Source: Lachnospiraceae bacterium (GTDB taxonomy: Bacteria; Bacillota; Clostridia; Lachnospirales; Lachnospiraceae). From it: a stretch of 61,010 nt of DNA. Made by a program: the position numbers and the translations under genes. Location of the stretch: positions 1 to 61,010 of the forward strand of contig JAFUFL010000065.1 in NCBI GenBank assembly GCA_017469935.1, in the 5' to 3' direction. The notes under the pieces are model-generated. The model ran no database searches, was not told the origin of the DNA, and saw nothing but the letters and a program-made list of their open reading frames with translations. Below are positions 1-61,010 of the stretch, one piece after another; within the stretch, counting starts at the first letter, position 1, and the number at the start of each line of letters is the position of its first letter.

Positions 1-3
1 CAT
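1..3 (-). CDS. Start codon of a leftward gene leaving the window
   Basis: Read on the minus strand, an ATG occupies the first three bases and is preceded at 12-18 by a good AGGAGGG ribosome binding site at 8 bp spacing. Only the start codon is inside the window, so no product can be named. The roughly 100 bases behind it would hold its promoter, next to the TetR remnant. Confidence 0.4.
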
Positions 4-108
4 TGGTGTTTCCCTCCTATCGTGTATTGTCTTCGCAAACAACCACAATAGCGGAATGCCAATGGTTTTTCAATTGTTATTTTAATTTGGTCAGGTAGAG
101 TCACCCAC

Positions 109-368
109 CTAAGCTACAGAAGACTCATTGTTTTCGGGGAAAATATCCGGAATTCCGATACGAGAGGAGAAATCGCCAAGTGTATTGATGAACGCGTCTA
201 CGATTTGGTCAGGATCTCTTTCTGGTCATAATAATAGCGGTAAACGGTCGTGCGGCTGACGCCGGCTTCGTCAATGATTCCGGCGATCGTTATCTTTTCG
301 ATACGTACTGTTTTTAACAACGAAGGAAACGCTTTTTGTATTCTCTCTCTACTATTCAGATTATCCAT
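109..368 (-). pseudogene. TetR-family regulator remnant, truncated and frameshifted
   Basis: From the ATG at 368 (MDNLNSRERIQKAF) the frame encodes a TetR-type N-terminal DNA-binding region: helix 1, then ITIAGIIDEAGVSRTTVYRYY, which is the helix-turn-helix signature. The frame stops at 198, but a shift at about 205 restores an open stretch (DPDQIVDAFINTLGDF...) down to a stop at 109-111. The total is about 85 residues against about 190 for the family, so the ligand-binding domain is missing. It may once have controlled the acyl/CoA operon that starts downstream on the other strand. The TetR identity rests on the helix-turn-helix region only. Confidence 0.55.
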
Positions 369-548
369 AAACGTACTCTGGGAAAAATATAAACAGTCAT
401 TTTTACAGGATATTTCTGCATTGAATTTGTAATAGTGGAAATAATGAGCAGTGTAAAGATATAAAAATTGAAAAAATGTAGTGCTGCGGAATATGAATGC
501 CGGGCTTTTGTTAAGTTTCGGAATCATGTTCCGCTTTTTATACTATAA

Positions 549-1283
549 ATGTCCGGCGGGAGCAGGAACCTGCAGACAAAAGAAAAAATAGAAACGGTCG
601 CCTTTGAAATATTTGTCATGGCGCTGGTGAGAGTTCTCAGAAGGCTGGGACTAAATGCGTCCTTCTCGGGAAGAAATGACGTGACTGTTGACGGGAAAAA
701 GATCTGCGGTAATTCTCAGAAAATATCACATGGCCGCGTGTTGCATCATGGGTGCATCATGCTGGGGACAGATCTTTCCCAGATTGACAAAGCCCTGAAG
801 CCGAAAAGGGGAACGATCTCTTCCCGCGAAACGGCTGTGGGGGCAAAAGCGATCTGGAACAGGGATAACATACATCGTGTGGTCGTGACACAGAGCAGTC
901 CGGCTTCCATCGGCTTTTCAGCGCTGTTGGGCGGAAGTATCTCTGTTCAGCCGGAAGATCCGTTTGGTGCTGTGGCGGAATGCACACAGCAGGAACCGAA
1001 TGTGATCTGTGCACTTTCGGCCGGCGTGATGGAAGCGTTCTGTATGGAGAATGTCAGGAAAGTTCCGGTCGGGGAAAGGCTGACCTATGTCATGGCAGAA
1101 CCCGGTATTCTGGCCTTTGACGGCGAGCGTGAACTGATGTGGAAGGCCGGTGATACCGTGGAGATCGTCATTACGATGGAAGGCCCCCGCTGCGTGGATA
1201 TCGAAGAGGTATTAAACCAGGCGCAGCAGGCCGGATACTTCAGGTTGAAAAAAGGAGGAGAGAAGCATGGGCAAAATGGATGA
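549..1283 (+). pseudogene. Chimeric remnant: LplA fragment joined to AcoX-like C-terminus
   Basis: Residues about 15-85 (FVMALVRVLRRLGL, then SGRNDVTVDGKKICGNSQ and a GCIMLGTDL stretch) match the middle of lipoate-protein ligase A. Its N-terminal substrate-binding part and C-terminal domain are absent. From about residue 90 the protein changes to a stretch ending in LAFDGERELMWKAGDTVEI and GPRCVDIEEVLNQA, which resembles the C-terminal region of AcoX/ATP-NAD-kinase-like proteins of acetoin-type dehydrogenase operons. I infer an internal deletion that fused two formerly separate genes in frame. The product overlaps the next gene by 17 bp and is unlikely to have either activity. The LplA part is clearer than the AcoX part. 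Confidence 0.55.
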
Positions 1284-1992
1284 GCAGGGAAGAAGGATCC
1301 TGAGTGATGCACCGCTGGACAGCCTGCGTTCGACCATCTGTGACCGGATGACCGACAGCATCGTGCATTATCCGCAGGGAACGGGTTCTGCATTTCTGGA
1401 TATCGGCAGATTAATGGCGTTCCGTGAAAGACTGAAAGCGGACGGACACAGGGTTACTTTCGGAGACTTGTACGTGAAGGCGGCAGCCTGTGCCATTCTG
1501 GAAAACCGGAATGTGAATGCGGCGTTAATCGACGGAAACAATGTGATTTACGAAAGCATCAATATCGGGATGATGACATATTTCAACAACATTTTGCTGG
1601 AAGTCGTGATGACCGACGTGGATCAAAAGGATGTCATTGAAATCTCGGAGGAATTTCAGAAAATATACGGCTATCTGAAAAAGGGCAGGCTTGCCAGGGT
1701 ACCTATGGAAGGCGCGACCTTCTCGGTTTCCAATATGGGAACCGGCACCATGGATTTTGCCACGCCTCTGATTTCACCGCCCAATGCAGCGATTCTGGGT
1801 ATCGGCAGATTGTTCCCTGTGGCCGGATTCGATGAGGAAGGCCGGGTTGTCCGCAGAAACATGGCGGGATTTTCCCTGTCGGTGAATCATGGCCTGATTG
1901 ACGGAATGGTCGTGGCGTCATTTCTGGGAACTATGGATAAAGTGCTGCAGAATCCGGAGGCGTATATGTTTTTGAAAAACAAAGGAGAATGA
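1267..1992 (+). CDS. E2-like acyltransferase catalytic domain, no lipoyl domain
   Basis: This 241-residue protein is a stand-alone catalytic domain of the 2-oxoacid dehydrogenase E2 family (PF00198 type). The active-site motif NHGLIDG is present with His208 and Asp212, and the usual GATFSVSNMGTGTMDFATPLI and AAILGIGR landmarks are in order. Full E2 proteins carry N-terminal lipoyl and E3-binding domains; both are absent, as in some AcoC-like or 2-oxoacid dehydrogenase accessory acyltransferases. A strong AAGGAGGAG site precedes the ATG, which lies inside the end of the chimeric LplA/AcoX remnant. The next gene follows directly. No E1 or E3 genes are visible, so the acyl donor is unknown, and the complex may have lost its other parts in the deletion upstream. 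Confidence 0.7.
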   Translation: MGKMDEQGRRILSDAPLDSLRSTICDRMTDSIVHYPQGTGSAFLDIGRLMAFRERLKADGHRVTFGDLYVKAAACAILENRNVNAALIDGNNVIYESINIGMMTYFNNILLEVVMTDVDQKDVIEISEEFQKIYGYLKKGRLARVPMEGATFSVSNMGTGTMDFATPLISPPNAAILGIGRLFPVAGFDEEGRVVRRNMAGFSLSVNHGLIDGMVVASFLGTMDKVLQNPEAYMFLKNKGE

Positions 1993-1997
1993 GAGCG

Positions 1998-2783
1998 ATG
2001 CAGTATCATTCGATTTTACTGACGAAAGAGGAGAATATCGCGGTCATCCAAATGAACCGGCCGGAGCGTATGAATGCGCTGGAGGATGAACTTGCTGCGG
2101 AATTGTTGGATGCCTATAAAGATGTGGCAGCGGATCAGCAGGTTCGTGCCGTAGTTCTGACCGGCTCCGGCAAGGCGTTTTGTGCGGGCGGAGACCTGAA
2201 GCGGCTTCAAAAAGGATTTGCCTCTACGGCAGAGGGCTATGAGTATATGCGGTCTTTCCGGGAAATGGTGGAAACCTTCATGAATATGCCGAAGCCTGCC
2301 ATTGCGGCGGTTGGTGGCTATGCGGTGGGTGCCGGTTTCTGTATCGCCATGCAGGCGGATATCATTTTGGCGTCTGAAAAAGCGAAGTTTGGCATGGCCT
2401 TTGCGGGTGTCGGCCTGATACCGGATCTGGCCGGCATGTATACCCTGCCGCGGCTGGCAGGACTGAACCGGGCAAAGGAACTGATTTTTACCGGGCGGAC
2501 CATCGATGCGGCAGAGGCAAAGGATATGGGTATTGTCAACTGGATCGAGCCGCAGGAGCAGCTTTTGGAGAAAGCCTGCAAACTGGCGAAGCAACTGGCA
2601 AACGGCCCCGGAATCGCCATAAAGATGGCAAAAAAGGTACTGAACGAATCGCAGAATCTGACACTTTCCCAGCTTCTGGATACGGAGCCGATGGCACAGG
2701 CGATCTGCTTTGACAGTGAGGACCACAAAGAAGGCGTGAACGCTTTTTTTGAGAAACGAAGGCCGAAGTTTGTCGGCCGATAA
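1998..2783 (+). CDS. Enoyl-CoA hydratase/isomerase (crotonase family)
   Basis: A 261-residue crotonase-fold protein. The first oxyanion-hole segment AFCAGGDLKRL and the second GGYAVGAGFCIAMQADI are intact. The stretch FGMAFAGVGLIPDLAG has an Asp but lacks the first hydratase glutamate, while the second (AKELIFTG) is kept. That pattern fits PaaG-like isomerase or related crotonase members better than classical enoyl-CoA hydratase, so the exact reaction is uncertain. I start it at the ATG at 1998, 10 bp after AAGGAG; the ATG at 1989 lies one base from that site and overlaps the previous stop. It is followed by CoA-transferase and acyl-CoA dehydrogenase genes, suggesting CoA-ester catabolism. 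Confidence 0.8.
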   Translation: MQYHSILLTKEENIAVIQMNRPERMNALEDELAAELLDAYKDVAADQQVRAVVLTGSGKAFCAGGDLKRLQKGFASTAEGYEYMRSFREMVETFMNMPKPAIAAVGGYAVGAGFCIAMQADIILASEKAKFGMAFAGVGLIPDLAGMYTLPRLAGLNRAKELIFTGRTIDAAEAKDMGIVNWIEPQEQLLEKACKLAKQLANGPGIAIKMAKKVLNESQNLTLSQLLDTEPMAQAICFDSEDHKEGVNAFFEKRRPKFVGR

Positions 2784-2801
2784 AGAAGGTGCGGACACAG
2801 C

Positions 2802-4103
2802 ATGGACTGGAAGGAAGAATATCGGAAAAAGATTCGAACCGCGGATGAGGCGGTAAAAATTGTAAAGGATGGCGATATCGTCCATATCGGTACCGCATCC
2901 TGTATTGCCTATGAGCTGGCAGAAGCACTGTACAGGCGAAAAAAGGAACTTCACGGGGTCAGGATCAGCAGTGCGGTCAATCTGAAGCTTCTGCCCTTTT
3001 ATACAGATGAGAAGAACGATTCATTTTCGGTGTTCACCTATTTTGCGGGGCCGGCAGAGCGGGAAGCGCTGCAGCATGGAAACTGTCGGTATTCTTCTCT
3101 GCACTTAAGCCGGGTGGATCAGTGGTGCCGGGATTTCTTAAGCGGCGGCGTGGCATTTCTTGAGGTATCCCCGCCGGATGAGAATGGCTGTATGAGTTAC
3201 GGGACATACACTGCAATGCATGATGATGTACGGGCAGCCTGTTCCCGGGTTGTACTGCAGGTCAATCAAAACGCTCCTTACGTTTACGGCAGGAAGAATC
3301 TGATCCATGTTTCCCAGGCGGATTATATTGTGGAAGCCGATTCGCCGCTGGCAGTCGTACCGGATGCTCCGGTGGATGAAACGTTGAAAAAAATTTCTTC
3401 GTATATCGTCGAACAGATTCCGGATGGTGCCACCATTCAGCTGGGTCTGGGCGGACTATCCGGTGCTGTCGGTTATGGTCTGGAAAATAAAAATGATCTT
3501 GGCGTGCATTCGGAAATGCTGACCAATTCCATGATGAAGCTGATGCAAAAAGGCGTCATCAACAACAGGAAGAAGAACTTCAATCCCGGCCGCGCCGTCG
3601 TCGGATTTGCACTGGGGAGTCCGGAACTGTATGCCTTTGCGGATCACAATCCGAATCTGATGTTTACACCATTTACTTATGTCAATGACCCGGCGATGAT
3701 TGCGCAGAATGACCATTTTATCAGCGTCAACACGGCGATGTCCATAGATCTGTTTGGGCAGGTTGCGGCGGATAACATCGGCGGCCGACAGATCAGTGCC
3801 ATCGGCGGGCAGGTGGATTTTGTACGCGGCGCACAGATGTCAAAAGGAGGAAAGTCTTTCATTGCCATGACAGCAGCGTTGGAGAACAAAAAAGGCAGGT
3901 CAAGCCGAATCGTTCCCGTACTCCCGCCCGGGACAGCAGTCACGACCGGCCGGGCGGATGTGCAGTATGTGGTTACGGAATACGGCTGTGTAAACCTGAA
4001 GAAACTGGATAATTCGGACCGGGCAAAGGCTTTGATCGAACTGGCGCACCCGGCGTTTCGGGAACAGCTGCGGGATCAGGCGAAAGAGCTCCATTTGTTA
4101 TAA
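2802..4103 (+). CDS. Acetyl-CoA hydrolase/transferase family CoA-transferase
   Basis: This 433-residue protein belongs to the family of 4-hydroxybutyrate and butyryl-CoA:acetate CoA-transferases. Visible landmarks are the N-terminal GDIVHIGTASCIAYELAEAL, the segment VAFLEVSPPDENGCMSYG, the active-site region GVHSEMLTNSMM that carries the catalytic glutamate, and the C-terminal VVTEYGCVNLKKL and ALIELAHPAFREQL. The length is normal for the family. It would move CoA between acetate or another short acid and the pathway substrate without spending ATP, acting in the cytoplasm. It sits 18 bp after the crotonase gene and 21 bp before an acyl-CoA dehydrogenase. The natural acid cannot be told from sequence. 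Confidence 0.85.
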   Translation: MDWKEEYRKKIRTADEAVKIVKDGDIVHIGTASCIAYELAEALYRRKKELHGVRISSAVNLKLLPFYTDEKNDSFSVFTYFAGPAEREALQHGNCRYSSLHLSRVDQWCRDFLSGGVAFLEVSPPDENGCMSYGTYTAMHDDVRAACSRVVLQVNQNAPYVYGRKNLIHVSQADYIVEADSPLAVVPDAPVDETLKKISSYIVEQIPDGATIQLGLGGLSGAVGYGLENKNDLGVHSEMLTNSMMKLMQKGVINNRKKNFNPGRAVVGFALGSPELYAFADHNPNLMFTPFTYVNDPAMIAQNDHFISVNTAMSIDLFGQVAADNIGGRQISAIGGQVDFVRGAQMSKGGKSFIAMTAALENKKGRSSRIVPVLPPGTAVTTGRADVQYVVTEYGCVNLKKLDNSDRAKALIELAHPAFREQLRDQAKELHLL

Positions 4104-4124
4104 GAAAAAACAGGAGGAATAAAT

Positions 4125-5258
4125 ATGCGTCTTCTTACAGAGGAACAAAAAGAACTGTGCGGACTGATCTCTGATTTTATGGAGAAAGAGATTAAACCAA
4201 ATCTGCGGGAATGGGATCATGAAAGCAGATTCCCGGAGGAGGTCTATTGCAGGGCGAATGAGCTGGGATTCAACGCGTTTGAATTTCCGGAGGAATACGG
4301 CGGCCTCGGCCTCGATCACAAATCGATCCTGGCGATCTATGAAACCATGGGATATTACGATACCGGTCTTGCGCTGACCACCGTGACCACGAATCTTGCC
4401 TGGAAACCGGTGCTTTTCGGCGGTACACCGGAACAAAAGCAGCTGTTCGTGGATCTGGTGCTGGGTGGAAAAGGATTTGCATCGTTTGCCCTGACAGAAC
4501 CAGGCGGCGGCTCGGACGTGGCAGCAACGCGCACAAAGGCGGTCAGAGAGGGTGATGCGTATGTCATCACCGGGAATAAATGCTTTATCACCAACGGCGG
4601 CTTTGCGGATGTTTATCTGGTGGTGGCCAGCACCGATCCGGAAAAAGGTGCGAAGGGGCTGACGGCGTTTATTGTGGAGAAAGACCGGGCAGGTATCAGC
4701 GTCGGCAAGGAAGAAGACAAATGCGGCATCCGGATCACAAACACGGTGGAGCTGGTGCTGGACGGTGTGCGGGTACCGGCGGATCACCGTGTTGGAGAAG
4801 AGGGAGATGGCTTTAAGCTGGCAATGCGCACGCTGGATTTGTCAAGGCCGTTCATCGGCGCGATTGCAACAGGAATGGCCCAGCGGGCTTTGGATGAAGC
4901 AATCAAATATTCAAAGGAGCGCGTCACCTTCGGCAAACCAATCTGCAAATTTCAGGCGCTGCAGTTCAAGATGGCGGATATGGAGATAAAAGTGGAGACA
5001 AGCCGTCAGATGAATCTTCATGTTGCAGACCTGATGGAGCGCAGCCTGCCTTACACAAAAGAAGCGGCGATTTCCAAATGCTACGCCACCGAGATCTGCA
5101 CCCAGGTGGCGGAGGACGCGATTCAGATCATGGGCGGTTACGGTTATATGCGGGAGTATCCGGTGGAAAAGATCTGGAGAGACTCCAAGATCTTCCAGAT
5201 TTTCGAAGGCACCAATCAGGTCCAGCGGATTGTCATTTCCGGACAGATCCTCAAATAG
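4125..5258 (+). CDS. Acyl-CoA dehydrogenase (FAD)
   Basis: A full-length acyl-CoA dehydrogenase of 377 residues. The N-terminal helical domain is followed by the flavin-binding middle domain with FALTEPGGGSDVAATRT and GNKCFITNGGFADVYLVVA. The C-terminal helical domain has RVTFGKPICKFQALQFKMADME, QIMGGYGYMREYPVEKIWRDSKIFQIFEGTNQVQR and the catalytic glutamate in FEGTNQ. It should oxidise a short acyl-CoA to the 2-enoyl-CoA and pass electrons to an electron-transfer flavoprotein, which is not encoded nearby. The ribosome site AGGAGG precedes the ATG. It fits with the crotonase and CoA-transferase upstream as a beta-oxidation-like module. Confidence 0.9.
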   Translation: MRLLTEEQKELCGLISDFMEKEIKPNLREWDHESRFPEEVYCRANELGFNAFEFPEEYGGLGLDHKSILAIYETMGYYDTGLALTTVTTNLAWKPVLFGGTPEQKQLFVDLVLGGKGFASFALTEPGGGSDVAATRTKAVREGDAYVITGNKCFITNGGFADVYLVVASTDPEKGAKGLTAFIVEKDRAGISVGKEEDKCGIRITNTVELVLDGVRVPADHRVGEEGDGFKLAMRTLDLSRPFIGAIATGMAQRALDEAIKYSKERVTFGKPICKFQALQFKMADMEIKVETSRQMNLHVADLMERSLPYTKEAAISKCYATEICTQVAEDAIQIMGGYGYMREYPVEKIWRDSKIFQIFEGTNQVQRIVISGQILK

Positions 5259-5335
5259 ATCAGGCAATGGAACCTCTCAGGAAGGACTTCGTAAAAAGAC
5301 CTTTCTGAAAAAATAAAGGTAAAGGAGGAAAACAA

Positions 5336-6451
5336 ATGGAAGGTACAATGAGAGCAATGCAATTGGTGGCACCAGGGAAATTCGAACTCAAAGAAGTTCC
5401 GATCCCGAAATGCGGGCCGGATCAGGTGCTGATCAAGGTGATCTATGCCGGTGTGTGCGGAAGCGATTTTGGCGCGTATACATCGGGTTATATGATCGAT
5501 AAGTTCCCGCGTATTATCGGCCATGAGTCCTGTGGTGAAGTGGTGGAGATCGGCGAAAACATGGTCGGACCGCTGGCAGGAATGAATGTGCATGTCGGTT
5601 CCAAAGTATTCGGCACCACGATTGGTCTGGGTGTGTATTAGGATGGCTGCTTTGCAGAGTATTTTATCTGCGATGAAATCTTTTCTGCAGGTGTTGTTGT
5701 CGGTGTCCCGGGTGCAAAAAATGATCTGGAAAATGCGCTCCTGGAACCGTTGTGCAACAGCAGTGTGTGGTCCGGCAAGCCCGGAACCCAGGATGGCATG
5801 AAGATTTTTATTTCCGGCGCGGGCATTCAGGCGCTGGCGATTCTGCAGCAGCTGCGGTATCGCTACAAGGATCTGGATATTTCGATTTCCGATTTCTCCG
5901 AATACCGTCTGGGTCTGGCGAAAAAATTCGGCGCGGATCATATCATTAACCTGAATGAAGTGAAAGATCCTTTCCAGTATCTGGCGGATATCTGGGGAAC
6001 TACAAAGATCCCGTATTGGGTTGGTGACCGGGACAGCGGCAATGCAGATATTGTATATGAGTGTTCCGGAAGTACGGCAGGCTATGAGCTGGCTTTTGAC
6101 GTCGTAAAACCGAAAGGAAAGATCTGCTGTATCGGCATCACAAAAGGAAATATCAGCATTCATCCGAATTATTTCCTTTTGAAGGAAGTGGTGCCTCTCG
6201 GCGGCCTGACCGGGAATCCGATGCTTTCCGTTGCGGACGTTCGTGCCGGTGTCCTGAGTCCGATCGATTATATTTCTCGGGTTTTCCCGCTGGAAGAGCT
6301 GGATAAGGCATTCCAGGTGGCTATGAATCCGAAGGTCAGTATGAAGGTCGTTGTGAAAGTAGATCCCACTGCGCCGGACTATCCGTACAATGCAGTGGCG
6401 TATGAGCAATTCAAAAAACGCAGGAGGAAACAGATATGGGAGAAAGAATAG
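5336..6451 (+). pseudogene. Zinc-type alcohol dehydrogenase (MDR family) interrupted by in-frame TAG
   Basis: The reading frame runs through residue 101, hits TAG at 5639-5641, and continues in the same frame to 6451, giving about 371 residues in all, the normal length for the medium-chain dehydrogenase family. Catalytic-zinc ligands appear as GVCGSDFG (Cys41) and GHESCGEV (His63, Glu64). After the stop come DGCFAEYF, the nucleotide-binding stretch around GAGIQALAILQQLRYRY, and GADHIINLNEV. The four-cysteine structural zinc lobe is absent. In relatives the stop position usually holds Gln or Arg before DG-FAEY, so a CAG-to-TAG change is plausible. It overlaps the following gene by 16 bp, showing that the frame once ran through. 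A sequencing error cannot be excluded. Confidence 0.75.
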
Positions 6452-7491
6452 ACAGCGCAATTTTTGCACCGCTTGATGACAAATCGCAGGCTCTTGCACC
6501 GCCGCAGCTGCTGCAGAATGGTGAACTGGCTTATATGATGGTACATTTTTACTGGATGCTGGTTTACAGCAAGAACGACAAGAATGCTCTGCCGCGTCTT
6601 TATCAGAGATCCATGTATCCGGATGCACCGTCACCGGCACATGGCCACAGCGTGATCCGCGTCGGAAAAGACATGCGTTCGCCTCACGAACTGCTTCCGG
6701 TAAAGATGTGCGAAGGCGGGAACTGCCTGTATTATACGGTAGAAGGCGATCCGGAAGGCATGTCGGATGATGCACAGACCTATGAAGTAAAGCTGGCCGG
6801 ATGCGATGATTTCGTGTTCCATATGAACAGCAGGGGATACCGTGCCATAGAAGGCAGCTCTGTGGATATGAAATGCCATTATTTCGATAAATCCATAAAG
6901 CTGGACGGAAACTCCGCCATGGGAACGGATTATCTGCTGAACTTCGGTTATGTGGAGGGTACTATTGACGGGGAAGAAGTCTATGGCGTAGGCGGTTGTG
7001 AGTTCGCATTTGTCACATTCACCAAAATGATGACCATGAGCGCCTATGAGGTTCCGCCGGGACAGTTCTATCAGCTGTGCGGCAGATGCGAAGACGGCAG
7101 CTGGGATATCTGCCATGTGACCCTGAAACAGGTGGATGATGGGACCCCGCCGGCACATGCGTTGTTCTGGAACACGAAAGATCCGGAAAACTGGGTATCC
7201 AGTTACGATGTGAAGTTCCATGCCGACTGGGAAAAAGTTCCTTATGCGAAAGAGGATGACCCGACCATGCAGCCGAAAAATATCGTCATCAAATTTGCAG
7301 ACAAGACGGTCCATGTCGAGCCGAAGTGGGCATTCCGCGGATTTGCCGATCCGGTAGATGCGGAAGTGGGATTCAGCAACGGCACGGGTGATTTTTACGA
7401 AGGGGACACTCCGTACGCCCATGACATTGCACTGGCGATGTTTGAGATGCAGCATATCACAAACGAAAACATACCGCAGAATGATTTTTGA
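6436..7491 (+). CDS. Uncharacterised 351-residue protein of the acyl-CoA operon
   Basis: I do not recognise this protein. It begins at an ATG 6 bp after AGGAGGAAA, inside the end of the dehydrogenase frame. The sequence is soluble, rich in aromatic and acidic residues, with no signal peptide or membrane segment and a predicted beta-rich character (for example GTDYLLNFGYVEGTIDGEEVYGVGG and the repeated short strands in the second half). The pattern is reminiscent of lipocalin-like or AttH-like beta-barrel ligand-binding proteins, but this is only an impression. Its operon position after acyl-CoA and alcohol dehydrogenase genes and before a CocE-type hydrolase suggests a role with a hydrophobic substrate. 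Confidence 0.6.
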   Translation: MGERIDSAIFAPLDDKSQALAPPQLLQNGELAYMMVHFYWMLVYSKNDKNALPRLYQRSMYPDAPSPAHGHSVIRVGKDMRSPHELLPVKMCEGGNCLYYTVEGDPEGMSDDAQTYEVKLAGCDDFVFHMNSRGYRAIEGSSVDMKCHYFDKSIKLDGNSAMGTDYLLNFGYVEGTIDGEEVYGVGGCEFAFVTFTKMMTMSAYEVPPGQFYQLCGRCEDGSWDICHVTLKQVDDGTPPAHALFWNTKDPENWVSSYDVKFHADWEKVPYAKEDDPTMQPKNIVIKFADKTVHVEPKWAFRGFADPVDAEVGFSNGTGDFYEGDTPYAHDIALAMFEMQHITNENIPQNDF

Positions 7492-7509
7492 TAAGAGCGA
7501 CGGAAGCAT

Positions 7510-7716
7510 ATGGCAAAAAATGAAGATGGCAAATCAAAACTGACCGTAACGCTGGATGTCAGCGGAATGAGCAGCACGGCTGCCATCGTAGAACAGGATG
7601 TGGAAATCCCCATGCGGGACGGAACCATTCTGCGGGCGGATTTCTCCGCCCGTTGCTGGCAGCTCATTTTTTATTCCGGAAGACGACCTTCGTACATGAT
7701 CGCCAGCTCTCCATAG
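7510..7716 (+). pseudogene. CocE/X-Pro dipeptidyl-peptidase-like hydrolase, N-terminal stub
   Basis: The ATG at 7510 opens a frame whose first 45 residues end in QDVEIPMRDGTILRADF. That MRDG-x-x-L-x-AD pattern is the N-terminal hallmark of CocE/NonD alpha/beta hydrolases (normally 500-600 residues). Homology is lost at about 7645-7650, where IS256-type sequence begins on the other strand, and the frame then stops at 7716. The catalytic Ser, Asp and His are all gone. This was evidently the next gene of the acyl-CoA operon before an insertion or deletion removed it. Only a short stretch supports the family call. Confidence 0.6.
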
Positions 7717-7898
7717 ACCTGTCCCCAGTTCCGGATCGGCATGGTCCATTTTTTAGTTGCTTCGAAAGTTGCCAGATACAGGGCTTTCAGAAGTGCCTGT
7801 CCGCTGGGAAAGACGCTGCGTTGACGGTTCAGCTTACGGTAGGTGGAATTTAGGCTCTCTATCGCGTTTGTCGTGTTATGCCGATATCGGCATAACAC
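7671..7898 (-). mobile_element. IS256-family (Mutator-type) transposase, C-terminal fragment
   Basis: The 75 residues contain HNTTNAIESLNSTYRKLNRQR, then KALYLATFEATKKWTMPIRNWGQVYGELAIMYEGRLPE, which is the strongly conserved C-terminus of IS256-type transposases. The full enzyme is about 400 residues, so the DDE core is missing. The fragment is cut upstream by the palindrome at 7871-7900 and ends next to the broken hydrolase. It is immobile debris that marks a rearrangement breakpoint. Confidence 0.85.
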
Positions 7899-7900
7899 GA
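7871..7900. repeat. 30-bp perfect palindrome with flanking TTATGCCGATA copies
   Basis: The 30 bases at 7871-7900 equal their own reverse complement (arms TCGTGTTATGCCGAT). Two further copies of the core follow in direct orientation: TTATACCGATA at 7902-7912 and CTATGCCGATA at 7919-7929. The array sits exactly where the IS256-type transposase fragment is truncated. Such clustered short repeats resemble the end or recombination site of a mobile element, but no recombinase gene is present here. Confidence 0.6.
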
Positions 7901-8233
7901 CTTATACCGATAAATAAACTATGCCGATATTCCAGAGGAAGTGTCCTTTTGAGTCTTTCAAGTTCATCCTGATTCATACCTGTTTTCGGATAAATAAGGC
8001 CAAGCATGAAAGTAATCTCTTCTTGAATCTCCACGGATATGCGGCACACCACCGATTCTGTGGGGTACCTTCTACGACGTCCTTTCTTTGTTGTTGGAAC
8101 AGAGTCCTTTTTATGAACTGGCTCCTTTCTCTTATAAGTGCCTTGATATCCCTCATAATCGCATTCAGAAACTCTTCCCTCATGTCAGGTTTGCACTTGT
8201 AGGTGACATTAAGAATTATCATATTATCATCCT
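7899..8233 (-). other. Stretch of gene debris between IS remnant and fic
   Basis: No intact gene is visible. On the minus strand, the ATG at 8222 begins MIILNVTYKCKPDMREEFLNAI, which looks like the first strand and helix of an antibiotic-biosynthesis-monooxygenase (ABM) domain protein. Similarity stops after about 28 residues. A second minus-strand frame, open from about 8160 to 7876, is rich in Lys and Arg, runs into the palindrome and could be the tail of another element's gene. Both are weak calls; the stretch looks like several superimposed truncations. Confidence 0.35.
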
Positions 8234-9292
8234 TTACTTAATATGCCTTGCATTCACATATTTTGTAGCCCTTGCCTGTCCCAGTTTGGCAATACGTCCG
8301 TCTTTTGTCATCTGTCCTAATACAGCCTCTACGGTCGTTGGACTGACATCCGGAAGCAGCTGGCAAATCTCTGCTTTTGATATAGGAAGTATACTGCCAA
8401 GTACTGTCTGCTCGATCCGTTCTTTTTTACTTATTCTTTTTCCATTTACGACTGCAAACCTCTTATCCAGTTCCTTGTAGCATTTAAACAGTGTTGAAAG
8501 GAAATTCTTCATGAAACTGACATAAGAGTTCTCGTTCGTATGCCAGCCTTCCGAGGATTCCCGGAGCGATTCATAATAATAGTCCTTTGAAAGGTTGATC
8601 TGTTCTTCGAATGATGCATATCTGCAGATGTCATATCCGCTCTTATACAAGAGAAGCAATGTCAAAAGTCTGGATACCCGGCCGTTTCCATCAGCAAATG
8701 GATGTATGCAGAGAAAATCCAGGATCACACAGGGGATCAGCAGCAATTTGCTGATCCTTGGATTGTCTCTTGCGTCCATGTAGGCAAGTATGAGCTGCTC
8801 CATCGCCTCCCCGGTCTGTGCCGCCGGAACAGGTTCGAAGCGAACTCTACGCCTCCCGCGCATGTCAACTTCCATGATCAGATTATCTTCTGCTTTATAC
8901 TGCCCTGACTGGTCATAACCGGCAGCACTGGTCATTACCTGATGCAGATGTAAAATGGTGTTTTCATTTATCGGCATCAGTTCAAAGCCTCTATGGATTT
9001 CGTCCAAGGCATCTCTGTATCCGGCGATCTCTCTTTCACTGTGACTTATGGGTGCGCTGTTTCCGTTAACAATCTCTCTGATCCTTGCATCCGTTGTCAC
9101 AATGCCCTCAATGGCGTTGGATCCTTTTACGGACTGGACTCTGGCGACCTTTTCCAGCTCTGTGTATACGCTTTTATTCTGCCCTCTTCTTTCATCTGAA
9201 ATGGCACCAAAGGCAGCGACTGTAGATGCCAGGGTCACCATTTCTGCCGGTAACAATCCTGTGTCCAGGAAGGAATAATCGAATACGTGCAT
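8234..9292 (-). CDS. Fic-domain protein with C-terminal winged helix
   Basis: This 352-residue protein has a complete Fic motif HPFADGNGRVSR at residues 197-208, which catalyses transfer of AMP (or another nucleotide moiety) to a hydroxyl side chain of a target protein. The inhibitory motif SNAIEG (Ser58-Gly63, pattern S-x-x-x-E-G) lies N-terminal to the core, so this is a self-inhibited class II Fic protein and needs no separate antitoxin. The last 65 residues (SKAEICQLLPDVSPTTVEAVLGQMTKDGRIAKLG) form a winged helix-turn-helix that could bind DNA. The start at 9292 follows TAGGAGG. Directly upstream is a regular four-fold inverted repeat, suggesting self-regulation. The neighbourhood is accessory and AT-richer than the rest. 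Confidence 0.9.
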   Translation of the reverse strand: MHVFDYSFLDTGLLPAEMVTLASTVAAFGAISDERRGQNKSVYTELEKVARVQSVKGSNAIEGIVTTDARIREIVNGNSAPISHSEREIAGYRDALDEIHRGFELMPINENTILHLHQVMTSAAGYDQSGQYKAEDNLIMEVDMRGRRRVRFEPVPAAQTGEAMEQLILAYMDARDNPRISKLLLIPCVILDFLCIHPFADGNGRVSRLLTLLLLYKSGYDICRYASFEEQINLSKDYYYESLRESSEGWHTNENSYVSFMKNFLSTLFKCYKELDKRFAVVNGKRISKKERIEQTVLGSILPISKAEICQLLPDVSPTTVEAVLGQMTKDGRIAKLGQARATKYVNARHIK

Positions 9293-9303
9293 ATTTGCCT
9301 CCT

Positions 9304-9384
9304 AATATCTGCATATATATTACCATATTATATGCAGATATTAAAGAATAATCTGCATATAAACAGACAAAATATATGCAGATA
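9304..9384. promoter_or_regulatory. Four-copy ATATGCAGAT operator array upstream of fic
   Basis: The decamer ATCTGCATAT or its complement ATATGCAGAT occurs at 9307-9316, 9330-9339, 9351-9360 and 9374-9383, in alternating orientation. Each inverted pair has a 13-bp spacer and the two pairs are 44 bp apart, about two helical turns per half-site. A minus-strand TATAAT (9332-9327) overlaps the second copy. The array ends 11 bp before the fic start codon. It is well placed for binding by the winged helix of Fic itself; that is inference. Confidence 0.75.
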
Positions 9385-9407
9385 AAATGGATACTGTTCC
9401 TTTTCCT

Positions 9408-9764
9408 TTATTTCTCTCCGCTAACATATCTCCCATAATCCACCCATACTACATTCCCCACATCTTTTCGCCCGAGCATCATATGCGCAACGAGTCCAGC
9501 ATAGCAGATCGTAAAGTCGTCATTTAGGGCGTACAGATTGCTGGTGTCCTTATTAGTCGGTGCGGTCCCGTCACTAAAGAGGAACCCTTCTTTTTCTGCA
9601 TCAGCAAGAAATCGTTTTGCAATTGCTGTACTTCTGCAGTAAATGTAAACGTGCTTCGTGCTTAGCTTTTCATGCTTTCTGAAACGCTGCAGGGGAAATC
9701 GGAAACCTCTCTCTCTTGCTTATAATAACTATGCGACGGTTCTTTCTTTTTTTCTGTTTGACAT
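9408..9764 (-). pseudogene. Small hypothetical gene with two early in-frame stops
   Basis: An ATG at 9764 preceded by AAAGGAGA starts MSNRKKERTVA and then meets TAG and TAA (codons 12 and 15). The same frame continues open for about 100 codons with a protein-like composition (STKHVYIYCRSTAIAKRFLADAE, then DDFTICYAGLVAHMM and VWVDYGRYVSG) to a stop at 9408-9410. I do not recognise the family. The good ribosome site in frame with the long open stretch argues for a real gene inactivated by two nonsense changes. Confidence 0.4.
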
Positions 9765-9858
9765 ACCATTCTCCTTTCCTCAACTGGTTTTTTTTCAGGT
9801 ATATTTAATAAATTGTTCGATTGATACATATGTGCTGGCGATGTAATATATAATTCTC

Positions 9859-9872
9859 AGAACAAATGTTCG
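9859..9872. promoter_or_regulatory. LexA (SOS) box
   Basis: AGAACAAATGTTCG matches the Gram-positive LexA/DinR operator pattern CGAAC-RNRY-GTTCG apart from the first base. It lies 37 bp upstream of the truncated HAD gene, with a possible -10 TATAAG about 8 bp further on. The lost downstream gene or genes were probably DNA-damage inducible. Confidence 0.6.
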
Positions 9873-9908
9873 CAAAACTGGTATAAGACAATACGTGCGG
9901 GGGTGCAT

Positions 9909-10064
9909 ATGGATCACAATCACAAGATCATAGCTGTTGATTTTGACGGAACGCTCTGTTACAGCAACTGGCCGGAGCTTGGAGAGCCAAATACGATGCT
10001 TATTGATTATCTTTTGCAGGAGAAAGCGGCCGGAAACACGCCGGCAACTGTGGAGTATGAATAA
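9909..10064 (+). pseudogene. HAD-type hydrolase, N-terminal 51 residues only
   Basis: The frame from the ATG at 9909 reads MDHNHKIIAVDFDGTLCYSN and stops at 10064. DFDGTL is the HAD motif I with the nucleophilic aspartate. The length and following WPELGEPN resemble small phage-type HAD phosphatases of about 140 residues, of which the rest is missing. A GTGCG GGGGTGC stretch serves as a ribosome site. It is a fragment without phosphatase motifs II to IV and so is non-functional. Confidence 0.55.
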
Positions 10065-10116
10065 TTGACGAAACTCCGGAAACGCTGTTTTGACACAGCT
10101 TATCGAACTTTAGTAT

Positions 10117-10145
10117 TTGAAGAAATGGGAAATTCGAGATATAAT
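10117..10145 (+). promoter_or_regulatory. Promoter of the methyltransferase leader
   Basis: TTGAAG at 10117-10122, a 17-bp spacer and a perfect TATAAT at 10140-10145 form a good vegetative promoter. Transcription would begin near 10152, giving a leader of about 147 bases before the methyltransferase start codon. Confidence 0.6.
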
Positions 10146-10172
10146 AGTAAGCAATAACTAACAGATTGTTTC

Positions 10173-10220
10173 GCCCACCATACAGCGAAGTCTAAAGGCG
10201 CAGCCGTGTGATGGGCTTTT
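10173..10220 (+). terminator. Terminator-like hairpin in the methyltransferase leader
   Basis: GCCCACCATAC (10173-10183) can pair with GTGTGATGGGC (10206-10216) with small mismatches and is followed by TTTTATT. It lies about 20 bases into the transcript that starts near 10152 and 80 bases before the next gene. It could be an attenuator or simply the terminator of a short transcript. Confidence 0.4.
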
Positions 10221-10298
10221 ATTATGACTGAAGGTTAGAAAAAGCTAACGTGTATTCGGCAGGCATCACTGCAACGGGGAGAAAGGAGACAAAGTCAC

Positions 10299-11144
10299 AT
10301 GGACAGAATTCATATCGAAAAAGGCAGCGTACAGGAAACTCTGATCATCCCCTTGTATGGGCGAAAGCTCTGCGCCGAGCAGTTCCCGACATTGTATCAG
10401 GACGAATACGCGGCGAGGATCTGCCAAAGTATCGACTACGATTTTTCTAAGATCGAAGCAAAGAAAAACAATGCGATGTACCAATTCGGCGGGCTGGAAG
10501 GCGCCATGCGCGAGAAGGATATGATCTGGGAGATCACAGATTATCTTAAAGACCATCCGAAAGCTGCCGTGGTAAACCTCGGGTGCGGGCTGAACATGAC
10601 CGGCAGAATGGCCGATAACGGCACCTGTCACATCTACAACCTGGATTTCCCCGATGTAATAAACTCTCGAAATGAGATCGTACCGGCAGGTGAGAGAGAA
10701 GAAAACATCGCCTGTGACCTGAATGATTTTTCCTGGATGGACCGGATTGACGCTTCGAACGGCGCCGTTTTGTATGCGGCCGGGGTGTTCCATTACTTCA
10801 CCATGCAGCAGATCAAAGACATGGTCATCGCCATGGCGGATCGGTTTCCGGGCGGAAGACTTGTCTTTGATGCTGTCGGAAAGTTCGGAAGGGACGTGCT
10901 CATGAAGGGAACACTGAAGAATATGGGAATGAGGGACGTGTCCGGCCTCTTTTTCGTAAATAGCGTTTCAGATCTTGACGGATGGTCATCGAAAGTGAAG
11001 TCGGTGACGAGAAAGAGTTACATGCAGGGATACTATAAACTCGAGGACCCTAACATTAAGGGAATTCATCGTTTTCTTGCCGGTCTCTGTGACAGTATAG
11101 CTAAGATGTATATTTACAGGATGGAGTTTCAATTGGCCAAATAG
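10299..11144 (+). CDS. SAM-dependent methyltransferase (leucine carboxyl/PKS O-methyltransferase type)
   Basis: A 281-residue class I methyltransferase. The SAM-binding motif I is AAVVNLGCGLNMTGRM at about residues 87-102, followed by an acidic motif II (CHIYNLDFPDVINSRNEIVPAGER) and a DASNGAVLYAAGVFHYF segment. The order matches the COG3315/LCM family that includes polyketide O-methyltransferases. The substrate is unknown, because no biosynthetic genes are nearby. The ATG is preceded by AAAGGAG. It stands alone after a leader with a possible attenuator and is followed by a dispersed repeat. Confidence 0.8.
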   Translation: MDRIHIEKGSVQETLIIPLYGRKLCAEQFPTLYQDEYAARICQSIDYDFSKIEAKKNNAMYQFGGLEGAMREKDMIWEITDYLKDHPKAAVVNLGCGLNMTGRMADNGTCHIYNLDFPDVINSRNEIVPAGEREENIACDLNDFSWMDRIDASNGAVLYAAGVFHYFTMQQIKDMVIAMADRFPGGRLVFDAVGKFGRDVLMKGTLKNMGMRDVSGLFFVNSVSDLDGWSSKVKSVTRKSYMQGYYKLEDPNIKGIHRFLAGLCDSIAKMYIYRMEFQLAK

Positions 11145-11178
11145 TACTCTGGGAAGAGGGGTCGCCCCCTGACTTTAT

Positions 11179-11350
11179 AACTCAGAGGGGATGTCCACCG
11201 CCTCTACAGGCGGTGGAAAGTAACAAATTATCTCAGTGGCGGGTGACAATCCCCAACTGAGTTATATGATGCACACGCGTGCGGAAAGGAAGATGCTGCC
11301 AAAGGGCAGCCCGCACGCGGCGCAGCGGCTCGCTCTGCGAGCCTTGAAAT
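11179..11350 (+). repeat. Dispersed structured repeat, copy A
   Basis: This stretch matches 30039-30228 closely in the same orientation. Shared blocks are a CCGCCTCTACAGGCGG hairpin, a second hairpin built on CTCAGTGGCGGG, the segment ATGCACACGCGTGCGGAAAG, a GCTGCC..GGCAGC hairpin, and CCCGCACGCGGCGCAGCGGC plus CTGCGAGCCTTGAA. No protein is encoded. It is a MITE-like or structured RNA-type repeat between the methyltransferase and TetR genes. Confidence 0.75.
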
Positions 11351-11480
11351 ACAGTTATTTCAATAGAGCCTTGTGCTGCAGATCCCTGCCGCATGAGGCT
11401 TTTTTGGCTGAATCCGGGCTTGGCGATTTAAGCCTCGCAGATTAAGGCTCGCTGAACGAAGGAGGCATGCAAAATAAATG

Positions 11481-11530
11481 TTGACACGATGTCAGAATAC
11501 ACTTATAATAAACATGCTGACACGGCGTCA
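11481..11530 (+). promoter_or_regulatory. Consensus promoter with two TGACAC-N-GTCA operators for tetR
   Basis: TTGACA at 11481-11486, 17 bp, TATAAT at 11504-11509 is a perfect sigma-A promoter. Two near-identical dyads, TGACACGATGTCA (11482-11494) and TGACACGGCGTCA (11518-11530), overlap the -35 box and the expected start site. Their centres are 36 bp apart. The placement is typical of a tightly self-repressed TetR gene. Confidence 0.8.
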
Positions 11531-11561
11531 AGCAAACGAAAATATTGGGGGAATAAAAGTA

Positions 11562-12185
11562 ATGAGAAAAGTAACACAGGAAGAGATTGCCCGGAAAAGA
11601 GAAGAAATCATAAATGCCTGTGAACAGCTCTATCAGACCATGAGCTTCAGGGAGATCACGCTCAAGGAGATCAGCAAAATCACTTCCTTTTCCCGGCCGA
11701 CCATCTATAACTACTTTGAAACAAAGGAAGAGATTTTTCTGGGGCTCTTCCAAAGGGAATATGACCGCTGGAATGAAGACCTGACCGCCATACTGGACGG
11801 AAACGAGAGGCTTACGAAAAAAGAACTGGCCGATCGCATCGCAGGATCCCTGGCGGGGCGCCAGCAGCTCTTAAAGCTTCTTTCCATGAACAACTACGAC
11901 ATGGAAGCAAACAGCCGGCAGGAGCTGCTCAATACTTTTAAGCAGTCCTACGGAGGTTCCATGCATCGGATGTGCATGCTGCTGGGAAAGTTCTGTCCGG
12001 ATATGAGCGTGACCGATATCCAGAACTTCATCTATATTTTTTTCCCGTTCATGTTTGGCATATATCCCTACACAGCGGTCACGGAAAAGCAGAAGACCGC
12101 TATGAAGGAAGCGGGGATCAACTACGTGTATCAATCCGTCTATGAGCTCACTTACGGCTGCCTGATCCGGCTGCTGGGCGAGTAA
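11562..12185 (+). CDS. TetR-family transcriptional regulator
   Basis: From the ATG at 11562 (preceded by GGGGGAA) the protein has 207 residues, normal for TetR. The N-terminal DNA-binding domain is clear: EEIINACEQLYQ, then ITLKEISKITSFSRPTIYNYFETKEEIF at about residues 30-60. The C-terminal half is helical and hydrophobic, as expected for the effector domain. I reject upstream in-frame ATGs because they lie on the promoter or operator. Two operators sit on its own promoter, and the next five genes on the same strand (flavodoxin to permease) are likely under its control. The effector is unknown; the redox character of the operon hints at a quinone, electrophile or similar. Confidence 0.85.
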   Translation: MRKVTQEEIARKREEIINACEQLYQTMSFREITLKEISKITSFSRPTIYNYFETKEEIFLGLFQREYDRWNEDLTAILDGNERLTKKELADRIAGSLAGRQQLLKLLSMNNYDMEANSRQELLNTFKQSYGGSMHRMCMLLGKFCPDMSVTDIQNFIYIFFPFMFGIYPYTAVTEKQKTAMKEAGINYVYQSVYELTYGCLIRLLGE

Positions 12186-12233
12186 AAGGCGGATGACTAT
12201 CAGTAACAATTTCAGAAAAGGAGATGAAATAAG

Positions 12234-12713
12234 ATGAGTAAGAAAACATTAGTAGCAGTATTTTCCGCCAGCGGCGTGACAAAACGAGTCGGCGAAGAGA
12301 TCGCCAGAGCAGCCGGAGCGGATTTTTATGAGATCGTTCCGAAGGACATCTATACACCGGCGGACCTTGACTGGATGAACAAGAAGAGCCGAAGCAGCGT
12401 TGAGATGAATAATCCTTCCGCAAGACCCGAGATCAGTGGCAAAGCCATTGATATGGCTTCTTATGACACCGTGATCGTCGGTTTCCCGATCTGGTGGGGC
12501 GTGGCTCCCCGTATCATCGAGACCTTCCTGGAGAGCTATGATTTTTCCGGTAAGAAGATCATCCCCTTCTGCACATCCGGCGGAAGCGGCGTCGGAAGAA
12601 GCGATACGGCCCTTCACAAGAATGTAAGCGGCGATGTGAAGTGGGCAAAGGGAAGACAGATCAACCGCGCGAATGAGAACGAAATCCGCCGCTGGCTGGA
12701 TGAAGTCCTTTGA
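12234..12713 (+). CDS. Flavodoxin
   Basis: A 159-residue flavodoxin of the Flavodoxin_4 type. The N-terminal phosphate-binding region is VAVFSASGVTKRVGEEIA (a variant of the T/S-x-T-G-x-T loop), followed by PKDIYTPADLDWMN, then YDTVIVGFPIWWGVAPRIIETFLESYDFSGK with the FMN-ring tryptophans, and FCTSGGSGVGRSDTALH. It carries electrons by FMN in the cytoplasm. It lies 48 bp after the TetR stop with its own AAAGGAG site and heads a putative redox operon with a CMD-cupin, a cytochrome-like membrane protein and a DUF362 lipoprotein. Confidence 0.9.
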   Translation: MSKKTLVAVFSASGVTKRVGEEIARAAGADFYEIVPKDIYTPADLDWMNKKSRSSVEMNNPSARPEISGKAIDMASYDTVIVGFPIWWGVAPRIIETFLESYDFSGKKIIPFCTSGGSGVGRSDTALHKNVSGDVKWAKGRQINRANENEIRRWLDEVL

Positions 12714-12752
12714 TCAAGGAGCAGATAAGTACAGATAAGGAGGAACAGACAA

Positions 12753-13508
12753 ATGGCTGAAAAGATCGTACAGACAGCAGGAAGAAATCAGTTAGGAGAA
12801 TTTGCGCCGATGTTTGCGCATCTGAACGATGATGTGCTCTTCGGAGAGGTATGGAACGAGGAAGCAATCGATGTGAAGACAAAGTGCATCATTACGGTCG
12901 TATCTCTGATGGCCTCCGGCATTACGGATTCCTCCCTGACCTATCATCTGCAGAATGCAAAAGCGCACGGCGTAACTAAGGAGGAGATCGCCGCGATCAT
13001 CACCCACGCCACTATGTATGTGGGCTGGCCGAAGGGCTGGGCCGTATTCAGACTGGCAAAGGAAGTCTGGAACGAAGAAGAGCCGGCATTAACAGATAAG
13101 GACAGATACCAGAACACTATCTTCTTCCCGATCGGCGAGCCCAATCCTTATGGACAGTTCTTCGTAGGGCAGAGTTATCTGGCACCGGTATCCACTGAGC
13201 AGGTTCCCGTGTTCAATGTGACCTTTGAGCCCGGATGCCGCAATAACTGGCACATTCACCACGCGAAGAGCGGCGGCGGCCAGATGCTGATCTGCGTAGG
13301 CGGCAGAGGATACTATCAGGAGTGGGGCGAGGAGCCTGTGGAACTGACACCCGGTACCGTGATCAACATTCCCGCAAACGTAAAGCACTGGCACGGCGCA
13401 GCACCGGATTCCTGGTTTTCACATCTGGCGATCGAAGTGGCCGGAGAAGAGACCGCTGCGGAGTGGCTGGAAGCTGTAAACGAGGAAGAGTACAACAAAC
13501 TGAAGTGA
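12753..13508 (+). CDS. Carboxymuconolactone decarboxylase-cupin fusion
   Basis: This 251-residue protein fuses two small domains. Residues about 20-105 are a carboxymuconolactone-decarboxylase (AhpD-like) domain (VKTKCIITVVSLMASGITDSSLTYHLQNAKAHGVTKEEI, then HATMYVGWPKGW). The usual CxxC of peroxidase-active members is not present. Residues about 140-235 are a cupin with metal ligands in NNWHIHHAKSGG and the second motif IPANVKHWHGAAPDSWFSHLA. This domain order is common in anaerobes, often beside flavodoxins as here. Function is unproven: probably handling of a reactive small carbonyl or quinone compound. It starts 39 bp after flavodoxin with AAGGAGGA. Confidence 0.85.
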   Translation: MAEKIVQTAGRNQLGEFAPMFAHLNDDVLFGEVWNEEAIDVKTKCIITVVSLMASGITDSSLTYHLQNAKAHGVTKEEIAAIITHATMYVGWPKGWAVFRLAKEVWNEEEPALTDKDRYQNTIFFPIGEPNPYGQFFVGQSYLAPVSTEQVPVFNVTFEPGCRNNWHIHHAKSGGGQMLICVGGRGYYQEWGEEPVELTPGTVINIPANVKHWHGAAPDSWFSHLAIEVAGEETAAEWLEAVNEEEYNKLK

Positions 13509-13536
13509 TAAATCGGATGAAGGAGGGGACGGAATT

Positions 13537-14382
13537 ATGTCCAAGGGAAAAACGAACAATATCATAAAAAGAATCGTGGATACGGCCATGACCGTCCTCC
13601 TTCTTCTCCTCATGGCCTACCAGGTCACGGGGGAGATGGCACATGAATGGATCGGCATGGCCATGACGGTGCTTGTCATCGTCCATCAGATCCTGAACCG
13701 AAGGTGGTACAGCGCGTTCTTTAAGGGAAGATATAACCCTTACCGCGCGCTGACAACCGCGCTGAATATCCTGCTGCTTGCAAGCTTTGCGCTCACTGCC
13801 TTCTGCGGTATGTCCATGAGCGGCCATGCCGTGCCTTTTCTTTATGGCATGGCACCTGTCTCTTTCGCCAGACGGATGCATCTCTCCATGTCACACTGGG
13901 CTTTTGTGCTGATGGGGCTGCACCTGGGAACGCATATCCCGGCTATGACAGCCGGCCTGAAGCTGAAAAACAAAACGAAGACCGTGCTCGCCTGCGTTTT
14001 CTCCTGCATCGGCGGCATCGGCCTCTATCTGTTTTTGCGAAGCGGCATGCCGGACTATCTGTTCTTTCGCGTGCCGTTCGCGTTCCTGGATTATGAGAAG
14101 GCCGGATGGCTGGTACTGCTTGAAAATCTGCTGATGCTTTCCTTCTGGGCTTTTATCGGGACACAGGCAGCCCTGATCTGCAGGAATGCCGGGATGAAGG
14201 GGAAGAAACAGAATCCTCTCATCCCCGTTGTCGCGATCATGGCGTCGGTGATCATCGGGATCGTCCTGATACTGCTGTTTCCGTCCGCAGACGGGCAGGG
14301 GTTTTCGGGGAGTACAGACTGGTCCGCACTCTCAGGCGATGTAACAGCCTGGCTTGAGATGAACGGCATCAAGGGAAATTAG
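13537..14382 (+). CDS. DUF4405 membrane protein, cytochrome b-like
   Basis: A 281-residue integral membrane protein with seven or so hydrophobic segments. The DUF4405 region covers the first 130 residues: helices with HEWIGMAMTVLVIVHQILNRRWY, then GMSMSGHAVPF, and RMHLSMSHWAFVLMGLHLGTHIP. The paired histidines on these helices suggest b-type haem ligation, as in cytochrome b561-like proteins. Start ATG 13537 follows GGAGGGGAC. Its place between a cupin/flavodoxin pair and a DUF362 lipoprotein suggests a membrane electron-transfer step. Haem binding is inferred from the histidine pattern, not shown. Confidence 0.8.
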   Translation: MSKGKTNNIIKRIVDTAMTVLLLLLMAYQVTGEMAHEWIGMAMTVLVIVHQILNRRWYSAFFKGRYNPYRALTTALNILLLASFALTAFCGMSMSGHAVPFLYGMAPVSFARRMHLSMSHWAFVLMGLHLGTHIPAMTAGLKLKNKTKTVLACVFSCIGGIGLYLFLRSGMPDYLFFRVPFAFLDYEKAGWLVLLENLLMLSFWAFIGTQAALICRNAGMKGKKQNPLIPVVAIMASVIIGIVLILLFPSADGQGFSGSTDWSALSGDVTAWLEMNGIKGN

Positions 14383-14417
14383 GAGATCTGTAAGTATAGT
14401 TTGGAGGAGCTCTCAGG

Positions 14418-15554
14418 ATGAAGAAAAAAATGATCATGTCAATTGTCTGTGCGATGGCGCTGCTCTTCACGGCCGGCTGCTCCGGCAATGAAGCGGGCGA
14501 AAGCGCACAGCAGAACAACGCCCCGGCAGCGGCCGCGGAAAGTACGTCGGAACCGTCCGGCCAAAAAACAGTGGAAACAGATGCCACTGAAGCATCCGAC
14601 TCTGTGAATGAAGCCGCAGTGACTGACTCTGAAGCCGAAACATCCGGTTCAGCAGCCGAAACATCGGACTCCGTGACCAAAGCGAATTCTCCTGTCGTAT
14701 ACTTCACCTCCGACATTTCCGCGGAAGGCCTGGTAAAGATCTATGAGACTCTCGGCTGGACGCCGGAAGGCAAAGTTGCCGTCAAAATATCGACCGGCGA
14801 ACCTCCGGCAAGCAATTATCTTCGCCCGGAGCTGATCGGAGATCTGGTAAAGAAAGTAAACGGAACGATCGTAGAATGCAACACCGCCTACGGCGGATCG
14901 CGCGCAAGTTCCGCCATGCATAAGCAGGTCGCGGAAGATCACGGTTTTACGAAGGTGGCGGATTTTGACCTTATGGACGAGGAGGGCGAAGTCGAATGGC
15001 CCATGACCGGCGGAACAAGGCTTGATAAAGTAATTGTCGGAAGCCATGCGGAGAACTATACGGACTGGGTGATCCTCTCGCACTTCAAAGGCCACGCGAT
15101 GGCAGGCTTTGGCGGCGCCATCAAAAATGTCGGCATCGGTATCTCATCGCCGAGCGGCAAGGTGTATGTCCATACGGCAGGAACCAAGACCAGCGGCAGC
15201 ATCTGGTATGACGATCAGGACGCCTGGCTGGAGGCACTGGCGGAGATGGTATCCGGCTTCAGCAGTCACGTCGGAAAAGATCACATCATATACATCAATG
15301 TGATGAACAGGCTGTCCGTGGACTGTGACTGCGACGGCAATCCGGCAGAACCGGATATCCATGACATCGGTATTTTGGCGAGTACAGACCCTGTGGCGCT
15401 GGACCAGGCCTGCGTGGATCTCATCTATCAGGCGGAGGGCAATGAATCCCTGGTTGACCGCATGGAATCTCTTCACGGCATCCATACCCTGGAACATGCG
15501 GAAGAGATCGGGCTCGGCAGCCGAACCTATGAGCTGGTAAAGATCGATGGCTGA
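14418..15554 (+). CDS. DUF362 lipoprotein
   Basis: This 378-residue protein starts with a lipoprotein signal (KKKMIMSIVCAMALLFTAGC, lipobox with Cys about 21). A low-complexity Ala/Ser/Thr/Glu linker follows to about residue 90, then a DUF362 domain: VKISTGEPPASNYLRPELI, IVECNTAYGGSRASS, HFKGHAMAGFGGAIKNVGIG and the C-terminal CDCDGNPAEPDIHDIGILASTDPVALDQACVDLI. The DUF362 fold is associated with iron-sulfur-containing proteins, but here no full ferredoxin motif is visible. It is anchored outside the membrane and overlaps the permease gene by 8 bp, so the two are translationally coupled. Confidence 0.85.
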   Translation: MKKKMIMSIVCAMALLFTAGCSGNEAGESAQQNNAPAAAAESTSEPSGQKTVETDATEASDSVNEAAVTDSEAETSGSAAETSDSVTKANSPVVYFTSDISAEGLVKIYETLGWTPEGKVAVKISTGEPPASNYLRPELIGDLVKKVNGTIVECNTAYGGSRASSAMHKQVAEDHGFTKVADFDLMDEEGEVEWPMTGGTRLDKVIVGSHAENYTDWVILSHFKGHAMAGFGGAIKNVGIGISSPSGKVYVHTAGTKTSGSIWYDDQDAWLEALAEMVSGFSSHVGKDHIIYINVMNRLSVDCDCDGNPAEPDIHDIGILASTDPVALDQACVDLIYQAEGNESLVDRMESLHGIHTLEHAEEIGLGSRTYELVKIDG

Positions 15555-16458
15555 GATACTTGCAGTCCTTAAAAGAGAAATTATTTATATCTGGTATTAT
15601 TTCGAGATCCAGTTCCGGCAGATCTGTCGGTACTGGATCCTCGGCATGCTGATCGGATCTTTCATTTCTGTCTTTGCAAAAGACAGAATTCACGGCGTCT
15701 TTGCCGGCATGAAGGATAAGAAGTGGGGGCTGTTCGGTATCCTGCCGGCCTGCATCCTCGGCATCGCCTCTCCGCTGTGCATGTACGGCACGATCCCGAT
15801 CGCGGCATCCTTTCGGAAACAGGGAATGCGGGAGGACTGGCTGGCGTCTTTCATGATGGCCTCGATCCTGTTGAATCCCCAGCTGATCATCTACAGCGCG
15901 GCGTTGGGCAGGACGGCTTTAACGGTACGTATCATCACCTGTTTTCTGTGCGGGTGCGCGGCAGGATTGCTGGTCTTTGCATTCTACCGCGGAAGGGACT
16001 TTTTTGATTTCAGCGGATTTGAAGAGAGGGCCAGCCGCGACACACATCCGAACCTTATGGTCCGGTATCTGCTGAATGTCTGGCGGAATATCAAGGCGAC
16101 AGGGGGATACTTTCTCTTCGGCATTCTGCTTTCCGCTCTGTTTCAGCGCTATGTCCCGCAGGACCTGATGGTGAATGTTTTCGGAGGAAATGAAGCCTGG
16201 GGCGTCCTGATGGCCGCCACGATCGGCGTGCCTCTTTACGCATGCGGCGGAGGAACGATCCCGCTCCTGCAGCAGTGGCTGCGGGAAGGCCTGAGCATGG
16301 GGAGCGCGGCAGCCTTCATGATCACAGGGCCGGCCACAAAGATCACGAATCTCGGGGCACTGAAAATCGCCATGGGGTGGAAGCGATTTGCCCTGTATAT
16401 TCTTTTTGTCATGACATATTCATTCGTATGCGGGATCGTCGTGAACCTGATCGTGTAA
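15547..16458 (+). CDS. Permease of the ArsP/DUF318 family
   Basis: A 303-residue membrane protein with about eight hydrophobic helices. The paired half-motifs typical of the PF03773 permease family are visible: CSPLCMYGTIPIAASFRKQG type in the first half (here ASPLCMYGTIPIAASF, then SILLNPQLIIYSAALG) and GVPLYACGGGTIPLLQQWLREGLSMGSAAAFMITGPATKITNLGALK in the second. Related proteins move organoarsenicals (ArsP), but many family members have no known substrate. The start overlaps the DUF362 gene end, which suggests that the lipoprotein and permease work together at the membrane. Confidence 0.85.
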   Translation: MAEILAVLKREIIYIWYYFEIQFRQICRYWILGMLIGSFISVFAKDRIHGVFAGMKDKKWGLFGILPACILGIASPLCMYGTIPIAASFRKQGMREDWLASFMMASILLNPQLIIYSAALGRTALTVRIITCFLCGCAAGLLVFAFYRGRDFFDFSGFEERASRDTHPNLMVRYLLNVWRNIKATGGYFLFGILLSALFQRYVPQDLMVNVFGGNEAWGVLMAATIGVPLYACGGGTIPLLQQWLREGLSMGSAAAFMITGPATKITNLGALKIAMGWKRFALYILFVMTYSFVCGIVVNLIV

Positions 16459-16522
16459 TCCCGGCAATACACACGCGCGCGGAAAAGCGCCGGCAAGAGT
16501 CGCCGGCATGGTGTTTTAGGGT

Positions 16523-16610
16523 TGAACATTTTGTTCAGCAGGGTTGATTAAGCAGCCCTTTTGGAGTACAATGAGACTGCATAAAATTGTGCACAATTAC
16601 ATTGTACAAA
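16523..16610 (+). promoter_or_regulatory. Promoter with stacked dyads before the flavin reductase gene
   Basis: TTGATT (16544-16549), a 17-bp spacer and TACAAT (16567-16572) form the promoter. Immediately downstream, near the expected start site, lies the perfect dyad ATTGTGCACAAT (16586-16597), then ATTGTACAA (16601-16609). A further dyad TGAACA-TTT-TGTTCA (16523-16537) lies upstream of the -35 box. The downstream pair resembles MarR- or HxlR-type operators; no such regulator is encoded next to it. Confidence 0.65.
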
Positions 16611-16629
16611 GCAAAAGGAGGTAATTCAG

Positions 16630-17142
16630 ATGAAGATCGCAATCCTTAACGGCAGTCCCAAGGCAGGAAATACCGCGGCTATGGTCAACGCCTTTGCGGA
16701 GGGAGCAAAAGAGGCAGGCCACGAAGTGGAAATTCTGCACGTCGGCAAAATGAAGATCGGCGGATGTCTCGGATGTGAGTACTGCCACACAAAGGGAGAG
16801 GGCAAGTGCATCCAGAAGGATGATATGGAGAAGGTTATGCCCGCCTATAAAGAGGCGGATATGATCGTATACGCTTCCCCGATTTACTATTTTGACATGA
16901 CCGCGCAGATCCTGGCCGCGATTCAGAGAGTGTATGCCATCGGCAAACCTGCTAAGGCGACCAAAGCGGCGCTGCTTCTGAGCTCTGCCTCACCCAATCC
17001 TTATGACGGCGCAATCGCCACCTATAAGGCCATGGCGGCTTATACGGGACTGGAAGATACAGGTATTATCACGGCAGCGGGCGACGAGAACGGCTCCGAG
17101 GCGAAGATGGCGGAGATCAAGGCGTTTGCCAAGGCACTGTGA
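16630..17142 (+). CDS. NADPH-dependent FMN reductase-type flavoprotein
   Basis: A 170-residue flavodoxin-fold protein of the FMN reductase (PF03358) family. It begins KIAILNGSPKAGNTAAMVNAFAEGAKEAGHEVE, whose GSPK-x-GNT loop binds the FMN phosphate. The segment KIGGCLGCEYCHTKGEGKCIQKDDM carries the cysteine cluster seen in iron-sulfur flavoproteins. YASPIYYFDMTAQILAAIQR follows. It may reduce quinones, nitro compounds or similar with NAD(P)H. The ribosome site AAAGGAGG precedes the ATG. It is monocistronic, bounded by its own regulated promoter and a bidirectional terminator, and so looks like a stress-induced unit. Confidence 0.85.
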   Translation: MKIAILNGSPKAGNTAAMVNAFAEGAKEAGHEVEILHVGKMKIGGCLGCEYCHTKGEGKCIQKDDMEKVMPAYKEADMIVYASPIYYFDMTAQILAAIQRVYAIGKPAKATKAALLLSSASPNPYDGAIATYKAMAAYTGLEDTGIITAAGDENGSEAKMAEIKAFAKAL

Positions 17143-17192
17143 GATCCGGTTTTTCAGATTTAATCTTATAAAAAGCATACTGACGGCAAATG

Positions 17193-17240
17193 AAAAATGG
17201 AGTAAAGGGGCTGTAATAAGCCTCTTTACTCCATTTTTTT
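17193..17240. terminator. Bidirectional terminator between flavin reductase and MATE genes
   Basis: AAAAATGGAGTAAAGGGGCT (17193-17212) pairs with its near-perfect complement at 17218-17237 and is flanked by A-runs on one side and T-runs on the other, so it can end transcription from both sides. The last codons and stop of the leftward MATE gene lie inside the stem. Confidence 0.85.
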
Positions 17241-18620
17241 CAGCTCCGGCAGGACGGTCAGAAGCATTGTGGTCATGCACGCCGTGCCGCCTATGACATT
17301 GGAGATGGGTTCGGCCATAAATACGCCGTCGGCTCCCAGGCGAAAGACGCCCGGCAGAAGGAGCGTGAGCGGCACGACCATCACGACCTTGCGGAACAGG
17401 GAGAAAAAGATGGCGTGCTTTTTCTTGCCCAGCGCTTTGAAAGTGGTCTGTCCGGTGTACTGGAGAGACTGAAATACAAAAGCGAAGAAGTACAGATGCA
17501 GGGCGGGAATCGCGTCTTTCATCAGGGCGGCGTCCGTGCTGAACATGGAGATGAAAAACGCCGGGAAGCGCTCGATCAGGATCCAGACAATTAAAGTATA
17601 GCCGATGCCGAGGCAGCTCATCAGGAGCATGGCCCCCCGGACATGCCCGGGCCTTCGCGCGCCGTAATTATAGCTGATCACGGGAGAGGTTCCCTCCCCG
17701 ATCGCGATGACCGGCGTCTCCAGAACCTGCCGGACGGAATTGATGATGGTGTAGACCGATACCATGACTTCCCCGCCATATTTTGACAGCGTGCTGTTGC
17801 AGACGATACTGACCAGGCTGTTGGTGAACTGCATGACGAAGGCGGAAGAGCCCAGCCCGGCGATATCCAGAGCTGTGGAGCGGAATCTGTCGTCGGGATT
17901 TTGGCCCAGAAGCTGGGCGGGAAGCGCCTGCAGGTCCTTCAGGGGAGTCAGGCGCAACTCGGCCTTTTTGCCGGTCAGAAAACGCAGCACGAAGACGGCC
18001 GACAGGATTTGGGACAGTATGGTGGCCAGGGCAGCGCCGCGGACCCCCATCCCGAAAGTGAAGATGAACAGGGGATCCAGCAGGATGTTGGTCACCGCGC
18101 CGATCACAACGGTGAACATGCCGGTGGAGGCAAATCCCTGTGCATTGATGTAGGGATTGAGTCCGGTCGCCAGCATGGTGAAAACAGTGCCGATGAGATA
18201 AATATGCAGATAGGCCAGAGCAAACGGGAGATTTCCCTGCGTAGCCCCGAACAGGCGAAGAAGCGGGGCAGCGAATATCTCGCCGGCAGCCGTGATCACC
18301 GCGCCTGTCAGGACGAGCATGGAAAACGCGACGTTCATGACTTCGGAGGCCCTTTTGAGATCTCCTTTACCGCGCGCGATCGAGCAGAGCGGCGCGCCGC
18401 CCAGCCCGAACAGATTGGTGAAGGCGGTGACCATGATGATGACCGGAAAGCAAAGACCGATGCCGCCCAGGGCGGAAGTGCCCTCGCCCGGGATCCTCCC
18501 GATGTAAATGCGGTCCACGATGCTGTAGAGGAGGCTGAGAACCTGCGCGACCAGCATGGGGAGCACGCTCTGCATGACATTACTGAAGATTTTTCCGTTT
18601 TTGTAATCTACTTGTTTCAT
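17226..18620 (-). CDS. MATE-family multidrug efflux transporter
   Basis: A 464-residue membrane protein with the twelve-helix MATE pattern in two halves. The N-terminal signature is VLPMLVAQVLSLLYSIVDRIYIGRIPGEG, and the second half repeats a similar layout (QFTNSLVSIVCNSTLSKYGG). Family members export cationic drugs or metabolites in exchange for Na+ or H+. The gene is alone on the minus strand, divergent from the M13 peptidase, and ends in a shared terminator. The substrate cannot be told. A second, only distantly similar MATE gene lies at 25904. Confidence 0.9.
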   Translation of the reverse strand: MKQVDYKNGKIFSNVMQSVLPMLVAQVLSLLYSIVDRIYIGRIPGEGTSALGGIGLCFPVIIMVTAFTNLFGLGGAPLCSIARGKGDLKRASEVMNVAFSMLVLTGAVITAAGEIFAAPLLRLFGATQGNLPFALAYLHIYLIGTVFTMLATGLNPYINAQGFASTGMFTVVIGAVTNILLDPLFIFTFGMGVRGAALATILSQILSAVFVLRFLTGKKAELRLTPLKDLQALPAQLLGQNPDDRFRSTALDIAGLGSSAFVMQFTNSLVSIVCNSTLSKYGGEVMVSVYTIINSVRQVLETPVIAIGEGTSPVISYNYGARRPGHVRGAMLLMSCLGIGYTLIVWILIERFPAFFISMFSTDAALMKDAIPALHLYFFAFVFQSLQYTGQTTFKALGKKKHAIFFSLFRKVVMVVPLTLLLPGVFRLGADGVFMAEPISNVIGGTACMTTMLLTVLPELKKME

Positions 18621-18824
18621 TTGAATTCGCTTTCATGGGCTCAAAAATCAAATGCAGTTTAACCGCAAAACCGGAAAACTGCAAGATTTTCGTACAGACT
18701 TATTTAACTGACTATTTTGCCTTGAAATTCTGAATTGTGTGTGGACTAAAGAATAAGTGCTATAATAGTTGGCGGAAGACGGAGTCTCCGTTATGTCTAT
18801 TGTTTTTGAGAAAAGGAGGGCGGA

Positions 18825-21047
18825 ATGAAGAAAAAGAAGATACAATCCATGATCGCAATGATTCTTATTGCCGTACTGCTTGCCGGATGCAGACAGGGTG
18901 CAGCGCCGCAGACGACTCAGACACAGGCAGAGGAAGCGGAATCCGGTGCATCCGGACAGGAGGATCCGGAAGCGGGGCAGGCAGATGCCGGAGCCGCGGG
19001 TCCGGCGGCACAGGCCATAGAAGCAGACCCGGAGGCGCAGGAAGCTGACGCAGGGGAAGGCGACACGGCGCTGACCGCGGCCGAAGAGGCGGAGATCGCG
19101 AAGAAGGCAGCAGGAGGCCATCCCTGGATCGATTCGCGGGCGAGGGAGAATATCTACGAGGGCATGCCGACCTCTCCCAAGGATGATTTCCATCTCTATG
19201 TCAACTATGATTACATGATTCGCCATAAAAAAGTAGGAGAGGAGGAGTCGTCCCAGGTGGTCCTTGGGCAGGAGGTAAGAGAGATCCTGGAGGACGACAC
19301 CGCGAATAATCACGCAGAGGAACTTGTGCAGGATTATTATAAGGCCTACACCGACTGGGACGCCAGAAACGCGGCGGGGCTGGAGCCGCTTCGCCCGGTG
19401 GTGGAGGATATCCGCGGTATTTCATCTCTGGACGAACTTTCCGCGTTTCTGAAAGACCCTGCCCGCAGCGGGAATGTCCCGCTGCTGCTGCGGTTCATGA
19501 AATGCTATGATGAGGAGAATCCGACCAGGTATATACCGTCCCTTGCTTTCTTCGGATTCAGTGACCTTTCTCTCAAGGATCCCCACCTGTATGAGAATCC
19601 GGATGAGGACACCAAGCTTAAAATAGAGGCCCGAAAGAAAGTGATCATTCACGACCTCACGGCACTGGGATGGAGCGAGGAAGAAGCCGGGAAGGTCTAT
19701 GACGATTTCTATGCTGTGGAAGCTGCGCTTGCTCCTACGCTCAATTCTATGATGGATATACTGCAGGGAAATGAACTTCCGACAATGACTACGGATCTTA
19801 CTCAGATCCAGGAATGGATGCAGGCGTATCCGATCACGGATATTCTTCGCTCCCGGGGCAGCACGGTGGGAGAATATTACCATCAAAATGAAGACTATAT
19901 GAAAGCGGTCGGTGACCTCTACAAGGAGGAGAATCTGGAGCGCCTTAAGAATTACCACATTGTCAGCTTCCTCAGCAAATACGACTGTTTCTGCGACGAG
20001 GAAACATTTCGGCTTTCGGAGCAGGCCTCGTCTATGGATGACCCGGACAGCAATAAGAAACAGGAAGATTATGCCTTTGTCTTCGATCACTTGAAGCTGA
20101 GAATGAACGATGCCCTGACACAGGCATATATCGGAAGGCATGACGTGTCGAAGGAAAGACAGGAGATGCTGGACTTCTTTGAGGAGATCCGGGCGGTCTA
20201 CCGCGGAATGCTGGAAAAGGAGGACTGGCTTTCCGAGTCGACCAGGGAAAAAGCGATCGAGAAACTGGACGGGATGCGTCTGTTCGCTCTCTATCCGGAG
20301 CGCTTTAAAGATTTCAGCGGCCTTGATCTCAAGGGAAAGAGCATGGCTGAGGTCGAGATGGCAGTGGACAGGTTCAATGAACAGATGGAAGTTAAAGAGA
20401 GCACGAGCGAAATAGATCCGGAGGTGTTTGCCTTTGAACAGATGCCGACGCTGGAGGATAACGCCAAGGCCCTGCCTATGATCAACGCGTTCATGTTCTC
20501 CATCGGAATCCTGAGGGAAACCGGATACAGCTCGGAGATGAGCGAGGAGGAAATGTACGGAACCGTCGGCTATGTGCTTGCGCACGAGATGAGTCACTGC
20601 TTTGATGAAAACGGTTCCCAGTTTGACAAAGACGGAAGAATGAACGACTGGTGGACGCCGGAAGATAAGGCAAAGTTTGAGGCAAGACTTCAGAAGCTGA
20701 TCGACTACTTTGACAACATCACGGTTTTTGAGGGGGTAAACGTTGATGGCAAAGTCGTCTCGGCGGAGGCGACAGCGGATATCACCGGCGTGCAGGCAAT
20801 CATGGGGCTGGCAAGGACTAAGGAAGGGTTTGACTATGACGAGTTCTTCAGAAGCTACGCCAAGTCGTACGCCTGCTATTCCAGTTACAAGAGAGATCTG
20901 TTTATACTGGGGGATGACAACCATCCGCTGAGCTACCTGCGGACCAACGTGGTCGTGCAGCAGTTCGATGAGTTTATGGAGACCTATGATGTAAAGGAAG
21001 GCGACGGAATGTATCTGGCGCCGAAAGACCGGATCACGATCTGGTAA
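18825..21047 (+). CDS. M13-family zinc metallopeptidase lipoprotein (neprilysin/PepO type)
   Basis: This 740-residue protein starts with a lipoprotein signal ending LLAGC, followed by an Ala/Glu/Gly-rich linker of about 80 residues. The peptidase domain then runs from the M13_N region (DDFHLYVNYDYMIRHK) to the catalytic part. Zinc ligands are HEMSH (His587, Glu588, His591) and the E-x-x-x-D motif EATAD (Glu648, Asp652). The C-terminal NHPLSYLRTNVVVQQFDEF and the terminal ...ITIW match family ends. It should cut peptides outside the cell. Start ATG 18825 follows AAAGGAGG; a TATAAT at 18761-18766 probably belongs to its promoter. Confidence 0.92.
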   Translation: MKKKKIQSMIAMILIAVLLAGCRQGAAPQTTQTQAEEAESGASGQEDPEAGQADAGAAGPAAQAIEADPEAQEADAGEGDTALTAAEEAEIAKKAAGGHPWIDSRARENIYEGMPTSPKDDFHLYVNYDYMIRHKKVGEEESSQVVLGQEVREILEDDTANNHAEELVQDYYKAYTDWDARNAAGLEPLRPVVEDIRGISSLDELSAFLKDPARSGNVPLLLRFMKCYDEENPTRYIPSLAFFGFSDLSLKDPHLYENPDEDTKLKIEARKKVIIHDLTALGWSEEEAGKVYDDFYAVEAALAPTLNSMMDILQGNELPTMTTDLTQIQEWMQAYPITDILRSRGSTVGEYYHQNEDYMKAVGDLYKEENLERLKNYHIVSFLSKYDCFCDEETFRLSEQASSMDDPDSNKKQEDYAFVFDHLKLRMNDALTQAYIGRHDVSKERQEMLDFFEEIRAVYRGMLEKEDWLSESTREKAIEKLDGMRLFALYPERFKDFSGLDLKGKSMAEVEMAVDRFNEQMEVKESTSEIDPEVFAFEQMPTLEDNAKALPMINAFMFSIGILRETGYSSEMSEEEMYGTVGYVLAHEMSHCFDENGSQFDKDGRMNDWWTPEDKAKFEARLQKLIDYFDNITVFEGVNVDGKVVSAEATADITGVQAIMGLARTKEGFDYDEFFRSYAKSYACYSSYKRDLFILGDDNHPLSYLRTNVVVQQFDEFMETYDVKEGDGMYLAPKDRITIW

Positions 21048-21062
21048 GATGAAGACGCAGCT

Positions 21063-21148
21063 ATTCAGCACCCCACGTCCCAAATGCTTCGCATTCGGGA
21101 CTGTGGGCGTCCAGAGGCGCTCCGCACCTTTTTTCCGGGGTGCCGAAT
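21063..21148 (+). terminator. Nested hairpin structure after the M13 gene
   Basis: An outer stem (ATTCAGCACCCC at 21063-21074 with GGGGTGCCGAAT at 21137-21148) encloses an inner long hairpin whose arms are CCCACGTCCC and GGGACTGTGGG around an AATGC-TTC-GCATT tip, plus a T-run at 21128-21134. It may end transcription of the peptidase gene, but the layered form is more elaborate than a plain terminator. Confidence 0.5.
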
Positions 21149-21235
21149 AATTACAAAAAAACTTTCATTTCTGCTCCGGATATCATATTATAAAAGCAGT
21201 GACCAATAATACACTTTTTTAAGGAGATGATTGTC

Positions 21236-22897
21236 ATGAATATTTCAAACCTTCAGAAAGCAAGATACAGCTACGCACCTAAGCTCCCGGGTATGCTCAG
21301 AAATGGCATTTCCGAGATCTGCGTAAAAGACGGAGCTCCTACAGAGAGCGTAGCGGATCAGGAGAAGATCAAGGCTCTGTTCCCCAATACTTACGGAAAG
21401 AACGAGATCACGTTCCAGAAAGGCGCCAACACATCGAAAGCCAAGAAGCAGGTTGTCGGCGTGATCCTTTCCGGCGGCCAGGCCCCCGGCGGACACAACG
21501 TTATCTGCGGCCTTTACGATGCGCTGAAAGCGACCGATAAGGACAACGTTCTTCTCGGCTTCAAGGGCGGCCCGAGCGGACTTATTGAAGACGATTATAT
21601 CGAGATGACAGATGAGTTCATCGATCAGTACAGAAATACCGGCGGCTTTGATATCATCGGCTCCGGCAGAACAAAACTCGAGACCACAGAGCAGTTTGAG
21701 ATCGTGGCACAGGTCGCTAAAAAGCACGGCATCACCGCGATCGTGATCATCGGCGGCGACGATTCCAACACAAATGCGGCAGTTCTTGCCGAGTACATGG
21801 CGGCGCACAACACCGGCGTTCAGGTCATCGGATGCCCCAAGACCATCGACGGCGACCTCAAGAATGAGGATATCGAGACTTCCTTCGGTTTCGATACCGC
21901 AACAAAGACCTACAGCGAAGTCATCGGCAATATCGAGCGCGACTGCAACTCCGCGAAGAAGTACTGGCACTTCATCAAGGTCATGGGCCGCAGCGCATCT
22001 CACGTCGCACTGGAGTGCGCACTGCAGACACAGCCCAACATCTGCCTGATCGGCGAGGAAGTAGCTGCCAAGAAGCAGTCTCTCTCCGAGATCGCGGACC
22101 AGATCGCGGATTCCGTAGCAACTCGCGGAAACAACGGCGATAACTTCGGCGTTGCGATCATTCCTGAGGGAATCGTAGAATTCGTTCCCGAGTTCTCCAA
22201 GCTGATCGCCGAGATCAACGAGCTCCTCGCGGGCGAGAAGACCGATCAGTTCAATGCGCTTCCTACCTGGGAAGAGAAGTACGCCTTCATCGAGAACGGC
22301 CTCACCAAAGAGTCCATGGCTGTTTTCGCGATCCTTCCCGTCGGCATTCAGCAGCAGCTCTTCCTCGAGAGAGACCCTCACGGCAACGTACAGGTATCTC
22401 TGATCGAGTCCGAGAAACTGTTTGCGGAGCTGGTAAAGAACAAGCTGGCAGAGCGCAAGGCGGCAGGAACCTACAAGGGCAAATTCTCCCCTCTGACACA
22501 CTTCTTCGGCTATGAAGGAAGATGCGCGTTCCCGTCCAATTTCGACAGCGACTATTGCTATTCCCTCGGCTACAATGCCTTCATGCTGATCCAGTACGGC
22601 TTCACAGGATACCTCTCCAAGGTTTCCAACCTCTCTGCACCGGCAGAAGAGTGGGTAGCAGGCGGCATGCCCATCACCAAGATGATGAACATCGAGCGCA
22701 GAAACGGCGAAGACAAGCCCGTTATCAGAAAGGCTCTCGTTGAGCTTGATGGCGCACCTTTCAAGTTCTTTGCGGCAAACAGGGCAAAATGGGCGGTGGA
22801 GACTTCCTTCGTCTATCCCGGTGCTATTCAGTACTACGGACCCGCTGAGGTCTGCGACGCCACGACAAAGACGCTGGCTCTGGAGCACCAGAAATAA
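21236..22897 (+). CDS. pfp: Diphosphate-dependent 6-phosphofructokinase, long type
   Basis: A 553-residue enzyme of the long PPi-dependent phosphofructokinase clade, which uses pyrophosphate in place of ATP to make fructose 1,6-bisphosphate reversibly. Motifs in order: [16 protein letters not shown] (nucleotide/PPi loop), the GGDDSN motif whose second Asp is typical of PPi enzymes, CPKTIDGDL around the catalytic Asp, and [15 protein letters not shown] start at the ATG at 21236, 9 bp after AAGGAG, because the ATG at 21227 touches that site. It is followed by a terminator and is probably transcribed alone. PPi-based glycolysis is common in gut Clostridia. Confidence 0.93.
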
Positions 22898-22932
22898 ATC
22901 CGGCTCCCGAAGCAGGAACTGATTTGGATCAG

Positions 22933-22975
22933 ATCCCCGGAAAGCTTTCGCTAAAGGCTTTCCGGGGATTCTTTG
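22933..22975 (+). terminator. Terminator after pfp
   Basis: ATCCCCGGAAAGC (22933-22945) pairs exactly with GCTTTCCGGGGAT (22957-22969), followed by TCTTTG. It separates pfp from the Dabb gene. Confidence 0.8.
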
Positions 22976-23036
22976 ACAGAACCGGGAAACAGTTCCTTCG
23001 GCGGCAGAATGCATAACAGAGAAAGGAAGCAGAGAA

Positions 23037-23318
23037 ATGAAACATTATATCATTGTGAAGTTTACGGAAGGAACCGATGTGAAGGCACTGGTGGAACCTG
23101 TTCGTGAGATCTTCAGTGAGACCCTGCAGATTCCGGGGATCCACGCGCTGGATCTCCATGTCTCCAACTCGGACATCGCCAATCGTTTCGACCTCATGAT
23201 CGTCTTCGATATGGACAAAGAGGCGCTTCCCGCGTACGCCGCGTCGGAGCCTCATCTGAGGTGGAAGAGGGATTACGCTGACAGAATTGCCAAAAAAGCG
23301 ATCTTTGACTGTGATTAG
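23037..23318 (+). CDS. Dabb (stress-responsive alpha/beta barrel) domain protein
   Basis: A 93-residue protein matching the Dabb family (PF07876): it begins MKHYIIVKFTEGTDVKALVEPVREIF, with FDLMIVFDMDKEALPAYAASEPHLRWK in the second half. Family members form dimeric ferredoxin-like barrels; some are enzymes for polyketide or small aldehyde substrates, most are uncharacterised. Start ATG follows AGAAAGGAAG. No operon partner is close: it is bounded by the pfp terminator and, downstream, by the promoter of the NifU-like gene. Confidence 0.8.
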   Translation: MKHYIIVKFTEGTDVKALVEPVREIFSETLQIPGIHALDLHVSNSDIANRFDLMIVFDMDKEALPAYAASEPHLRWKRDYADRIAKKAIFDCD

Positions 23319-23377
23319 TAATAACTAACAACGTGATTAAACATTTTCTAACTTTTTTTGTCCAAGCTTCATAAATA

Positions 23378-23407
23378 TTGAAAAGATACAGAGGGGTATG
23401 TTAAAAT
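23378..23407 (+). promoter_or_regulatory. Promoter of the NifU-like/GGGtGRT pair
   Basis: TTGAAA (23378-23383), an 18-bp spacer and TAAAAT (23402-23407) form a reasonable sigma-A promoter about 49 bp before the start codon at 23456. Confidence 0.55.
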
Positions 23408-23455
23408 TATGGCACGTACCAAAGTCCAAACTTATAAAAGGAGGATAAGTGTCAT

Positions 23456-24157
23456 ATGCAATACACAAAAGAAGTAGAAGACATGATTTGCGTCGCAAAA
23501 GGCCCGAATCATGGTCCTGCTCCGATTCCTGAAGAGGGAAAATGGGTCCAGGCAAAAGAAGTTAAGGACATTTCCGGTTACACACACGGCATCGGCTGGT
23601 GCGCACCGCAGCAGGGTGCCTGCAAGCTGAGTCTGAACGTCAAGGAAGGCGTGATCGAGGAAGCCCTGGTAGAGACAATCGGATGTTCCGGTATGACACA
23701 CTCGGCAGCTATGGCGAGTGAGATCCTTCCGGGAAAGACCATCCTGGAAGCGCTCAATACCGACCTGGTATGTGATGCAATCAATACTGCTATGCGTGAG
23801 CTGTTCCTGCAGATCGCATACGGCCGCACACAGTCCGCATTCTCTGATGACGGTCTGCGCATCGGCGCCGGCATGGAAGATCTCGGCAAGGGACTCAGAT
23901 CCATGGTAGGAACAATGTACGGCACAAAGGCAAAGGGAACCCGTTATCTTGAGATGACAGAAGGCTATGTTGTAAAGATGGCCCTCGACAAAGATGACCA
24001 GGTTTGCGGCTATCAGTTCCTGAGCCTTGGCAAGATGATGGATGCGATCAAGGGCGGCATGTCCCCGAATGAAGCTTACGAGAAGAATCTGGGAACATAT
24101 GGACGCTTTAAGGCAGAGGACGGAGCGGTCAAGTGGATCGATCCGCGCAAAGAATAA
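23456..24157 (+). CDS. NifU-like iron-sulfur scaffold-type protein, partner of GGGtGRT protein
   Basis: This 233-residue protein is of the kind annotated as iron-sulfur cluster assembly scaffold in Clostridia. A NifU/IscU-like core is visible in residues about 35-110, with a cysteine in GWCAPQQGACKLSLNV and ETIGCSGMTHSAAMASEILPGKTILEAL. The canonical third NifU cysteine spacing is not evident. It is always of interest because it pairs with the gene that follows 16 bp later, as here, and the biochemical role of the pair is not established. A good AAAGGAGG site precedes the start. Probably expressed strongly, given the smooth codon choice. Confidence 0.8.
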   Translation: MQYTKEVEDMICVAKGPNHGPAPIPEEGKWVQAKEVKDISGYTHGIGWCAPQQGACKLSLNVKEGVIEEALVETIGCSGMTHSAAMASEILPGKTILEALNTDLVCDAINTAMRELFLQIAYGRTQSAFSDDGLRIGAGMEDLGKGLRSMVGTMYGTKAKGTRYLEMTEGYVVKMALDKDDQVCGYQFLSLGKMMDAIKGGMSPNEAYEKNLGTYGRFKAEDGAVKWIDPRKE

Positions 24158-24172
24158 GAAGGAGGTGCAGCA

Positions 24173-25192
24173 ATGGCTTTGTTTGAAAACTATGAAGGAC
24201 GTATGCCCCAGCTGCAGCCCGTTCTTGACAAGTACGGCTTCGCAAGCTTTGAGGATGTAAAGGCTTTTACCAACAGCAAGGGCGTAGATGCTTACAGTAT
24301 CGTAGAGAGCACACAGCCTATTTGCTTTGAGAACGTAAAATGGGCTTATGAGCTCGGCGCAGCGATTGCTATGAAGGAAGGCGCCAAGAAGGCAGCCGAC
24401 GCTGCTAAGTGGATCGGCGTAGGACTGCAGGCATTCTGCATTCCCGGATCTGTCGCAGATCAGCGTCAGGTCGGTATCGGCCACGGCAACCTCGGTGCAA
24501 TGCTGCTCGACGAAGAGACCGAATGTTTTGCATTCCTTGCAGGACACGAGTCCTTCGCAGCTGCAGAAGGCGCGATCAAGATCGCTCTGAACGCTAACAA
24601 GGTTCGTACGAAACCGCTCCGCGTCATCCTGAACGGACTTGGCAAAGACGCAGCTATGATCATCAGCCGTATCAACGGTTTCACTTATGTGCAGACCAAG
24701 TATGACTATCTGTCCGCAGACGTCAAGGAAGACCACGCTCTGACCATCGTCAGCAAGACCGCTTATTCCAACGGCGATCGTGCGAAGGTCAACTGCTACG
24801 GCGCAGACGACGTTCGTGAAGGCGTTGCGATCATGTGGCACGAAGGTGCGGATGTTTCCATCACCGGCAACTCCACCAACCCCACACGTTTCCAGCACCC
24901 TGTAGCAGGTACCTACAAGAAAGAGCGCTGGGAAGCCGGCAAGAAGTATTTCTCCGTTGCTTCCGGCGGCGGCACAGGCCGTACACTGCATCCCGATAAC
25001 ATGGCAGCAGGTCCCGCTTCCTACGGCATGACCGACACCATGGGCCGTATGCACTCCGACGCGCAGTTCGCAGGTTCTTCCTCCGTTCCCGCACACGTCG
25101 AGATGATGGGCTTCCTCGGCGCAGGCAACAACCCTATGGTCGGTATGACTGTAGCAGTTGCTGTTGCTGTTCAGGAGGCAATGTCCAAATAA
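24173..25192 (+). CDS. GGGtGRT family protein
   Basis: A 339-residue soluble protein containing the family's namesake motif, SVASGGGTGRTLHPDNMAAG near residue 265. Other conserved-looking stretches are GLQAFCIPGSVADQRQVGIGHGNLGAMLL and AFLAGHESFAAAEGAIKIAL. The glycine-rich loops suggest nucleotide or cofactor binding, but no function is established for the family. It lies 16 bp downstream of the NifU-like gene with AAGGAGGTG as ribosome site, and the two form a closed operon ended by a terminator. It may be linked to iron-sulfur or sulfur chemistry by association only. Confidence 0.85.
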   Translation: MALFENYEGRMPQLQPVLDKYGFASFEDVKAFTNSKGVDAYSIVESTQPICFENVKWAYELGAAIAMKEGAKKAADAAKWIGVGLQAFCIPGSVADQRQVGIGHGNLGAMLLDEETECFAFLAGHESFAAAEGAIKIALNANKVRTKPLRVILNGLGKDAAMIISRINGFTYVQTKYDYLSADVKEDHALTIVSKTAYSNGDRAKVNCYGADDVREGVAIMWHEGADVSITGNSTNPTRFQHPVAGTYKKERWEAGKKYFSVASGGGTGRTLHPDNMAAGPASYGMTDTMGRMHSDAQFAGSSSVPAHVEMMGFLGAGNNPMVGMTVAVAVAVQEAMSK

Positions 25193-25213
25193 TACACAGC
25201 AGTGGTGTGAGAA

Positions 25214-25245
25214 GGCCCCCGAAGATCACTTCGGGGGTCTTTTGT
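25214..25245 (+). terminator. Terminator after the GGGtGRT gene
   Basis: GGCCCCCGAAG (25214-25224) pairs with CTTCGGGGGTC (25229-25239), followed by TTTTGTTT. Confidence 0.85.
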
Positions 25246-25322
25246 TTACCGGTAAAGCGTGTGGCGCGGCTGCTCGCGCTGCAATGCACCAATACATTAT
25301 AATTATGCCGGAGGTTATCAAT

Positions 25323-25778
25323 ATGGATCATGCAGAAAAGGCCAGGGCTCTGTTCCTGGAAGGATATAACTGCGCGCAGGCAGTATTTTGCGCTTTTGAC
25401 GACATGACCGGGCTGGACCGGGAGACGTCCGCGCGTCTGGCTTCCTCCTTCGGCGGGGGTATGGGGCGCATGCGGGAAGTCTGCGGCACGGTGAGCGGCG
25501 CGCTGCTTGTTCTGGGGCAGCTCTGCGGCTATGCAGATCCCAAAGACCCGCGGGCCAAAACAGATCACTACCACTTGGTACAGGAATTTGCCCGGCGCTT
25601 TCGGGAGATCAACGGTACGATCATCTGCCGGGAACTCCTTGCCGGCGTAAAGACAAAGCCCGGGAACGATCCGGAGGCGAGAACGAAGGAGTATTACGCG
25701 TCCCGCCCCTGCCTGCGCCATGTGGGAGAGGCGGCAGCGATTGTTGAGGAACTTCTGCGCGAGCAGAGTGAACCTTAA
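25323..25778 (+). CDS. C_GCAxxG_C_C family redox-type protein
   Basis: From the ATG at 25323 the protein has 151 residues and matches the C_GCAxxG_C_C family (PF09719): YNCAQAVFCAFDD, then ASSFGGGMGRMREVCGTVSGALLVLGQLCG, and later cysteines at ICRELLAG and RPCLRHVGEAA. The conserved cysteines suggest redox or metal binding; family function is unknown. A longer in-frame extension upstream is rejected, because it runs through the terminator and a GC-rich repeat-like stretch. The gene stands 126 bp before a MATE transporter on the same strand. Confidence 0.85.
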   Translation: MDHAEKARALFLEGYNCAQAVFCAFDDMTGLDRETSARLASSFGGGMGRMREVCGTVSGALLVLGQLCGYADPKDPRAKTDHYHLVQEFARRFREINGTIICRELLAGVKTKPGNDPEARTKEYYASRPCLRHVGEAAAIVEELLREQSEP

Positions 25779-25903
25779 TATGGTGTCATTAATGTGGTAT
25801 CATTAAGAGGAATCCTCAATAGATATGATTTAAGCTGGTATTCGGAGCCCGCGTAGCGGGCGGCTCGGGGCGAGTATCGATAAACAGCTGCGAAAGGAAC
25901 AAA

Positions 25904-27295
25904 ATGAGATCGAAGTTATTTGCGCCGGTGGATATGACCGAGGGAAATCCGGTCATTCAGATCATCAGATTTACAATTCCCATGCTGCTTGGAAATGTCG
26001 CGCAGCAGCTCTACAACACGGTGGACAGTATCATCGTCGGGCGATTTGTGGGCGACAACGCGCTGGCGGCGGTCGGCAGCGCCGGCCCCATCCTCAATTT
26101 GATGCTCGTTCTGTTCATGGGCATCTCCGTGGGCGCCAGTATCATGGTCGCCCAGTTCTTCGGCGCGCGGCAGAGAGAGTCGCTCTCCAGGACGATCGGC
26201 TCCTGCGTAATACTGACGGGGGCAGCATCGCTGATCATCATGATCGTCGGGCCGCTTGTCACCATGCCGCTGCTGCGGCTTCTGGGCACGCCTGAGAGTA
26301 TTATCGGCTGGTGTCAGAGCTATCTGATCATTATCTTCCTGGGCATCGCCGGCGGCGGCTATTACAATATTCTGAGCGGCGTGCTGCGCGGCCTGGGGGA
26401 CTCCATGTCCGCCCTGGTCTATCTTCTGACGGCGACGGCGATCAATATCGTCTTCGACTATGTATTTGTGGCTTATTTCGGCCTCGGCGTCGCGGGCGTC
26501 GCCCTCGCGACAGTCATCGCGCAGTTCGTCTCCGCATTTCTGTCGCTCAGGCGGCTGACCAGGATGAAGGACTATTTTGACATGAAGAAAGAGTATCTGG
26601 TGCCGGACGGCGAGTACGTCGGCCAGTTGATTCGCCTCGGAATTCCTTCGGGTATCACGCAGGCAATCTTCTCCATGTCCATGATCGTGGTGCAGTCGCT
26701 CACCAATTCCTTCGGCGAGCAGTTTATCGCGGCCAACGTCATTGTCATGCGAATCGACGGCTTCGTCATTCTGCCGGCGCTGTCCTTCGGCGCGGCGATG
26801 ACCACCTATGCGGGCCAGAATATAGGCGCCGGCCGCATGGACCGCGTCCTGGAAGGAGCTAAAAAAGGCACTCTCACTGCCATGGGGATCTCTGCCGTAG
26901 TTACCGGCCTGATCCTGCTTCTGGGAAGGCCGATCATGGGCCTCTTCACAAAGACGCAGGAGCTGATCGACCTCAGCTACAGCATGATGCAGATCATTGC
27001 GGTGGGATACGTCATCATCGAGATCACCCAGTGCCTGTGCGGCATCATGCGCGGCGCCGGCGACACTGTGAGTCCCATGTGGATTTCCATCGCGACGTCG
27101 GTCGCGCTGCGCGTGCCGCTCGCTTACGGACTGGTCGGGGTGACAAAGTCCCCGCAGCTCCCGCAAGGGGATTGCGCCATGATGTACGTTTCCATGCTGA
27201 TCTCCTGGAGCCTCGGCGCGGTCATCACCCACGCGGTGTATAAGCGCGGCAAGTGGAAAGAGAAAGCGAACCTGATGATAGGGGAAGAAGTGTGA
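25904..27295 (+). CDS. MATE-family efflux transporter
   Basis: A 463-residue MATE transporter. The N-terminus has PVIQIIRFTIPMLLGNVAQQLYNTVDSIIVGRFVGDNALAAVGSAGPI, the classic family signature, and twelve hydrophobic helices follow in two repeats (second: GIPSGITQAIFSMSMIVVQSLTNSFG). It probably exports drugs or metabolites with Na+ or H+ antiport. Ribosome site GAAAGGAAC precedes ATG 25904. Its stop codon is followed within 4 bp by a REP-like repeat. The sequence differs clearly from the MATE gene at 17226, so the two are not a recent duplication. Confidence 0.92.
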   Translation: MRSKLFAPVDMTEGNPVIQIIRFTIPMLLGNVAQQLYNTVDSIIVGRFVGDNALAAVGSAGPILNLMLVLFMGISVGASIMVAQFFGARQRESLSRTIGSCVILTGAASLIIMIVGPLVTMPLLRLLGTPESIIGWCQSYLIIIFLGIAGGGYYNILSGVLRGLGDSMSALVYLLTATAINIVFDYVFVAYFGLGVAGVALATVIAQFVSAFLSLRRLTRMKDYFDMKKEYLVPDGEYVGQLIRLGIPSGITQAIFSMSMIVVQSLTNSFGEQFIAANVIVMRIDGFVILPALSFGAAMTTYAGQNIGAGRMDRVLEGAKKGTLTAMGISAVVTGLILLLGRPIMGLFTKTQELIDLSYSMMQIIAVGYVIIEITQCLCGIMRGAGDTVSPMWISIATSVALRVPLAYGLVGVTKSPQLPQGDCAMMYVSMLISWSLGAVITHAVYKRGKWKEKANLMIGEEV

Positions 27296-27298
27296 CGC

Positions 27299-27329
27299 GT
27301 GTGTCACGGGGACGTATCAACTGACACAC
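27299..27329. repeat. REP-like half element (GGGGACGTATCA core)
   Basis: GTGTGTCACGGGGACGTATC followed by AACTGACACAC matches one arm of the perfect inverted repeat at 30263-30329 with only a few differences. It is itself bounded by GTGTGTCA and TGACACAC. Such GGGGACGTATC elements recall REP-type sequences mobilised by RAYT/IS200-like transposases, none of which is present here. Confidence 0.6.
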
Positions 27330-27533
27330 TTTTGCCGGGCGCGACATAGGACGCCGGACATATTTTGGCAGCGGGCAGCAAATGGTCATTCATTGCATGA
27401 CCTCTGCGTACGCACGCCGCACTCTGCACAGAACAAACCAAAAACAGAAACTGCTGTAAAGCTTATTCGGATCCGAATTGGTAGACTTTTTCTATAGAAA
27501 GAAACAGTTACAGACTAAAAGGGAGGTCTACCA

Positions 27534-27989
27534 ATGAATAAACAGTTTAAAGAAGTTCTTGTAATGAATCTGATGTATAACCTGCTTCTCGCAATCGTCT
27601 TGTCGGCTGTGGCGCAGATTCTGAGTTTTGGAAAAGTGATGTGGCCGGCCATTCTGGGAGATATCCTGATGGCGTATATAATGGAAATGGTGATCGCCCT
27701 GTGCCTTCCTTTTTCCAAGTGGGGTATGGCGCTGGCAAATAAATATGCACAGCCCGGAACACTTAAGTACAGGATCCTGATGACGACCGGCACAGCGATT
27801 CCCTTCGCGATTGCGATGTGCCTGGGAATGAGCTTCATCGGGACGGTGCTGATCGGGCACCAGCCGCTAAATGTCTGGCTCATGGCCTTTGCCGGAATGC
27901 TGCCGATCTTCATTATTCTCGGCTGGGTATTGTCCTTTATCTTTGTCCCGGTCTTTATGGGGCTCGCGCACAAGATTGTAAACGGGTGA
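27534..27989 (+). CDS. DUF2798-type small membrane protein
   Basis: A 151-residue membrane protein with four hydrophobic helices arranged as two similar halves: VMNLMYNLLLAIVLSAVAQIL with a second helix, and RILMTTGTAIPFAIAMCLGMSFIGTVL with a last helix. The arrangement matches DUF2798 proteins, whose role is unknown. Ribosome site GGGAGG lies 8 bp before the ATG. The gene is alone between a REP-like element and a strong terminator it shares with the convergent Uma2 gene. Confidence 0.7.
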   Translation: MNKQFKEVLVMNLMYNLLLAIVLSAVAQILSFGKVMWPAILGDILMAYIMEMVIALCLPFSKWGMALANKYAQPGTLKYRILMTTGTAIPFAIAMCLGMSFIGTVLIGHQPLNVWLMAFAGMLPIFIILGWVLSFIFVPVFMGLAHKIVNG

Positions 27990-28033
27990 TGACATCGGCG
28001 CGAGACAGGAAGGCTCCATGACTGTTTTTTGCA

Positions 28034-28093
28034 AAAAAAAAACCATCCGCCTGTCTGCAGTAAGATATGCTGCGGACAGGCGGATGGTTTTTC
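28034..28093. terminator. Bidirectional terminator between convergent genes
   Basis: AAACCATCCGCCTGTC (28040-28055) pairs perfectly with GACAGGCGGATGGTTT (28075-28090), with an A-run before and a T-run after, so it serves both the DUF2798 and Uma2 genes. Confidence 0.9.
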
Positions 28094-28122
28094 GTATTTA
28101 AGGCTCAAGATGCGGGTCTTTA

Positions 28123-29007
28123 TTATTTAGAAGAGCGGACTTTTTTCAGCGCTCGGTTGACCCTGGAAAAGTCGATGGAGCATTGCCCGTCCGATATATG
28201 GATCGGAATAACTGAGTCAAAATCATATTTCTCGGGATAGAAATTGCCGTCCCGAAAATCGTAGACCAGGACCGTCTCGTGATCCGGATCTACGATCCAG
28301 TATTCCTTGACGCCGGCATTCTGGTATTTATACAGCTTGAGGAGCATATCCTTGGAGCGGGTGGAAGGGGAGAGGATTTCCAGTGCAAGATCCGGCGCAC
28401 CTTCAAAGCGTTTCGCACCCAGATCATAAGGACCGCAGATCACAAGGAGATCCGGCTGTACCATAGTTTTGTTGTCCATATCCAGCCTTACATCACAAGG
28501 CGAAAGATAGACCTCGCACTGTCCTTCGTGGGCATCGGTGCATTCCCGGAAGAGTATGTGGAGCTCTCCGAGAATCTTCTGATGTATGACAGCCGGTGCA
28601 GACATGTCGTAGAACACACCGTCGATCAACTCGACGCGGCGCTCGTCCGGGAGCGCATAATAGTCTTCCAAGGTGTACTCACCGTCTCTTTTCTCAGAGA
28701 TATTCTTAGAGACAGGCGAATACTTGTATTCAGCGGGGGAGTCCCTTACCACACCGTGTGTTTCGGGGAGATCCTCATAAGCATAACTGCTCCTTGTGAC
28801 CTGAGTGTGATCGGACGCATTTCTTCTCCGGCTTTCTTCGGCAGAGAGAACGGTTTCTATTGCTACCAAAGTGGCTTTCCTGGGCGCCTTAGTGGCGCCG
28901 CTCATGATCTTCTGCACCGTGCTCAGCGGAAGATCGGCGGCTTTCGCGATCATTTCGTTGGTGAGGCCTAAAGCGGTTTTTCTGTTTTTCAATTCTTCGA
29001 TCGTCAT
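28123..29007 (-). CDS. Uma2-type endonuclease-fold protein with N-terminal helix-turn-helix
   Basis: From the ATG at 29007 (7 bp after AGGAGG) the protein has 294 residues. Residues about 1-60 form a Cro/C1-like helix-turn-helix (NEMIAKAADLPLSTVQKIMSGATKAPRKAT). Residues about 120-290 are a Uma2 (PF05685) restriction-endonuclease-like fold, with YYALPDERRVELIDGVFYDM, MVQPDLLVICGP, and APDLALEILSPSTRSKDMLLKLYKYQNAGVKEYWIVDP, which supply the PD-(D/E)xK-type acidic and lysine residues. Uma2 proteins are widespread and of uncertain role. The fused DNA-binding domain is a less usual arrangement and suggests a sequence-specific or self-regulating protein. Confidence 0.85.
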   Translation of the reverse strand: MTIEELKNRKTALGLTNEMIAKAADLPLSTVQKIMSGATKAPRKATLVAIETVLSAEESRRRNASDHTQVTRSSYAYEDLPETHGVVRDSPAEYKYSPVSKNISEKRDGEYTLEDYYALPDERRVELIDGVFYDMSAPAVIHQKILGELHILFRECTDAHEGQCEVYLSPCDVRLDMDNKTMVQPDLLVICGPYDLGAKRFEGAPDLALEILSPSTRSKDMLLKLYKYQNAGVKEYWIVDPDHETVLVYDFRDGNFYPEKYDFDSVIPIHISDGQCSIDFSRVNRALKKVRSSK

Positions 29008-29155
29008 CACAACCTCCTGCAGCACAACAAACAAATGTTCTATCTACATAATAGTCGCAATTCAGCCAAATGTCAACTGGGACAGTATAAAAAATGTAAT
29101 ATAAATATATTAAAATTGCAAAATAGCAATATTTTGGCGGCTTACAAAGCGAATT

Positions 29156-30013
29156 TCAATCTTTTCTCGTCAGCAGATACCACTTGGCAAATGCAGTCCC
29201 GATGATGATGAAATAGCCCACAAAGCTCCACACGTCCGGCACCTCACCGAACAGGAGGGCGCCGAAGATGGCCGCGTAGACGACCTGCGAGTAGTCAAAG
29301 ACGGAGATGTCCCGCGCCGGGGCGTTCTGGTAAGCGGCCGTGACTGCCAGCTGCGCACAGGCGGCCGAAGAACCCGCCAGGACCAGGAACAGGAACTGCC
29401 TTACAGTCATGGGCTGATAGTTGAGAAGCAGGTTGGGCAGCAGAATGATGGTGGAGAACGCGGAGAAGAACATGACGATCACGGGTCCGCGCTCGCCAGC
29501 CAGCCCCAGTTTCCTTACATAGGTGTAGGCCGTTCCGGCGGTGAAACCGCCCAGGATCGCGATGAGTGCCGGGAAAGAGGCGATCCCTGCGCCGGGTTTT
29601 GCCACAAAGGCGGCACCGATGAAGGCCATCAGTACGCTGAGCCATTCAATCTTGTTGGGCTTTTCTTTCAATATAAATATGGACATCAATATGGCAAAAA
29701 AGGGAGAGAGCTTGTTCAGAATATTGGCGTCGGCGATGTTCATGTGATCCACGGCCCAGAAATTACAGAGGATTCCGGCAGTCCCGATGCTGCTGCGGAG
29801 AAGCAGGTCCGGCAGATTCTTCTTTTGGAAAGAGAACCCGCTCTTGGAGCGGGCCAGAAGGATCGCGGCCACTGCGGCGGCGACGATATTTCGGAAGAAA
29901 GCTTTCTGCATGGTCGGGACGTCTCCTGAGAGCCGCACGAAGACGGTCATCAGGGAGAAGAAAAAGGCGGAAGTCAGGATGAACAGGATTCCTTTACGTT
30001 TGTTGGCAGCCAT
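29156..30013 (-). CDS. DMT-superfamily (EamA) transporter
   Basis: A 285-residue protein with ten hydrophobic helices in two EamA repeats: GILFILTSAFFFSLMTVFVRLSGDVPTMQKAFFRN opens the first, and the second begins around AFIGAAFVAKPG. Characteristic ends are ILNKLSPFFAILMSIFILKEKPN and YAAIFGALLFGEVPDVWSFVGYFIIIGT. Family members export amino acids, nucleosides or other metabolites. The gene is monocistronic on the minus strand, 289 bp from the AraC gene, with a dispersed repeat in its upstream region. Substrate unknown. Confidence 0.9.
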   Translation of the reverse strand: MAANKRKGILFILTSAFFFSLMTVFVRLSGDVPTMQKAFFRNIVAAAVAAILLARSKSGFSFQKKNLPDLLLRSSIGTAGILCNFWAVDHMNIADANILNKLSPFFAILMSIFILKEKPNKIEWLSVLMAFIGAAFVAKPGAGIASFPALIAILGGFTAGTAYTYVRKLGLAGERGPVIVMFFSAFSTIILLPNLLLNYQPMTVRQFLFLVLAGSSAACAQLAVTAAYQNAPARDISVFDYSQVVYAAIFGALLFGEVPDVWSFVGYFIIIGTAFAKWYLLTRKD

Positions 30014-30038
30014 AATTACCTCATCAATCGATTTGTTA

Positions 30039-30228
30039 ACTCAGGTGGGAAGTCTCCCGCCTCTACAGGCGGTGAGTTTAAAGTAACCTTACTCAGTGGC
30101 GGGAGACGATCCCCCACTGTTAAATGATGCACACGCGTGCGGAAAGGAAGATGCTGCCCTTCGGGCAGCCCGCACGCGGCGCAGCGGCTCGCGCTGCGAG
30201 CCTTGAATTGTATTGTGCATCAACTAGT
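30039..30228 (+). repeat. Dispersed structured repeat, copy B
   Basis: This is the second copy of the repeat at 11179-11350, in the same orientation. The GCCTCTACAGGC hairpin, the CTCAGTGGCGGG block, the ATGCACACGCGTGCGG block, a GCTGCCCTTCGGGCAGC hairpin and the GCGCAGCGGCTCGC segment are all conserved; the loops and linkers vary. Compensated differences, such as AAAG versus CTTC in the loop of the GCTGCC hairpin, suggest that structure rather than coding is kept. Confidence 0.75.
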
Positions 30229-30262
30229 ATAACGCAATCTTTCTGCACTGCAAGGTGTGACA

Positions 30263-30329
30263 GGGTGTGTCAGGGGGACGTATCAGGTGACACAAAATGT
30301 GTCACCTGATACGTCCCCCTGACACACCC
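30263..30329. repeat. Perfect 32-bp inverted repeat supplying the araC 3' end
   Basis: The 32 bases at 30263-30294 are exactly complementary to 30298-30329, with a 3-base loop. The core GGGGACGTATC is shared with the element at 27299. The right arm encodes the last residues and stop of the leftward AraC gene. It can also act as a hairpin terminator for that gene. Confidence 0.9.
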
Positions 30330-31135
30330 AGCCGGTATCCCTGCGGTGTAAATCCCGTGCTCTCCCTGAACACGCGGCCGAAGTAACTGACGCTGCTAAA
30401 GCCGCAGCGAAGCGAGACGTCTTTGATGCCGGCGTCCGGCTCCTCCATGAGAAGGACCTTGGCGTGGTGAATGCGGATGCGGCGCAGGTAGTGCATGATG
30501 GTCTCGCCGGTGACGCTCTTAAATAAGGTGCAGAGGTACTCCGGCGTCTTATGAAACTGTGATGACAGATCGTCCAGGGAGAGATCCCCGCCGTAGTGGT
30601 CTTCCAGATAGAGGATGACCTCCTTGATAAGTGCGGACCCTTCCGCGGCCTGACTCATCGGGAGAGGGCGCAGCCCGCCGGACAGGTCGAGCAGCATGCC
30701 GTAGAGCGCTTTGGAGCACGGAACCTGCTGAACTTTTGAGGCTGAGACCAATTGTTCCAGCTCTCTGAGGGGCGCGAGAAACAGGTTCGGATCGGAGAGC
30801 GCATAGATTCCGGACCGGCTCATTCTGAGGCAGCTCAGAAACTTCAGGCAGCTCTCTCCTTCAAAGCCGATGTAGTGGACGACCCAGTCGCCGCGGGAGC
30901 TCTGATAACCGTGCCTTATGTGAGGTTCCAAAACGGCGATCTGTCCGGGACTCAGCACGGCCCGCTCGCCGTCAATAAAGAACTCGCCGCTGCCGGACGC
31001 ACCGTAAAGAACCTGCCAGATGGGGAAGCCGTTCGGGCGCCGGATGGGATCCTGCAGATGGCTGATCCCGACACTGCGAAGGAGGAGAGGAATTCTTTCC
31101 CGCTGGCGTTTTGTGACATTGATCGAATAGCGCAT
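30302..31135 (-). CDS. AraC-family regulator, divergent from GH35
   Basis: A 277-residue AraC/XylS regulator. The N-terminal half is a cupin-like sugar-sensing domain (GFPIWQVLYGASGSGEFFIDGERAVLSPGQIAVLEPHIRHGY). The C-terminal double helix-turn-helix is complete: DLSLDDLSSQFHKTPEYLCTLFKSVTGETIMHYLRRIRIHHAKVLL and IKDVSLRCGFSSVSYFGRVFRESTGFTPQGYR. The final residues (LGVSGGRIR) and the stop come from an invading inverted repeat, so the original C-terminus has been replaced after the conserved end of the domain. It is divergent from the GH35 gene, with a palindrome between them, and probably controls it. Confidence 0.9.
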   Translation of the reverse strand: MRYSINVTKRQRERIPLLLRSVGISHLQDPIRRPNGFPIWQVLYGASGSGEFFIDGERAVLSPGQIAVLEPHIRHGYQSSRGDWVVHYIGFEGESCLKFLSCLRMSRSGIYALSDPNLFLAPLRELEQLVSASKVQQVPCSKALYGMLLDLSGGLRPLPMSQAAEGSALIKEVILYLEDHYGGDLSLDDLSSQFHKTPEYLCTLFKSVTGETIMHYLRRIRIHHAKVLLMEEPDAGIKDVSLRCGFSSVSYFGRVFRESTGFTPQGYRLGVSGGRIR

Positions 31136-31231
31136 TACATTTATCCTCTACATTAAGAATTTGACATGATTATTAATATACTAAGATTGTGGGCAGACAT
31201 CGGTCAAGATAAAATGAAAATATAAAGACAG

Positions 31232-31252
31232 AATATTTGGCCAAAATATTCA
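31232..31252. promoter_or_regulatory. GAATATTT-N5-AAATATTC dyad between araC and GH35 gene
   Basis: GAATATTT (31232-31239) and AAATATTC (31245-31252) form an 8-bp perfect inverted repeat around GGCCA. It lies 66 bp before the GH35 start codon in the 182-bp divergent gap. It is a candidate operator for the neighbouring AraC protein or another sugar regulator. No strong -35/-10 pair was identified for GH35. Confidence 0.5.
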
Positions 31253-31317
31253 AAATCAGCAATTTTTAAAGACGAAACAGGGGAAATAGATAATAATTAA
31301 ATGAAAGGAGCAGTCTT

Positions 31318-32859
31318 ATGAGTCTTCCTGTAGTTAAGCACGATGAAAAAGGAATCCCTACACTTTATGTCAATGATAAGCCCTTCTTCATGAGAAGCGG
31401 CGAGATCCACAATTCCAGCGCATCCGATGCGGCATTTCTTGAGGAAAATCTCTGGCCTGCCCTTCGCGGCCTGAATATGAACTCCGTGATCGCACCCCTT
31501 TACTGGGAGCTGATCGAGCCGGAAGAGGGCAGGTATGACTTTACTTTGCTCGAGAAGATGGTCGCTTCCGCAAGACGTGAAGGATTAAAACTCTGCTTCC
31601 TCTGGTTCGGCCTGTGGAAAAATGCGGAATCTTTCTATGTTCCGTTCTGGATGAAGAAAGATACGGAAACTTATTTCCGCACGGAGAAGGTAACAGGAGA
31701 AAAAATGAATACCATTTCCCCTCTGTGTGCGGCGGCCGTAGAGAAGGACCGCAAGGCCTTTACCGAGGTCATGCGCCGCATCCGCGAGATCGACGCCGAG
31801 GAGAACACGGTCATCGTCATGCAGGTGGAGAACGAGATCGGCCTTCTGGGCACCGACAGGGATTACAGCGAGACGGCAAATGCAGCCTTTGCGGCGCCCA
31901 TTCCGGCAGTTCTGGCGAAAGCCGTTAACAAGAGCGGAACCTGGGAAGAGGTTTACGGCGAGGACGCGGGAGAGGCCTTCATGGCGTGGTATTTTGCCTC
32001 CGCAGTGGAAACGATCGCCGCTTCCGGCAAAGCGGAACATGATCTTCCCTGCTACGCCAACGCGTGGCTCAGACAGAGCCCCTGGTTCCCCGGCTCCTAT
32101 CCTTCGGGAGGACCGGTGGAGAGAGTGCAGCACATCTGGCGCGCTGCAGCTCCTTCGCTGTTCGCCTTCGGACCGGACATCTACGTTCCTTACTGTGCGG
32201 ACGTGATGGACTCCTATGCGACAGACGAAAACCCGCTGTTTATCCCGGAGATCCGCAAGGACGCGGTAGCTTCTTCCTATGCACTGTATGCATTCGGCCA
32301 GAAGAACGCGATCTGCTTCTCGCCTTTCGGAATCGAGGACCTTGCGCTGGATCCCAGCCAGCTGGACAAGCCGCCGATGGATCTCATGATCGCGCTGAAC
32401 ATCGATCCGTCTGCCTTTGACATCACGGGAAGCAAGGACTGCCTGGCGGCCACCTACGATCTTCTCGGACAGCTGGAGCCCCTGATGCAGAAGTACCGCG
32501 GGACAAAGAGCCAGCAGGCCTGTGTGCGTCACGGCGAGACCGACTACAGCGCTTTCCTGCGCTTCTCCAAATGCGACCTGGCCGTCTCCTACGGTCCCCG
32601 CATGAGCGGAAAGCCGCTGGGCGCCCTGCTCGCCTTTGAGCTGACACCCGAGAAGTTCCTCCTGATCGGCCTCAACTGCACGCCCGCTTTCCACAATAAG
32701 CCCGGCGTGAATAAGAAGCTTGATATGCTCCGCATGGAAGAAGGCCGGGTAGTAAACGGCGAGTGGATCAGCGGCCGTGTGCTGAACGGAGATGAAAAGA
32801 TGAACCTGCGTTTCGGCGATATGCCGGCCACCCTGATGGTGGAGCTGTATCAGTACTGA
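31318..32859 (+). CDS. GH35-type beta-galactosidase-like glycoside hydrolase
   Basis: This 513-residue cytoplasmic protein (no signal peptide) has a GH35-like TIM barrel: FFMRSGEIHNSSASD, then LRGLNMNSVIAPLYWELIEPEEGRYDF, and the acid/base motif VMQVENEIG with Glu173. The layout with a short C-terminal beta domain matches the DUF5597-containing GH35 branch, whose members act on galactosides or arabinoside-like plant oligosaccharides. The ATG follows AAAGGAG. It stands alone with a terminator after it, divergent from an AraC gene. The exact sugar is not decided by sequence; an arabino- or galacto-configured side chain fits the island. Confidence 0.8.
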   Translation: MSLPVVKHDEKGIPTLYVNDKPFFMRSGEIHNSSASDAAFLEENLWPALRGLNMNSVIAPLYWELIEPEEGRYDFTLLEKMVASARREGLKLCFLWFGLWKNAESFYVPFWMKKDTETYFRTEKVTGEKMNTISPLCAAAVEKDRKAFTEVMRRIREIDAEENTVIVMQVENEIGLLGTDRDYSETANAAFAAPIPAVLAKAVNKSGTWEEVYGEDAGEAFMAWYFASAVETIAASGKAEHDLPCYANAWLRQSPWFPGSYPSGGPVERVQHIWRAAAPSLFAFGPDIYVPYCADVMDSYATDENPLFIPEIRKDAVASSYALYAFGQKNAICFSPFGIEDLALDPSQLDKPPMDLMIALNIDPSAFDITGSKDCLAATYDLLGQLEPLMQKYRGTKSQQACVRHGETDYSAFLRFSKCDLAVSYGPRMSGKPLGALLAFELTPEKFLLIGLNCTPAFHNKPGVNKKLDMLRMEEGRVVNGEWISGRVLNGDEKMNLRFGDMPATLMVELYQY

Positions 32860-32892
32860 CAGGAATAATAACAGCAATCAGTGAAACAGAGC

Positions 32893-32952
32893 AAAAGAGA
32901 GCCGAAGAATGTGTTCGATTATTACAGTACACAGTCGGAGGCTCTCTTTTTT
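32893..32952 (+). terminator. Terminator after GH35
   Basis: AAAAGAGAGCC (32893-32903) pairs with GGCTCTCTTTT (32940-32950), followed by TT. The long loop is unusual, but the arms and T-run are clear. Confidence 0.75.
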
Positions 32953-32983
32953 GGCAGCTGTATGGGCCGGTTTCAAGAGAAAA

Positions 32984-33099
32984 CGCAACAGATGGGTAGC
33001 ATCCGTTGCGTTTATTCACTCATCTGCTCATCAATATGCACGGAATGGAGACAATAGAGGAACGACAGAAAAGCATTCAGGCCGGGCGAAGAATAAAAT
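32984..33099 (+). promoter_or_regulatory. Glycoside-regulon promoter module 1 (araC-GH39 gene)
   Basis: CGCAACAGA (32984), nine bases, TCCGTTGCG; 26 bases after its GC, the degenerate core ATGCAC (33036-33041); exactly 24 bases; CAGAAAAGCAT (33066-33076); -10 TAAAAT at 33094-33099. It is the weakest match base by base, but every spacing equals that in three other modules (116 bp in total). The -10 covers the ATG at 33098, which therefore cannot be the start codon. Confidence 0.75.
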
Positions 33100-33148
33100 G
33101 TACAAGTGGGAAGCTGCATATTTTGGACATAACAAAGTGAGGGGTTCA

Positions 33149-35548
33149 ATGGGACTGAATCATCTGGAATACAAAATAGTCAAGGCCGGTTCTGAAGAAA
33201 GCTTTATGCAGACAGATCTGATCGTTCTCTATGTTTTGGAAGGTGAAATGAGCGTCAGATACTACGGCGACAAGATCCGCATGAAAAAGGACGACATCCT
33301 TCTGATCAACTCCGGCATGGAATACGGGATCTGCGGGATCGGAGACACGATCTACGGAACAGCGTCATTTTCCATCGGGATCATTTCGCAGATCATGGAC
33401 AAAAAGAGCCTGATGCTGTATGTGGACTCCGCCAGAGACGTACTTCACACTTATCAGGACCTCAGGGATATCCTTCAGGAGATGACCGCGGAGTATATCC
33501 TGCACGCGCATAAGACGCGTGCGGCTATGGACAGCCTGATGCTGCGGCTTCTGGACTGCCTGATCGAGAACTACCAGCTGGGCCAGGGGCAGATCGAGGC
33601 GGACGAGAACGACACGGACGCCAGAATGCGGCAGATGATGCAGTATATCATCAATCACATCCACGATGAGATCAGCCTCTCCGACCTGGCCAACGAAATG
33701 TATGTATCCACGTCGACGCTGTCCAGAATTTTCAAGAAAAATACAGGGATGTACTTCGCGGACTACGTCATGAGGCTGCGCGTCCGCACATCGCTGGGAC
33801 TCCTGCGCACTTCCGAGCAGAACCTGACCCAGATCGCCATGAACTGCGGCTTTTCTACGTCCGCGGCCTTCAACCGCTCTTTCAAAAAAGTGACCGGCAT
33901 GATGCCTTCCGAATACAGGAAGCAGTACCAGGTCTCGGTCGAAAGCGAGGAGCAGGAAGCCAGAGATGAGCAGGAGATCAGAGAAGAACTGCGCAGAAAA
34001 GGATATCAGTACAGCCGGCAGGACAACCGGAAGGAATATGAGCTGAACCTGAGCGAGCTCAGTCCCGCTTCCTACAAACAGGTGTGGAACCGCTGCATTA
34101 ACGTGGGCAGCCTGTATGAACTGAGCCGGGCCAACACCCAGTTCCATGTGGTCTATCTGCAGGAACATCTTCATTACAAGTATATAAGGCTCTGGAATAT
34201 TTTCTCCGAGAAGATGATGGTCTCGGACGGAAAGACGCTGGGGCACTACAATTTTGACCTGATCAATCAGGTGCTGGATTTTATGGTGGTCCACCACTTG
34301 AAACCTTTCCTTGATCTCGGAAAGAGGCCGGACACGGCGATCCGCGCGCAGGGAAAAGCAATCTATTATAAAGAGGAATACATCCATTTTGTTTCCCGGG
34401 AGATCTGGGAGGATATTCTGCGCGCTTTCCTGGACAATGTGGTCAGCCGATACGGGATCGAGGAAGTGAGCGGATGGATCTTCGAGCTCACGCAGGATTT
34501 CCACACGGAAGAGAACAGGATCTTCGAAGACGAGCACTATGATCTCTTTGAGGTCTGGAAGATCGCGCACACGGCGATCCGCGAGAAGGCACCGGGCGCC
34601 ATGCTCGGCGGAATCTCGACGGTCATAGAGGTCGACAGGACTTTTGCCGAGAATTTCTTTAAGCGCTGTGTAAAGGAAGACTGCCGGCCGGATTTCGTAT
34701 CCTTCTTCCTCTATCCCTATGAGATGGTGAGCGGGCCGCACGGAGAATCCTTGAAGAGAGTCGCCACCGTCAACATGCGGTTTGAACTGGAACGGATCCT
34801 TCAGATGAAAGCGCTGATGCGGGAAGTGGGGTTGGAAGACTGCAAGCTCTTTCTCTCGGAATGGAACAACTCGATCGGAAACCGGAATTATCTCAATGAC
34901 AGCTGCTTCAGAGCAGCATATCTGGTTGCGAAGACCGTGGAGATGTGGGGGATGACCGACATGACGGCTGTCATGGGAGGTACAGACTGGGTCAGCAGCT
35001 ATATCGATACAAATAAGGTCTTAAACGGAGGCGTCGGACTCCTGACCAAGGATACGATCGCAAAGCCCGCCTTCTACGCCTTTTCCTTCCTCGAACACAT
35101 GGGAACCCAGTACCTGTCGAGAGGGGATCACTATCTTCTGACCAAAAAAGGAAACGGGGACCTGTACCTTTTGTGCTATAACTTCTGCTGGTTTCAACAG
35201 AATGGAATCATGAACAATGATGAAGTCGATCTGGACCGGATCCGGCAGATCCGCTACGACGACGAGCGAAAGCTTGAGATGAGTTTCACGCTCAGAGGGA
35301 TGTCGGAAAAAGGGGAGTATACGATCAAGAAAAGGTCACTCAATAAGCAGAGCGGGAGCGTTCTGGACGAGTGGGAGAGGCTGGGCTATGAGACAAAGCT
35401 CAACCGGGAGGACGTCAAGTATCTGCAGGCAATCAGCGTGCCCAGGATCGAGATGGAGAGAGTGGCGACAGACGTCTTCAGAAACCTTTCGATCAAGGTC
35501 AAGCTCCAGCCGCAGGAAGTGGTCCTGCTGCATATCTATAAAGTTTGA
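33149..35548 (+). CDS. AraC regulator fused to GH39-like domain (probable sugar-sensing activator)
   Basis: From the ATG at 33149 (GAGGGG at 5 bp; upstream ATGs lie on or before the -10 box) the protein has 799 residues. Residues 1-160 form an AraC cupin-like sensor. About 175-262 is a complete AraC double helix-turn-helix (LSDLANEMYVSTSTLSRIFK and LTQIAMNCGFSTSAAFNRSFKKVTGMMPSEYR). About 330-799 is a GH39 beta-xylosidase-like TIM barrel with beta domain. The usual W-NEP acid/base motif is FELTQDF here (residues 445-451), with no Asn-Glu-Pro, whereas the nucleophile motif LSEWN (Glu571) remains. I infer a non-hydrolysing sugar-binding domain that controls DNA binding. It carries the same promoter module as its presumed targets, so it is likely self-regulated. 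Confidence 0.85.
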   Translation: MGLNHLEYKIVKAGSEESFMQTDLIVLYVLEGEMSVRYYGDKIRMKKDDILLINSGMEYGICGIGDTIYGTASFSIGIISQIMDKKSLMLYVDSARDVLHTYQDLRDILQEMTAEYILHAHKTRAAMDSLMLRLLDCLIENYQLGQGQIEADENDTDARMRQMMQYIINHIHDEISLSDLANEMYVSTSTLSRIFKKNTGMYFADYVMRLRVRTSLGLLRTSEQNLTQIAMNCGFSTSAAFNRSFKKVTGMMPSEYRKQYQVSVESEEQEARDEQEIREELRRKGYQYSRQDNRKEYELNLSELSPASYKQVWNRCINVGSLYELSRANTQFHVVYLQEHLHYKYIRLWNIFSEKMMVSDGKTLGHYNFDLINQVLDFMVVHHLKPFLDLGKRPDTAIRAQGKAIYYKEEYIHFVSREIWEDILRAFLDNVVSRYGIEEVSGWIFELTQDFHTEENRIFEDEHYDLFEVWKIAHTAIREKAPGAMLGGISTVIEVDRTFAENFFKRCVKEDCRPDFVSFFLYPYEMVSGPHGESLKRVATVNMRFELERILQMKALMREVGLEDCKLFLSEWNNSIGNRNYLNDSCFRAAYLVAKTVEMWGMTDMTAVMGGTDWVSSYIDTNKVLNGGVGLLTKDTIAKPAFYAFSFLEHMGTQYLSRGDHYLLTKKGNGDLYLLCYNFCWFQQNGIMNNDEVDLDRIRQIRYDDERKLEMSFTLRGMSEKGEYTIKKRSLNKQSGSVLDEWERLGYETKLNREDVKYLQAISVPRIEMERVATDVFRNLSIKVKLQPQEVVLLHIYKV

Positions 35549-35595
35549 TACCAAAATAGTGAGTTTGACATCCTAGTATTCGTCTCCTGATGAAA

Positions 35596-35640
35596 CGGAC
35601 CGCAACAAGGAACTTCTCTTTGTTGCGGTCCGCTGCTTTT
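35596..35640 (+). terminator. Terminator after araC-GH39, overlapping promoter module 2
   Basis: CGGACCGCAACAA (35596-35608) pairs perfectly with TTGTTGCGGTCCG (35620-35632), followed by GCTGCTTTTT. Its inner part is the operator dyad of the next promoter, so one sequence serves as terminator in RNA and as binding site in DNA. Confidence 0.8.
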
Positions 35641-35727
35641 TGCGCCCAAACAGGGAGCGGTACTTGCAACCCGTAGAGGATCAAGCGGAAACGGTGAAAA
35701 GAATATCGCAGAATGCCTCTGTAAAAT
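35601..35727 (+). promoter_or_regulatory. Glycoside-regulon promoter module 2 (GH3-GH43)
   Basis: CGCAACAAG (35601) and CTTTGTTGCG (dyad partner TTTGTTGC at 35619-35626); TTGCAA at 35664-35669; exactly 24 bases; GTGAAAAGAAT at 35694-35704; -10 TAAAAT at 35722-35727. The gap between dyad and TTGCAA is 37 bases against 26 in most modules, about one helical turn more. Confidence 0.85.
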
Positions 35728-35778
35728 GATATGTACAGGAATTATTTGCAACAAATGAACTATATGGGGGGTAAAAAA

Positions 35779-37980
35779 ATGAAATTGACCGGAGAACAGC
35801 AGAAAAAAGTGGAATCCATTCTGTCTCAGATGACTCTGGAGGAGAAGATCGGGCAGATGAACCAGGAATCTCCTTCTATAGTGGGAGGATTCGACGTCCC
35901 GTTCTCGGAACTGATCGAGATGCTCACGGACGGAAGACTTGCCCAGGAGGAATTTGAGCGCCTTATGTCTACGGCCAAGCAGGACTTTCATGAAGAAGAG
36001 ATCCGGGCCGGGCTGGTCGGATCGGTGATGGGAAATGATCCGAGAAAAGCGAACGAACTGCAGAAGATCGCCGTCGAGGAGACGAGACTGGGAATTCCCC
36101 TGATCATCGGATTTGACGTAATTCACGGCCTGCGCAGTGTTTTCCCCATAGCGATCGCGGAGGCGGGATCCTTCGACGACGCGCTGTTTGAAGAGACGGC
36201 CCGGATGGTGGCAAAGGAATCCAGGGCCCACGGAATCAGCTGGAACTTCGCCCCCATGATCGATGTGGCGCGTGACTCCCGCTGGGGCCGCGTATCCGAG
36301 GGACCCGGCGAGGACACCTTCCTGGGGAGCCGCTTTGCGAGGGCAAAGATCAGAGGCCTGCAGGGAGACACTTCCGACACCGGTAATTACGTGGCGGCCT
36401 GCACCAAGCACTATATCTGCTACGGGGCCTGTGAGGGCGGGAGAGACTACAACACGACGTCCATGTCCACTTCACAGCTCTACAACGTTTATCTGCCGAC
36501 CTTCCGCGCGGCTATGGAAGAAGGCGCCGCGACGGTTATGGCTGCTTTCAATGATCTGAACGGGGTTCCCTGCACGGTCAATGAGTATCTGCTCCGCGAT
36601 GTTCTCAAGAAGGAACTGGGACTGGACGGATTTGTGGTGAGTGACGCCAACGCCATCAAGGAATGTGTCATCCACGGAATCGCGGCGGACGACGCCGACG
36701 CGGGCGTACAGGCGGCGATCGCCGGAATGGACATGGATATGGGAACCCATATCTACAAGGACCACCTGAAAGCGGCTGTAGAGAGCGGAAAAGTCTCTAT
36801 GGAAGTCATCGATGAGGCGGTCCGCAGGATCCTGAGCGTCAAGGTGTGGCTGGGCCTCTTCGAGCATCCCTATGTGCCGGAAGAAGTGATCGAGGCCTAT
36901 GAGAAGGGGATCCCGGCGGAGCACGCCGCGCTTGCGCGCAAAGCCGCGGAGGAGTCCATTGTCCTGCTCAAGAATGACGGGGCTGTGCTGCCGCTGGACA
37001 AGAGCCGCAGGATCAGCCTGGTCGGCACACTGGCGGATTCGGCGGACGAAGTGACCGGCGCCTGGGCCATGGGATGGAAGAAAGAGGACTGCGTCACTAT
37101 TTTGGACGGCTTTAAGAACGCGGGTGCGAATGTTTCCTATTATCCCTGCGGCGGGCCGGAGGGAAATCTGAATGAAGAAGAGCTGGCGGCGGCCTGCAAG
37201 GACGGCGACGTCATCGTAGCGATCGTCGGCGAGACGACCGCCATGTCCGGAGAAGCCTCCTCCAAAGCGGACATCACGCTTCCCGGCAGACAGAGAGAAA
37301 TGCTGGCAAAGCTGATCGCATCGGGAAAACCCGTCGTCACGGTCTTCATGAACGGCAGACCGCTGGCGCTGGGATGGGAAGCGGAGCATCTCCCGGTCAT
37401 GGTCGAGGCCTGGCACCTGGGCATCCAGATGGGGAATGCGGTTGCGAGCGTTCTCTATGGAGAAGTGGCGCCCAGCGCGAAGCTCTCGTCCTCGTTCCCT
37501 TATGTGAACGGACAGTGCCCGCTCTATTACAACCACCCTTCCACGGGAAGGCCGGCCGGAAAGAGCAAGTTCACGTCCAAGTATCTGGATGCGCCGGCGG
37601 AGGCACTGTTCCCGTTTGGATACGGACTCAGCTACACGACGTTTGCCTACAGCGACCTGCGCGTGGAGGAAAAGAAAGACTGCCTGGAAATCTCCGTGAA
37701 GATCGCCAACACCGGAGAGCGCGCCGGCGTCGAAGCCGCGCAGCTCTATATGCAGGATGTCACGGCGAGCCTTGTGCGCCCGGTCAAAGAGCTCAAGGGC
37801 TACAAGAGAGTGGCGCTCGAAGCGGGCGAAGAGAAGGAAGTCTCCTTCGTACTTGCCAAGAAGGACATGGGCTTCTACGACAACGCCGGAAACTATCGCC
37901 TGGAGGACGGCCTCTTCCGAATCTGTGCGGGCGCAAATTCCAGAGACCTGCTGGAAGAGGAAATTACGGTCAGATTTTGA
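35779..37980 (+). CDS. GH3 family beta-glycosidase (beta-glucosidase/xylosidase type)
   Basis: A 733-residue GH3 enzyme without signal peptide, so it works inside the cell on imported oligosaccharides. The N-terminal barrel has MTLEEKIGQMNQES, GIPLIIGFDVIHGLRSVFPI, ACTKHYICYGACEGGRDYNTT and the nucleophile motif GFVVSDANAIKECV with Asp289. The second alpha/beta sandwich (ESIVLLKNDGAVLPLDKS) and a C-terminal fibronectin-III-like domain (PFGYGLSYTTFAYSDL) complete a BglX-like architecture. I choose the ATG at 35779 after GGGGGG, because the first in-frame ATG (35731) lies only 4 bp past the -10 box. A GH43 gene follows 43 bp later in the same operon, which suggests xylo- or arabino-oligosaccharide substrates. 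Confidence 0.9.
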   Translation: MKLTGEQQKKVESILSQMTLEEKIGQMNQESPSIVGGFDVPFSELIEMLTDGRLAQEEFERLMSTAKQDFHEEEIRAGLVGSVMGNDPRKANELQKIAVEETRLGIPLIIGFDVIHGLRSVFPIAIAEAGSFDDALFEETARMVAKESRAHGISWNFAPMIDVARDSRWGRVSEGPGEDTFLGSRFARAKIRGLQGDTSDTGNYVAACTKHYICYGACEGGRDYNTTSMSTSQLYNVYLPTFRAAMEEGAATVMAAFNDLNGVPCTVNEYLLRDVLKKELGLDGFVVSDANAIKECVIHGIAADDADAGVQAAIAGMDMDMGTHIYKDHLKAAVESGKVSMEVIDEAVRRILSVKVWLGLFEHPYVPEEVIEAYEKGIPAEHAALARKAAEESIVLLKNDGAVLPLDKSRRISLVGTLADSADEVTGAWAMGWKKEDCVTILDGFKNAGANVSYYPCGGPEGNLNEEELAAACKDGDVIVAIVGETTAMSGEASSKADITLPGRQREMLAKLIASGKPVVTVFMNGRPLALGWEAEHLPVMVEAWHLGIQMGNAVASVLYGEVAPSAKLSSSFPYVNGQCPLYYNHPSTGRPAGKSKFTSKYLDAPAEALFPFGYGLSYTTFAYSDLRVEEKKDCLEISVKIANTGERAGVEAAQLYMQDVTASLVRPVKELKGYKRVALEAGEEKEVSFVLAKKDMGFYDNAGNYRLEDGLFRICAGANSRDLLEEEITVRF

Positions 37981-38023
37981 AACTGTACGACGGCAGGATA
38001 ACAGAAAAGAGGAGAAAGACAGC

Positions 38024-39649
38024 GTGGAAAAGAAAATTAAGAACCCGATCATCCCCGGCTTCTATCCGGACCCTTCCATCTGCAGAGCGGGCGACGACTA
38101 TTATCTGGTTTGCTCCAGCTTCGAGCTGAGCCCCGGACTTCCGCTCTTTCACAGCAAAGATCTGGCGGGCTGGGAGCAGATCTCCTATGTGCTCACGCCG
38201 CAGAACGGCTTCTATGTGGACAAGAATACGGGAAACGGCGGCGTTATGGCCCCCACGATCCGCTATCACGAGGGGACCTTCTACATCATAAACTGCAATT
38301 TCGGCGACCGCGGCAACTTCATCGTCACGGCGAAGGACCCGGCCGGTCCCTGGTCGGCCCCGCACTTCCTCGATGATGTGCCGGGAATTGACGCCTCTCT
38401 CTTTTTTGACAGCGACGGCAAATGCTACATCATGGGAACCGCCAATATCTGGCCGGACGGCAAGGGCGGAATGCGCCAGGGAATCTGGGCGGCCGAGTAT
38501 GACATTGAAAACTTCCGCCTGGTCTCCGAGCCCGTCGCCCTCTGGGGAGGCGCCATGGCGGGCGTCGCGTCGCCCGAATCGCCACATATCTATCACATCG
38601 GTGACTGGTACTATCTGCTGATCGCGGAGGGCGGCACGGAGATGTACCACAGCGCCACGGTGGCGAGAAGCCGCACTGTGCTGGGGACCTATGAGAGCGA
38701 TCCTTCCAATCCCATTCTCACGGTCCGGCACATGGGCAAAAAAGCGCCGATCCAGAACGCCGGCCACGCCGATCTGGTGCAGACGCAGAGTGGTCAGTGG
38801 TACGCCGTATTTCTCGCTTCCCGCCTGATCGGCGGCGTCAGCAAGAACCTGGGCAGAGAGACATTTATCGTGCCTGTGGAGTGGGAGGACGAGTGGCCGC
38901 TCTTTTCCCCGCAGACCGGCAAGGTGGAATGGGAGTATCCGATTCCGGAGAATTCCCCGTGGGCGCCGGTGGAAAAAGCGCCGGTTCGGGAAGAGCTCGG
39001 GAAAGCGCCGCTGAGCCTGGCCTGGAGCTTCTGGGGGAGTGATGGCGAGAAGTTCGCGGAACTGACGCAGGAGGGGCTCAGGCTCCCCTGCCTGAAGGAA
39101 GCGCCCGCAGATCCGCTCCGTCCCATGGCTATGGGGGCGCAGAGACCGGAGAACAATTCTCTGGCCTTTGTATGCAGAAGACGTCTGCAGCCCCACTGCC
39201 GCTTCTTATGCAGGATGCGCTTTGCGCCGCAGGGGAGTGAGAGCGCGGGAATCGCGATCGTGCAGGCCATGAATCACCAGTTCCACCTGGAACTTGCCCG
39301 TGCGGACGGTCAGACGGTGGTTCAGCTGCTGCAGTACACTGCGGATTACGATCTGCAGCCCTATTTTCCCGGTTTTACATCGACCACGAACAGAAAGGTG
39401 CTGGCCTGCGCCCCTTATGAAGGCGGGGAGATCGTCATGGAGACGGAGATGGACGAGAACTGCTATATCTTCCGCTACGGAGCTCAGGAGGGCGCGCTCA
39501 CGGAGCTTGCCCGCGCGGACGGCGCCGTGATCAACCCTGAAAAAGTGGGCTGTATGGTGGGAGAAGTGCTGGGCCTGTACGCCAGCGGAAACGGGCGCGA
39601 TGCGGACAACAGCGCGCTGTTTTGCCGGTCGGAATACGAGGACCTCTGA
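38024..39649 (+). CDS. GH43 family xylosidase/arabinofuranosidase
   Basis: This enzyme begins at a GTG codon (38024), 8 bp after AGAGGAGA; upstream in-frame codons belong to the GH3 gene's region. It has 541 residues. The N-terminal five-blade propeller starts NPIIPGFYPDPSICRAGDDYYLVCSSFE, with the catalytic base Asp in FYPDPS, a central Asp in VPGIDASLFFD, and the acid Glu probably in SPESPHIYH. The C-terminal part (from about residue 330) is the concanavalin-like beta-sandwich common in GH43 beta-xylosidases. It is intracellular and is co-transcribed with GH3 under promoter module 2. The pair would trim arabinoxylan-type oligosaccharides. Confidence 0.9.
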   Translation: MEKKIKNPIIPGFYPDPSICRAGDDYYLVCSSFELSPGLPLFHSKDLAGWEQISYVLTPQNGFYVDKNTGNGGVMAPTIRYHEGTFYIINCNFGDRGNFIVTAKDPAGPWSAPHFLDDVPGIDASLFFDSDGKCYIMGTANIWPDGKGGMRQGIWAAEYDIENFRLVSEPVALWGGAMAGVASPESPHIYHIGDWYYLLIAEGGTEMYHSATVARSRTVLGTYESDPSNPILTVRHMGKKAPIQNAGHADLVQTQSGQWYAVFLASRLIGGVSKNLGRETFIVPVEWEDEWPLFSPQTGKVEWEYPIPENSPWAPVEKAPVREELGKAPLSLAWSFWGSDGEKFAELTQEGLRLPCLKEAPADPLRPMAMGAQRPENNSLAFVCRRRLQPHCRFLCRMRFAPQGSESAGIAIVQAMNHQFHLELARADGQTVVQLLQYTADYDLQPYFPGFTSTTNRKVLACAPYEGGEIVMETEMDENCYIFRYGAQEGALTELARADGAVINPEKVGCMVGEVLGLYASGNGRDADNSALFCRSEYEDL

Positions 39650-39997
39650 TTCCTTGCAAGAAACGAACTCTATTATTGCAAAAAGTGAATCGTACGGCAG
39701 CTATTCATTTCGCGCTGCAACAAATATTTTTCTTTATTTGCAAGGAACGAAACAGATTGTGGCGGTTAAACCGTATCGACAGAAGGTCCAAAAATAGATA
39801 ATGAATGCAAGCGTTGTGATTATTCGGCCTGCCGCCGGATAGTTGCAAGATGTTAAGTATCCTGTGTTGTTTCCAAGACAAGGGTCCATGACCCGCACAG
39901 AGGTATCTGCATTGCGCCGAGGGCAGCCGGATCAGTCATCACGGATCTGCAGCATAAGGGGGAGGCCCGAGGCGCCAGTAAAAGGAGGAATGTAATA
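39650..39997 (+). promoter_or_regulatory. 348-bp control region before the GPH symporter
   Basis: No gene is seen. Five [T/C]TGCAA cores occur at 39654, 39676, 39715, 39738 and 39843. Three are extended as TTGCAA-N4-YGAA (39654, 39676, 39738). TGCAACAAA (39716-39724) with TTTATTTGC (39733-39741) is an imperfect version of the regulon dyad. The motif CTGTGTTGTTTCCAAG (39862-39877) is the complement of the element found at the start sites of the 44384 and araA genes. No matching GTGAAAAGAAT box and -10 were found, so this promoter differs from the six modules. Confidence 0.55.
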
Positions 39998-41404
39998 ATG
40001 GAAGAAAAGAAAACTGCTCCCGTGCAGGAAAAGGCCAGCCCGAAACTGTTAGTAGGCTATGGTCTTGGTGAAGTCGGATGCCAGATGAGCTGGTATATGA
40101 TCAACAACTATCTGAACATTTTCTACACGGACGTTGTAGGACTTACAGGCGCAGCGATCTCCACGATCGTCCTGATCGCCAGAATCTGGGACGCGATCAA
40201 CGACCCTATGATGGGGCAGATCGCGGACCGCACCCATACACGCTGGGGTAAGTTCCGTCCCTATCTGATGTTCGCACCGCCCGTCCTTGCGATCTTCAAT
40301 ATTTTGACCTTCACGGTATTCCCGGTACAGGGCCTGGCCAAGGTAATCCTCTGCGGCCTTTGCTATATCGGCGCCGGCATGGCTTACACAGCATGCTCCA
40401 TTGCTTATCAGGCGCTGCTCAACGTTATCGCGGTTGACTCCAGAGTCCGTCAGCTCCTTGCCACAGCAAGAAGTACCGGCGCATCCATCATCGGCATCAT
40501 CCTTTCGATGGTCGCTATGCCCCTGATCCTTCATTTCAGTTCTGCTGTTAACGCAAACGGAGAGAAGATGGCGGACGGTCACGGCTACTTCGTGGCAACA
40601 GTGATCTTCTCCCTGATCCTGATCCCTGTTTTCTGGCTCTGCGCAGCGATCTGCAAAGAGACTTATACGGACAAGCTTCACAGCAACGCTCCTGCAGAGA
40701 AGGCTACTTTCATGGACAACATGAAGGGCCTGTTCCAGAATGATCAGCTGCTCATGGTCGTCATCGCGACTGTCATTGGAACCATCTGCGTGACCGGTCG
40801 TTACGGAATCCTTGTCTATCATGTTATCTACGTCGTAGGCGGCCCGCAGTACATTGCTACTATGTTCACCGCCATGACAGTCGGTCAGCTTTGCGGCACA
40901 CTTACGGTTCCGTGGGGCACCAAGATGTTCGGCAAGCGCAACTATATGATCATTATGAATGTGATCATGGCAGCAGGCTTTGTGGCACTGTTCCTCAATC
41001 CCACCAGCAACCCTGTATACCTGATCGGCGCCTCATTCATCGGATCTCTCGGATTCGGTGCTCCGGCAATCTGCTACGGCATGGTCGGCGACTCCCTCGA
41101 GTACGGCGACTGGAAACTCGGAAAGCGCCAGGAAGGTCTTGCTGCTTCCATGCTCAGCTTCGGCGTCAAGCTGGCAACTGCGATCTGCGCGCCTGTAGTC
41201 CTGCTTCTTGAGGCAGTTGGTTATGTTCCCAACGTAGAGCAGGCCGCTTCCACCAAGATAGGCATCAACTTCATGGTCAACATGCTGCCCGCGATCCTCG
41301 CGATCGTATCCTGCATCCCGCTGATCTGGTACAAGCTCGATGACAAGCGCGTCGGTGAGATCCGTGCGGACCTCGAGGCCGGCAAGCACGCATGGGACAA
41401 ATAA
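39998..41404 (+). CDS. GPH-family sugar:cation symporter (MFS)
   Basis: A 468-residue membrane protein with twelve hydrophobic helices. The glycoside-pentoside-hexuronide cation symporter signature is clear: GYGLGEVGCQMSWYMINNYLNIFYTDVVGL at the start, then ARIWDAINDPMMGQIADRTHTRWGKFRPYL. The loop near residue 350-370 has DSLEYGDWKLGKRQEG, a conserved GPH stretch. It imports a di- or oligosaccharide or pentoside with Na+ or H+. Its place between GH3-GH43 and a GH106-like enzyme suggests that it feeds these cytoplasmic hydrolases. It starts after AAAGGAGGAA and is preceded by an unusually long control region. Confidence 0.9.
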   Translation: MEEKKTAPVQEKASPKLLVGYGLGEVGCQMSWYMINNYLNIFYTDVVGLTGAAISTIVLIARIWDAINDPMMGQIADRTHTRWGKFRPYLMFAPPVLAIFNILTFTVFPVQGLAKVILCGLCYIGAGMAYTACSIAYQALLNVIAVDSRVRQLLATARSTGASIIGIILSMVAMPLILHFSSAVNANGEKMADGHGYFVATVIFSLILIPVFWLCAAICKETYTDKLHSNAPAEKATFMDNMKGLFQNDQLLMVVIATVIGTICVTGRYGILVYHVIYVVGGPQYIATMFTAMTVGQLCGTLTVPWGTKMFGKRNYMIIMNVIMAAGFVALFLNPTSNPVYLIGASFIGSLGFGAPAICYGMVGDSLEYGDWKLGKRQEGLAASMLSFGVKLATAICAPVVLLLEAVGYVPNVEQAASTKIGINFMVNMLPAILAIVSCIPLIWYKLDDKRVGEIRADLEAGKHAWDK

Positions 41405-41472
41405 TCAGGAAACAGACTAACTGAACACAGACTAACCATAAAGGGGTCAGCTGTACAGGAATCTGATTTAGC

Positions 41473-41508
41473 CAAGAGCGGAGTGACCCTCCGCTCTTGC
41501 TGTATTTA
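41473..41508 (+). terminator. Hairpin between symporter and GH106-like genes
   Basis: CAAGAGCGGAG (41473-41483) pairs perfectly with CTCCGCTCTTG (41489-41499). The following CTGTATTT is a weak T-run, so it probably reduces rather than blocks readthrough into the hydrolase gene 11 bp later. Confidence 0.6.
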
Positions 41509-41518
41509 AGGGGGCATT

Positions 41519-44155
41519 ATGAACAATAACTATATTTTTCCTTTTCTGTGGATGCGCGGCGAGCCGGAAGAAGTGATCCGCGAAGAGATCGGGAAGATCG
41601 CCGAGTGCGGCATCCGCGCCGTGTGCGTGGAGGCGAGGCCGCACAAGGATTTCTGCGGGCCCGGCTGGTGGCATGATATGGACATCGTCCTGGATGAGGC
41701 AAAAAAGAGAGATATGAAGATCTGGATCCTGGACGACAAGCATTTTCCCACCGGCTACGCGAACGGCCTGATCGAGCAGCACCCGGAGCGGAAAAAGCAG
41801 TACATCGCCTGCACGACCGTCGACATTTACGGGGCAAGCCGGCCGCTGTCGCTGAACATTCAGCGCATGCTCAAACCGACCATCGGATTCTGGGAGATCG
41901 GAAACCCCGTCGATTATGCCGAACAGGCTAGGAATACGCTTGTCTGTGCCGCAGCGCTGCGCTATGAGGAGGGACACGCATTTCACGAAGATGTGGTGGA
42001 CCTGACGGATCAGTGCCGGGACGGAAAGGTCTCCTTTACGCTTCCTGAGGGCCAGTGGCGGATCCACGTGGTCTACCGCACAAGGACGGACGGCGGAGAT
42101 CCGACCTATATCAATATGATCGACAAGGTGTCCGCCCACACGCAGATCGAAGGCGTCTATGAGGCCCACTATGAAAGGTACGCGTCGGAGTTCGGGAAGA
42201 CCATCGCCGGATTCTTCTCCGACGAGCCCCAGTTCGGAAATATCAGCGAGCAGAGTTTTGACACAAAGCTCGGCAAGAAGAAAATGCCGCTTCCCTGGAG
42301 CGAGGAGCTCGAGCAGATGCTTGCGGACAGATACGGGGCAAAATATCGCGCGCTTCTTCCGTTCCTCTTTGCGGAGAGCGTCGAAAAAGAGTCGCAGCCG
42401 CAGATCCGCTATGACTACATGGACTGCATCTCCAAGCTGTACGCACAGAATTTCGCCCGTCCCATCGGGCAGTGGTGCAAGGAGCACGGCGTGGAGTACA
42501 TCGGACATGTCGTGGAGGACAACAGCGTCCACAGCCGCCTGGGGCTTGGCGCCGCCCACTGGTTCCGGGCCATGGAAGGCCAGGACATGGCCGGCATCGA
42601 CGTGATCGGGGGCCAGTACTATTTTGGCGCGCCGGTGCAGGAGAGAAAGCTGATGGCGGAAGGAGACGGTGAATTCTTCCACTACGCGCTCGGAAAGATG
42701 GGGGCTTCCGGCGGTCATCTGGATCCGAAGAAAAAAGGGCGCACCATGTGCGAACTCTTCGGCGCCTACGGCTGGGGCTTCGGCGTGCGCGACATGAAGC
42801 ACCTTCTGGACCATCTGCTGGTCAGAGGGATCAATCATCTGGTTCCTCACGCCTTTTCCATGGCGGAGTTCCCGGATCCCGACTGCCCGCCCCACTTCTA
42901 TGCGCGGGGAAATAATCCGGAGTTCCCGTATTTTGCCCAGCTGATGAAATACGCGAACAGGATGTGTGATCGCCTGAACGGCGGCGAACACATCGCGTCG
43001 GCGGCCGTCCTGTATGACGGAGAACTGGACTGGACGGGAGAGCGCATGCCCATGCAGAAGATCTGCCGCGCGCTCACCGAGAATCAGATCGATTTTGACA
43101 TCGTCTGCCTGGATATGCTGCGGAATCTTCCCGCATATAAGGGAAGTCTGTCGGGCGGAAAACTGGTCATTAACGGCGTGACCTTTGACGCGCTGCTGGT
43201 GCCCGGCGCGGACTACGTGCCGGAAGGGCTTGTGCAGTTTGCGGCGTCGGCCGGAAGTTTCCAGGTCTGGTTTGCCGGCCGCAGACCTCTGGGGATCCTC
43301 AGCGATGAGAGCGGGAAAGCGGAAGATCCCGGGGCGCTCGACGGCATCCCGGTGGTGGACTGCGGGTCTCTGGCCGCCGAATTGGAGGAGATCGGCGCAA
43401 GGAAGATCCGACTCCTGCCCGCGGCACCTTATGTCACCGTCTACCACTATCGCAGAGACGGACAGATCCTGATGCTGATGAATGAATCGGCGGAAGCTGT
43501 CTTCGAGGGGACGCTCGAGCTGCGTTCCCGGAATGGATTCGCTTATTATGACGCCTTTGCGGACAGGTATGAGGAGGCAGAGTGCACTGTAAAGGAAGGC
43601 GTCGCGAAGATCCGGATCCGGCTGCAGCCCGGGGAGAGCTGCCTGCTCATGGAGAAGAGCGGCGGTTTCGAGGTACAGTGTGTACATGAAGATCCGGGCG
43701 AGAAGATCGCGCAGTGCGGCACATATGCTGACCTCTCGCAGGACTGGGAAGTGCAGCGCGCGAAGGCCGGAAAGGACGCGCGGTGGGGAGAATGGAAGCA
43801 TGTGAAGGAACTTACTCCGATCAGCGACGAGGATCCCGATTTCTCAGGGACGATCCGCTACAGGAAAAAGCTGACTCTTGCGGAGAAGCCGGCGGAAGCT
43901 TATCTGTCTGCCGCACAGGTCTATGAAGTCATGCGCGTCATGATCAACGGAAGCGAAGCCGGGACAGTGCTCGCGCCGCCCTATCAGGTCTCGATCGGGC
44001 AGCTCCTGAAAGCGGGAGAGAACACGCTTGAGATCGAGGTGGCGACGACGCCGGCCCGCGACGCGGCCTCCTATCCGCAGCCGCCCTTTGATTTCTTCCA
44101 CGAGGCGCTTGAACCGACAGGAATGTTCGGGAAAATAGAGTTGTATACAAAGTAA
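41519..44155 (+). CDS. Large glycoside hydrolase, GH106-like (alpha-rhamnosidase superfamily)
   Basis: This 878-residue cytoplasmic protein has an N-terminal TIM-barrel-like region (IFPFLWMRGEPEEVIREEIGKIAECGIRAVCVEARPHKDFCGPGWW, and MKIWILDDKHFPTGYANG), a central part with a likely catalytic acidic residue in AGFFSDEPQFGN, the segment HVVEDNSVHSRLGLGAAHWFRAMEGQDMAGIDVI, and a C-terminal GH2-type sugar-binding jelly roll (RYRKKLTLAEKPAEAYLSAAQ...YEVMRVMINGSEAG). This layout is seen in proteins annotated GH106 or simply glycosyl hydrolase, which act on rhamnosides or related side chains. The family assignment is moderate and the substrate unknown. It lies after the symporter gene and ends at a strong terminator. 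Confidence 0.65.
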   Translation: MNNNYIFPFLWMRGEPEEVIREEIGKIAECGIRAVCVEARPHKDFCGPGWWHDMDIVLDEAKKRDMKIWILDDKHFPTGYANGLIEQHPERKKQYIACTTVDIYGASRPLSLNIQRMLKPTIGFWEIGNPVDYAEQARNTLVCAAALRYEEGHAFHEDVVDLTDQCRDGKVSFTLPEGQWRIHVVYRTRTDGGDPTYINMIDKVSAHTQIEGVYEAHYERYASEFGKTIAGFFSDEPQFGNISEQSFDTKLGKKKMPLPWSEELEQMLADRYGAKYRALLPFLFAESVEKESQPQIRYDYMDCISKLYAQNFARPIGQWCKEHGVEYIGHVVEDNSVHSRLGLGAAHWFRAMEGQDMAGIDVIGGQYYFGAPVQERKLMAEGDGEFFHYALGKMGASGGHLDPKKKGRTMCELFGAYGWGFGVRDMKHLLDHLLVRGINHLVPHAFSMAEFPDPDCPPHFYARGNNPEFPYFAQLMKYANRMCDRLNGGEHIASAAVLYDGELDWTGERMPMQKICRALTENQIDFDIVCLDMLRNLPAYKGSLSGGKLVINGVTFDALLVPGADYVPEGLVQFAASAGSFQVWFAGRRPLGILSDESGKAEDPGALDGIPVVDCGSLAAELEEIGARKIRLLPAAPYVTVYHYRRDGQILMLMNESAEAVFEGTLELRSRNGFAYYDAFADRYEEAECTVKEGVAKIRIRLQPGESCLLMEKSGGFEVQCVHEDPGEKIAQCGTYADLSQDWEVQRAKAGKDARWGEWKHVKELTPISDEDPDFSGTIRYRKKLTLAEKPAEAYLSAAQVYEVMRVMINGSEAGTVLAPPYQVSIGQLLKAGENTLEIEVATTPARDAASYPQPPFDFFHEALEPTGMFGKIELYTK

Positions 44156-44170
44156 ATAAGGTCCATTCAG

Positions 44171-44220
44171 GCGCCGTCTGCAACTTCAATCACTTGTTTG
44201 TTGCAGGCGGCGCTTTTTTT
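44171..44220 (+). terminator. Terminator after the GH106-like gene, overlapping promoter module 3
   Basis: GCGCCGTCTGCAAC (44171-44184) pairs with GTTGCAGGCGGCGC (44200-44213), followed by TTTTTTT. As at 35596, the terminator arms contain the TGCAAC/GTTGCA operator dyad of the following promoter. Confidence 0.85.
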
Positions 44221-44304
44221 GACGTCAAAACAGTGAAGAATTGCAACGTTTGACACTTCTTCTAAAACGACTGAAAAGAATAAAAGGTTTGAAATCCATA
44301 AAAT
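44179..44304 (+). promoter_or_regulatory. Glycoside-regulon promoter module 3 (TIM barrel/DUF6379 pair)
   Basis: TGCAACTTC (44179) and TTTGTTGCA (44197-44205); TTGCAA at 44241-44246; exactly 24 bases; CTGAAAAGAAT at 44271-44281; -10 TAAAAT at 44299-44304. The dyad-to-core gap is 36 bases, like module 2. Directly after the -10, at the expected start site, lies CTTGGAAACAACACAG (44309-44324), shared with araA. Confidence 0.85.
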
Positions 44305-44308
44305 AATA

Positions 44309-44324
44309 CTTGGAAACAACACAG
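44309..44324 (+). promoter_or_regulatory. GGAAACAACACAG start-site element
   Basis: CTTGGAAACAACACAG begins 5 bp after the -10 box of module 3. The same element occurs at the same place relative to the araA -10 (46787-46800) and, reversed, at 39862-39877 before the symporter gene. Its core TTG-GAAA-CAA is a weak dyad. It may be an operator or a 5' leader signal. Confidence 0.6.
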
Positions 44325-44383
44325 ACACAATAGTTCATCAGTTCCCGGCGCCGCAAGGGCGTCTCACGAAAGGAGAGATTGTT

Positions 44384-45256
44384 ATGTACAAATATGACAG
44401 AAAAGGACCCAAGCGCGGTGTGGCTCTCTACAGCTATTCTGCAGAATTCGGTCTGACAAAGACACTTGAGGACTGCTTTGAAGATGTCCATGATATGGGC
44501 GCCCACGGAATTGAAATCCTGGCTAACACACATATCGAGAATTACCCTTATCCTACAGATGAGTGGGTAGAGAACTGGTTCAGGCTCTGCGACAAGTATG
44601 AGATCGTTCCCGTAGAGTACGGCAACTGGATCGACTCTCACGTTCTGGGCGACAGAGACCTCACGACAGAGGAATCCGTAGAGATGCTCAAGAGAGACAT
44701 CCGCCTGGCACACCGTCTCGGCTTTACCGTTATGAGAACCAAGATGCCCGTCATCAACGATCTGCTCGAGCCCGTCCTGAACTGGAGAGAGATCATTAAG
44801 GGCGCTCTGCCGCTGGCAGAAGAACTCGGCATCAAGATGTGCCCCGAGATCCACACGCCTTCCAACCTGCAGGGCAAGCTGGTCACGGATTTTGTGGACT
44901 TTATCAAAGAGACAGGAACAAAGAACTTCGGCCTCAACATCGACTTCTCCGTATTCCGCACAGAGTTTGCTCCCGGCGAGTGGAGAGATCCCAACTACAC
45001 ACCCAATAAGCCCGAAGACATCATCCCGCTTCTTCCTTACATCTACTGCTGCCACGCCAAGTTCATCAACATGAGCGATGACTTCCAGGAGACCACGATC
45101 CCTTATCCGGAGATCATCAAGGTCATGCAGGAGAACGGCTATGAGGGATATCTCCTCAGCGAATATGAAGGCGCAGACAAGTATGATGACGGCTACGAAG
45201 TAGGCCAGACACTGAGAAAACAGCACATCATGCTCAAGAATCTGCTTGGTGACTAA
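44384..45256 (+). CDS. Xylose-isomerase-like TIM barrel, probable C-glycoside deglycosidase alpha-type subunit
   Basis: A 290-residue protein of the sugar phosphate isomerase/epimerase (PF01261) fold. The metal-binding quartet is visible: Glu155 in CPEIHTP, Asp187 in LNIDFS, His224 in CCHAKF and Glu260 in LSEYEG. The stop is 27 bp before a DUF6379 gene. That pairing (TIM barrel plus DUF6379) is the known make-up of the alpha/beta complexes that split 3-oxo-C-glycosides in gut Lachnospiraceae (DgpBC, DfgAB type). I therefore propose metal-dependent beta-elimination of an oxidised glycoside instead of simple isomerisation. The ATG follows AAAGGAGAG. Expression is from promoter module 3. A plain epimerase role remains possible. 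Confidence 0.75.
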
Positions 45257-45283
45257 AGAAAACGGAGCAAGGAGGAAAGAAAT

Positions 45284-45727
45284 ATGGAAAAACAGGTTAT
45301 TCAGTCTGTAGGATTCAGAAATATCAAAGATGAGAACGGAAATGTCACCGGCTTCCAGTTCAAGGTGAGACTTCCCTATTACAGAGGCATTTTCCTCTCC
45401 CAGATCCGTCCCGGCACTCTTTTCATCGATGGCGAGAAGATCGAGAAGGACGACATCGTATGGAACATCAAGGGCGAGGACTTCACAAATGAAGAGATGA
45501 GAACAGACTTCCAGACACACTGGGCTGTTACCTGCCCCGCAGTGCTCAAGGTGAAAAAGCCCGGCGGACTTGCTCAGGGCTACCACGATCTGAAGTACGG
45601 TTTCTGCTTCACATCTTCTTACATGCCGCCCATCATTCAGGCCCATCTCGATCCCGACCAGGAGAGCATGGTATTCATGCCCGAGTTCGGCCATCACGTA
45701 AATGAGAGAAGACTTCTGATCGTCTGA
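45284..45727 (+). CDS. DUF6379 protein, C-glycoside deglycosidase beta-subunit family
   Basis: This 147-residue beta-rich protein has the landmarks of the DUF6379/C-glycoside deglycosidase beta family: SVGFRNIKDENGNVTGFQFKVRLPYYRGIFLSQI, the VDGE-like FIDGEKIEKDDI, KVKKPGGLAQGYHDL and FTSSYMPP. In characterised complexes the small subunit packs against the TIM-barrel subunit and is needed for activity. Gene order and 27-bp spacing to the TIM-barrel gene fit a two-subunit enzyme. The ribosome site AAGGAGG precedes ATG. A strong terminator follows. Its substrate (C- or O-glycoside) is not decided by sequence. Confidence 0.75.
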   Translation: MEKQVIQSVGFRNIKDENGNVTGFQFKVRLPYYRGIFLSQIRPGTLFIDGEKIEKDDIVWNIKGEDFTNEEMRTDFQTHWAVTCPAVLKVKKPGGLAQGYHDLKYGFCFTSSYMPPIIQAHLDPDQESMVFMPEFGHHVNERRLLIV

Positions 45728-45749
45728 TCGAAAAGCACAGGATAACAAT

Positions 45750-45798
45750 AAAGAGAAGCCTGCGATCGCAATGAACGAATCGCAGGCTTCTCTTTTTT
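45750..45798. terminator. Bidirectional terminator between DUF6379 and AraC genes
   Basis: AAGAGAAGCCTGCGAT (45751-45766) pairs perfectly with ATCGCAGGCTTCTCTT (45779-45794), followed by TTTT. It separates convergent genes. Confidence 0.9.
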
Positions 45799-45829
45799 GG
45801 CGTACAGGTCTTCGCGCGTCGCAGCGCAT

Positions 45830-46696
45830 TTACAGCTCCATCATGAGCTCTGAGGTGTTGATCGTGGGATCGAAATCGGAGTCGTTGCCCGAGTTGGAGC
45901 GAAGGTTTAAGACATAGCTGTCCGGCAGTTCCCGGGGAGAGTATCCGGTGATCTGTTTAAAAACTCTGTTGAAATTACGGATTGTCCCAAACCCGCAGTT
46001 CATGGCGATTTCCGTCATACTCATTTCTGAATTCCGGATCAGGTCGATGGCTCTGTTTACCCGGATGTGATTGAGGTATATGGAAAAGGTCATGCCGGAT
46101 ATGCGTTTAAAAAAGCGGGAGAAGTAGGCCTCTGACATGTGCATGTAGTCCGCGGCTCTTGAAAAGTTGTAACTTTCCGCGTTCTCATCGATATCATACA
46201 GAAGCTTTTTGTAGCGCTCGGTCGCGGCGGACGTCAGCACAGTCTCTTCCCGGATCTCCCTGGCGGAGAAAATCCCGGCGATCAGCTGCTGCATCAGGGC
46301 GTTGCTGATCTCGTCGTAGAACCGTCCTTTCTTTATTTCCGCCTTCCGAATTCTGTCCAGCGTCTCAAGCACCTCAAACTCATCCGCGAAGACCGGGCTC
46401 TCCAGACAATAATTGTCGGTGATCCGGCGGATTAATTCATCGGAAAAAAGAGACACGTATAAAGTCGTGCCGGGCGCGGAAATGATGGAATGGATCGACT
46501 GCCCTCTCAGATAGATACACTGTCCCTTCTGCAGTGTATAGGTTTCCTGATCGAGGGAGATCAGCGCTTCTCCGCTTTCACATACGGCGATCTCGTGATC
46601 AAAGTGCCAGTGCGATATGTTTTTCAGATTTCGATACTTGCCCACCCACACAAGGGAGTGGTCCGGATAGACCCGGTGTTCATGATTTGCTAACAT
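45830..46696 (-). CDS. AraC-family regulator divergent from araA
   Basis: A 288-residue AraC/XylS protein. The N-terminal cupin has HWHFDHEIAVCESGEALISLDQETYTLQKGQCIYLRGQSIHS. The C-terminal double helix-turn-helix is FSRAADYMHMSEAYFSRFFKRISGMTFSIYLNHIRVNRAIDLI and MTEIAMNCGFGTIRNFNRVFKQITGYSPREL. It is divergent from araA with a 152-bp gap, so it is the best candidate for an arabinose-responsive regulator of the ara operon. It has no regulon promoter module of its own. Confidence 0.9.
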   Translation of the reverse strand: MLANHEHRVYPDHSLVWVGKYRNLKNISHWHFDHEIAVCESGEALISLDQETYTLQKGQCIYLRGQSIHSIISAPGTTLYVSLFSDELIRRITDNYCLESPVFADEFEVLETLDRIRKAEIKKGRFYDEISNALMQQLIAGIFSAREIREETVLTSAATERYKKLLYDIDENAESYNFSRAADYMHMSEAYFSRFFKRISGMTFSIYLNHIRVNRAIDLIRNSEMSMTEIAMNCGFGTIRNFNRVFKQITGYSPRELPDSYVLNLRSNSGNDSDFDPTINTSELMMEL

Positions 46697-46773
46697 AGTT
46701 TGAGTTTACCGAAAAGGTCAATAAATGTCCATAATGAGGGGTTAGATTTCTTTCGTACTTAATGGTGTTTTCC

Positions 46774-46800
46774 TATAATTTCCTTAGGAAACAACACAGA
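46774..46800 (+). promoter_or_regulatory. araA -10 region with start-site element
   Basis: TATAAT at 46774-46779 lacks a good -35, suggesting an activator-dependent promoter. GGAAACAACACAGA (46787-46800) lies at the expected start site, as in module 3. GGTGTTTTCC just before the -10 is a near-complement, so the -10 is flanked by an imperfect inverted repeat. Confidence 0.6.
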
Positions 46801-46848
46801 TTTACTTAGCATAGTAAAGCGCAAAGCGCGTCTAAATGGAGGTAATTT

Positions 46849-48309
46849 ATGAAGCAGTTTTGGTTTGTAGTGGGATCCCAGGATCTTTACGGAGAAGAAG
46901 TACTTAAGACAGTGGCAGAGAGAGCGGATGAAATGGCCGCGTGGCTGAGCGAAAAGCTCCCTTATCCTCTGGTTTACAAAGTGACGGCCATGTCTTCCGG
47001 CCAGATTACCAAGGTGATCAAAGAGGCCAACTATGATGACGAGTGCCTGGGCGTGGTGACATGGTGCCACACATTCTCGCCTTCCAAGATGTGGCTGACA
47101 GGTCTTGCCATGCTGCAGAAGCCCTGGTGCCACCTCGCTACTCAGTACAACAAAAAAATTCCAAATGAAGAGATCGACATGGACTTCATGAATCTCAATC
47201 AGGCGGCGCACGGAGACAGAGAGCACGGCTTTATGGGCGCGCGTCTGAGAAAGGCCAGAAAGGTGATCGCCGGTTACTGGAAGGAAGAGAACGTGATCGC
47301 AAGACTGGCACAGTTCCAGAAAGTCTGCGTAGGCATCGACTTCTCGAAGAACCTCAAGGTCATGCGCTTTGGCGACAACATGAGAGACGTTGCCGTTACC
47401 GAAGGCGACAAGGTCGAGGCACAGAACAAGCTCGGCTGGGAAGTCAATTTCTGGGCAGTCGGCGATCTTGTAAAAGAGATGAACGCCGTCACGGAAGAAG
47501 AAGTGGACGCGCTCTGCAAGGAATATTTTGACCTGTATGACGTGGCGACAGACAATACAGAAGCCATCAGATATCAGGCGAGAGAAGAGATCGCCATGAA
47601 GAAGATGATGGACAGAAACGGCTGCAAGGCCTTCAGCAACACCTTCCAGGATCTCTACGGCATGGAGCAGCTTCCCGGACTTGCCTCCCAGCACCTGATG
47701 GCACAGGGCTACGGCTACGGCGGAGAGGGCGACTGGAAGGTCAGCGCCATGACAGCCATCCTCAAGAAGATGGGCGAAGGCGAGAACGGAGCTTCCGCAT
47801 TCATGGAGGACTACACCTATCACCTGGTCGAGGGGGCAAAATATTCTCTTGGCGCTCATATGCTGGAAGTCTGCCCGTCTCTTGCTGCCGGAAAGCCCCG
47901 CATCGAGACTCATCACCTGGGCATCGGCATGAACGAGAAGGATCCGGCCCGTCTTGTATTCGACGGCAGAGAGGGCAAGGGCATCGTTGTCTCCCTGATC
48001 GATATGGGCGGCAGAATGAGACTGATCGTGCAGGATATCGAGTGCGTAAAGCCCATCATGGATATGCCCAATCTCCCTGTTGCCAAGGTTATGTGGAAGG
48101 CTATGCCTTCTCTGGAGACAGGCGTGGAGTGCTGGATCACAGCCGGCGGCGCACACCACACAGTACTGAGCCTGGATGTCACCGCTGAAATGATGCGTGA
48201 CTTTGCCAAGTTCATGGACCTTGAGTTTGTACATATCACGAAGGACTCAACCGTGGAAGCTCTCGAAGATCAGCTGCTTGTGAACGACCTGATCTGGAAG
48301 CTTCGCTGA
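46849..48309 (+). CDS. araA: L-arabinose isomerase
   Basis: A 486-residue L-arabinose isomerase, converting L-arabinose to L-ribulose with Mn2+. Family landmarks are FWFVVGSQDLYGEEVLKTVAERA at the start, VVTWCHTFSPSKMWLTGL, HDRE-like AAHGDREHGFMGARLRKARKVIAGYW, GYGYGGEGDWKVSAMTAILKKM, and FMEDYTYHL...GAHMLEVCPSLAAGKPRIETHHLGIG carrying metal-binding Glu and His. The length is normal. It starts after ATGGAGGTAA and is followed 45 bp later by the kinase, giving araA-araB-araD. The divergent AraC gene probably controls it. Confidence 0.95.
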   Translation: MKQFWFVVGSQDLYGEEVLKTVAERADEMAAWLSEKLPYPLVYKVTAMSSGQITKVIKEANYDDECLGVVTWCHTFSPSKMWLTGLAMLQKPWCHLATQYNKKIPNEEIDMDFMNLNQAAHGDREHGFMGARLRKARKVIAGYWKEENVIARLAQFQKVCVGIDFSKNLKVMRFGDNMRDVAVTEGDKVEAQNKLGWEVNFWAVGDLVKEMNAVTEEEVDALCKEYFDLYDVATDNTEAIRYQAREEIAMKKMMDRNGCKAFSNTFQDLYGMEQLPGLASQHLMAQGYGYGGEGDWKVSAMTAILKKMGEGENGASAFMEDYTYHLVEGAKYSLGAHMLEVCPSLAAGKPRIETHHLGIGMNEKDPARLVFDGREGKGIVVSLIDMGGRMRLIVQDIECVKPIMDMPNLPVAKVMWKAMPSLETGVECWITAGGAHHTVLSLDVTAEMMRDFAKFMDLEFVHITKDSTVEALEDQLLVNDLIWKLR

Positions 48310-48354
48310 TCATAGCAGGAAAGATCCACAGGGGATTTGTTAAGGAGGTAAGGC

Positions 48355-49908
48355 ATGAATTTAAAAGAGACAGCAATCGGAATAGAACTCGGTTCCACAA
48401 GGATCAAAGCCGTTATGATCGGCAAAAACCATGAAGTACTGGCACAGGGTGATCACACCTGGGAGAACCGTTTCGAGGACGGCGTATGGACCTATTCCCT
48501 CGAAGACGTCAGAACCGGACTGCAGGACTGTTTTGCCGAGCTCAAAAAGGATGTAAAGGACAGGTATGACACGGAGCTGACGACGACCGGGGCGATCGGC
48601 GTTTCCGCCATGATGCACGGCTATCTGCCTTTTGACAAAGATAACTGGCAGCTCTGCGAATTCCGCACCTGGAGAAACACCATCACACAGGAGGCGGCGG
48701 AGAAACTGAGCGAACTGTTCGATTTCAACATTCCGCAGAGATGGTCCATTGCGCACCTTTATCAGGCGATCCTGAATAAGGAAGAGCATGTGAAAGACAT
48801 CGCTTATATTACTACTTTGGCCGGCTATGTCCACTTTGTCCTGACCGGAGAGAGATTTATGGGGATCGGCGAAGCGAGCGGCATGTTCCCCATCGATTCC
48901 GAAAAGCTCTGCTATGACGAAGAGATGGTGAAGAAGTTTGATGCGCTCACAGGCCTTGACCTGATCTCCATGCTGCCCGAGATCAAGCTCGCGGGTGAGT
49001 CTGCCGGCTTCTTGACCGAGGAAGGCGCGCTGTATCTGGATCCGTCCGGAAACTTCGAGGCGGGGATCCCTATCGCTCCCTGCGAAGGCGACGCCGGGAC
49101 CGGAATGGTCGCAACGGACTCCGTCCGCGTAAGGACCGGCAATGTCAGCGCGGGAACCAGCGATTTCTCTATGGTCGTCACTGACAAAAAACTGAAAAAG
49201 CACAGAGAGATCGATATGGTCACGACGCCCGCCGGAAAGCCCGTCGCGATGGTGCACTGCAACAACTGCACCTCCGATATCAATGCCTGGGTCAGGCTGA
49301 TCAGGGAGTCCCTGGATGAATTCGGCTTTACGGTCGACACCAATACGCTTTATACCAAGCTGTTTGAGGCGGCTCTTAAGGGCGACGCCGACTGCGGCGA
49401 CCTTCTCAGCTACAACTACTTCTCCGGAGAGGGCGTGACAGACCTCAACGAAGGCCGGCTCCTCTTCATGAGAAAAGCGGACTCCAAATTCACACTTGCC
49501 AATTTCATGAGAACCCATCTCTATTCCGCGATGGCTACCCTGAAGATCGGCATGGATATTCTGCATAGAGAAAAAGTTGCGATCGACAAGATCTACGGCC
49601 ACGGTGGCTTCTTCAAGACGCCGGAAGTCGGCCAGAGGGTTCTCTCCGCGGCGATCGACACACCGGTATCCGTCATGGAGACGGCCGGCGAAGGCGGCCC
49701 TTACGGCATGGCGCTCCTGTGCGCTTATATGCTCTGGAAGAAAGACGAGTCCCTGGAAGACTATCTGGATGACAAAGTATTCCACGGCTGCAAGTCGGTC
49801 ACCGTTACCGCAGAGCAGAACGAAGTGGACGGCTTCAGCAAGTTCATCGAAGATTACAAGAAGTGCCTTGCCGTCGAGAAGGAGGCAATCAAATGCTGGA
49901 AGAACTGA
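48355..49908 (+). CDS. araB: FGGY-family L-ribulokinase
   Basis: A 517-residue carbohydrate kinase of the FGGY family. The N-terminal phosphate loop is [61 protein letters not shown] is the second nucleotide-binding stretch, and [43 protein letters not shown] is the C-terminal FGGY signature. The position between araA and araD identifies it as L-ribulokinase of the Gram-positive, non-enterobacterial type, making L-ribulose 5-phosphate. By sequence alone a xylulokinase role could not be excluded. Its end overlaps araD by 16 bp. Confidence 0.85.
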
Positions 49909-50594
49909 AAAAGAAAGTTTATGAGGCCAACATGCTGCTTCCCAAATATGGCCTGGTCACGTTTACCTGGGGCAACGTAAGCGGCGTCGACCGAGAGAAG
50001 AAAGTCTTTGTCATCAAGCCCAGCGGCGTTCCCTACGAGGATCTGAAGCCGGAAGACATGGTCGTCGTCAACTTCGACGGCAACAAGGTGGAAGGGGCAA
50101 TGAACCCTTCCTCCGACACGCCCACCCACGCATGGCTGTACAAGAAGTTCGAGACCATCGGTGGGATCGTGCACACGCATTCCTCCTACGCGACCAGCTG
50201 GGCCCAGTCCGGCCGCAGCATTCCCTGCTACGGAACGACCCACGCGGATTATTACTACGGTGAGGTCCCCTGCCTGCGGTGCCTCACAGAGGAGGAGATC
50301 GAGGACGCTTATGAGCTGAACACAGGAAAGCTCATTGTCGACGAGTTCGCCCGCATGGGCAAGGATCCCGAGGCGGTCTCCGCAGTTATCTGCAAGAACC
50401 ACGGTCCCTTCGCCTGGGGCAAGGACCCGGAAGACGCCGTCCACTGTGCGGTCGTTCTGGAAGAAGTCGCCAAAATGGCCTTCCGTACAGAACTGATCAA
50501 TCCCAAGGTGCAGCCCGCTCCTCAGGAGCTGCAGGACAAGCACTATTACAGAAAGCACGGCGCCAACGCGTATTACGGCCAAGGTGCCAAATGA
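49893..50594 (+). CDS. araD: L-ribulose-5-phosphate 4-epimerase
   Basis: A 233-residue class II aldolase/epimerase. From the ATG at 49893 (after GGAGG) it reads [35 protein letters not shown], the family N-terminus. [29 protein letters not shown] follows, then the metal site [16 protein letters not shown] with its two His residues, and [19 protein letters not shown] with another His. It converts L-ribulose 5-phosphate to D-xylulose 5-phosphate, feeding the pentose phosphate pathway. The start lies inside the end of araB, and the stop overlaps the next small gene by 4 bp (ATGA), so all are translationally coupled. Confidence 0.95.
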
Positions 50595-50797
50595 ACGTTC
50601 AGAAACTGAAAAAGATCGCAAACCAGGTGCGCAAGACCTTCCGCCACCTGGGCGAGAAGTGCCCGACAAAGATGTACAGGATCGGCATGCGCGACAAGTT
50701 CGGCGAGTCCGGAACTGCAGGCGAGCTGCTGCATAAGTATATGCTGGACGGAGAAGGTGTCTACAAACAGGTCAAAGCGTTTGTAGAGGCCGATTGA
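50591..50797 (+). CDS. 68-residue protein resembling the transketolase C-terminal tail
   Basis: This small gene starts in the ATGA overlap with the araD stop. Residues about 30-65 ([36 protein letters not shown]) closely resemble the last part of transketolase, where this stretch contributes to the C-terminal domain. The first 25 residues are basic and not recognised. Transketolase is the next step after araD in pentose use. Either it is a remnant of a former transketolase gene in the operon, kept in frame by chance, or a small protein derived from it. It is followed directly by a strong terminator. Confidence 0.55.
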
Positions 50798-50825
50798 TCG
50801 CAGAAATCTGAATACAATAAACAAT

Positions 50826-50863
50826 AAAAGGCTCAGCCAGAATCAAACCGGCTGAGCCTTTTT
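50826..50863 (+). terminator. Terminator of the ara operon
   Basis: AAAAGGCTCAGCC (50826-50838) pairs with GGCTGAGCCTTTTT (50850-50863), giving a strong rho-independent terminator. Confidence 0.95.
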
Positions 50864-50876
50864 ATGCCGCAACCAT

Positions 50877-50992
50877 TGCAACAATGTACACCTGTTTGTT
50901 GCACGCCTTGATATTCGCACCCGATGGTTTGCAAAAAAAGTAACTATCACAGAAACAGGTGAAAAGAATACACGTCTCCGTTTATATACAAT
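50877..50992 (+). promoter_or_regulatory. Glycoside-regulon promoter module 4 (oxidoreductase 51056)
   Basis: TGCAACAAT (50877) and TTTGTTGCA (50895-50903); 26 bases after the GC, TTGCAA at 50929-50934; exactly 24 bases; GTGAAAAGAAT at 50959-50969; -10 TACAAT at 50987-50992. Total 116 bp. A weak Shine-Dalgarno-free leader of 63 bases follows to the start codon at 51056. Confidence 0.9.
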
Positions 50993-51055
50993 TATTAAAG
51001 CAGCGAAACTTCGTGAATAGAGGATAGTTAATAATCATATAAAAGGAGGGTACAC

Positions 51056-52126
51056 ATGAAAGACATCGGAATTGCGATCATCGGACATGGATTCATGGGC
51101 CATGAGCACGAGAAAATGCTTCTGGACTTCCCCGGAATCAAACTGATCGGCTTTGCGGACATCGATCCGAAGCAGCTCGAAGACGTGACGGAAGGACTCA
51201 AGAGATATTCCAGCAACGAAGAGCTGATGGCGGATCCTGAGGTCGACGTAGTCCTGATCGCCGCAAACAACAGATTCCACAAGGATCTTGTCATTCAGGC
51301 GGCTAATGCGAAGAAGGACATCATCTGCGAGAAGCCCATCGCCATGAGCCTCGAAGAGCTCGATGAGATGGAAGCGGCCGTCAAGGCAAACGGCGTGAAG
51401 TTCACCGTCCACCACCAGAGACGCTTCGATCCCGACTTCCGCACAGCGAAGGCCGTCTATGACTCCGGCACACTGGGAGATGTCTACTGCGTCAAGAGCA
51501 TGCTCTATGGCTTCAACGGCAATATGCACGACTGGCACGTCTTCGTGAGCGAAGGCGGCGGAATGCTCTATGACTGGGGCGTACACCTCCTGGACCAGTT
51601 CTGCTGGATGTTCCCCGGCGCCAAACTCAAATCCGTATTCGCCGACATCCGCAACGTCATCAACACAGAGGTTGACGACTACTTCCAGATCATGATGCGC
51701 TTCGACAACGGCGTGACGGCAACTTTGGAGCTGGGCACCTACTTCCTGACCGACAAGATGCACGACAAGTGGTTCGAGCGCCACTGGTTCATCGGCGGCA
51801 ACAAAGGAAGCGCCTATGTAGACGGTTTCGGACCGGAAGGCAAGATCGTCCGCACCAACGGCCTTTTGCAGAATGTCGGCGGCAAGCGCACCATGACGGC
51901 CGCAGGCCCCACAAGGTCCTTCGGACCGCCGCCGGAAGGAAAGATCCTCACCGAGGAGCTTCCTAAGGTCGACACCAATCACAGAAATTACTTCGAGAAC
52001 TATGTCAAAGCATGGCACGGCGAAGAAGAATTCCTGGTCAAGATTCCGGAGACCCGCCGCGTACTGCGCCTGATGGATGCGGTCAGAGAGTCCGGAAGGA
52101 CCGGAAAATCCATCGATTTTGAATAA
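51056..52126 (+). CDS. Gfo/Idh/MocA-family oxidoreductase
   Basis: A 356-residue NAD(P)-dependent sugar dehydrogenase of the Gfo/Idh/MocA family. The Rossmann loop is GIAIIGHGFMGHEH, the catalytic-lysine motif is CEKPIAMSLEELDEM, and the later GGGMLYDWGVHLLDQFCWM carries the conserved Asp and His pair. Members oxidise sugar hydroxyls; DgpA-type ones make the 3-oxo group on glycosides before C-glycoside cleavage, which fits this island, but scyllo-inositol or other sugar oxidation is equally possible. It begins after AAAGGAGGG under promoter module 4 and is followed by a terminator. Confidence 0.85.
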   Translation: MKDIGIAIIGHGFMGHEHEKMLLDFPGIKLIGFADIDPKQLEDVTEGLKRYSSNEELMADPEVDVVLIAANNRFHKDLVIQAANAKKDIICEKPIAMSLEELDEMEAAVKANGVKFTVHHQRRFDPDFRTAKAVYDSGTLGDVYCVKSMLYGFNGNMHDWHVFVSEGGGMLYDWGVHLLDQFCWMFPGAKLKSVFADIRNVINTEVDDYFQIMMRFDNGVTATLELGTYFLTDKMHDKWFERHWFIGGNKGSAYVDGFGPEGKIVRTNGLLQNVGGKRTMTAAGPTRSFGPPPEGKILTEELPKVDTNHRNYFENYVKAWHGEEEFLVKIPETRRVLRLMDAVRESGRTGKSIDFE

Positions 52127-52149
52127 GTCGTGATCCTTTAAGAGCATAG

Positions 52150-52192
52150 ATCCCGGCTCCTTCGCTGAATGCGAAGGGGCTGGGATATTTCC
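52150..52192 (+). terminator. Terminator after oxidoreductase 51056
   Basis: ATCCCGGCTCCTTCGC (52150-52165) pairs with GCGAAGGGGCTGGGAT (52171-52186), followed by ATTTCC. Moderate terminator. Confidence 0.7.
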
Positions 52193-52225
52193 ATTTACAC
52201 AAACGATATAGACCGGAGGAGAACA

Positions 52226-53260
52226 ATGCATCAGGAAATCATTACACTGTCCGAAGAGAGGAATGTGACATTAACAGCCATGATTCAGGGCGTGGGAGGC
52301 GAATTTCGAGGAATCTCTGCGAGACCTGCAGTACTTGTGATCCCGGGAGGCGGATATCAGTTCTGTTCAGACAGAGAGGCAGATCCCGTCGCTTTTGCCT
52401 TCATGAAAGCCGGATACCACGCCTTTATCCTTCGCTATTCCGTGGGAGAATACAGCAAGTGGCCCCAGCCCCTGAAGGACTATGAGCAGGCGATGGAATG
52501 TATTTCCGACAAGGCGGAAGAATGGCATGTGATGACAGACAAGATCGCTGTCATCGGCTTTTCGGCCGGTGGCCATCTCGCAGGAGCGGCTGCGACCATG
52601 GGACGCCGTCGTCCGGCTGCCGCTATTCTCGGATATCCGGTACTGAGGCGGGAAACAGCACTCGAAATCGGGCAGAATATGCCCGGTATTCCGGAACACG
52701 TGGATGAGAACACCTGCCCCTGCTTTTTGTTTGGGACAAGAACGGACAGCGTAGTTCCGGTCCAGAATATTGTCGATATGTTGAATGCGCTTGGCCGCTT
52801 TCATACAACCTACGAGTGTCATATCTATGCGTATGGCCCTCACGGCTTCGCGACGGGAGACCACTCCGTGCAGAGCTGTGAGACTCTGTTCCCGGAAAGG
52901 GGAGCCCGCTGGATCGATGACAGCATCAGCTGGCTGCACGACCTCTTCGGAGACTGGGGCAATGAGGGACTGACAAGGCCTGTACTGCGTCCTCATGTCA
53001 ATGACGATGCGCTTGCCTGGCTGAGCCTGGACTGCAGCATTTCCAGAATCTACGGAAACCCCAAAGCCAGGGAAACGCTTTCAGAAACAATCCGTAAAAT
53101 GAAGGAGAGAATCACTCCGTTCACGCCGGAGATGACGTTCGACGATATGATGCAGGCACTCGGCAAGATGACGCTGAGAGACCTTCTGGTCGAGAGGGGA
53201 ATCGATACAGACAAATTGGACGAACTCAATGAGGCACTCGGGAAGATCCCGAATATCTGA
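52226..53260 (+). CDS. Alpha/beta-hydrolase esterase with extra C-terminal helical domain
   Basis: From the ATG at 52226 (after CGGAGGAG) the protein has 344 residues. Residues about 1-250 are an alpha/beta hydrolase of the BD-FAE/acetyl esterase kind: PAVLVIPGGGYQFCSDREADPVAFAFMKAGYHAFILRYSVG (oxyanion hole), the nucleophile elbow VIGFSAGGHLAGAAATMG with Ser in GFSAG, an acid in FLFGTRTDSVVP, and His in YGPHGFATG. No signal peptide is present. The last 85 residues (from about EGLTRPVLRPHVNDDALAW) are a helical extension not typical of these esterases and unrecognised. It could remove acetyl or feruloyl groups from imported oligosaccharides. Confidence 0.8.
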   Translation: MHQEIITLSEERNVTLTAMIQGVGGEFRGISARPAVLVIPGGGYQFCSDREADPVAFAFMKAGYHAFILRYSVGEYSKWPQPLKDYEQAMECISDKAEEWHVMTDKIAVIGFSAGGHLAGAAATMGRRRPAAAILGYPVLRRETALEIGQNMPGIPEHVDENTCPCFLFGTRTDSVVPVQNIVDMLNALGRFHTTYECHIYAYGPHGFATGDHSVQSCETLFPERGARWIDDSISWLHDLFGDWGNEGLTRPVLRPHVNDDALAWLSLDCSISRIYGNPKARETLSETIRKMKERITPFTPEMTFDDMMQALGKMTLRDLLVERGIDTDKLDELNEALGKIPNI

Positions 53261-53268
53261 ACAATCTG

Positions 53269-53384
53269 TGCAATAAAAGGAAACTATTTATTGCACGTTC
53301 TCCAAAAGCAGGATGTGATCCTGCAAGAGATGTGGCGCAAACTAAAACCTCGGAAAAGAATGCGCTATGAGAAACAGATACTAT
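53269..53384 (+). promoter_or_regulatory. Glycoside-regulon promoter module 5 (TIM barrel 53503)
   Basis: TGCAATAAA (53269) and TTTATTGCA (53287-53295) form a perfect 9-bp dyad; CTGCAA at 53321-53326; exactly 24 bases; CGGAAAAGAAT at 53351-53361; -10 TACTAT at 53379-53384. Total 116 bp, as in modules 1, 4 and 6. A leader of about 110 bases follows. Confidence 0.85.
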
Positions 53385-53502
53385 ATATACAGAAACAGAC
53401 AACAGTAAAAAAGCTGCAGCGAAGAAGTCGTTAACAGCGTTGTGAAGACACCTGTCACTGCAGTATGGGAACAATATGAATGTAGAAAGGGAGGAACTTA
53501 AA

Positions 53503-54342
53503 ATGAGCAAAAAGCTTCCGGTTGGAATTCAGGTTTACGGCCTCAGAGATCTCCTTGAGAACACCCCTGAGAACTTCAAGAACGTAATGCAGAAAGTAAA
53601 GGAACTGGGCTATGACGGCGTTGAGCTGGCTGGTCTCTACGGCCTTACTCCTGAGTATGTCAAAGAAGTGCTGGACGAGGTAGGTCTTGTCCCGATCAGC
53701 GCACACGTAGCATTTGCTGAGATGATGGAAGATCTCGACACCATCATCGCTGACTATAAGAAGATCGGCGTAGAGTATCTGGTAATGCCTTACATGGCAG
53801 AAGAGTACCGTCCGGTCAATCCGGAAGGATTCAAGAAGTTCCTTCCCATGCTGAACGAAGTCGGCAAGAAGATCCACGACGCAGGCATGACTTTCCTGTA
53901 TCACAACCACGATTTCGAGTTCGTCAAGATGGCAGACGGCCAGTGGGGCTATGACGTAATGTTCGACTCCATCCCTCACGACAACCTTATGCCCGAGCTT
54001 GACACCTGCTGGTGCGATGTCGCGACAGGCGACGCTCCCGGCTTTATCAAGAAGTACACAGGCCGCATCCCTGTAATCCACCTCAAGGACTACATCAAGA
54101 AGGGTGAAGTCAAGAACATGTACAAGCTGATCGGTATCGATGAAGAAGAGTCCGAAGGCGACACCGGTTACTTCGGCCTTCGCGCTGTCGGCTTTGGCCA
54201 GATGATCTGGGAGCCCATCCTGGAGGCAGGTCTTGAAGCAGGCGCTAAGTGGGTCATCGTAGAGCAGGATGAGCACTACGAGCTGGATCCCCTGGAGTGC
54301 GCTAGAAGAAGCCGCGAGTATCTGAAGATCCTCGGCTGGTAA
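53503..54342 (+). CDS. Sugar isomerase/epimerase-like TIM barrel
   Basis: From the ATG at 53503 (after GGGAGG) the protein has 279 residues. It is a PF01261-type barrel: LPVGIQVYGLRDLLENTPENFKNVMQKVKELGYDGVELAG at the start, FLYHNHDFEFVK, ELDTCWCDVATGD, VIHLKDYIKKG and WVIVEQDEHYELD, giving the usual Glu/Asp/His/Glu metal site. It resembles 3-oxo-sugar or keto-sugar isomerases found beside Gfo/Idh/MocA enzymes. An earlier in-frame ATG (53476) lies before the ribosome site and is rejected. A structured 280-bp gap and then an oxidoreductase gene follow. It may process the 3-keto sugar released by the deglycosidase; that is inference. Confidence 0.8.
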   Translation: MSKKLPVGIQVYGLRDLLENTPENFKNVMQKVKELGYDGVELAGLYGLTPEYVKEVLDEVGLVPISAHVAFAEMMEDLDTIIADYKKIGVEYLVMPYMAEEYRPVNPEGFKKFLPMLNEVGKKIHDAGMTFLYHNHDFEFVKMADGQWGYDVMFDSIPHDNLMPELDTCWCDVATGDAPGFIKKYTGRIPVIHLKDYIKKGEVKNMYKLIGIDEEESEGDTGYFGLRAVGFGQMIWEPILEAGLEAGAKWVIVEQDEHYELDPLECARRSREYLKILGW

Positions 54343-54344
54343 AA

Positions 54345-54580
54345 AATTCGCTCAAAACGAGGAGCGAATAAAAAAGTTCGCTCACAACGAAGAGCGAACT
54401 TTGGAAGCCGCACAAGGTGCGGCTTCTGAATGAGCCATGCGCAGACAGGATGGCATGTGGACGATGAGAGCTTGCTCTCAATCGGCCGCATGACAGACTG
54501 GATGCATACGGCGAACGCCGCGACAATCGCAAGCCGCGGAGCGGCGCAGCGATATGTCGGCATGGCGAATACTCAAAAAG
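54345..54580 (+). ncRNA. Structured intergenic region with tandem hairpins
   Basis: Two tandem hairpins spaced 30 bp apart have arms ATTCGCTC/GAGCGAAT (54346-54369) and GTTCGCTC/GAGCGAAC (54376-54399). A third is GAAGCCGCAC/GTGCGGCTTC (54404-54426). Beyond it, to about 54560, come more GC-rich complementary blocks (GAGAGC-TTGC-TCTC, CCGCGGAGCGGC). No open frame is convincing. It may be an intercistronic stabiliser, processing site or attenuator between the TIM barrel and oxidoreductase genes. Only the three hairpins are certain. Confidence 0.45.
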
Positions 54581-54626
54581 AACTATTTTTTGACAAATAC
54601 AAATAGATTTCAGGAAAGGAACCAAC

Positions 54627-55907
54627 ATGAAAGAACTCAGAATCGCCATCATCGGCTGCGGAATGATCTCCCACAGACACATGACCGTTATCGAGAACCT
54701 CAACAAGCGCGGACAGAACCTCAAGGTTGTCGCAGCTGCTGAGATCGACAAAGAGAAGCTCCTTGCATGGGGCAAGCAGTACGGCATCGCAGAAGAGAAC
54801 CTGTATCAGGACTTCCGTGAGATGCTCAAGCGTGACGACATCGACGAAGTAGAAGTTTGCGTACACAACAACCTTCACACATCTGTTGCAACCGCAGTTA
54901 TGGCAGCAGGATTCCCCTGCTACTCCGAGAAGCCCATGGCAGCAAGCTATGCAGATGCCAAGATCCTCTATGACGCACAGAAGAAATACGGCCAGAAGCT
55001 GGCAATCCAGATCAGCTCCATCTACAACCCTCAGACCCGTATTGCCAAGAAGATGATCGCGGAAGGCAAGCTCGGTGAGATCTATCACGTTCGCAGCGTT
55101 GGCCACAGACGTCAGGGCCGTCCCGGCTATGATATGCCTTTCTTCAGCCGCGACTTTATCGATCCCAAGGTAGGCGTACACGGACCTCTGTTCGACCTCG
55201 GCATCTATCACATTGCTCAGATGCTCTATGTCCTTGGCATGCCCGAGCTGGAGAGCGTTTACGGCTTCCAGAGCTCCAGATATTGGACACATCCCGCTAT
55301 TGACAAGATCACAAACCGCACCGCTCCTGTTGAGGACCTCGGCGTAGGTATGGCTCGCTTCAAGGGCGACATCTGCATGGACATCTATGAAGACTGGGCA
55401 ATCCACATGGAAGACATCGGATGCACATTCATCGCAGGTTCCCTGGGCGGACTTAAGTTCACAGACGTTGACCAGACCGGCGGCCCTATGGCAGTTCCGG
55501 AAGGCGGCCAGATCATGGGCGGCGGCGACCTTCAGAAGCCCAGACTGACTTACTACGGCATGAACGAAGACAACCAGCTCTTCACGACACAGCTTGACTG
55601 CGCTCTGACAGATACCTATGGCCTGCAGGAATCCCTGATCCATCCCGAGCTGGATCTGTACAACGACAACCAGCTGCAGTGGTACAGCTACCTTCGCGGC
55701 ATCCTGACCGACGAGACCAGAATCGACTCCCCTTACATCGCAATGCAGACCGCTCTGCTGTCCGAAGGCGTTGTTCTCTCCAACGAGCTCGGCCGCAGCG
55801 TAACCGTCGATGAGATCAAGAAGATGGCCAAGTCCATCGCGATCCGCGATCAGGAGACTCCTTTCGGAACCATCCACTACGATTTCGACGAGTACAAGCC
55901 CGAGTAA
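54627..55907 (+). CDS. Gfo/Idh/MocA-family oxidoreductase, long form
   Basis: A 426-residue member of the family, longer than the usual 340-360. The N-terminal Rossmann motif is IAIIGCGMISHRHMTVI, the lysine motif is YSEKPMAASYADAKIL, and GVHGPLFDLGIYHIAQMLYVLG carries the conserved residues of the active site. The additional length is in the C-terminal domain (around MAVPEGGQIMGGGDLQKPRLTYYGMNEDNQLF). It starts after AGGAAAGGAACC. It may act on a glycoside or keto sugar together with the TIM barrel upstream, with which it probably shares a transcript. Cofactor NAD(H) or NADP(H) is not decided. Confidence 0.85.
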   Translation: MKELRIAIIGCGMISHRHMTVIENLNKRGQNLKVVAAAEIDKEKLLAWGKQYGIAEENLYQDFREMLKRDDIDEVEVCVHNNLHTSVATAVMAAGFPCYSEKPMAASYADAKILYDAQKKYGQKLAIQISSIYNPQTRIAKKMIAEGKLGEIYHVRSVGHRRQGRPGYDMPFFSRDFIDPKVGVHGPLFDLGIYHIAQMLYVLGMPELESVYGFQSSRYWTHPAIDKITNRTAPVEDLGVGMARFKGDICMDIYEDWAIHMEDIGCTFIAGSLGGLKFTDVDQTGGPMAVPEGGQIMGGGDLQKPRLTYYGMNEDNQLFTTQLDCALTDTYGLQESLIHPELDLYNDNQLQWYSYLRGILTDETRIDSPYIAMQTALLSEGVVLSNELGRSVTVDEIKKMAKSIAIRDQETPFGTIHYDFDEYKPE

Positions 55908-56000
55908 TCATCCAAGGCTATCTACATTATTTCCCCCGGCGGCGAGCCAGATACATGGCGTCTGGCTTGCCGCGACATAAAGAAGGAATCTTTTTTGCTG

Positions 56001-56029
56001 AAGGGCAGCCGATCCGGCTGCCCTTTGTA
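56001..56029 (+). terminator. Terminator after oxidoreductase 54627
   Basis: AAGGGCAGCCG (56001-56011) pairs perfectly with CGGCTGCCCTT (56015-56025), followed by TGTAATT. A second hairpin with arms AGCCAGA and TCTGGCT lies just before it (about 55938-55972). Confidence 0.75.
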
Positions 56030-56100
56030 ATTAGGATGAACAAACGCAATAAACAAATTGAAAAACAGTACAAATGATGCGCCGCATAGGCCTTTGCATA

Positions 56101-56106
56101 TATAAT
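56101..56106 (+). promoter_or_regulatory. -10 box of oxidoreductase 56147
   Basis: TATAAT at 56101-56106 lies 40 bp before the start codon. No regulon module is at the set distance, and no clear -35 was seen, so this gene is controlled differently from its neighbours. Confidence 0.4.
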
Positions 56107-56146
56107 ACAAATAACCGTTCAGATTCAGAACATAGGGAGGAACGAG

Positions 56147-57217
56147 ATGGACAAGAACAGGAAACTTAGGATCGGCGTGATCGGATGCGGCGCCATCTCT
56201 GTGAGGAGGCATCTTCCGGAGTATGCGGCAAATGAAAATGTCGAGATCGCAGCGCTCTACAACCGCACAAGAAGCAAAGCAGAGGAGATGCGGAAGATCT
56301 ATGGCGGCGTTGTCTGCGACAGCGTGGAAGAGATGGTCGCCATGGACCTGGATGCAGTCAGCGTCTGCACAGCCAATGCGATGCATGCGCATGACACTAT
56401 TTTGGCGCTGCGTGCCGGCAAGCATGTGCTCTGTGAGAAGCCCATGGATGTGACGATCGAGAAGTGTACCGCCATGGTAGAAGAGGCACGCAGATCCGGA
56501 AAGCTTCTTATGATCGCGCAGAACCAGCGGTTCTCGGCGGCACACAAAGAGGCGCACGACCTGATCGCGAAAGGCGCGATCGGAAAGGTCCTTTCTTTTG
56601 AGACCAAATTCGGACATGCAGGGCCGGAGCGCTGGACCGGCACGGAGGACACGTGGTTTTTCAGAAAGAATGCGGCCGGCATGGGCGCGCTGGCAGATCT
56701 GGGCATCCACAAGACGGACCTCGCCCATTATCTGATCGGCGAGCCGATCACACAGGTGTACGCACACACAGCAACGCTCGACAAGCGCTATCCGGACGGG
56801 AATCTGATTGATGTGGAGGATAACGCCTGGTGCATCTACCGCACAGACAGCGGTGTGACCGGTACTATGCACGCCAGCTGGACGGACTATGGCCATGAGT
56901 ATAATTCGATCATTGTTCACGGGACCAAAGGCGCGATTCGCTGCTACGATGACAGGGAATACAGTCTGATCCTGGAGGGAGATGACGGCAGACAGAATTT
57001 TCTCTCCACGGAGCAGATGATCAAGAACACAGACCAGACAATCGGAACCGGCAAAAGCTACAATTCCGGCGTCATCGATGAATTTGTGGACTGCATCCTG
57101 ACAGGCAGACCCTGCAGGTGTACGGGAGAGGAAGCGATCAAATCAATGCGGGTAATTTTCGCGGCCATGGCTTCCTCACAGATCGGCAGAATGGTGACGG
57201 TGCCGGAGAACCGGTAA
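56147..57217 (+). CDS. Gfo/Idh/MocA-family oxidoreductase
   Basis: A 356-residue family member. Rossmann motif: RIGVIGCGAISVRRHLPEYAA; lysine motif: LCEKPMDVTIEKCTAMVEEA; active-site Asp and His: GMGALADLGIHKTDLAHYLIGEPI. It differs clearly from the two other oxidoreductases of the island, so the three probably have distinct substrates or directions. Ribosome site GGGAGGAA. It ends 24 bp before the dyad of promoter module 6, whose hairpin can act as its terminator. Confidence 0.87.
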   Translation: MDKNRKLRIGVIGCGAISVRRHLPEYAANENVEIAALYNRTRSKAEEMRKIYGGVVCDSVEEMVAMDLDAVSVCTANAMHAHDTILALRAGKHVLCEKPMDVTIEKCTAMVEEARRSGKLLMIAQNQRFSAAHKEAHDLIAKGAIGKVLSFETKFGHAGPERWTGTEDTWFFRKNAAGMGALADLGIHKTDLAHYLIGEPITQVYAHTATLDKRYPDGNLIDVEDNAWCIYRTDSGVTGTMHASWTDYGHEYNSIIVHGTKGAIRCYDDREYSLILEGDDGRQNFLSTEQMIKNTDQTIGTGKSYNSGVIDEFVDCILTGRPCRCTGEEAIKSMRVIFAAMASSQIGRMVTVPENR

Positions 57218-57241
57218 ACGAATAAGGCTCGCAGAGCGAGC

Positions 57242-57357
57242 TGCAATAAAAGAAGGCCGTTTGTTGCAAATTGTGGGGAAGTCCCATGAGAGATTGCAAC
57301 AGACGGCCTTTTGTATGAACGGGGTGAAAAGAGCAAATCATACAAGGTTGTTAGAAT
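57242..57357 (+). promoter_or_regulatory. Glycoside-regulon promoter module 6 (sugar ABC transporter)
   Basis: TGCAATAAA (57242) and TTTGTTGCA (57260-57268); 26 bases after the GC, TTGCAA at 57294-57299; exactly 24 bases; GTGAAAAGAGC at 57324-57334; -10 TAGAAT at 57352-57357. Total 116 bp. AAGGCCGTTTGTTGCAA (57254-57270) can also pair with TTGCAACAGACGGCCTT (57294-57310), so terminator and operator overlap here too. Confidence 0.88.
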
Positions 57358-57409
57358 ATAAAAGGTTCGAAAGAACGGACACACTTTCTTACATAAAATG
57401 GAGGTAGTT

Positions 57410-58582
57410 ATGAAAAAGAGAATTATGGCAGCAGTTCTCGCAGGCGTTATGGCACTGAGCCTTGCAGCCTGCGGCGGTTCAAGCAGCAGCTCCTCTGCAG
57501 CACCTGCTGAGGAAAAGACTGAGGAAGCGGCTCCCGCTGAAGGGCAGGAAGCAGCAGCTCCCGCGGAGGGCGAGGCACAGGCCGAGGCTCCCGCAGCAAC
57601 CGGTGAGCAGACACACATCTATGTTCTGACAGCATCCGAGGACCACGGCTGGACCGGTTCCGTCGCAACATTTGCAAAGGCAAAGGTTGAGGAAGTCAAC
57701 GCAGAGGGCGTTTACACGGCAGAGCTGATCACATCCGCCAGCGCGGCTGAGCAGATCACGACCATCGAAGACATCATCTCCAAGGGCGAGAAGAACATCG
57801 CGATCGTTGTTCAGCCTCTGGACGACACAGTGCAGTCCGCGATCCAGCAGATCGTCGACGCAGGCATCCCTTACGTGGCATTTGACCGCATCATCGCAGG
57901 TCTTGAGTCCACAGCAGTTTCCAACGTCAAGGGCGACAACGCAGGCATCGGCGCTGCAGCGGCAGCTTACTTTGTAGGTCTTGGCATGAAGCCCGGCGAC
58001 AAGGTTTATGTCTACGAAGGCGACACCTCTTCCGTTACTGCTCTCAGAGACCAGGGCTTCGTTGATTACCTGAAGGGCGATGTGGAATACGCCGGACAGA
58101 AGATCGCAGACGACGCGAAGTGGACAGACGAAGACCTCAAGGCCGTTACCTACTCCGGAGCCATGAACTGGAGCAGAAGCGATACCAAGTCCTCCTTCGA
58201 GTCCCTGATGGGCGACAGCGCGAACGCTGACATCAAGTGGTTCTACGCAGAAGACGACGAGCTGGGCATGGGCATCCTGGAAGCACTTGCAGGCGGCGGA
58301 ATCGACGACGCCACAAAGACCGCTTTCTTCGCTAACAAGCCCGTCATCACAGGCTGCGGCGGACTCGGCGAGTTCTACGATGTCCTCAAGGGCACAAATT
58401 ATGCGGACATCTCCGCGCAGCTGGGCGGCGTCATGAGCGTTACCTACAGCCCTTCCATGATCAAGACAGCCATCCAGGATATGGAAGACTATCTGGCTGG
58501 CAAGCAGGTCGAGCAGGATCACGTCATCGCATGCGAGATCGTCACAAGCGAGAACGTCGACAACTACGAGGCATTCAACTGA
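57410..58582 (+). CDS. Sugar ABC transporter substrate-binding lipoprotein
   Basis: From the ATG at 57410 (after ATGGAGG) the protein has 390 residues. A lipoprotein signal (KKRIMAAVLAGVMALSLAAC, lipobox LAAC) is followed by an Ala/Glu/Pro linker to about residue 65. A periplasmic-binding-protein-like type 1 (PF13407) fold follows: HIYVLTASEDHGWTGSVATFAKAKVEE, then the sequential QPLDDTVQSAIQQIVDAGIPYVAFDRII, and VKGDNAGIGAAAAAYFVGLG. It belongs with ribose/xylose-type transporters and likely binds a sugar or glycoside of the regulon. An ATPase and a permease gene follow, and it has its own promoter module. Confidence 0.93.
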   Translation: MKKRIMAAVLAGVMALSLAACGGSSSSSSAAPAEEKTEEAAPAEGQEAAAPAEGEAQAEAPAATGEQTHIYVLTASEDHGWTGSVATFAKAKVEEVNAEGVYTAELITSASAAEQITTIEDIISKGEKNIAIVVQPLDDTVQSAIQQIVDAGIPYVAFDRIIAGLESTAVSNVKGDNAGIGAAAAAYFVGLGMKPGDKVYVYEGDTSSVTALRDQGFVDYLKGDVEYAGQKIADDAKWTDEDLKAVTYSGAMNWSRSDTKSSFESLMGDSANADIKWFYAEDDELGMGILEALAGGGIDDATKTAFFANKPVITGCGGLGEFYDVLKGTNYADISAQLGGVMSVTYSPSMIKTAIQDMEDYLAGKQVEQDHVIACEIVTSENVDNYEAFN

Positions 58583-58656
58583 TCGGAACGGACTGATCTG
58601 TCAAAATACAGTCGGAATGACAATTCTGACTGACAAGTAATCCGGCGTTTCGGAAT

Positions 58657-58692
58657 CTGACGGGGCGCGGCCGGGGAAGTCCGGTCGCGGCC
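58657..58692 (+). other. GC-rich hairpin between binding protein and ATPase genes
   Basis: GCGCGGCCGG (about 58664-58673) pairs with CCGGTCGCGGC (about 58681-58691). There is no T-run, so it probably sets differential expression (a stable high-level binding-protein mRNA end) rather than stopping transcription. Confidence 0.5.
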
Positions 58693-58725
58693 CGAATGTT
58701 TGTTAATCGGGGGAAGGAGAGGCAC

Positions 58726-60240
58726 ATGAGTCTGCTGGAAATGAGAGACATACGGAAGTCGTTCAGCGGCGTCTCCGTATTGAAGGGCGTACAGCTCACG
58801 GTGGAGAGCGGCGAAGTTCATGCTCTTCTGGGCGAGAACGGCGCGGGAAAGTCTACGCTGATGAATATTTTGACCGGCGTTCTGCCCAGGGACGGCGGGA
58901 CCATCGAATTTGACGGCCAGAAACTGGAACATATTACGATCACGCAGTCCGAGAAGCTGGGAATCGCATTTGTTCATCAGGAGCTGAACCTGTTTAATGA
59001 CCTGAAGGTATTTGAGAACATGTTCCTGAACCGGGAGTATACGAACAAATTCGGCAGGCTCGACAAGAAGCGCATGCGCGCGGAGGCGCGGGAGCTGTTC
59101 GAGAGACTGGGCGTGGAGATAGACCCCGACGCGGTGGTATCGGACCTCAAGACCAGCCAGAAGCAGCTGCTGGAGATCTGCAAGGCGCTTCACCTGAAAG
59201 CGAAGCTGATCATCCTCGATGAGCCCACCACCTCCCTCAACAACGAGGAAGTGGACCATCTCTTCGGCATTCTCAGAAAGCTGAAGGCGGAGGGAACCTC
59301 CTTTATCTTCATTTCCCACAAGATGCCGGAGATCTTCGCGCTGGCGGACCGCTACACGGTCTTCAGAAACGGCGAATATATCGGCGAGGGGAAGATCAGC
59401 GAGACGACGCCGGAGAAGGTCACGATCATGATGGTCGGCGAGACCTACTCCAACGCCGAGGTCTATGAGAAGAGAGCGCTCGGCGAGGAAGTCCTGAAAC
59501 TGGAAGGATTTACGGGCGACGGCTTCCACGACATAAATCTCTCCGTGAAGAAGGGCGAGATCGTCGGCATGACGGGACTGCAGGGCAGCGGCAGCAGCGA
59601 GATGCTGCAGGCTGTTTTCGGCTCTTCGAGGGCGACGGCGGGAACGGTCACGGCTTTTGGAAAGGCCGTGCCCCACAATTCCATTCACAGCGCCATGAAG
59701 GCGGGAATCGCCATGCTCCCCAACAACCGGAAGGAAAACAGTGTTTTGCCCGATATGTCCCTCATGGAGAATATGGCGATTTCCGAGCAGACGCTGTCGG
59801 CGGCAAAGCTCCCGGTGGACACGAAGAGAGATAAGAAGAGATACGACGAATACAAACAGATGCTGAATATCAAGGCCCAGAACAGCACAGACCTGATCAC
59901 GTCCCTGTCCGGCGGCAATCAGCAGAAGATCTTTATCGCGAGATGGCTCAACACGGATGCGGAGATCCTGATCCTGGACAATCCGACGCAGGGTATCGAC
60001 GTCGGCGCGAAAGCGGAGATTTACCGCCTGATCCTGGAACTGGCGAAGGCGGGCAAGACGATCCTCATCAACACGCTGGAGATCCCCGAGATCATGAAGG
60101 TCGCGGACCGGTGCATCGTCTTCTACGACGGACGCATGATCAAGGAGCTCGCGCATGAAGAGATCAACGAACAGGATGTAATGCTTTACAGTGTCGGCAT
60201 CACGCAGAAGGCCGCAGGAGAGGAGGGCGCACAGTCATGA
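58726..60240 (+). CDS. Sugar ABC transporter ATP-binding protein (two domains)
   Basis: From the ATG at 58726 (after GGGGGAAGGAGAGG) the protein has 504 residues. Two ABC domains of the RbsA/XylG/MglA type are present. The first has Walker A ALLGENGAGKSTLMNILTG, signature LKTSQKQLLEICKALHLKAK and Walker B LIILDEPTTSLN. The second has a degenerate Walker A (GLQGSGSSEMLQAVFGS), signature SLSGGNQQKIFIARWL and ILILDNPTQGIDVG, where the usual Glu after the Asp is Asn. That asymmetry is normal for this subfamily. It drives uptake with the permease whose start overlaps its stop. Confidence 0.95.
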   Translation: MSLLEMRDIRKSFSGVSVLKGVQLTVESGEVHALLGENGAGKSTLMNILTGVLPRDGGTIEFDGQKLEHITITQSEKLGIAFVHQELNLFNDLKVFENMFLNREYTNKFGRLDKKRMRAEARELFERLGVEIDPDAVVSDLKTSQKQLLEICKALHLKAKLIILDEPTTSLNNEEVDHLFGILRKLKAEGTSFIFISHKMPEIFALADRYTVFRNGEYIGEGKISETTPEKVTIMMVGETYSNAEVYEKRALGEEVLKLEGFTGDGFHDINLSVKKGEIVGMTGLQGSGSSEMLQAVFGSSRATAGTVTAFGKAVPHNSIHSAMKAGIAMLPNNRKENSVLPDMSLMENMAISEQTLSAAKLPVDTKRDKKRYDEYKQMLNIKAQNSTDLITSLSGGNQQKIFIARWLNTDAEILILDNPTQGIDVGAKAEIYRLILELAKAGKTILINTLEIPEIMKVADRCIVFYDGRMIKELAHEEINEQDVMLYSVGITQKAAGEEGAQS

Positions 60241-61010
60241 AGAAACTCGGCAAAATATGGTCAGAATACAGTTTCATCTTTGTATTAATCGTTATTTTTA
60301 TTGTTTATGCGATCACCAGCTCGGGGCTTACCTGGAGCGGCGTGATGAATATTTTCCGCCACAGCGCGGTCATCGGAACGGTGGCACTGGGCATGGGACT
60401 GATCTGCCTGACCGGTGAGATCGACCTTTCCGTGGGCTCCATGCTGGCACTCACCGCTGGTTTTTCCGTAATCGTATTTAATATCACGGGAAGCATTCTG
60501 CTGACCCTTCTCTTCGCGCTGGGCTTCGGTGCGCTGTGCGGATTTGTGAACGGCGTCCTTGTCGGCGGCGTGCAGATGCCGGCCTTCATCGTGACGCTGG
60601 CGACCATGCTGATCTATCGCTCTTTTGCCCAGTATTTCTGCCAGCACGTGGACCGCGCACTGATCGGCGGCGGCAGCAGCGTCTACAAAATGGACACCGC
60701 GAAAGCTTCCTATCAGGCCCTGTTCGGATTCGGCAACGGCAAGATCGCCACAATTCCTACGGTCGGTATCGTCATGCTGGTCATGACGGCCCTGTTCGTC
60801 TATCTGTCCGGCTGGACCAAGTACGGCAAGAAGATCTACGCCATCGGCTCCAACTTCAAGGCGGCCAAGATGAGCGGCATCAATGTAAGTATGATGAAGA
60901 TCTCCGCTTTCACGATCTGTGGGATCCTGACCGGACTCGGCGCATTCCTCTGGATCGCTATGAACGGCAGCGCGGACCCGGCTACCACAGGCAGCAGCTA
61001 TGAGATGTAC
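60237..61010 (+). CDS. Sugar ABC transporter permease (BPD_transp_2), cut by window end
   Basis: The ATG at 60237 overlaps the ATPase stop (ATGA). The 258 residues seen begin MKKLGKIWSEYSFIFVLIVI and contain at least six hydrophobic helices, with the RbsC-type stretches GTVALGMGLICLTGEIDLSVGSMLAL, GFVNGVLVGGVQMPAFIVTLATMLIYRSFAQ and YAIGSNFKAAKMSGINV. That is the permease signature of ribose/xylose-type importers. The expected full length is about 320-350 residues, so roughly a quarter lies beyond the window. Confidence 0.93.
   Translation, partial: MKKLGKIWSEYSFIFVLIVIFIVYAITSSGLTWSGVMNIFRHSAVIGTVALGMGLICLTGEIDLSVGSMLALTAGFSVIVFNITGSILLTLLFALGFGALCGFVNGVLVGGVQMPAFIVTLATMLIYRSFAQYFCQHVDRALIGGGSSVYKMDTAKASYQALFGFGNGKIATIPTVGIVMLVMTALFVYLSGWTKYGKKIYAIGSNFKAAKMSGINVSMMKISAFTICGILTGLGAFLWIAMNGSADPATTGSSYEMY

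Follow-up and report, generated by a model that had tools for sequence, protein, structure and literature searches.

Certain gut bacteria release the aglycones of C-glycosyl flavonoids from the diet. In Eubacterium cellulosolvens and strain PUE, the dfg and dgp clusters encode the same types of alpha/beta deglycosidase and Gfo/Idh/MocA oxidoreductase as the locus described here. Whereas we propose both a promoter and a regulator for this locus, none is named for those clusters in the available portions of PMC8563793 and PMC11170127, whose main text does not contain the word ‘AraC’. The literature searched yielded no description of a regulator for clusters of this type.

The half-sites of E. 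coli AraC are spaced 21 bp apart. Its I2 half-site overlaps the −35 element (available text of PMC11434276), and 21-bp direct repeats are described for predicted rhamnose regulators of the AraC family (available text of PMC3870299). These arrangements are the background for a promoter family found in the window, by which we mean the whole 61,010-nucleotide stretch that was analysed (Lachnospiraceae bacterium, GCA_017469935.1, contig JAFUFL010000065.1, positions 1 to 61,010 of the forward strand). All features below lie on the plus strand. A sequence-only reading of this DNA had spoken of a glycoside regulon; the shared regulon-like promoters stand, but the pathway is probably narrower, namely C-glycoside deglycosylation of the DfgA/DfgB type. 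The TIM barrel/DUF6379 pair of that reading matches C-glycoside deglycosidase DfgA/DfgB. By sequence match, cgdA (44384–45256) encodes a DfgA-like TIM-barrel alpha subunit (7bvs_A, E 2.8e-190, 290 of 290 residues) and cgdB (45284–45727) a DfgB-like beta subunit (7bvs_B, E 1.1e-85, 147 of 147 residues) of family PF19906, several solved relatives of which are labelled DUF6379. This pairing of a TIM-barrel alpha with a PF19906 beta subunit marks a C-glycoside deglycosidase (CGD) system. The oxidoreductase at 51056–52126 is of the DgpA/DfgE kind, with DgpA2 as its closest solved relative (9m37, E 1.5e-127; DgpA, 7xr9, E 4.1e-23). The locus is thus most likely a predicted CGD system, with flavonoid C-glycosides as likely substrates.

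Six promoter modules begin at 32984, 35601, 44179, 50877, 53269 and 57242, exactly where they had been placed, and the genes 3′ of them are those already named. Each has a 27-bp dyad whose arms lie 18 bp apart start to start, a TTGCA-like core and, counted from the core, GAAAAG at +32 and a −10 at +58. Module 1 (32984–33099; dyad 32984–33010, core from 33036, −10 TAAAAT at 33094–33099) is the weakest, with AGAAAAGCAT as its GAAAAG box, and precedes the gene for a 799-residue AraC-GH39 regulator (33149–35548; HTH_18 at residues 180–259, GH39-like domain at residues 310–771). Module 2 (35601–35727; dyad 35601–35627, core 35664, −10 35722–35727) precedes GH3 (35806–37980, its start set 3′ of the promoter; the longest ORF runs from 35731) and GH43 (37970–39649), and module 3 (44179–44304; dyad 44179–44205, core 44241, −10 44299–44304) precedes cgdA-cgdB. 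Module 4 (50877–50992; dyad 50877–50903, core 50929, −10 50987–50992) lies before the oxidoreductase, which is likely one unit with an esterase-like alpha/beta hydrolase (52169–53260). Module 5 (53269–53384; dyad 53269–53295, core 53321, −10 53379–53384) lies before a second, sugar isomerase-like TIM barrel (53476–54342) and two further Gfo/Idh/MocA genes (54627–55907 and 56147–57217). Module 6 (57242–57357; dyad 57242–57268, core 57294, −10 57352–57357) precedes a sugar ABC transporter, with a sugar-binding protein (57398–58582) and an ABC ATPase (58696–60240). Read by eye, a putative permease frame runs from 60238 past the window end.

From dyad start to −10 end, modules 1, 4, 5 and 6 measure 116 bp, module 2 127 bp and module 3 126 bp; the two longer members have 62–63 rather than 52 bp from dyad start to core, about one extra helical turn, as had been noted. 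The −10 is of the ordinary sigma-A type TANNNT. The box spans +31 to +37 and, given a 17-bp spacer to the −10 at +58, the −35 falls at +35 to +40, where an AAGAAT-like hexamer stands that, as claimed, does not resemble TTGACA. Within the core-to-box part, conservation is highest in the GAAAAGAAT box at this position. The predicted proximal half-site thus overlaps a non-consensus −35, as in sites of the AraC I1-I2 type. One extra dyad (39716–39742), before an MFS_2 transporter gene (39998), belongs to a variant promoter that lacks the GAAAAG box and carries GATAAT and, downstream, an element that is conserved; in an architecture scan of the window, the full module was absent before araA-FGGY-araD, GH106 and MFS2.

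At up to three mismatches the window contains six occurrences of the dyad, where shuffled sequence would lead one to expect 0.05; these are five modules and the extra dyad, module 1 falling below the cut. The whole genome holds seven distinct places at this threshold, six of them in the window's contig. The weight-matrix scan that had been proposed gave 52–61 bits for the six modules and 18.4 bits for the next-best site in the genome (3.55 Mb); the profile was built from 16 modules including these six, whose own high scores follow by construction, so that the gap is the informative part. Randomly scattered genome-wide matches, which would have counted against the proposal, were not what we saw: strong matches are confined to this locus, and in relatives they precede orthologues with the same spacings. 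No match to the architecture arose in 2.4 Mb of Markov-random sequence. A strict pattern was present in one of 392 genomes of the order (the one that holds the window) and in six of 62 of the genus, and its reversed control in none of either set. The strict pattern finds four of the six modules here and skips 26-bp dyads by its form, so its absence elsewhere is no proof of absence. The dyad alone was discarded as a search tool, matching 108 of 200 family genomes at two mismatches; specificity belongs only to the full architecture. A search of plasmids gave weak matches in six records; the five matches listed cover 12–13% of the query.

Orthologous modules, 23 in six genomes, stand before orthologous genes. 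The dyad is 27 bp long in every one (with a poor left arm in G262_Gfo1), GAAAAG lies at +32 in all 23 and the −10 at +58 in 22. Dyad-to-core spacing is either 51–52 bp (15 modules) or 62–63 bp (8), with no intermediate values, and the intervening sequence is poorly conserved. Automatic site finding gave 30 usable rows of 33, leaving out G265_MFS2 and G267_MFS2, which are not counted as modules, and G233_Gfo1, located by a separate scan. The module 1 promoter itself has orthologues in G262, G263, G264 and G266. When dyads were clustered de novo, the family emerged in the window and at L081, and no such group at L083 or L085–L090; scarcity of modules there, or dyads of 26 bp, is the probable reason, and those missed were detected by eye and by scan. 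A match at L031 in a relaxed scan was lost in a stricter one and is uncounted. Two relatives with 64–68% identical regulators lack full modules, which counts against a tie between module and regulator and lowers our confidence slightly: at L080, where the regulator is 68% identical and its recognition helices are almost unchanged, none stands before the regulator or GH3; at L082 (64%, regulator incomplete) none stands before GH3; and in the two whole genomes (G265 and G267) the profile found nothing above 20 bits, a dyad before MFS2 being all that was found. That tie is also weakened by L083, where the module is intact yet the 55%-identical regulator is split into two frames, and by L011 (regulator 29% identical), where a weaker module with a 28-bp dyad stands ahead of a PTS gene rather than a deglycosidase gene.

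Among the genomes searched, the module is confined to AraC-GH39 loci. An AraC-GH39 match (E ≤ 1e-100) was present in five of the six genus genomes with the strict pattern, against eight of 62 overall (Fisher p 5e-5; 3e-4 with the own genome excluded); in the sixth, the contig begins within the TIM2 gene. In G215 and G239, where the strict pattern is absent, three stretches contain four cgdA homologues (50–86% identical, out of nine matches in the two genomes) that lack an adjoining full-length AraC-GH39 match, and no module was found at these four even in a relaxed scan. Modules are present, on the other hand, at loci whose regulator is only 29–44% identical. This suggests that the module follows the regulator and not the enzyme, and the AraC-GH39 protein is probably the regulator, the best candidate we have. 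Module 1, ahead of its own gene, would then be a predicted operator for autoregulation, again a probable reading. The helix-1 signature SxS[TS]LSR occurs at 12 of 12 module loci and at one of 30 others (L071; two of 30, with L018, if V replaces L), a comparison confounded by relatedness of the loci; a tyrosine occupies the signature position in 28 of the 30. For most of these 30, 1.5 kb on each side of the regulator was covered and modules may be missed, which also lowers our confidence a little. A wider stretch of L071 contains a perfect 27-bp dyad.

The regulator has an AraC-type double HTH (PF12833, 80.3 bits; PF00165, 54.6 bits; both above cut-offs). Its GH39-like domain has lost the WNEP acid/base motif, the aligned positions in nine regulators being T/A/S, Q/R/H/N, D and F/L/S, with the acid/base glutamate replaced by aspartate (D450) in all nine, and a reading as an active GH39 enzyme was set aside on this ground. 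E571, whose position we take to be that of the GH39 nucleophile glutamate, is kept in all nine and aligns with TEYN of 2bs9. The domain probably senses a glycoside or its product as putative ligand. The predicted structure (mean pLDDT 60.6, pTM 0.47) was too low in confidence for a fold search.

The sequence-only reading had treated core and box as separate; both elements are real, but they are probably better read as one 21-bp tandem AraC-type site, core plus GTGAAAAGAAT box. Self-similarity of the modules gives z 5.1 at lag 21 and z 8.9 at lag 30 (n = 30, seven lags, modules not independent), and since lag 30 exceeds lag 21 the half-site assignment is not unique. In the paralogous modules G000b_TIM and G262b_MFS, a second TGCAA follows 20 bp after the first. 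On our best reading, a tandem AraC-type site adjoins the −35, and a palindrome in helical phase with it lies further upstream. The six modules are likely to be operator-promoters through which AraC-GH39 activates its own gene and those for uptake and dismantling of C-glycosylated flavonoids, a prediction drawn from sequence in which binding protein, tandem reading, activation, looping and ligand are what we infer; what we observe directly is the elements with their rigid spacing and conservation, their restriction to AraC-GH39 loci within the genomes covered, and the enzyme families. Sigma-A RNA polymerase would find a usable −10 and no −35. An AraC-GH39 dimer would occupy half-sites 21 bp apart, the first with TTGCA at 0 and a TGAAG-like element at +10, the other with a GGAAC-like element near +23 and TGAAAAG at +31. 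This second half-site would extend into the −35 position and recruit polymerase. Further AraC-GH39 would bind the upstream palindrome TGCAAC-N15-GTTGCA, which, five or six helical turns upstream, should lie on the same DNA face and might help activation or form a repressive loop without inducer. The 27-bp dyad is shorter than two full 17-bp AraC half-sites, so that either a single HTH of each subunit or another protein would have to recognise it, a point against our reading.

That other protein is the main rival: AraC-GH39 would occupy the core-box tandem, and the palindrome would be bound by some other dimeric regulator. The symmetry difference between a palindromic dyad and a direct repeat fits such a division, as do the dyad of MFS2, which lacks the full downstream half, and the fact that two full AraC half-sites do not fit a 27-bp palindrome. 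We nevertheless consider it unlikely, given that dyad arms and core share TGCAA within modules, that AraC-GH39 is the sole regulator identified at diverged loci (where other genes were partly scanned), and that, for the window's other AraC protein (30302, 277 aa), no match at L085–L088 exceeds 30% identity.

The dyads could also be mere intrinsic terminators of upstream genes, with core and box as the true promoter signal. Those at 35601 and 44179 do lie within 16-pair-stem hairpins followed by a T-run (35596–35632, and 44169–44215, the latter from the fold and absent from the pattern-scan list), and a T-run follows the dyad in several relatives; still, four of the six window dyads have no adjoining T-run of five or more, and a terminator needs neither conserved TGCAA arms, nor a constant 27-bp length, nor helical phase with a core. 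One sequence can be dyad and terminator at once, and we set the terminator-only reading aside as highly improbable. Even less credit attaches to an alternative sigma factor with the GAAAAGAAT box as its −35 element: the position of the box and its conservation within the core-to-box part would suit one, but the −10 is of the normal sigma-A type TANNNT, the box belongs to a longer pattern extending 30 bp upstream, and strong modules occur only at AraC-GH39 loci, not throughout the genome.

Returning to AraC-GH39 on both sites, a wider generalisation is conceivable, if rather doubtful: throughout Lachnospiraceae, a clade of AraC regulators fused to an enzyme-dead glycosidase domain may control C-glycoside catabolism through one invariant operator that serves as a transferable code, with palindrome and tandem on the same DNA face at a distance of 5, 6 or 7 turns. 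The first HTH would read TGCAA in either orientation of site, inverted or direct, and the palindrome could double as the upstream gene's terminator. The present work offers a candidate regulator, a precise predicted operator and a genome-search pattern with near-zero background, so that regulon members and new C-glycoside loci become predictable. It also suggests that some GH39 ‘xylosidases’ tallied in gut genomes may be sensors rather than enzymes.

How does this system compare with described AraC-family regulators? The NCBIfam models for AryK and Rsp of Staphylococcus, AraC-type as here, match within the first 390 residues of the regulator with scores far under their curated cut-offs (159.8 of 850 and 60.3 of 400), and AraC-GH39 is therefore not a member of either family. 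The predicted rhamnose regulators of Bacillales, Bacteroides and Enterococcus differ in motif and pathway, and a palindrome-plus-tandem module is not described for them in the available text of PMC3870299. E. coli RhaS and RhaR share the AraC family with AraC-GH39, and inverted-repeat binding is known in that family; the RhaR site consists of two half-sites of 17 bp separated by a further 17 bp, a separate palindrome plus tandem not being described there (PMC3870299, same portions). A close parallel in layout is E. coli AraC at PBAD, with I1-I2 and DNA looping: an AraC-type DNA-binding domain, tandem half-sites (here a putative reading), an extra upstream site and a promoter-proximal half-site overlapping the −35 (PMC11434276, available text) are common to both. 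In contrast to PBAD, the upstream site here is a TGCAA palindrome some 50–60 bp away and fixed relative to the promoter, the regulator carries a GH39-like domain C-terminal to the HTH, and one module is repeated before six units.

All six promoter modules proposed in the sequence-only reading (starts at 32984, 35601, 44179, 50877, 53269 and 57242) were found at the coordinates and with the lengths claimed for them. Counting from the first base of the TTGCA core, the GAAAAG box starts at +32 and the −10 hexamer at +58 in 6/6, and the TGCAA dyad and the core start 52 bp apart in four of the modules, against 62 or 63 bp in the other two. At up to three mismatches the dyad occurs at six places in the window, compared with 0.05 expected by chance; five of these are modules, the sixth being a further dyad, at 39716; the module at 32984 is not among the matches at this cut. 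The same search of the whole genome returned seven places, six of them on the window's contig. The genome-wide scan suggested as a check on the proposal came out in its favour. A profile based on sequence alone and built from 16 modules (the window's six plus ten of relatives) scored the window modules at 52–61 bits, as expected for members of the model; the informative outcome is the gap below them, the next-best place in the genome reaching only 18.4 bits. That place (G000:C90:5683-5799, in the same genome) lies upstream of a TIM-barrel gene and a PF19906-matching gene and adjoins a second AraC-GH39 regulator, 37–39% identical to that of the window; its promoter combines a palindrome of 26 bp with a TGCAA core, and another TGCAA follows 20 bp further on. 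This locus (L086, 1491-5799) thus has the second regulator along with a TIM barrel, a PF19906 gene and a palindromic module of its own.

A strict pattern for the whole architecture, which finds 4/6 of the genome's own modules, matched one of 392 order genomes (the source genome itself) and 6/62 genus genomes, with 0 in the reversed control for each set. An AraC-GH39 match at E<=1e-100 was present in 8/62 genus genomes, including five of the six with the pattern (Fisher p 5e-5; 3e-4 without the source genome). The sixth, G206, has a contig that opens within TIM2 and from there on almost matches the downstream part of the window; cgdA was not found in this assembly, which therefore probably lacks the regulator side. 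The architecture scan had no hit in two sets of Markov-random sequence (2.4 Mb and 3.0 Mb) and none in 29 other loci totalling 86,912 bases.

Orthologues of the AraC-GH39 regulator (33149-35548) were found in assemblies whose labels read Lachnospiraceae or Clostridia, among them one from sheep ileum. One relative, G266, has all six modules, each upstream of the orthologue of the corresponding window gene and three of them outside the model; another, G262, has six over four contigs, four outside the model, together with two of the paralogous kind. Across 23 orthologous modules from six genomes (G000, G261, G262, G263, G264 and G266) the dyad is 27 bp long in 23/23, counting G262_Gfo1 with its poor left arm, GAAAAG lies at +32 in 23/23 and the −10 at +58 in 22/23. 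The spacing, for which the script picked the best among a small range of offsets, is 51–52 in 15 and 62–63 in eight, with no intermediate values, and it follows the gene: 51–52 before the regulator, oxidoreductase, TIM2 (53476-54342) and transporter, 62–63 before GH3 and cgdA. Ten further modules in diverged loci have spacings of 50–53. The dyad arms contain TGCAA, as does the core, and by simple arithmetic at 10.5 bp per turn arms, core and box share one face of the helix at spacings of both 52 and 62–63. A 27-bp palindrome is too short for two full 17-bp AraC half-sites, which implies either one HTH per subunit or another protein. The dyads at 35601 and 44179 each lie inside a terminator-like hairpin whose 16-pair stem is followed by a T-run; these hairpins would terminate the upstream regulator and GH106 transcripts, respectively; the remaining four window dyads have no such T-run.

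Three observations point to AraC-GH39, rather than the enzymes, as the candidate module-linked protein. Its gene is common to the module loci, at identities down to 29% (L011). Even a relaxed scan found no module in three stretches of genomes G215 and G239 that hold four cgdA homologues (50–86% identical; 4/9 matches in those two genomes) without an adjoining full-length AraC-GH39 match; at L161 there is one partial 26% match to an AraC-type domain. Among 200 family genomes AraC-GH39 (18) and PF19906 (15) occur together in 11 (Fisher p 1e-10; 8e-10 without the source genome). SxS[TS]LSR is the sequence of the first recognition helix in 12/12 module loci and in 1/30 AraC-GH39 loci without a detected module (2/30 with V permitted for L), 28/30 of the latter having a tyrosine in this helix; most of these 30 were viewed only 1.5 kb either side of the regulator. 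The sole exception, L071, is part of a longer region, L089, where a perfect 27-bp dyad precedes a gene whose initial residues look similar to cgdA by eye; the next TGCAA comes 72 bp after the dyad start, another turn away, and the remaining promoter is different. Relatedness confounds the helix test, six of the 12 module loci being close orthologues; in this domain, L011 and L009 resemble the window protein no more, or scarcely more, than several module-less loci do.

Against the link stand two loci with close regulators. L080 (68% identity, with near-identical helices) lacks the module upstream of regulator and GH3; it also carries the SxS[TS]LSR helix and was tallied apart from the 12 and the 30. 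L082 (64% identical) lacks it upstream of GH3, and neither whole genome has a profile place above 20 bits. Both have a compact gene order with the dyad alone upstream of MFS2; either a single site governs the whole unit or the link between regulator and module is looser than thought. The MFS2 promoter itself departs from the module in the window and three relatives: it carries TTGCAA boxes or a dyad and, conserved across these four genomes, a GATTGTGRCGG-like element and GATAAT in place of the GAAAAG box. The window's version (39647-39998) has the dyad at 39716 and several TTGCAA boxes. This may represent either a variant promoter or different control. At L083 in G268 an intact cgdA-cgdB module lies next to a regulator (55% identical, 10001-12413) split in two frames, by decay or assembly error, and at L011 the module is upstream of a PTS gene, with PF19906 ~16 kb away.

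The TIM barrel/DUF6379 pair (cgdA-cgdB, 44384-45727) matches end to end DfgA and DfgB, the E. cellulosolvens enzyme described for the isovitexin and homoorientin pathway (PMC11170127, PMC8563793), and the nearest match of the oxidoreductase is DgpA2. The remaining set comprises GH3, GH43, an esterase-like gene and a sugar ABC transporter. Within the cluster, an araA-FGGY kinase-araD unit (46849-50594) with its own divergent AraC gene (45830-46696) has no module, so arabinose use seems to be separately controlled. In nine aligned regulators the nucleophile position of the GH39-like domain is preserved and the acid/base glutamate is not, making a sensing role likely. Two Catenibacillus genomes are reported to contain 21 and 28 GH39 genes, interpreted as glucosidases and xylosidases (PMC11170127); some may encode AraC-GH39 regulators. 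A 277-aa AraC regulator diverges from a GH35/GH42-like gene with DUF5597 (30302-32859), and both are kept next to the AraC-GH39 gene in loci L077 and L081. Three similar TGTGTCA...TGACACA inverted repeats, at 27300, 30266 and 30298, may represent a small mobile element or repeat, and two adjacent similar hairpins (AATTCGCTC...GAGCGAATA type) lie after TIM2, ahead of the following oxidoreductase gene (54345-54400).

The conserved blocks downstream of the dyad are TTGCA (0–4), T-G/A-x-A-G (10–14), GGAAC-like (23–27) and TGAAAAGAAT (31–40). We read these as two bipartite half-sites, the second of which would extend into the −35. In 30 non-independent modules, self-comparison of the first 17 bases peaked at lag 30 (z 8.9), followed by lag 21 (z 5.1), out of seven lags tested; a spacing of 21 is reported for AraC-family direct repeats (PMC3870299). 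The excess at lag 30 arises because TTGCAA resembles TGAAAA, and its greater strength means that the half-site assignment is not unique. As first noted from the sequence, the −35 position bears little likeness to TTGACA: the hexamer predicted with a 17-bp spacer, AAGAAT, has 2/6 matches. Tandem sites and distal operators are both familiar from known AraC activators. Within the one open-access library searched, the fixed palindrome-plus-tandem layout is new, as is a candidate regulator with its operator code for clusters of C-glycoside deglycosidase genes; an earlier description of either is possible. In the AraC system, I2 is described as running into and overlapping the −35 (PMC11434276), and the proposed second half-site of the module would do likewise.
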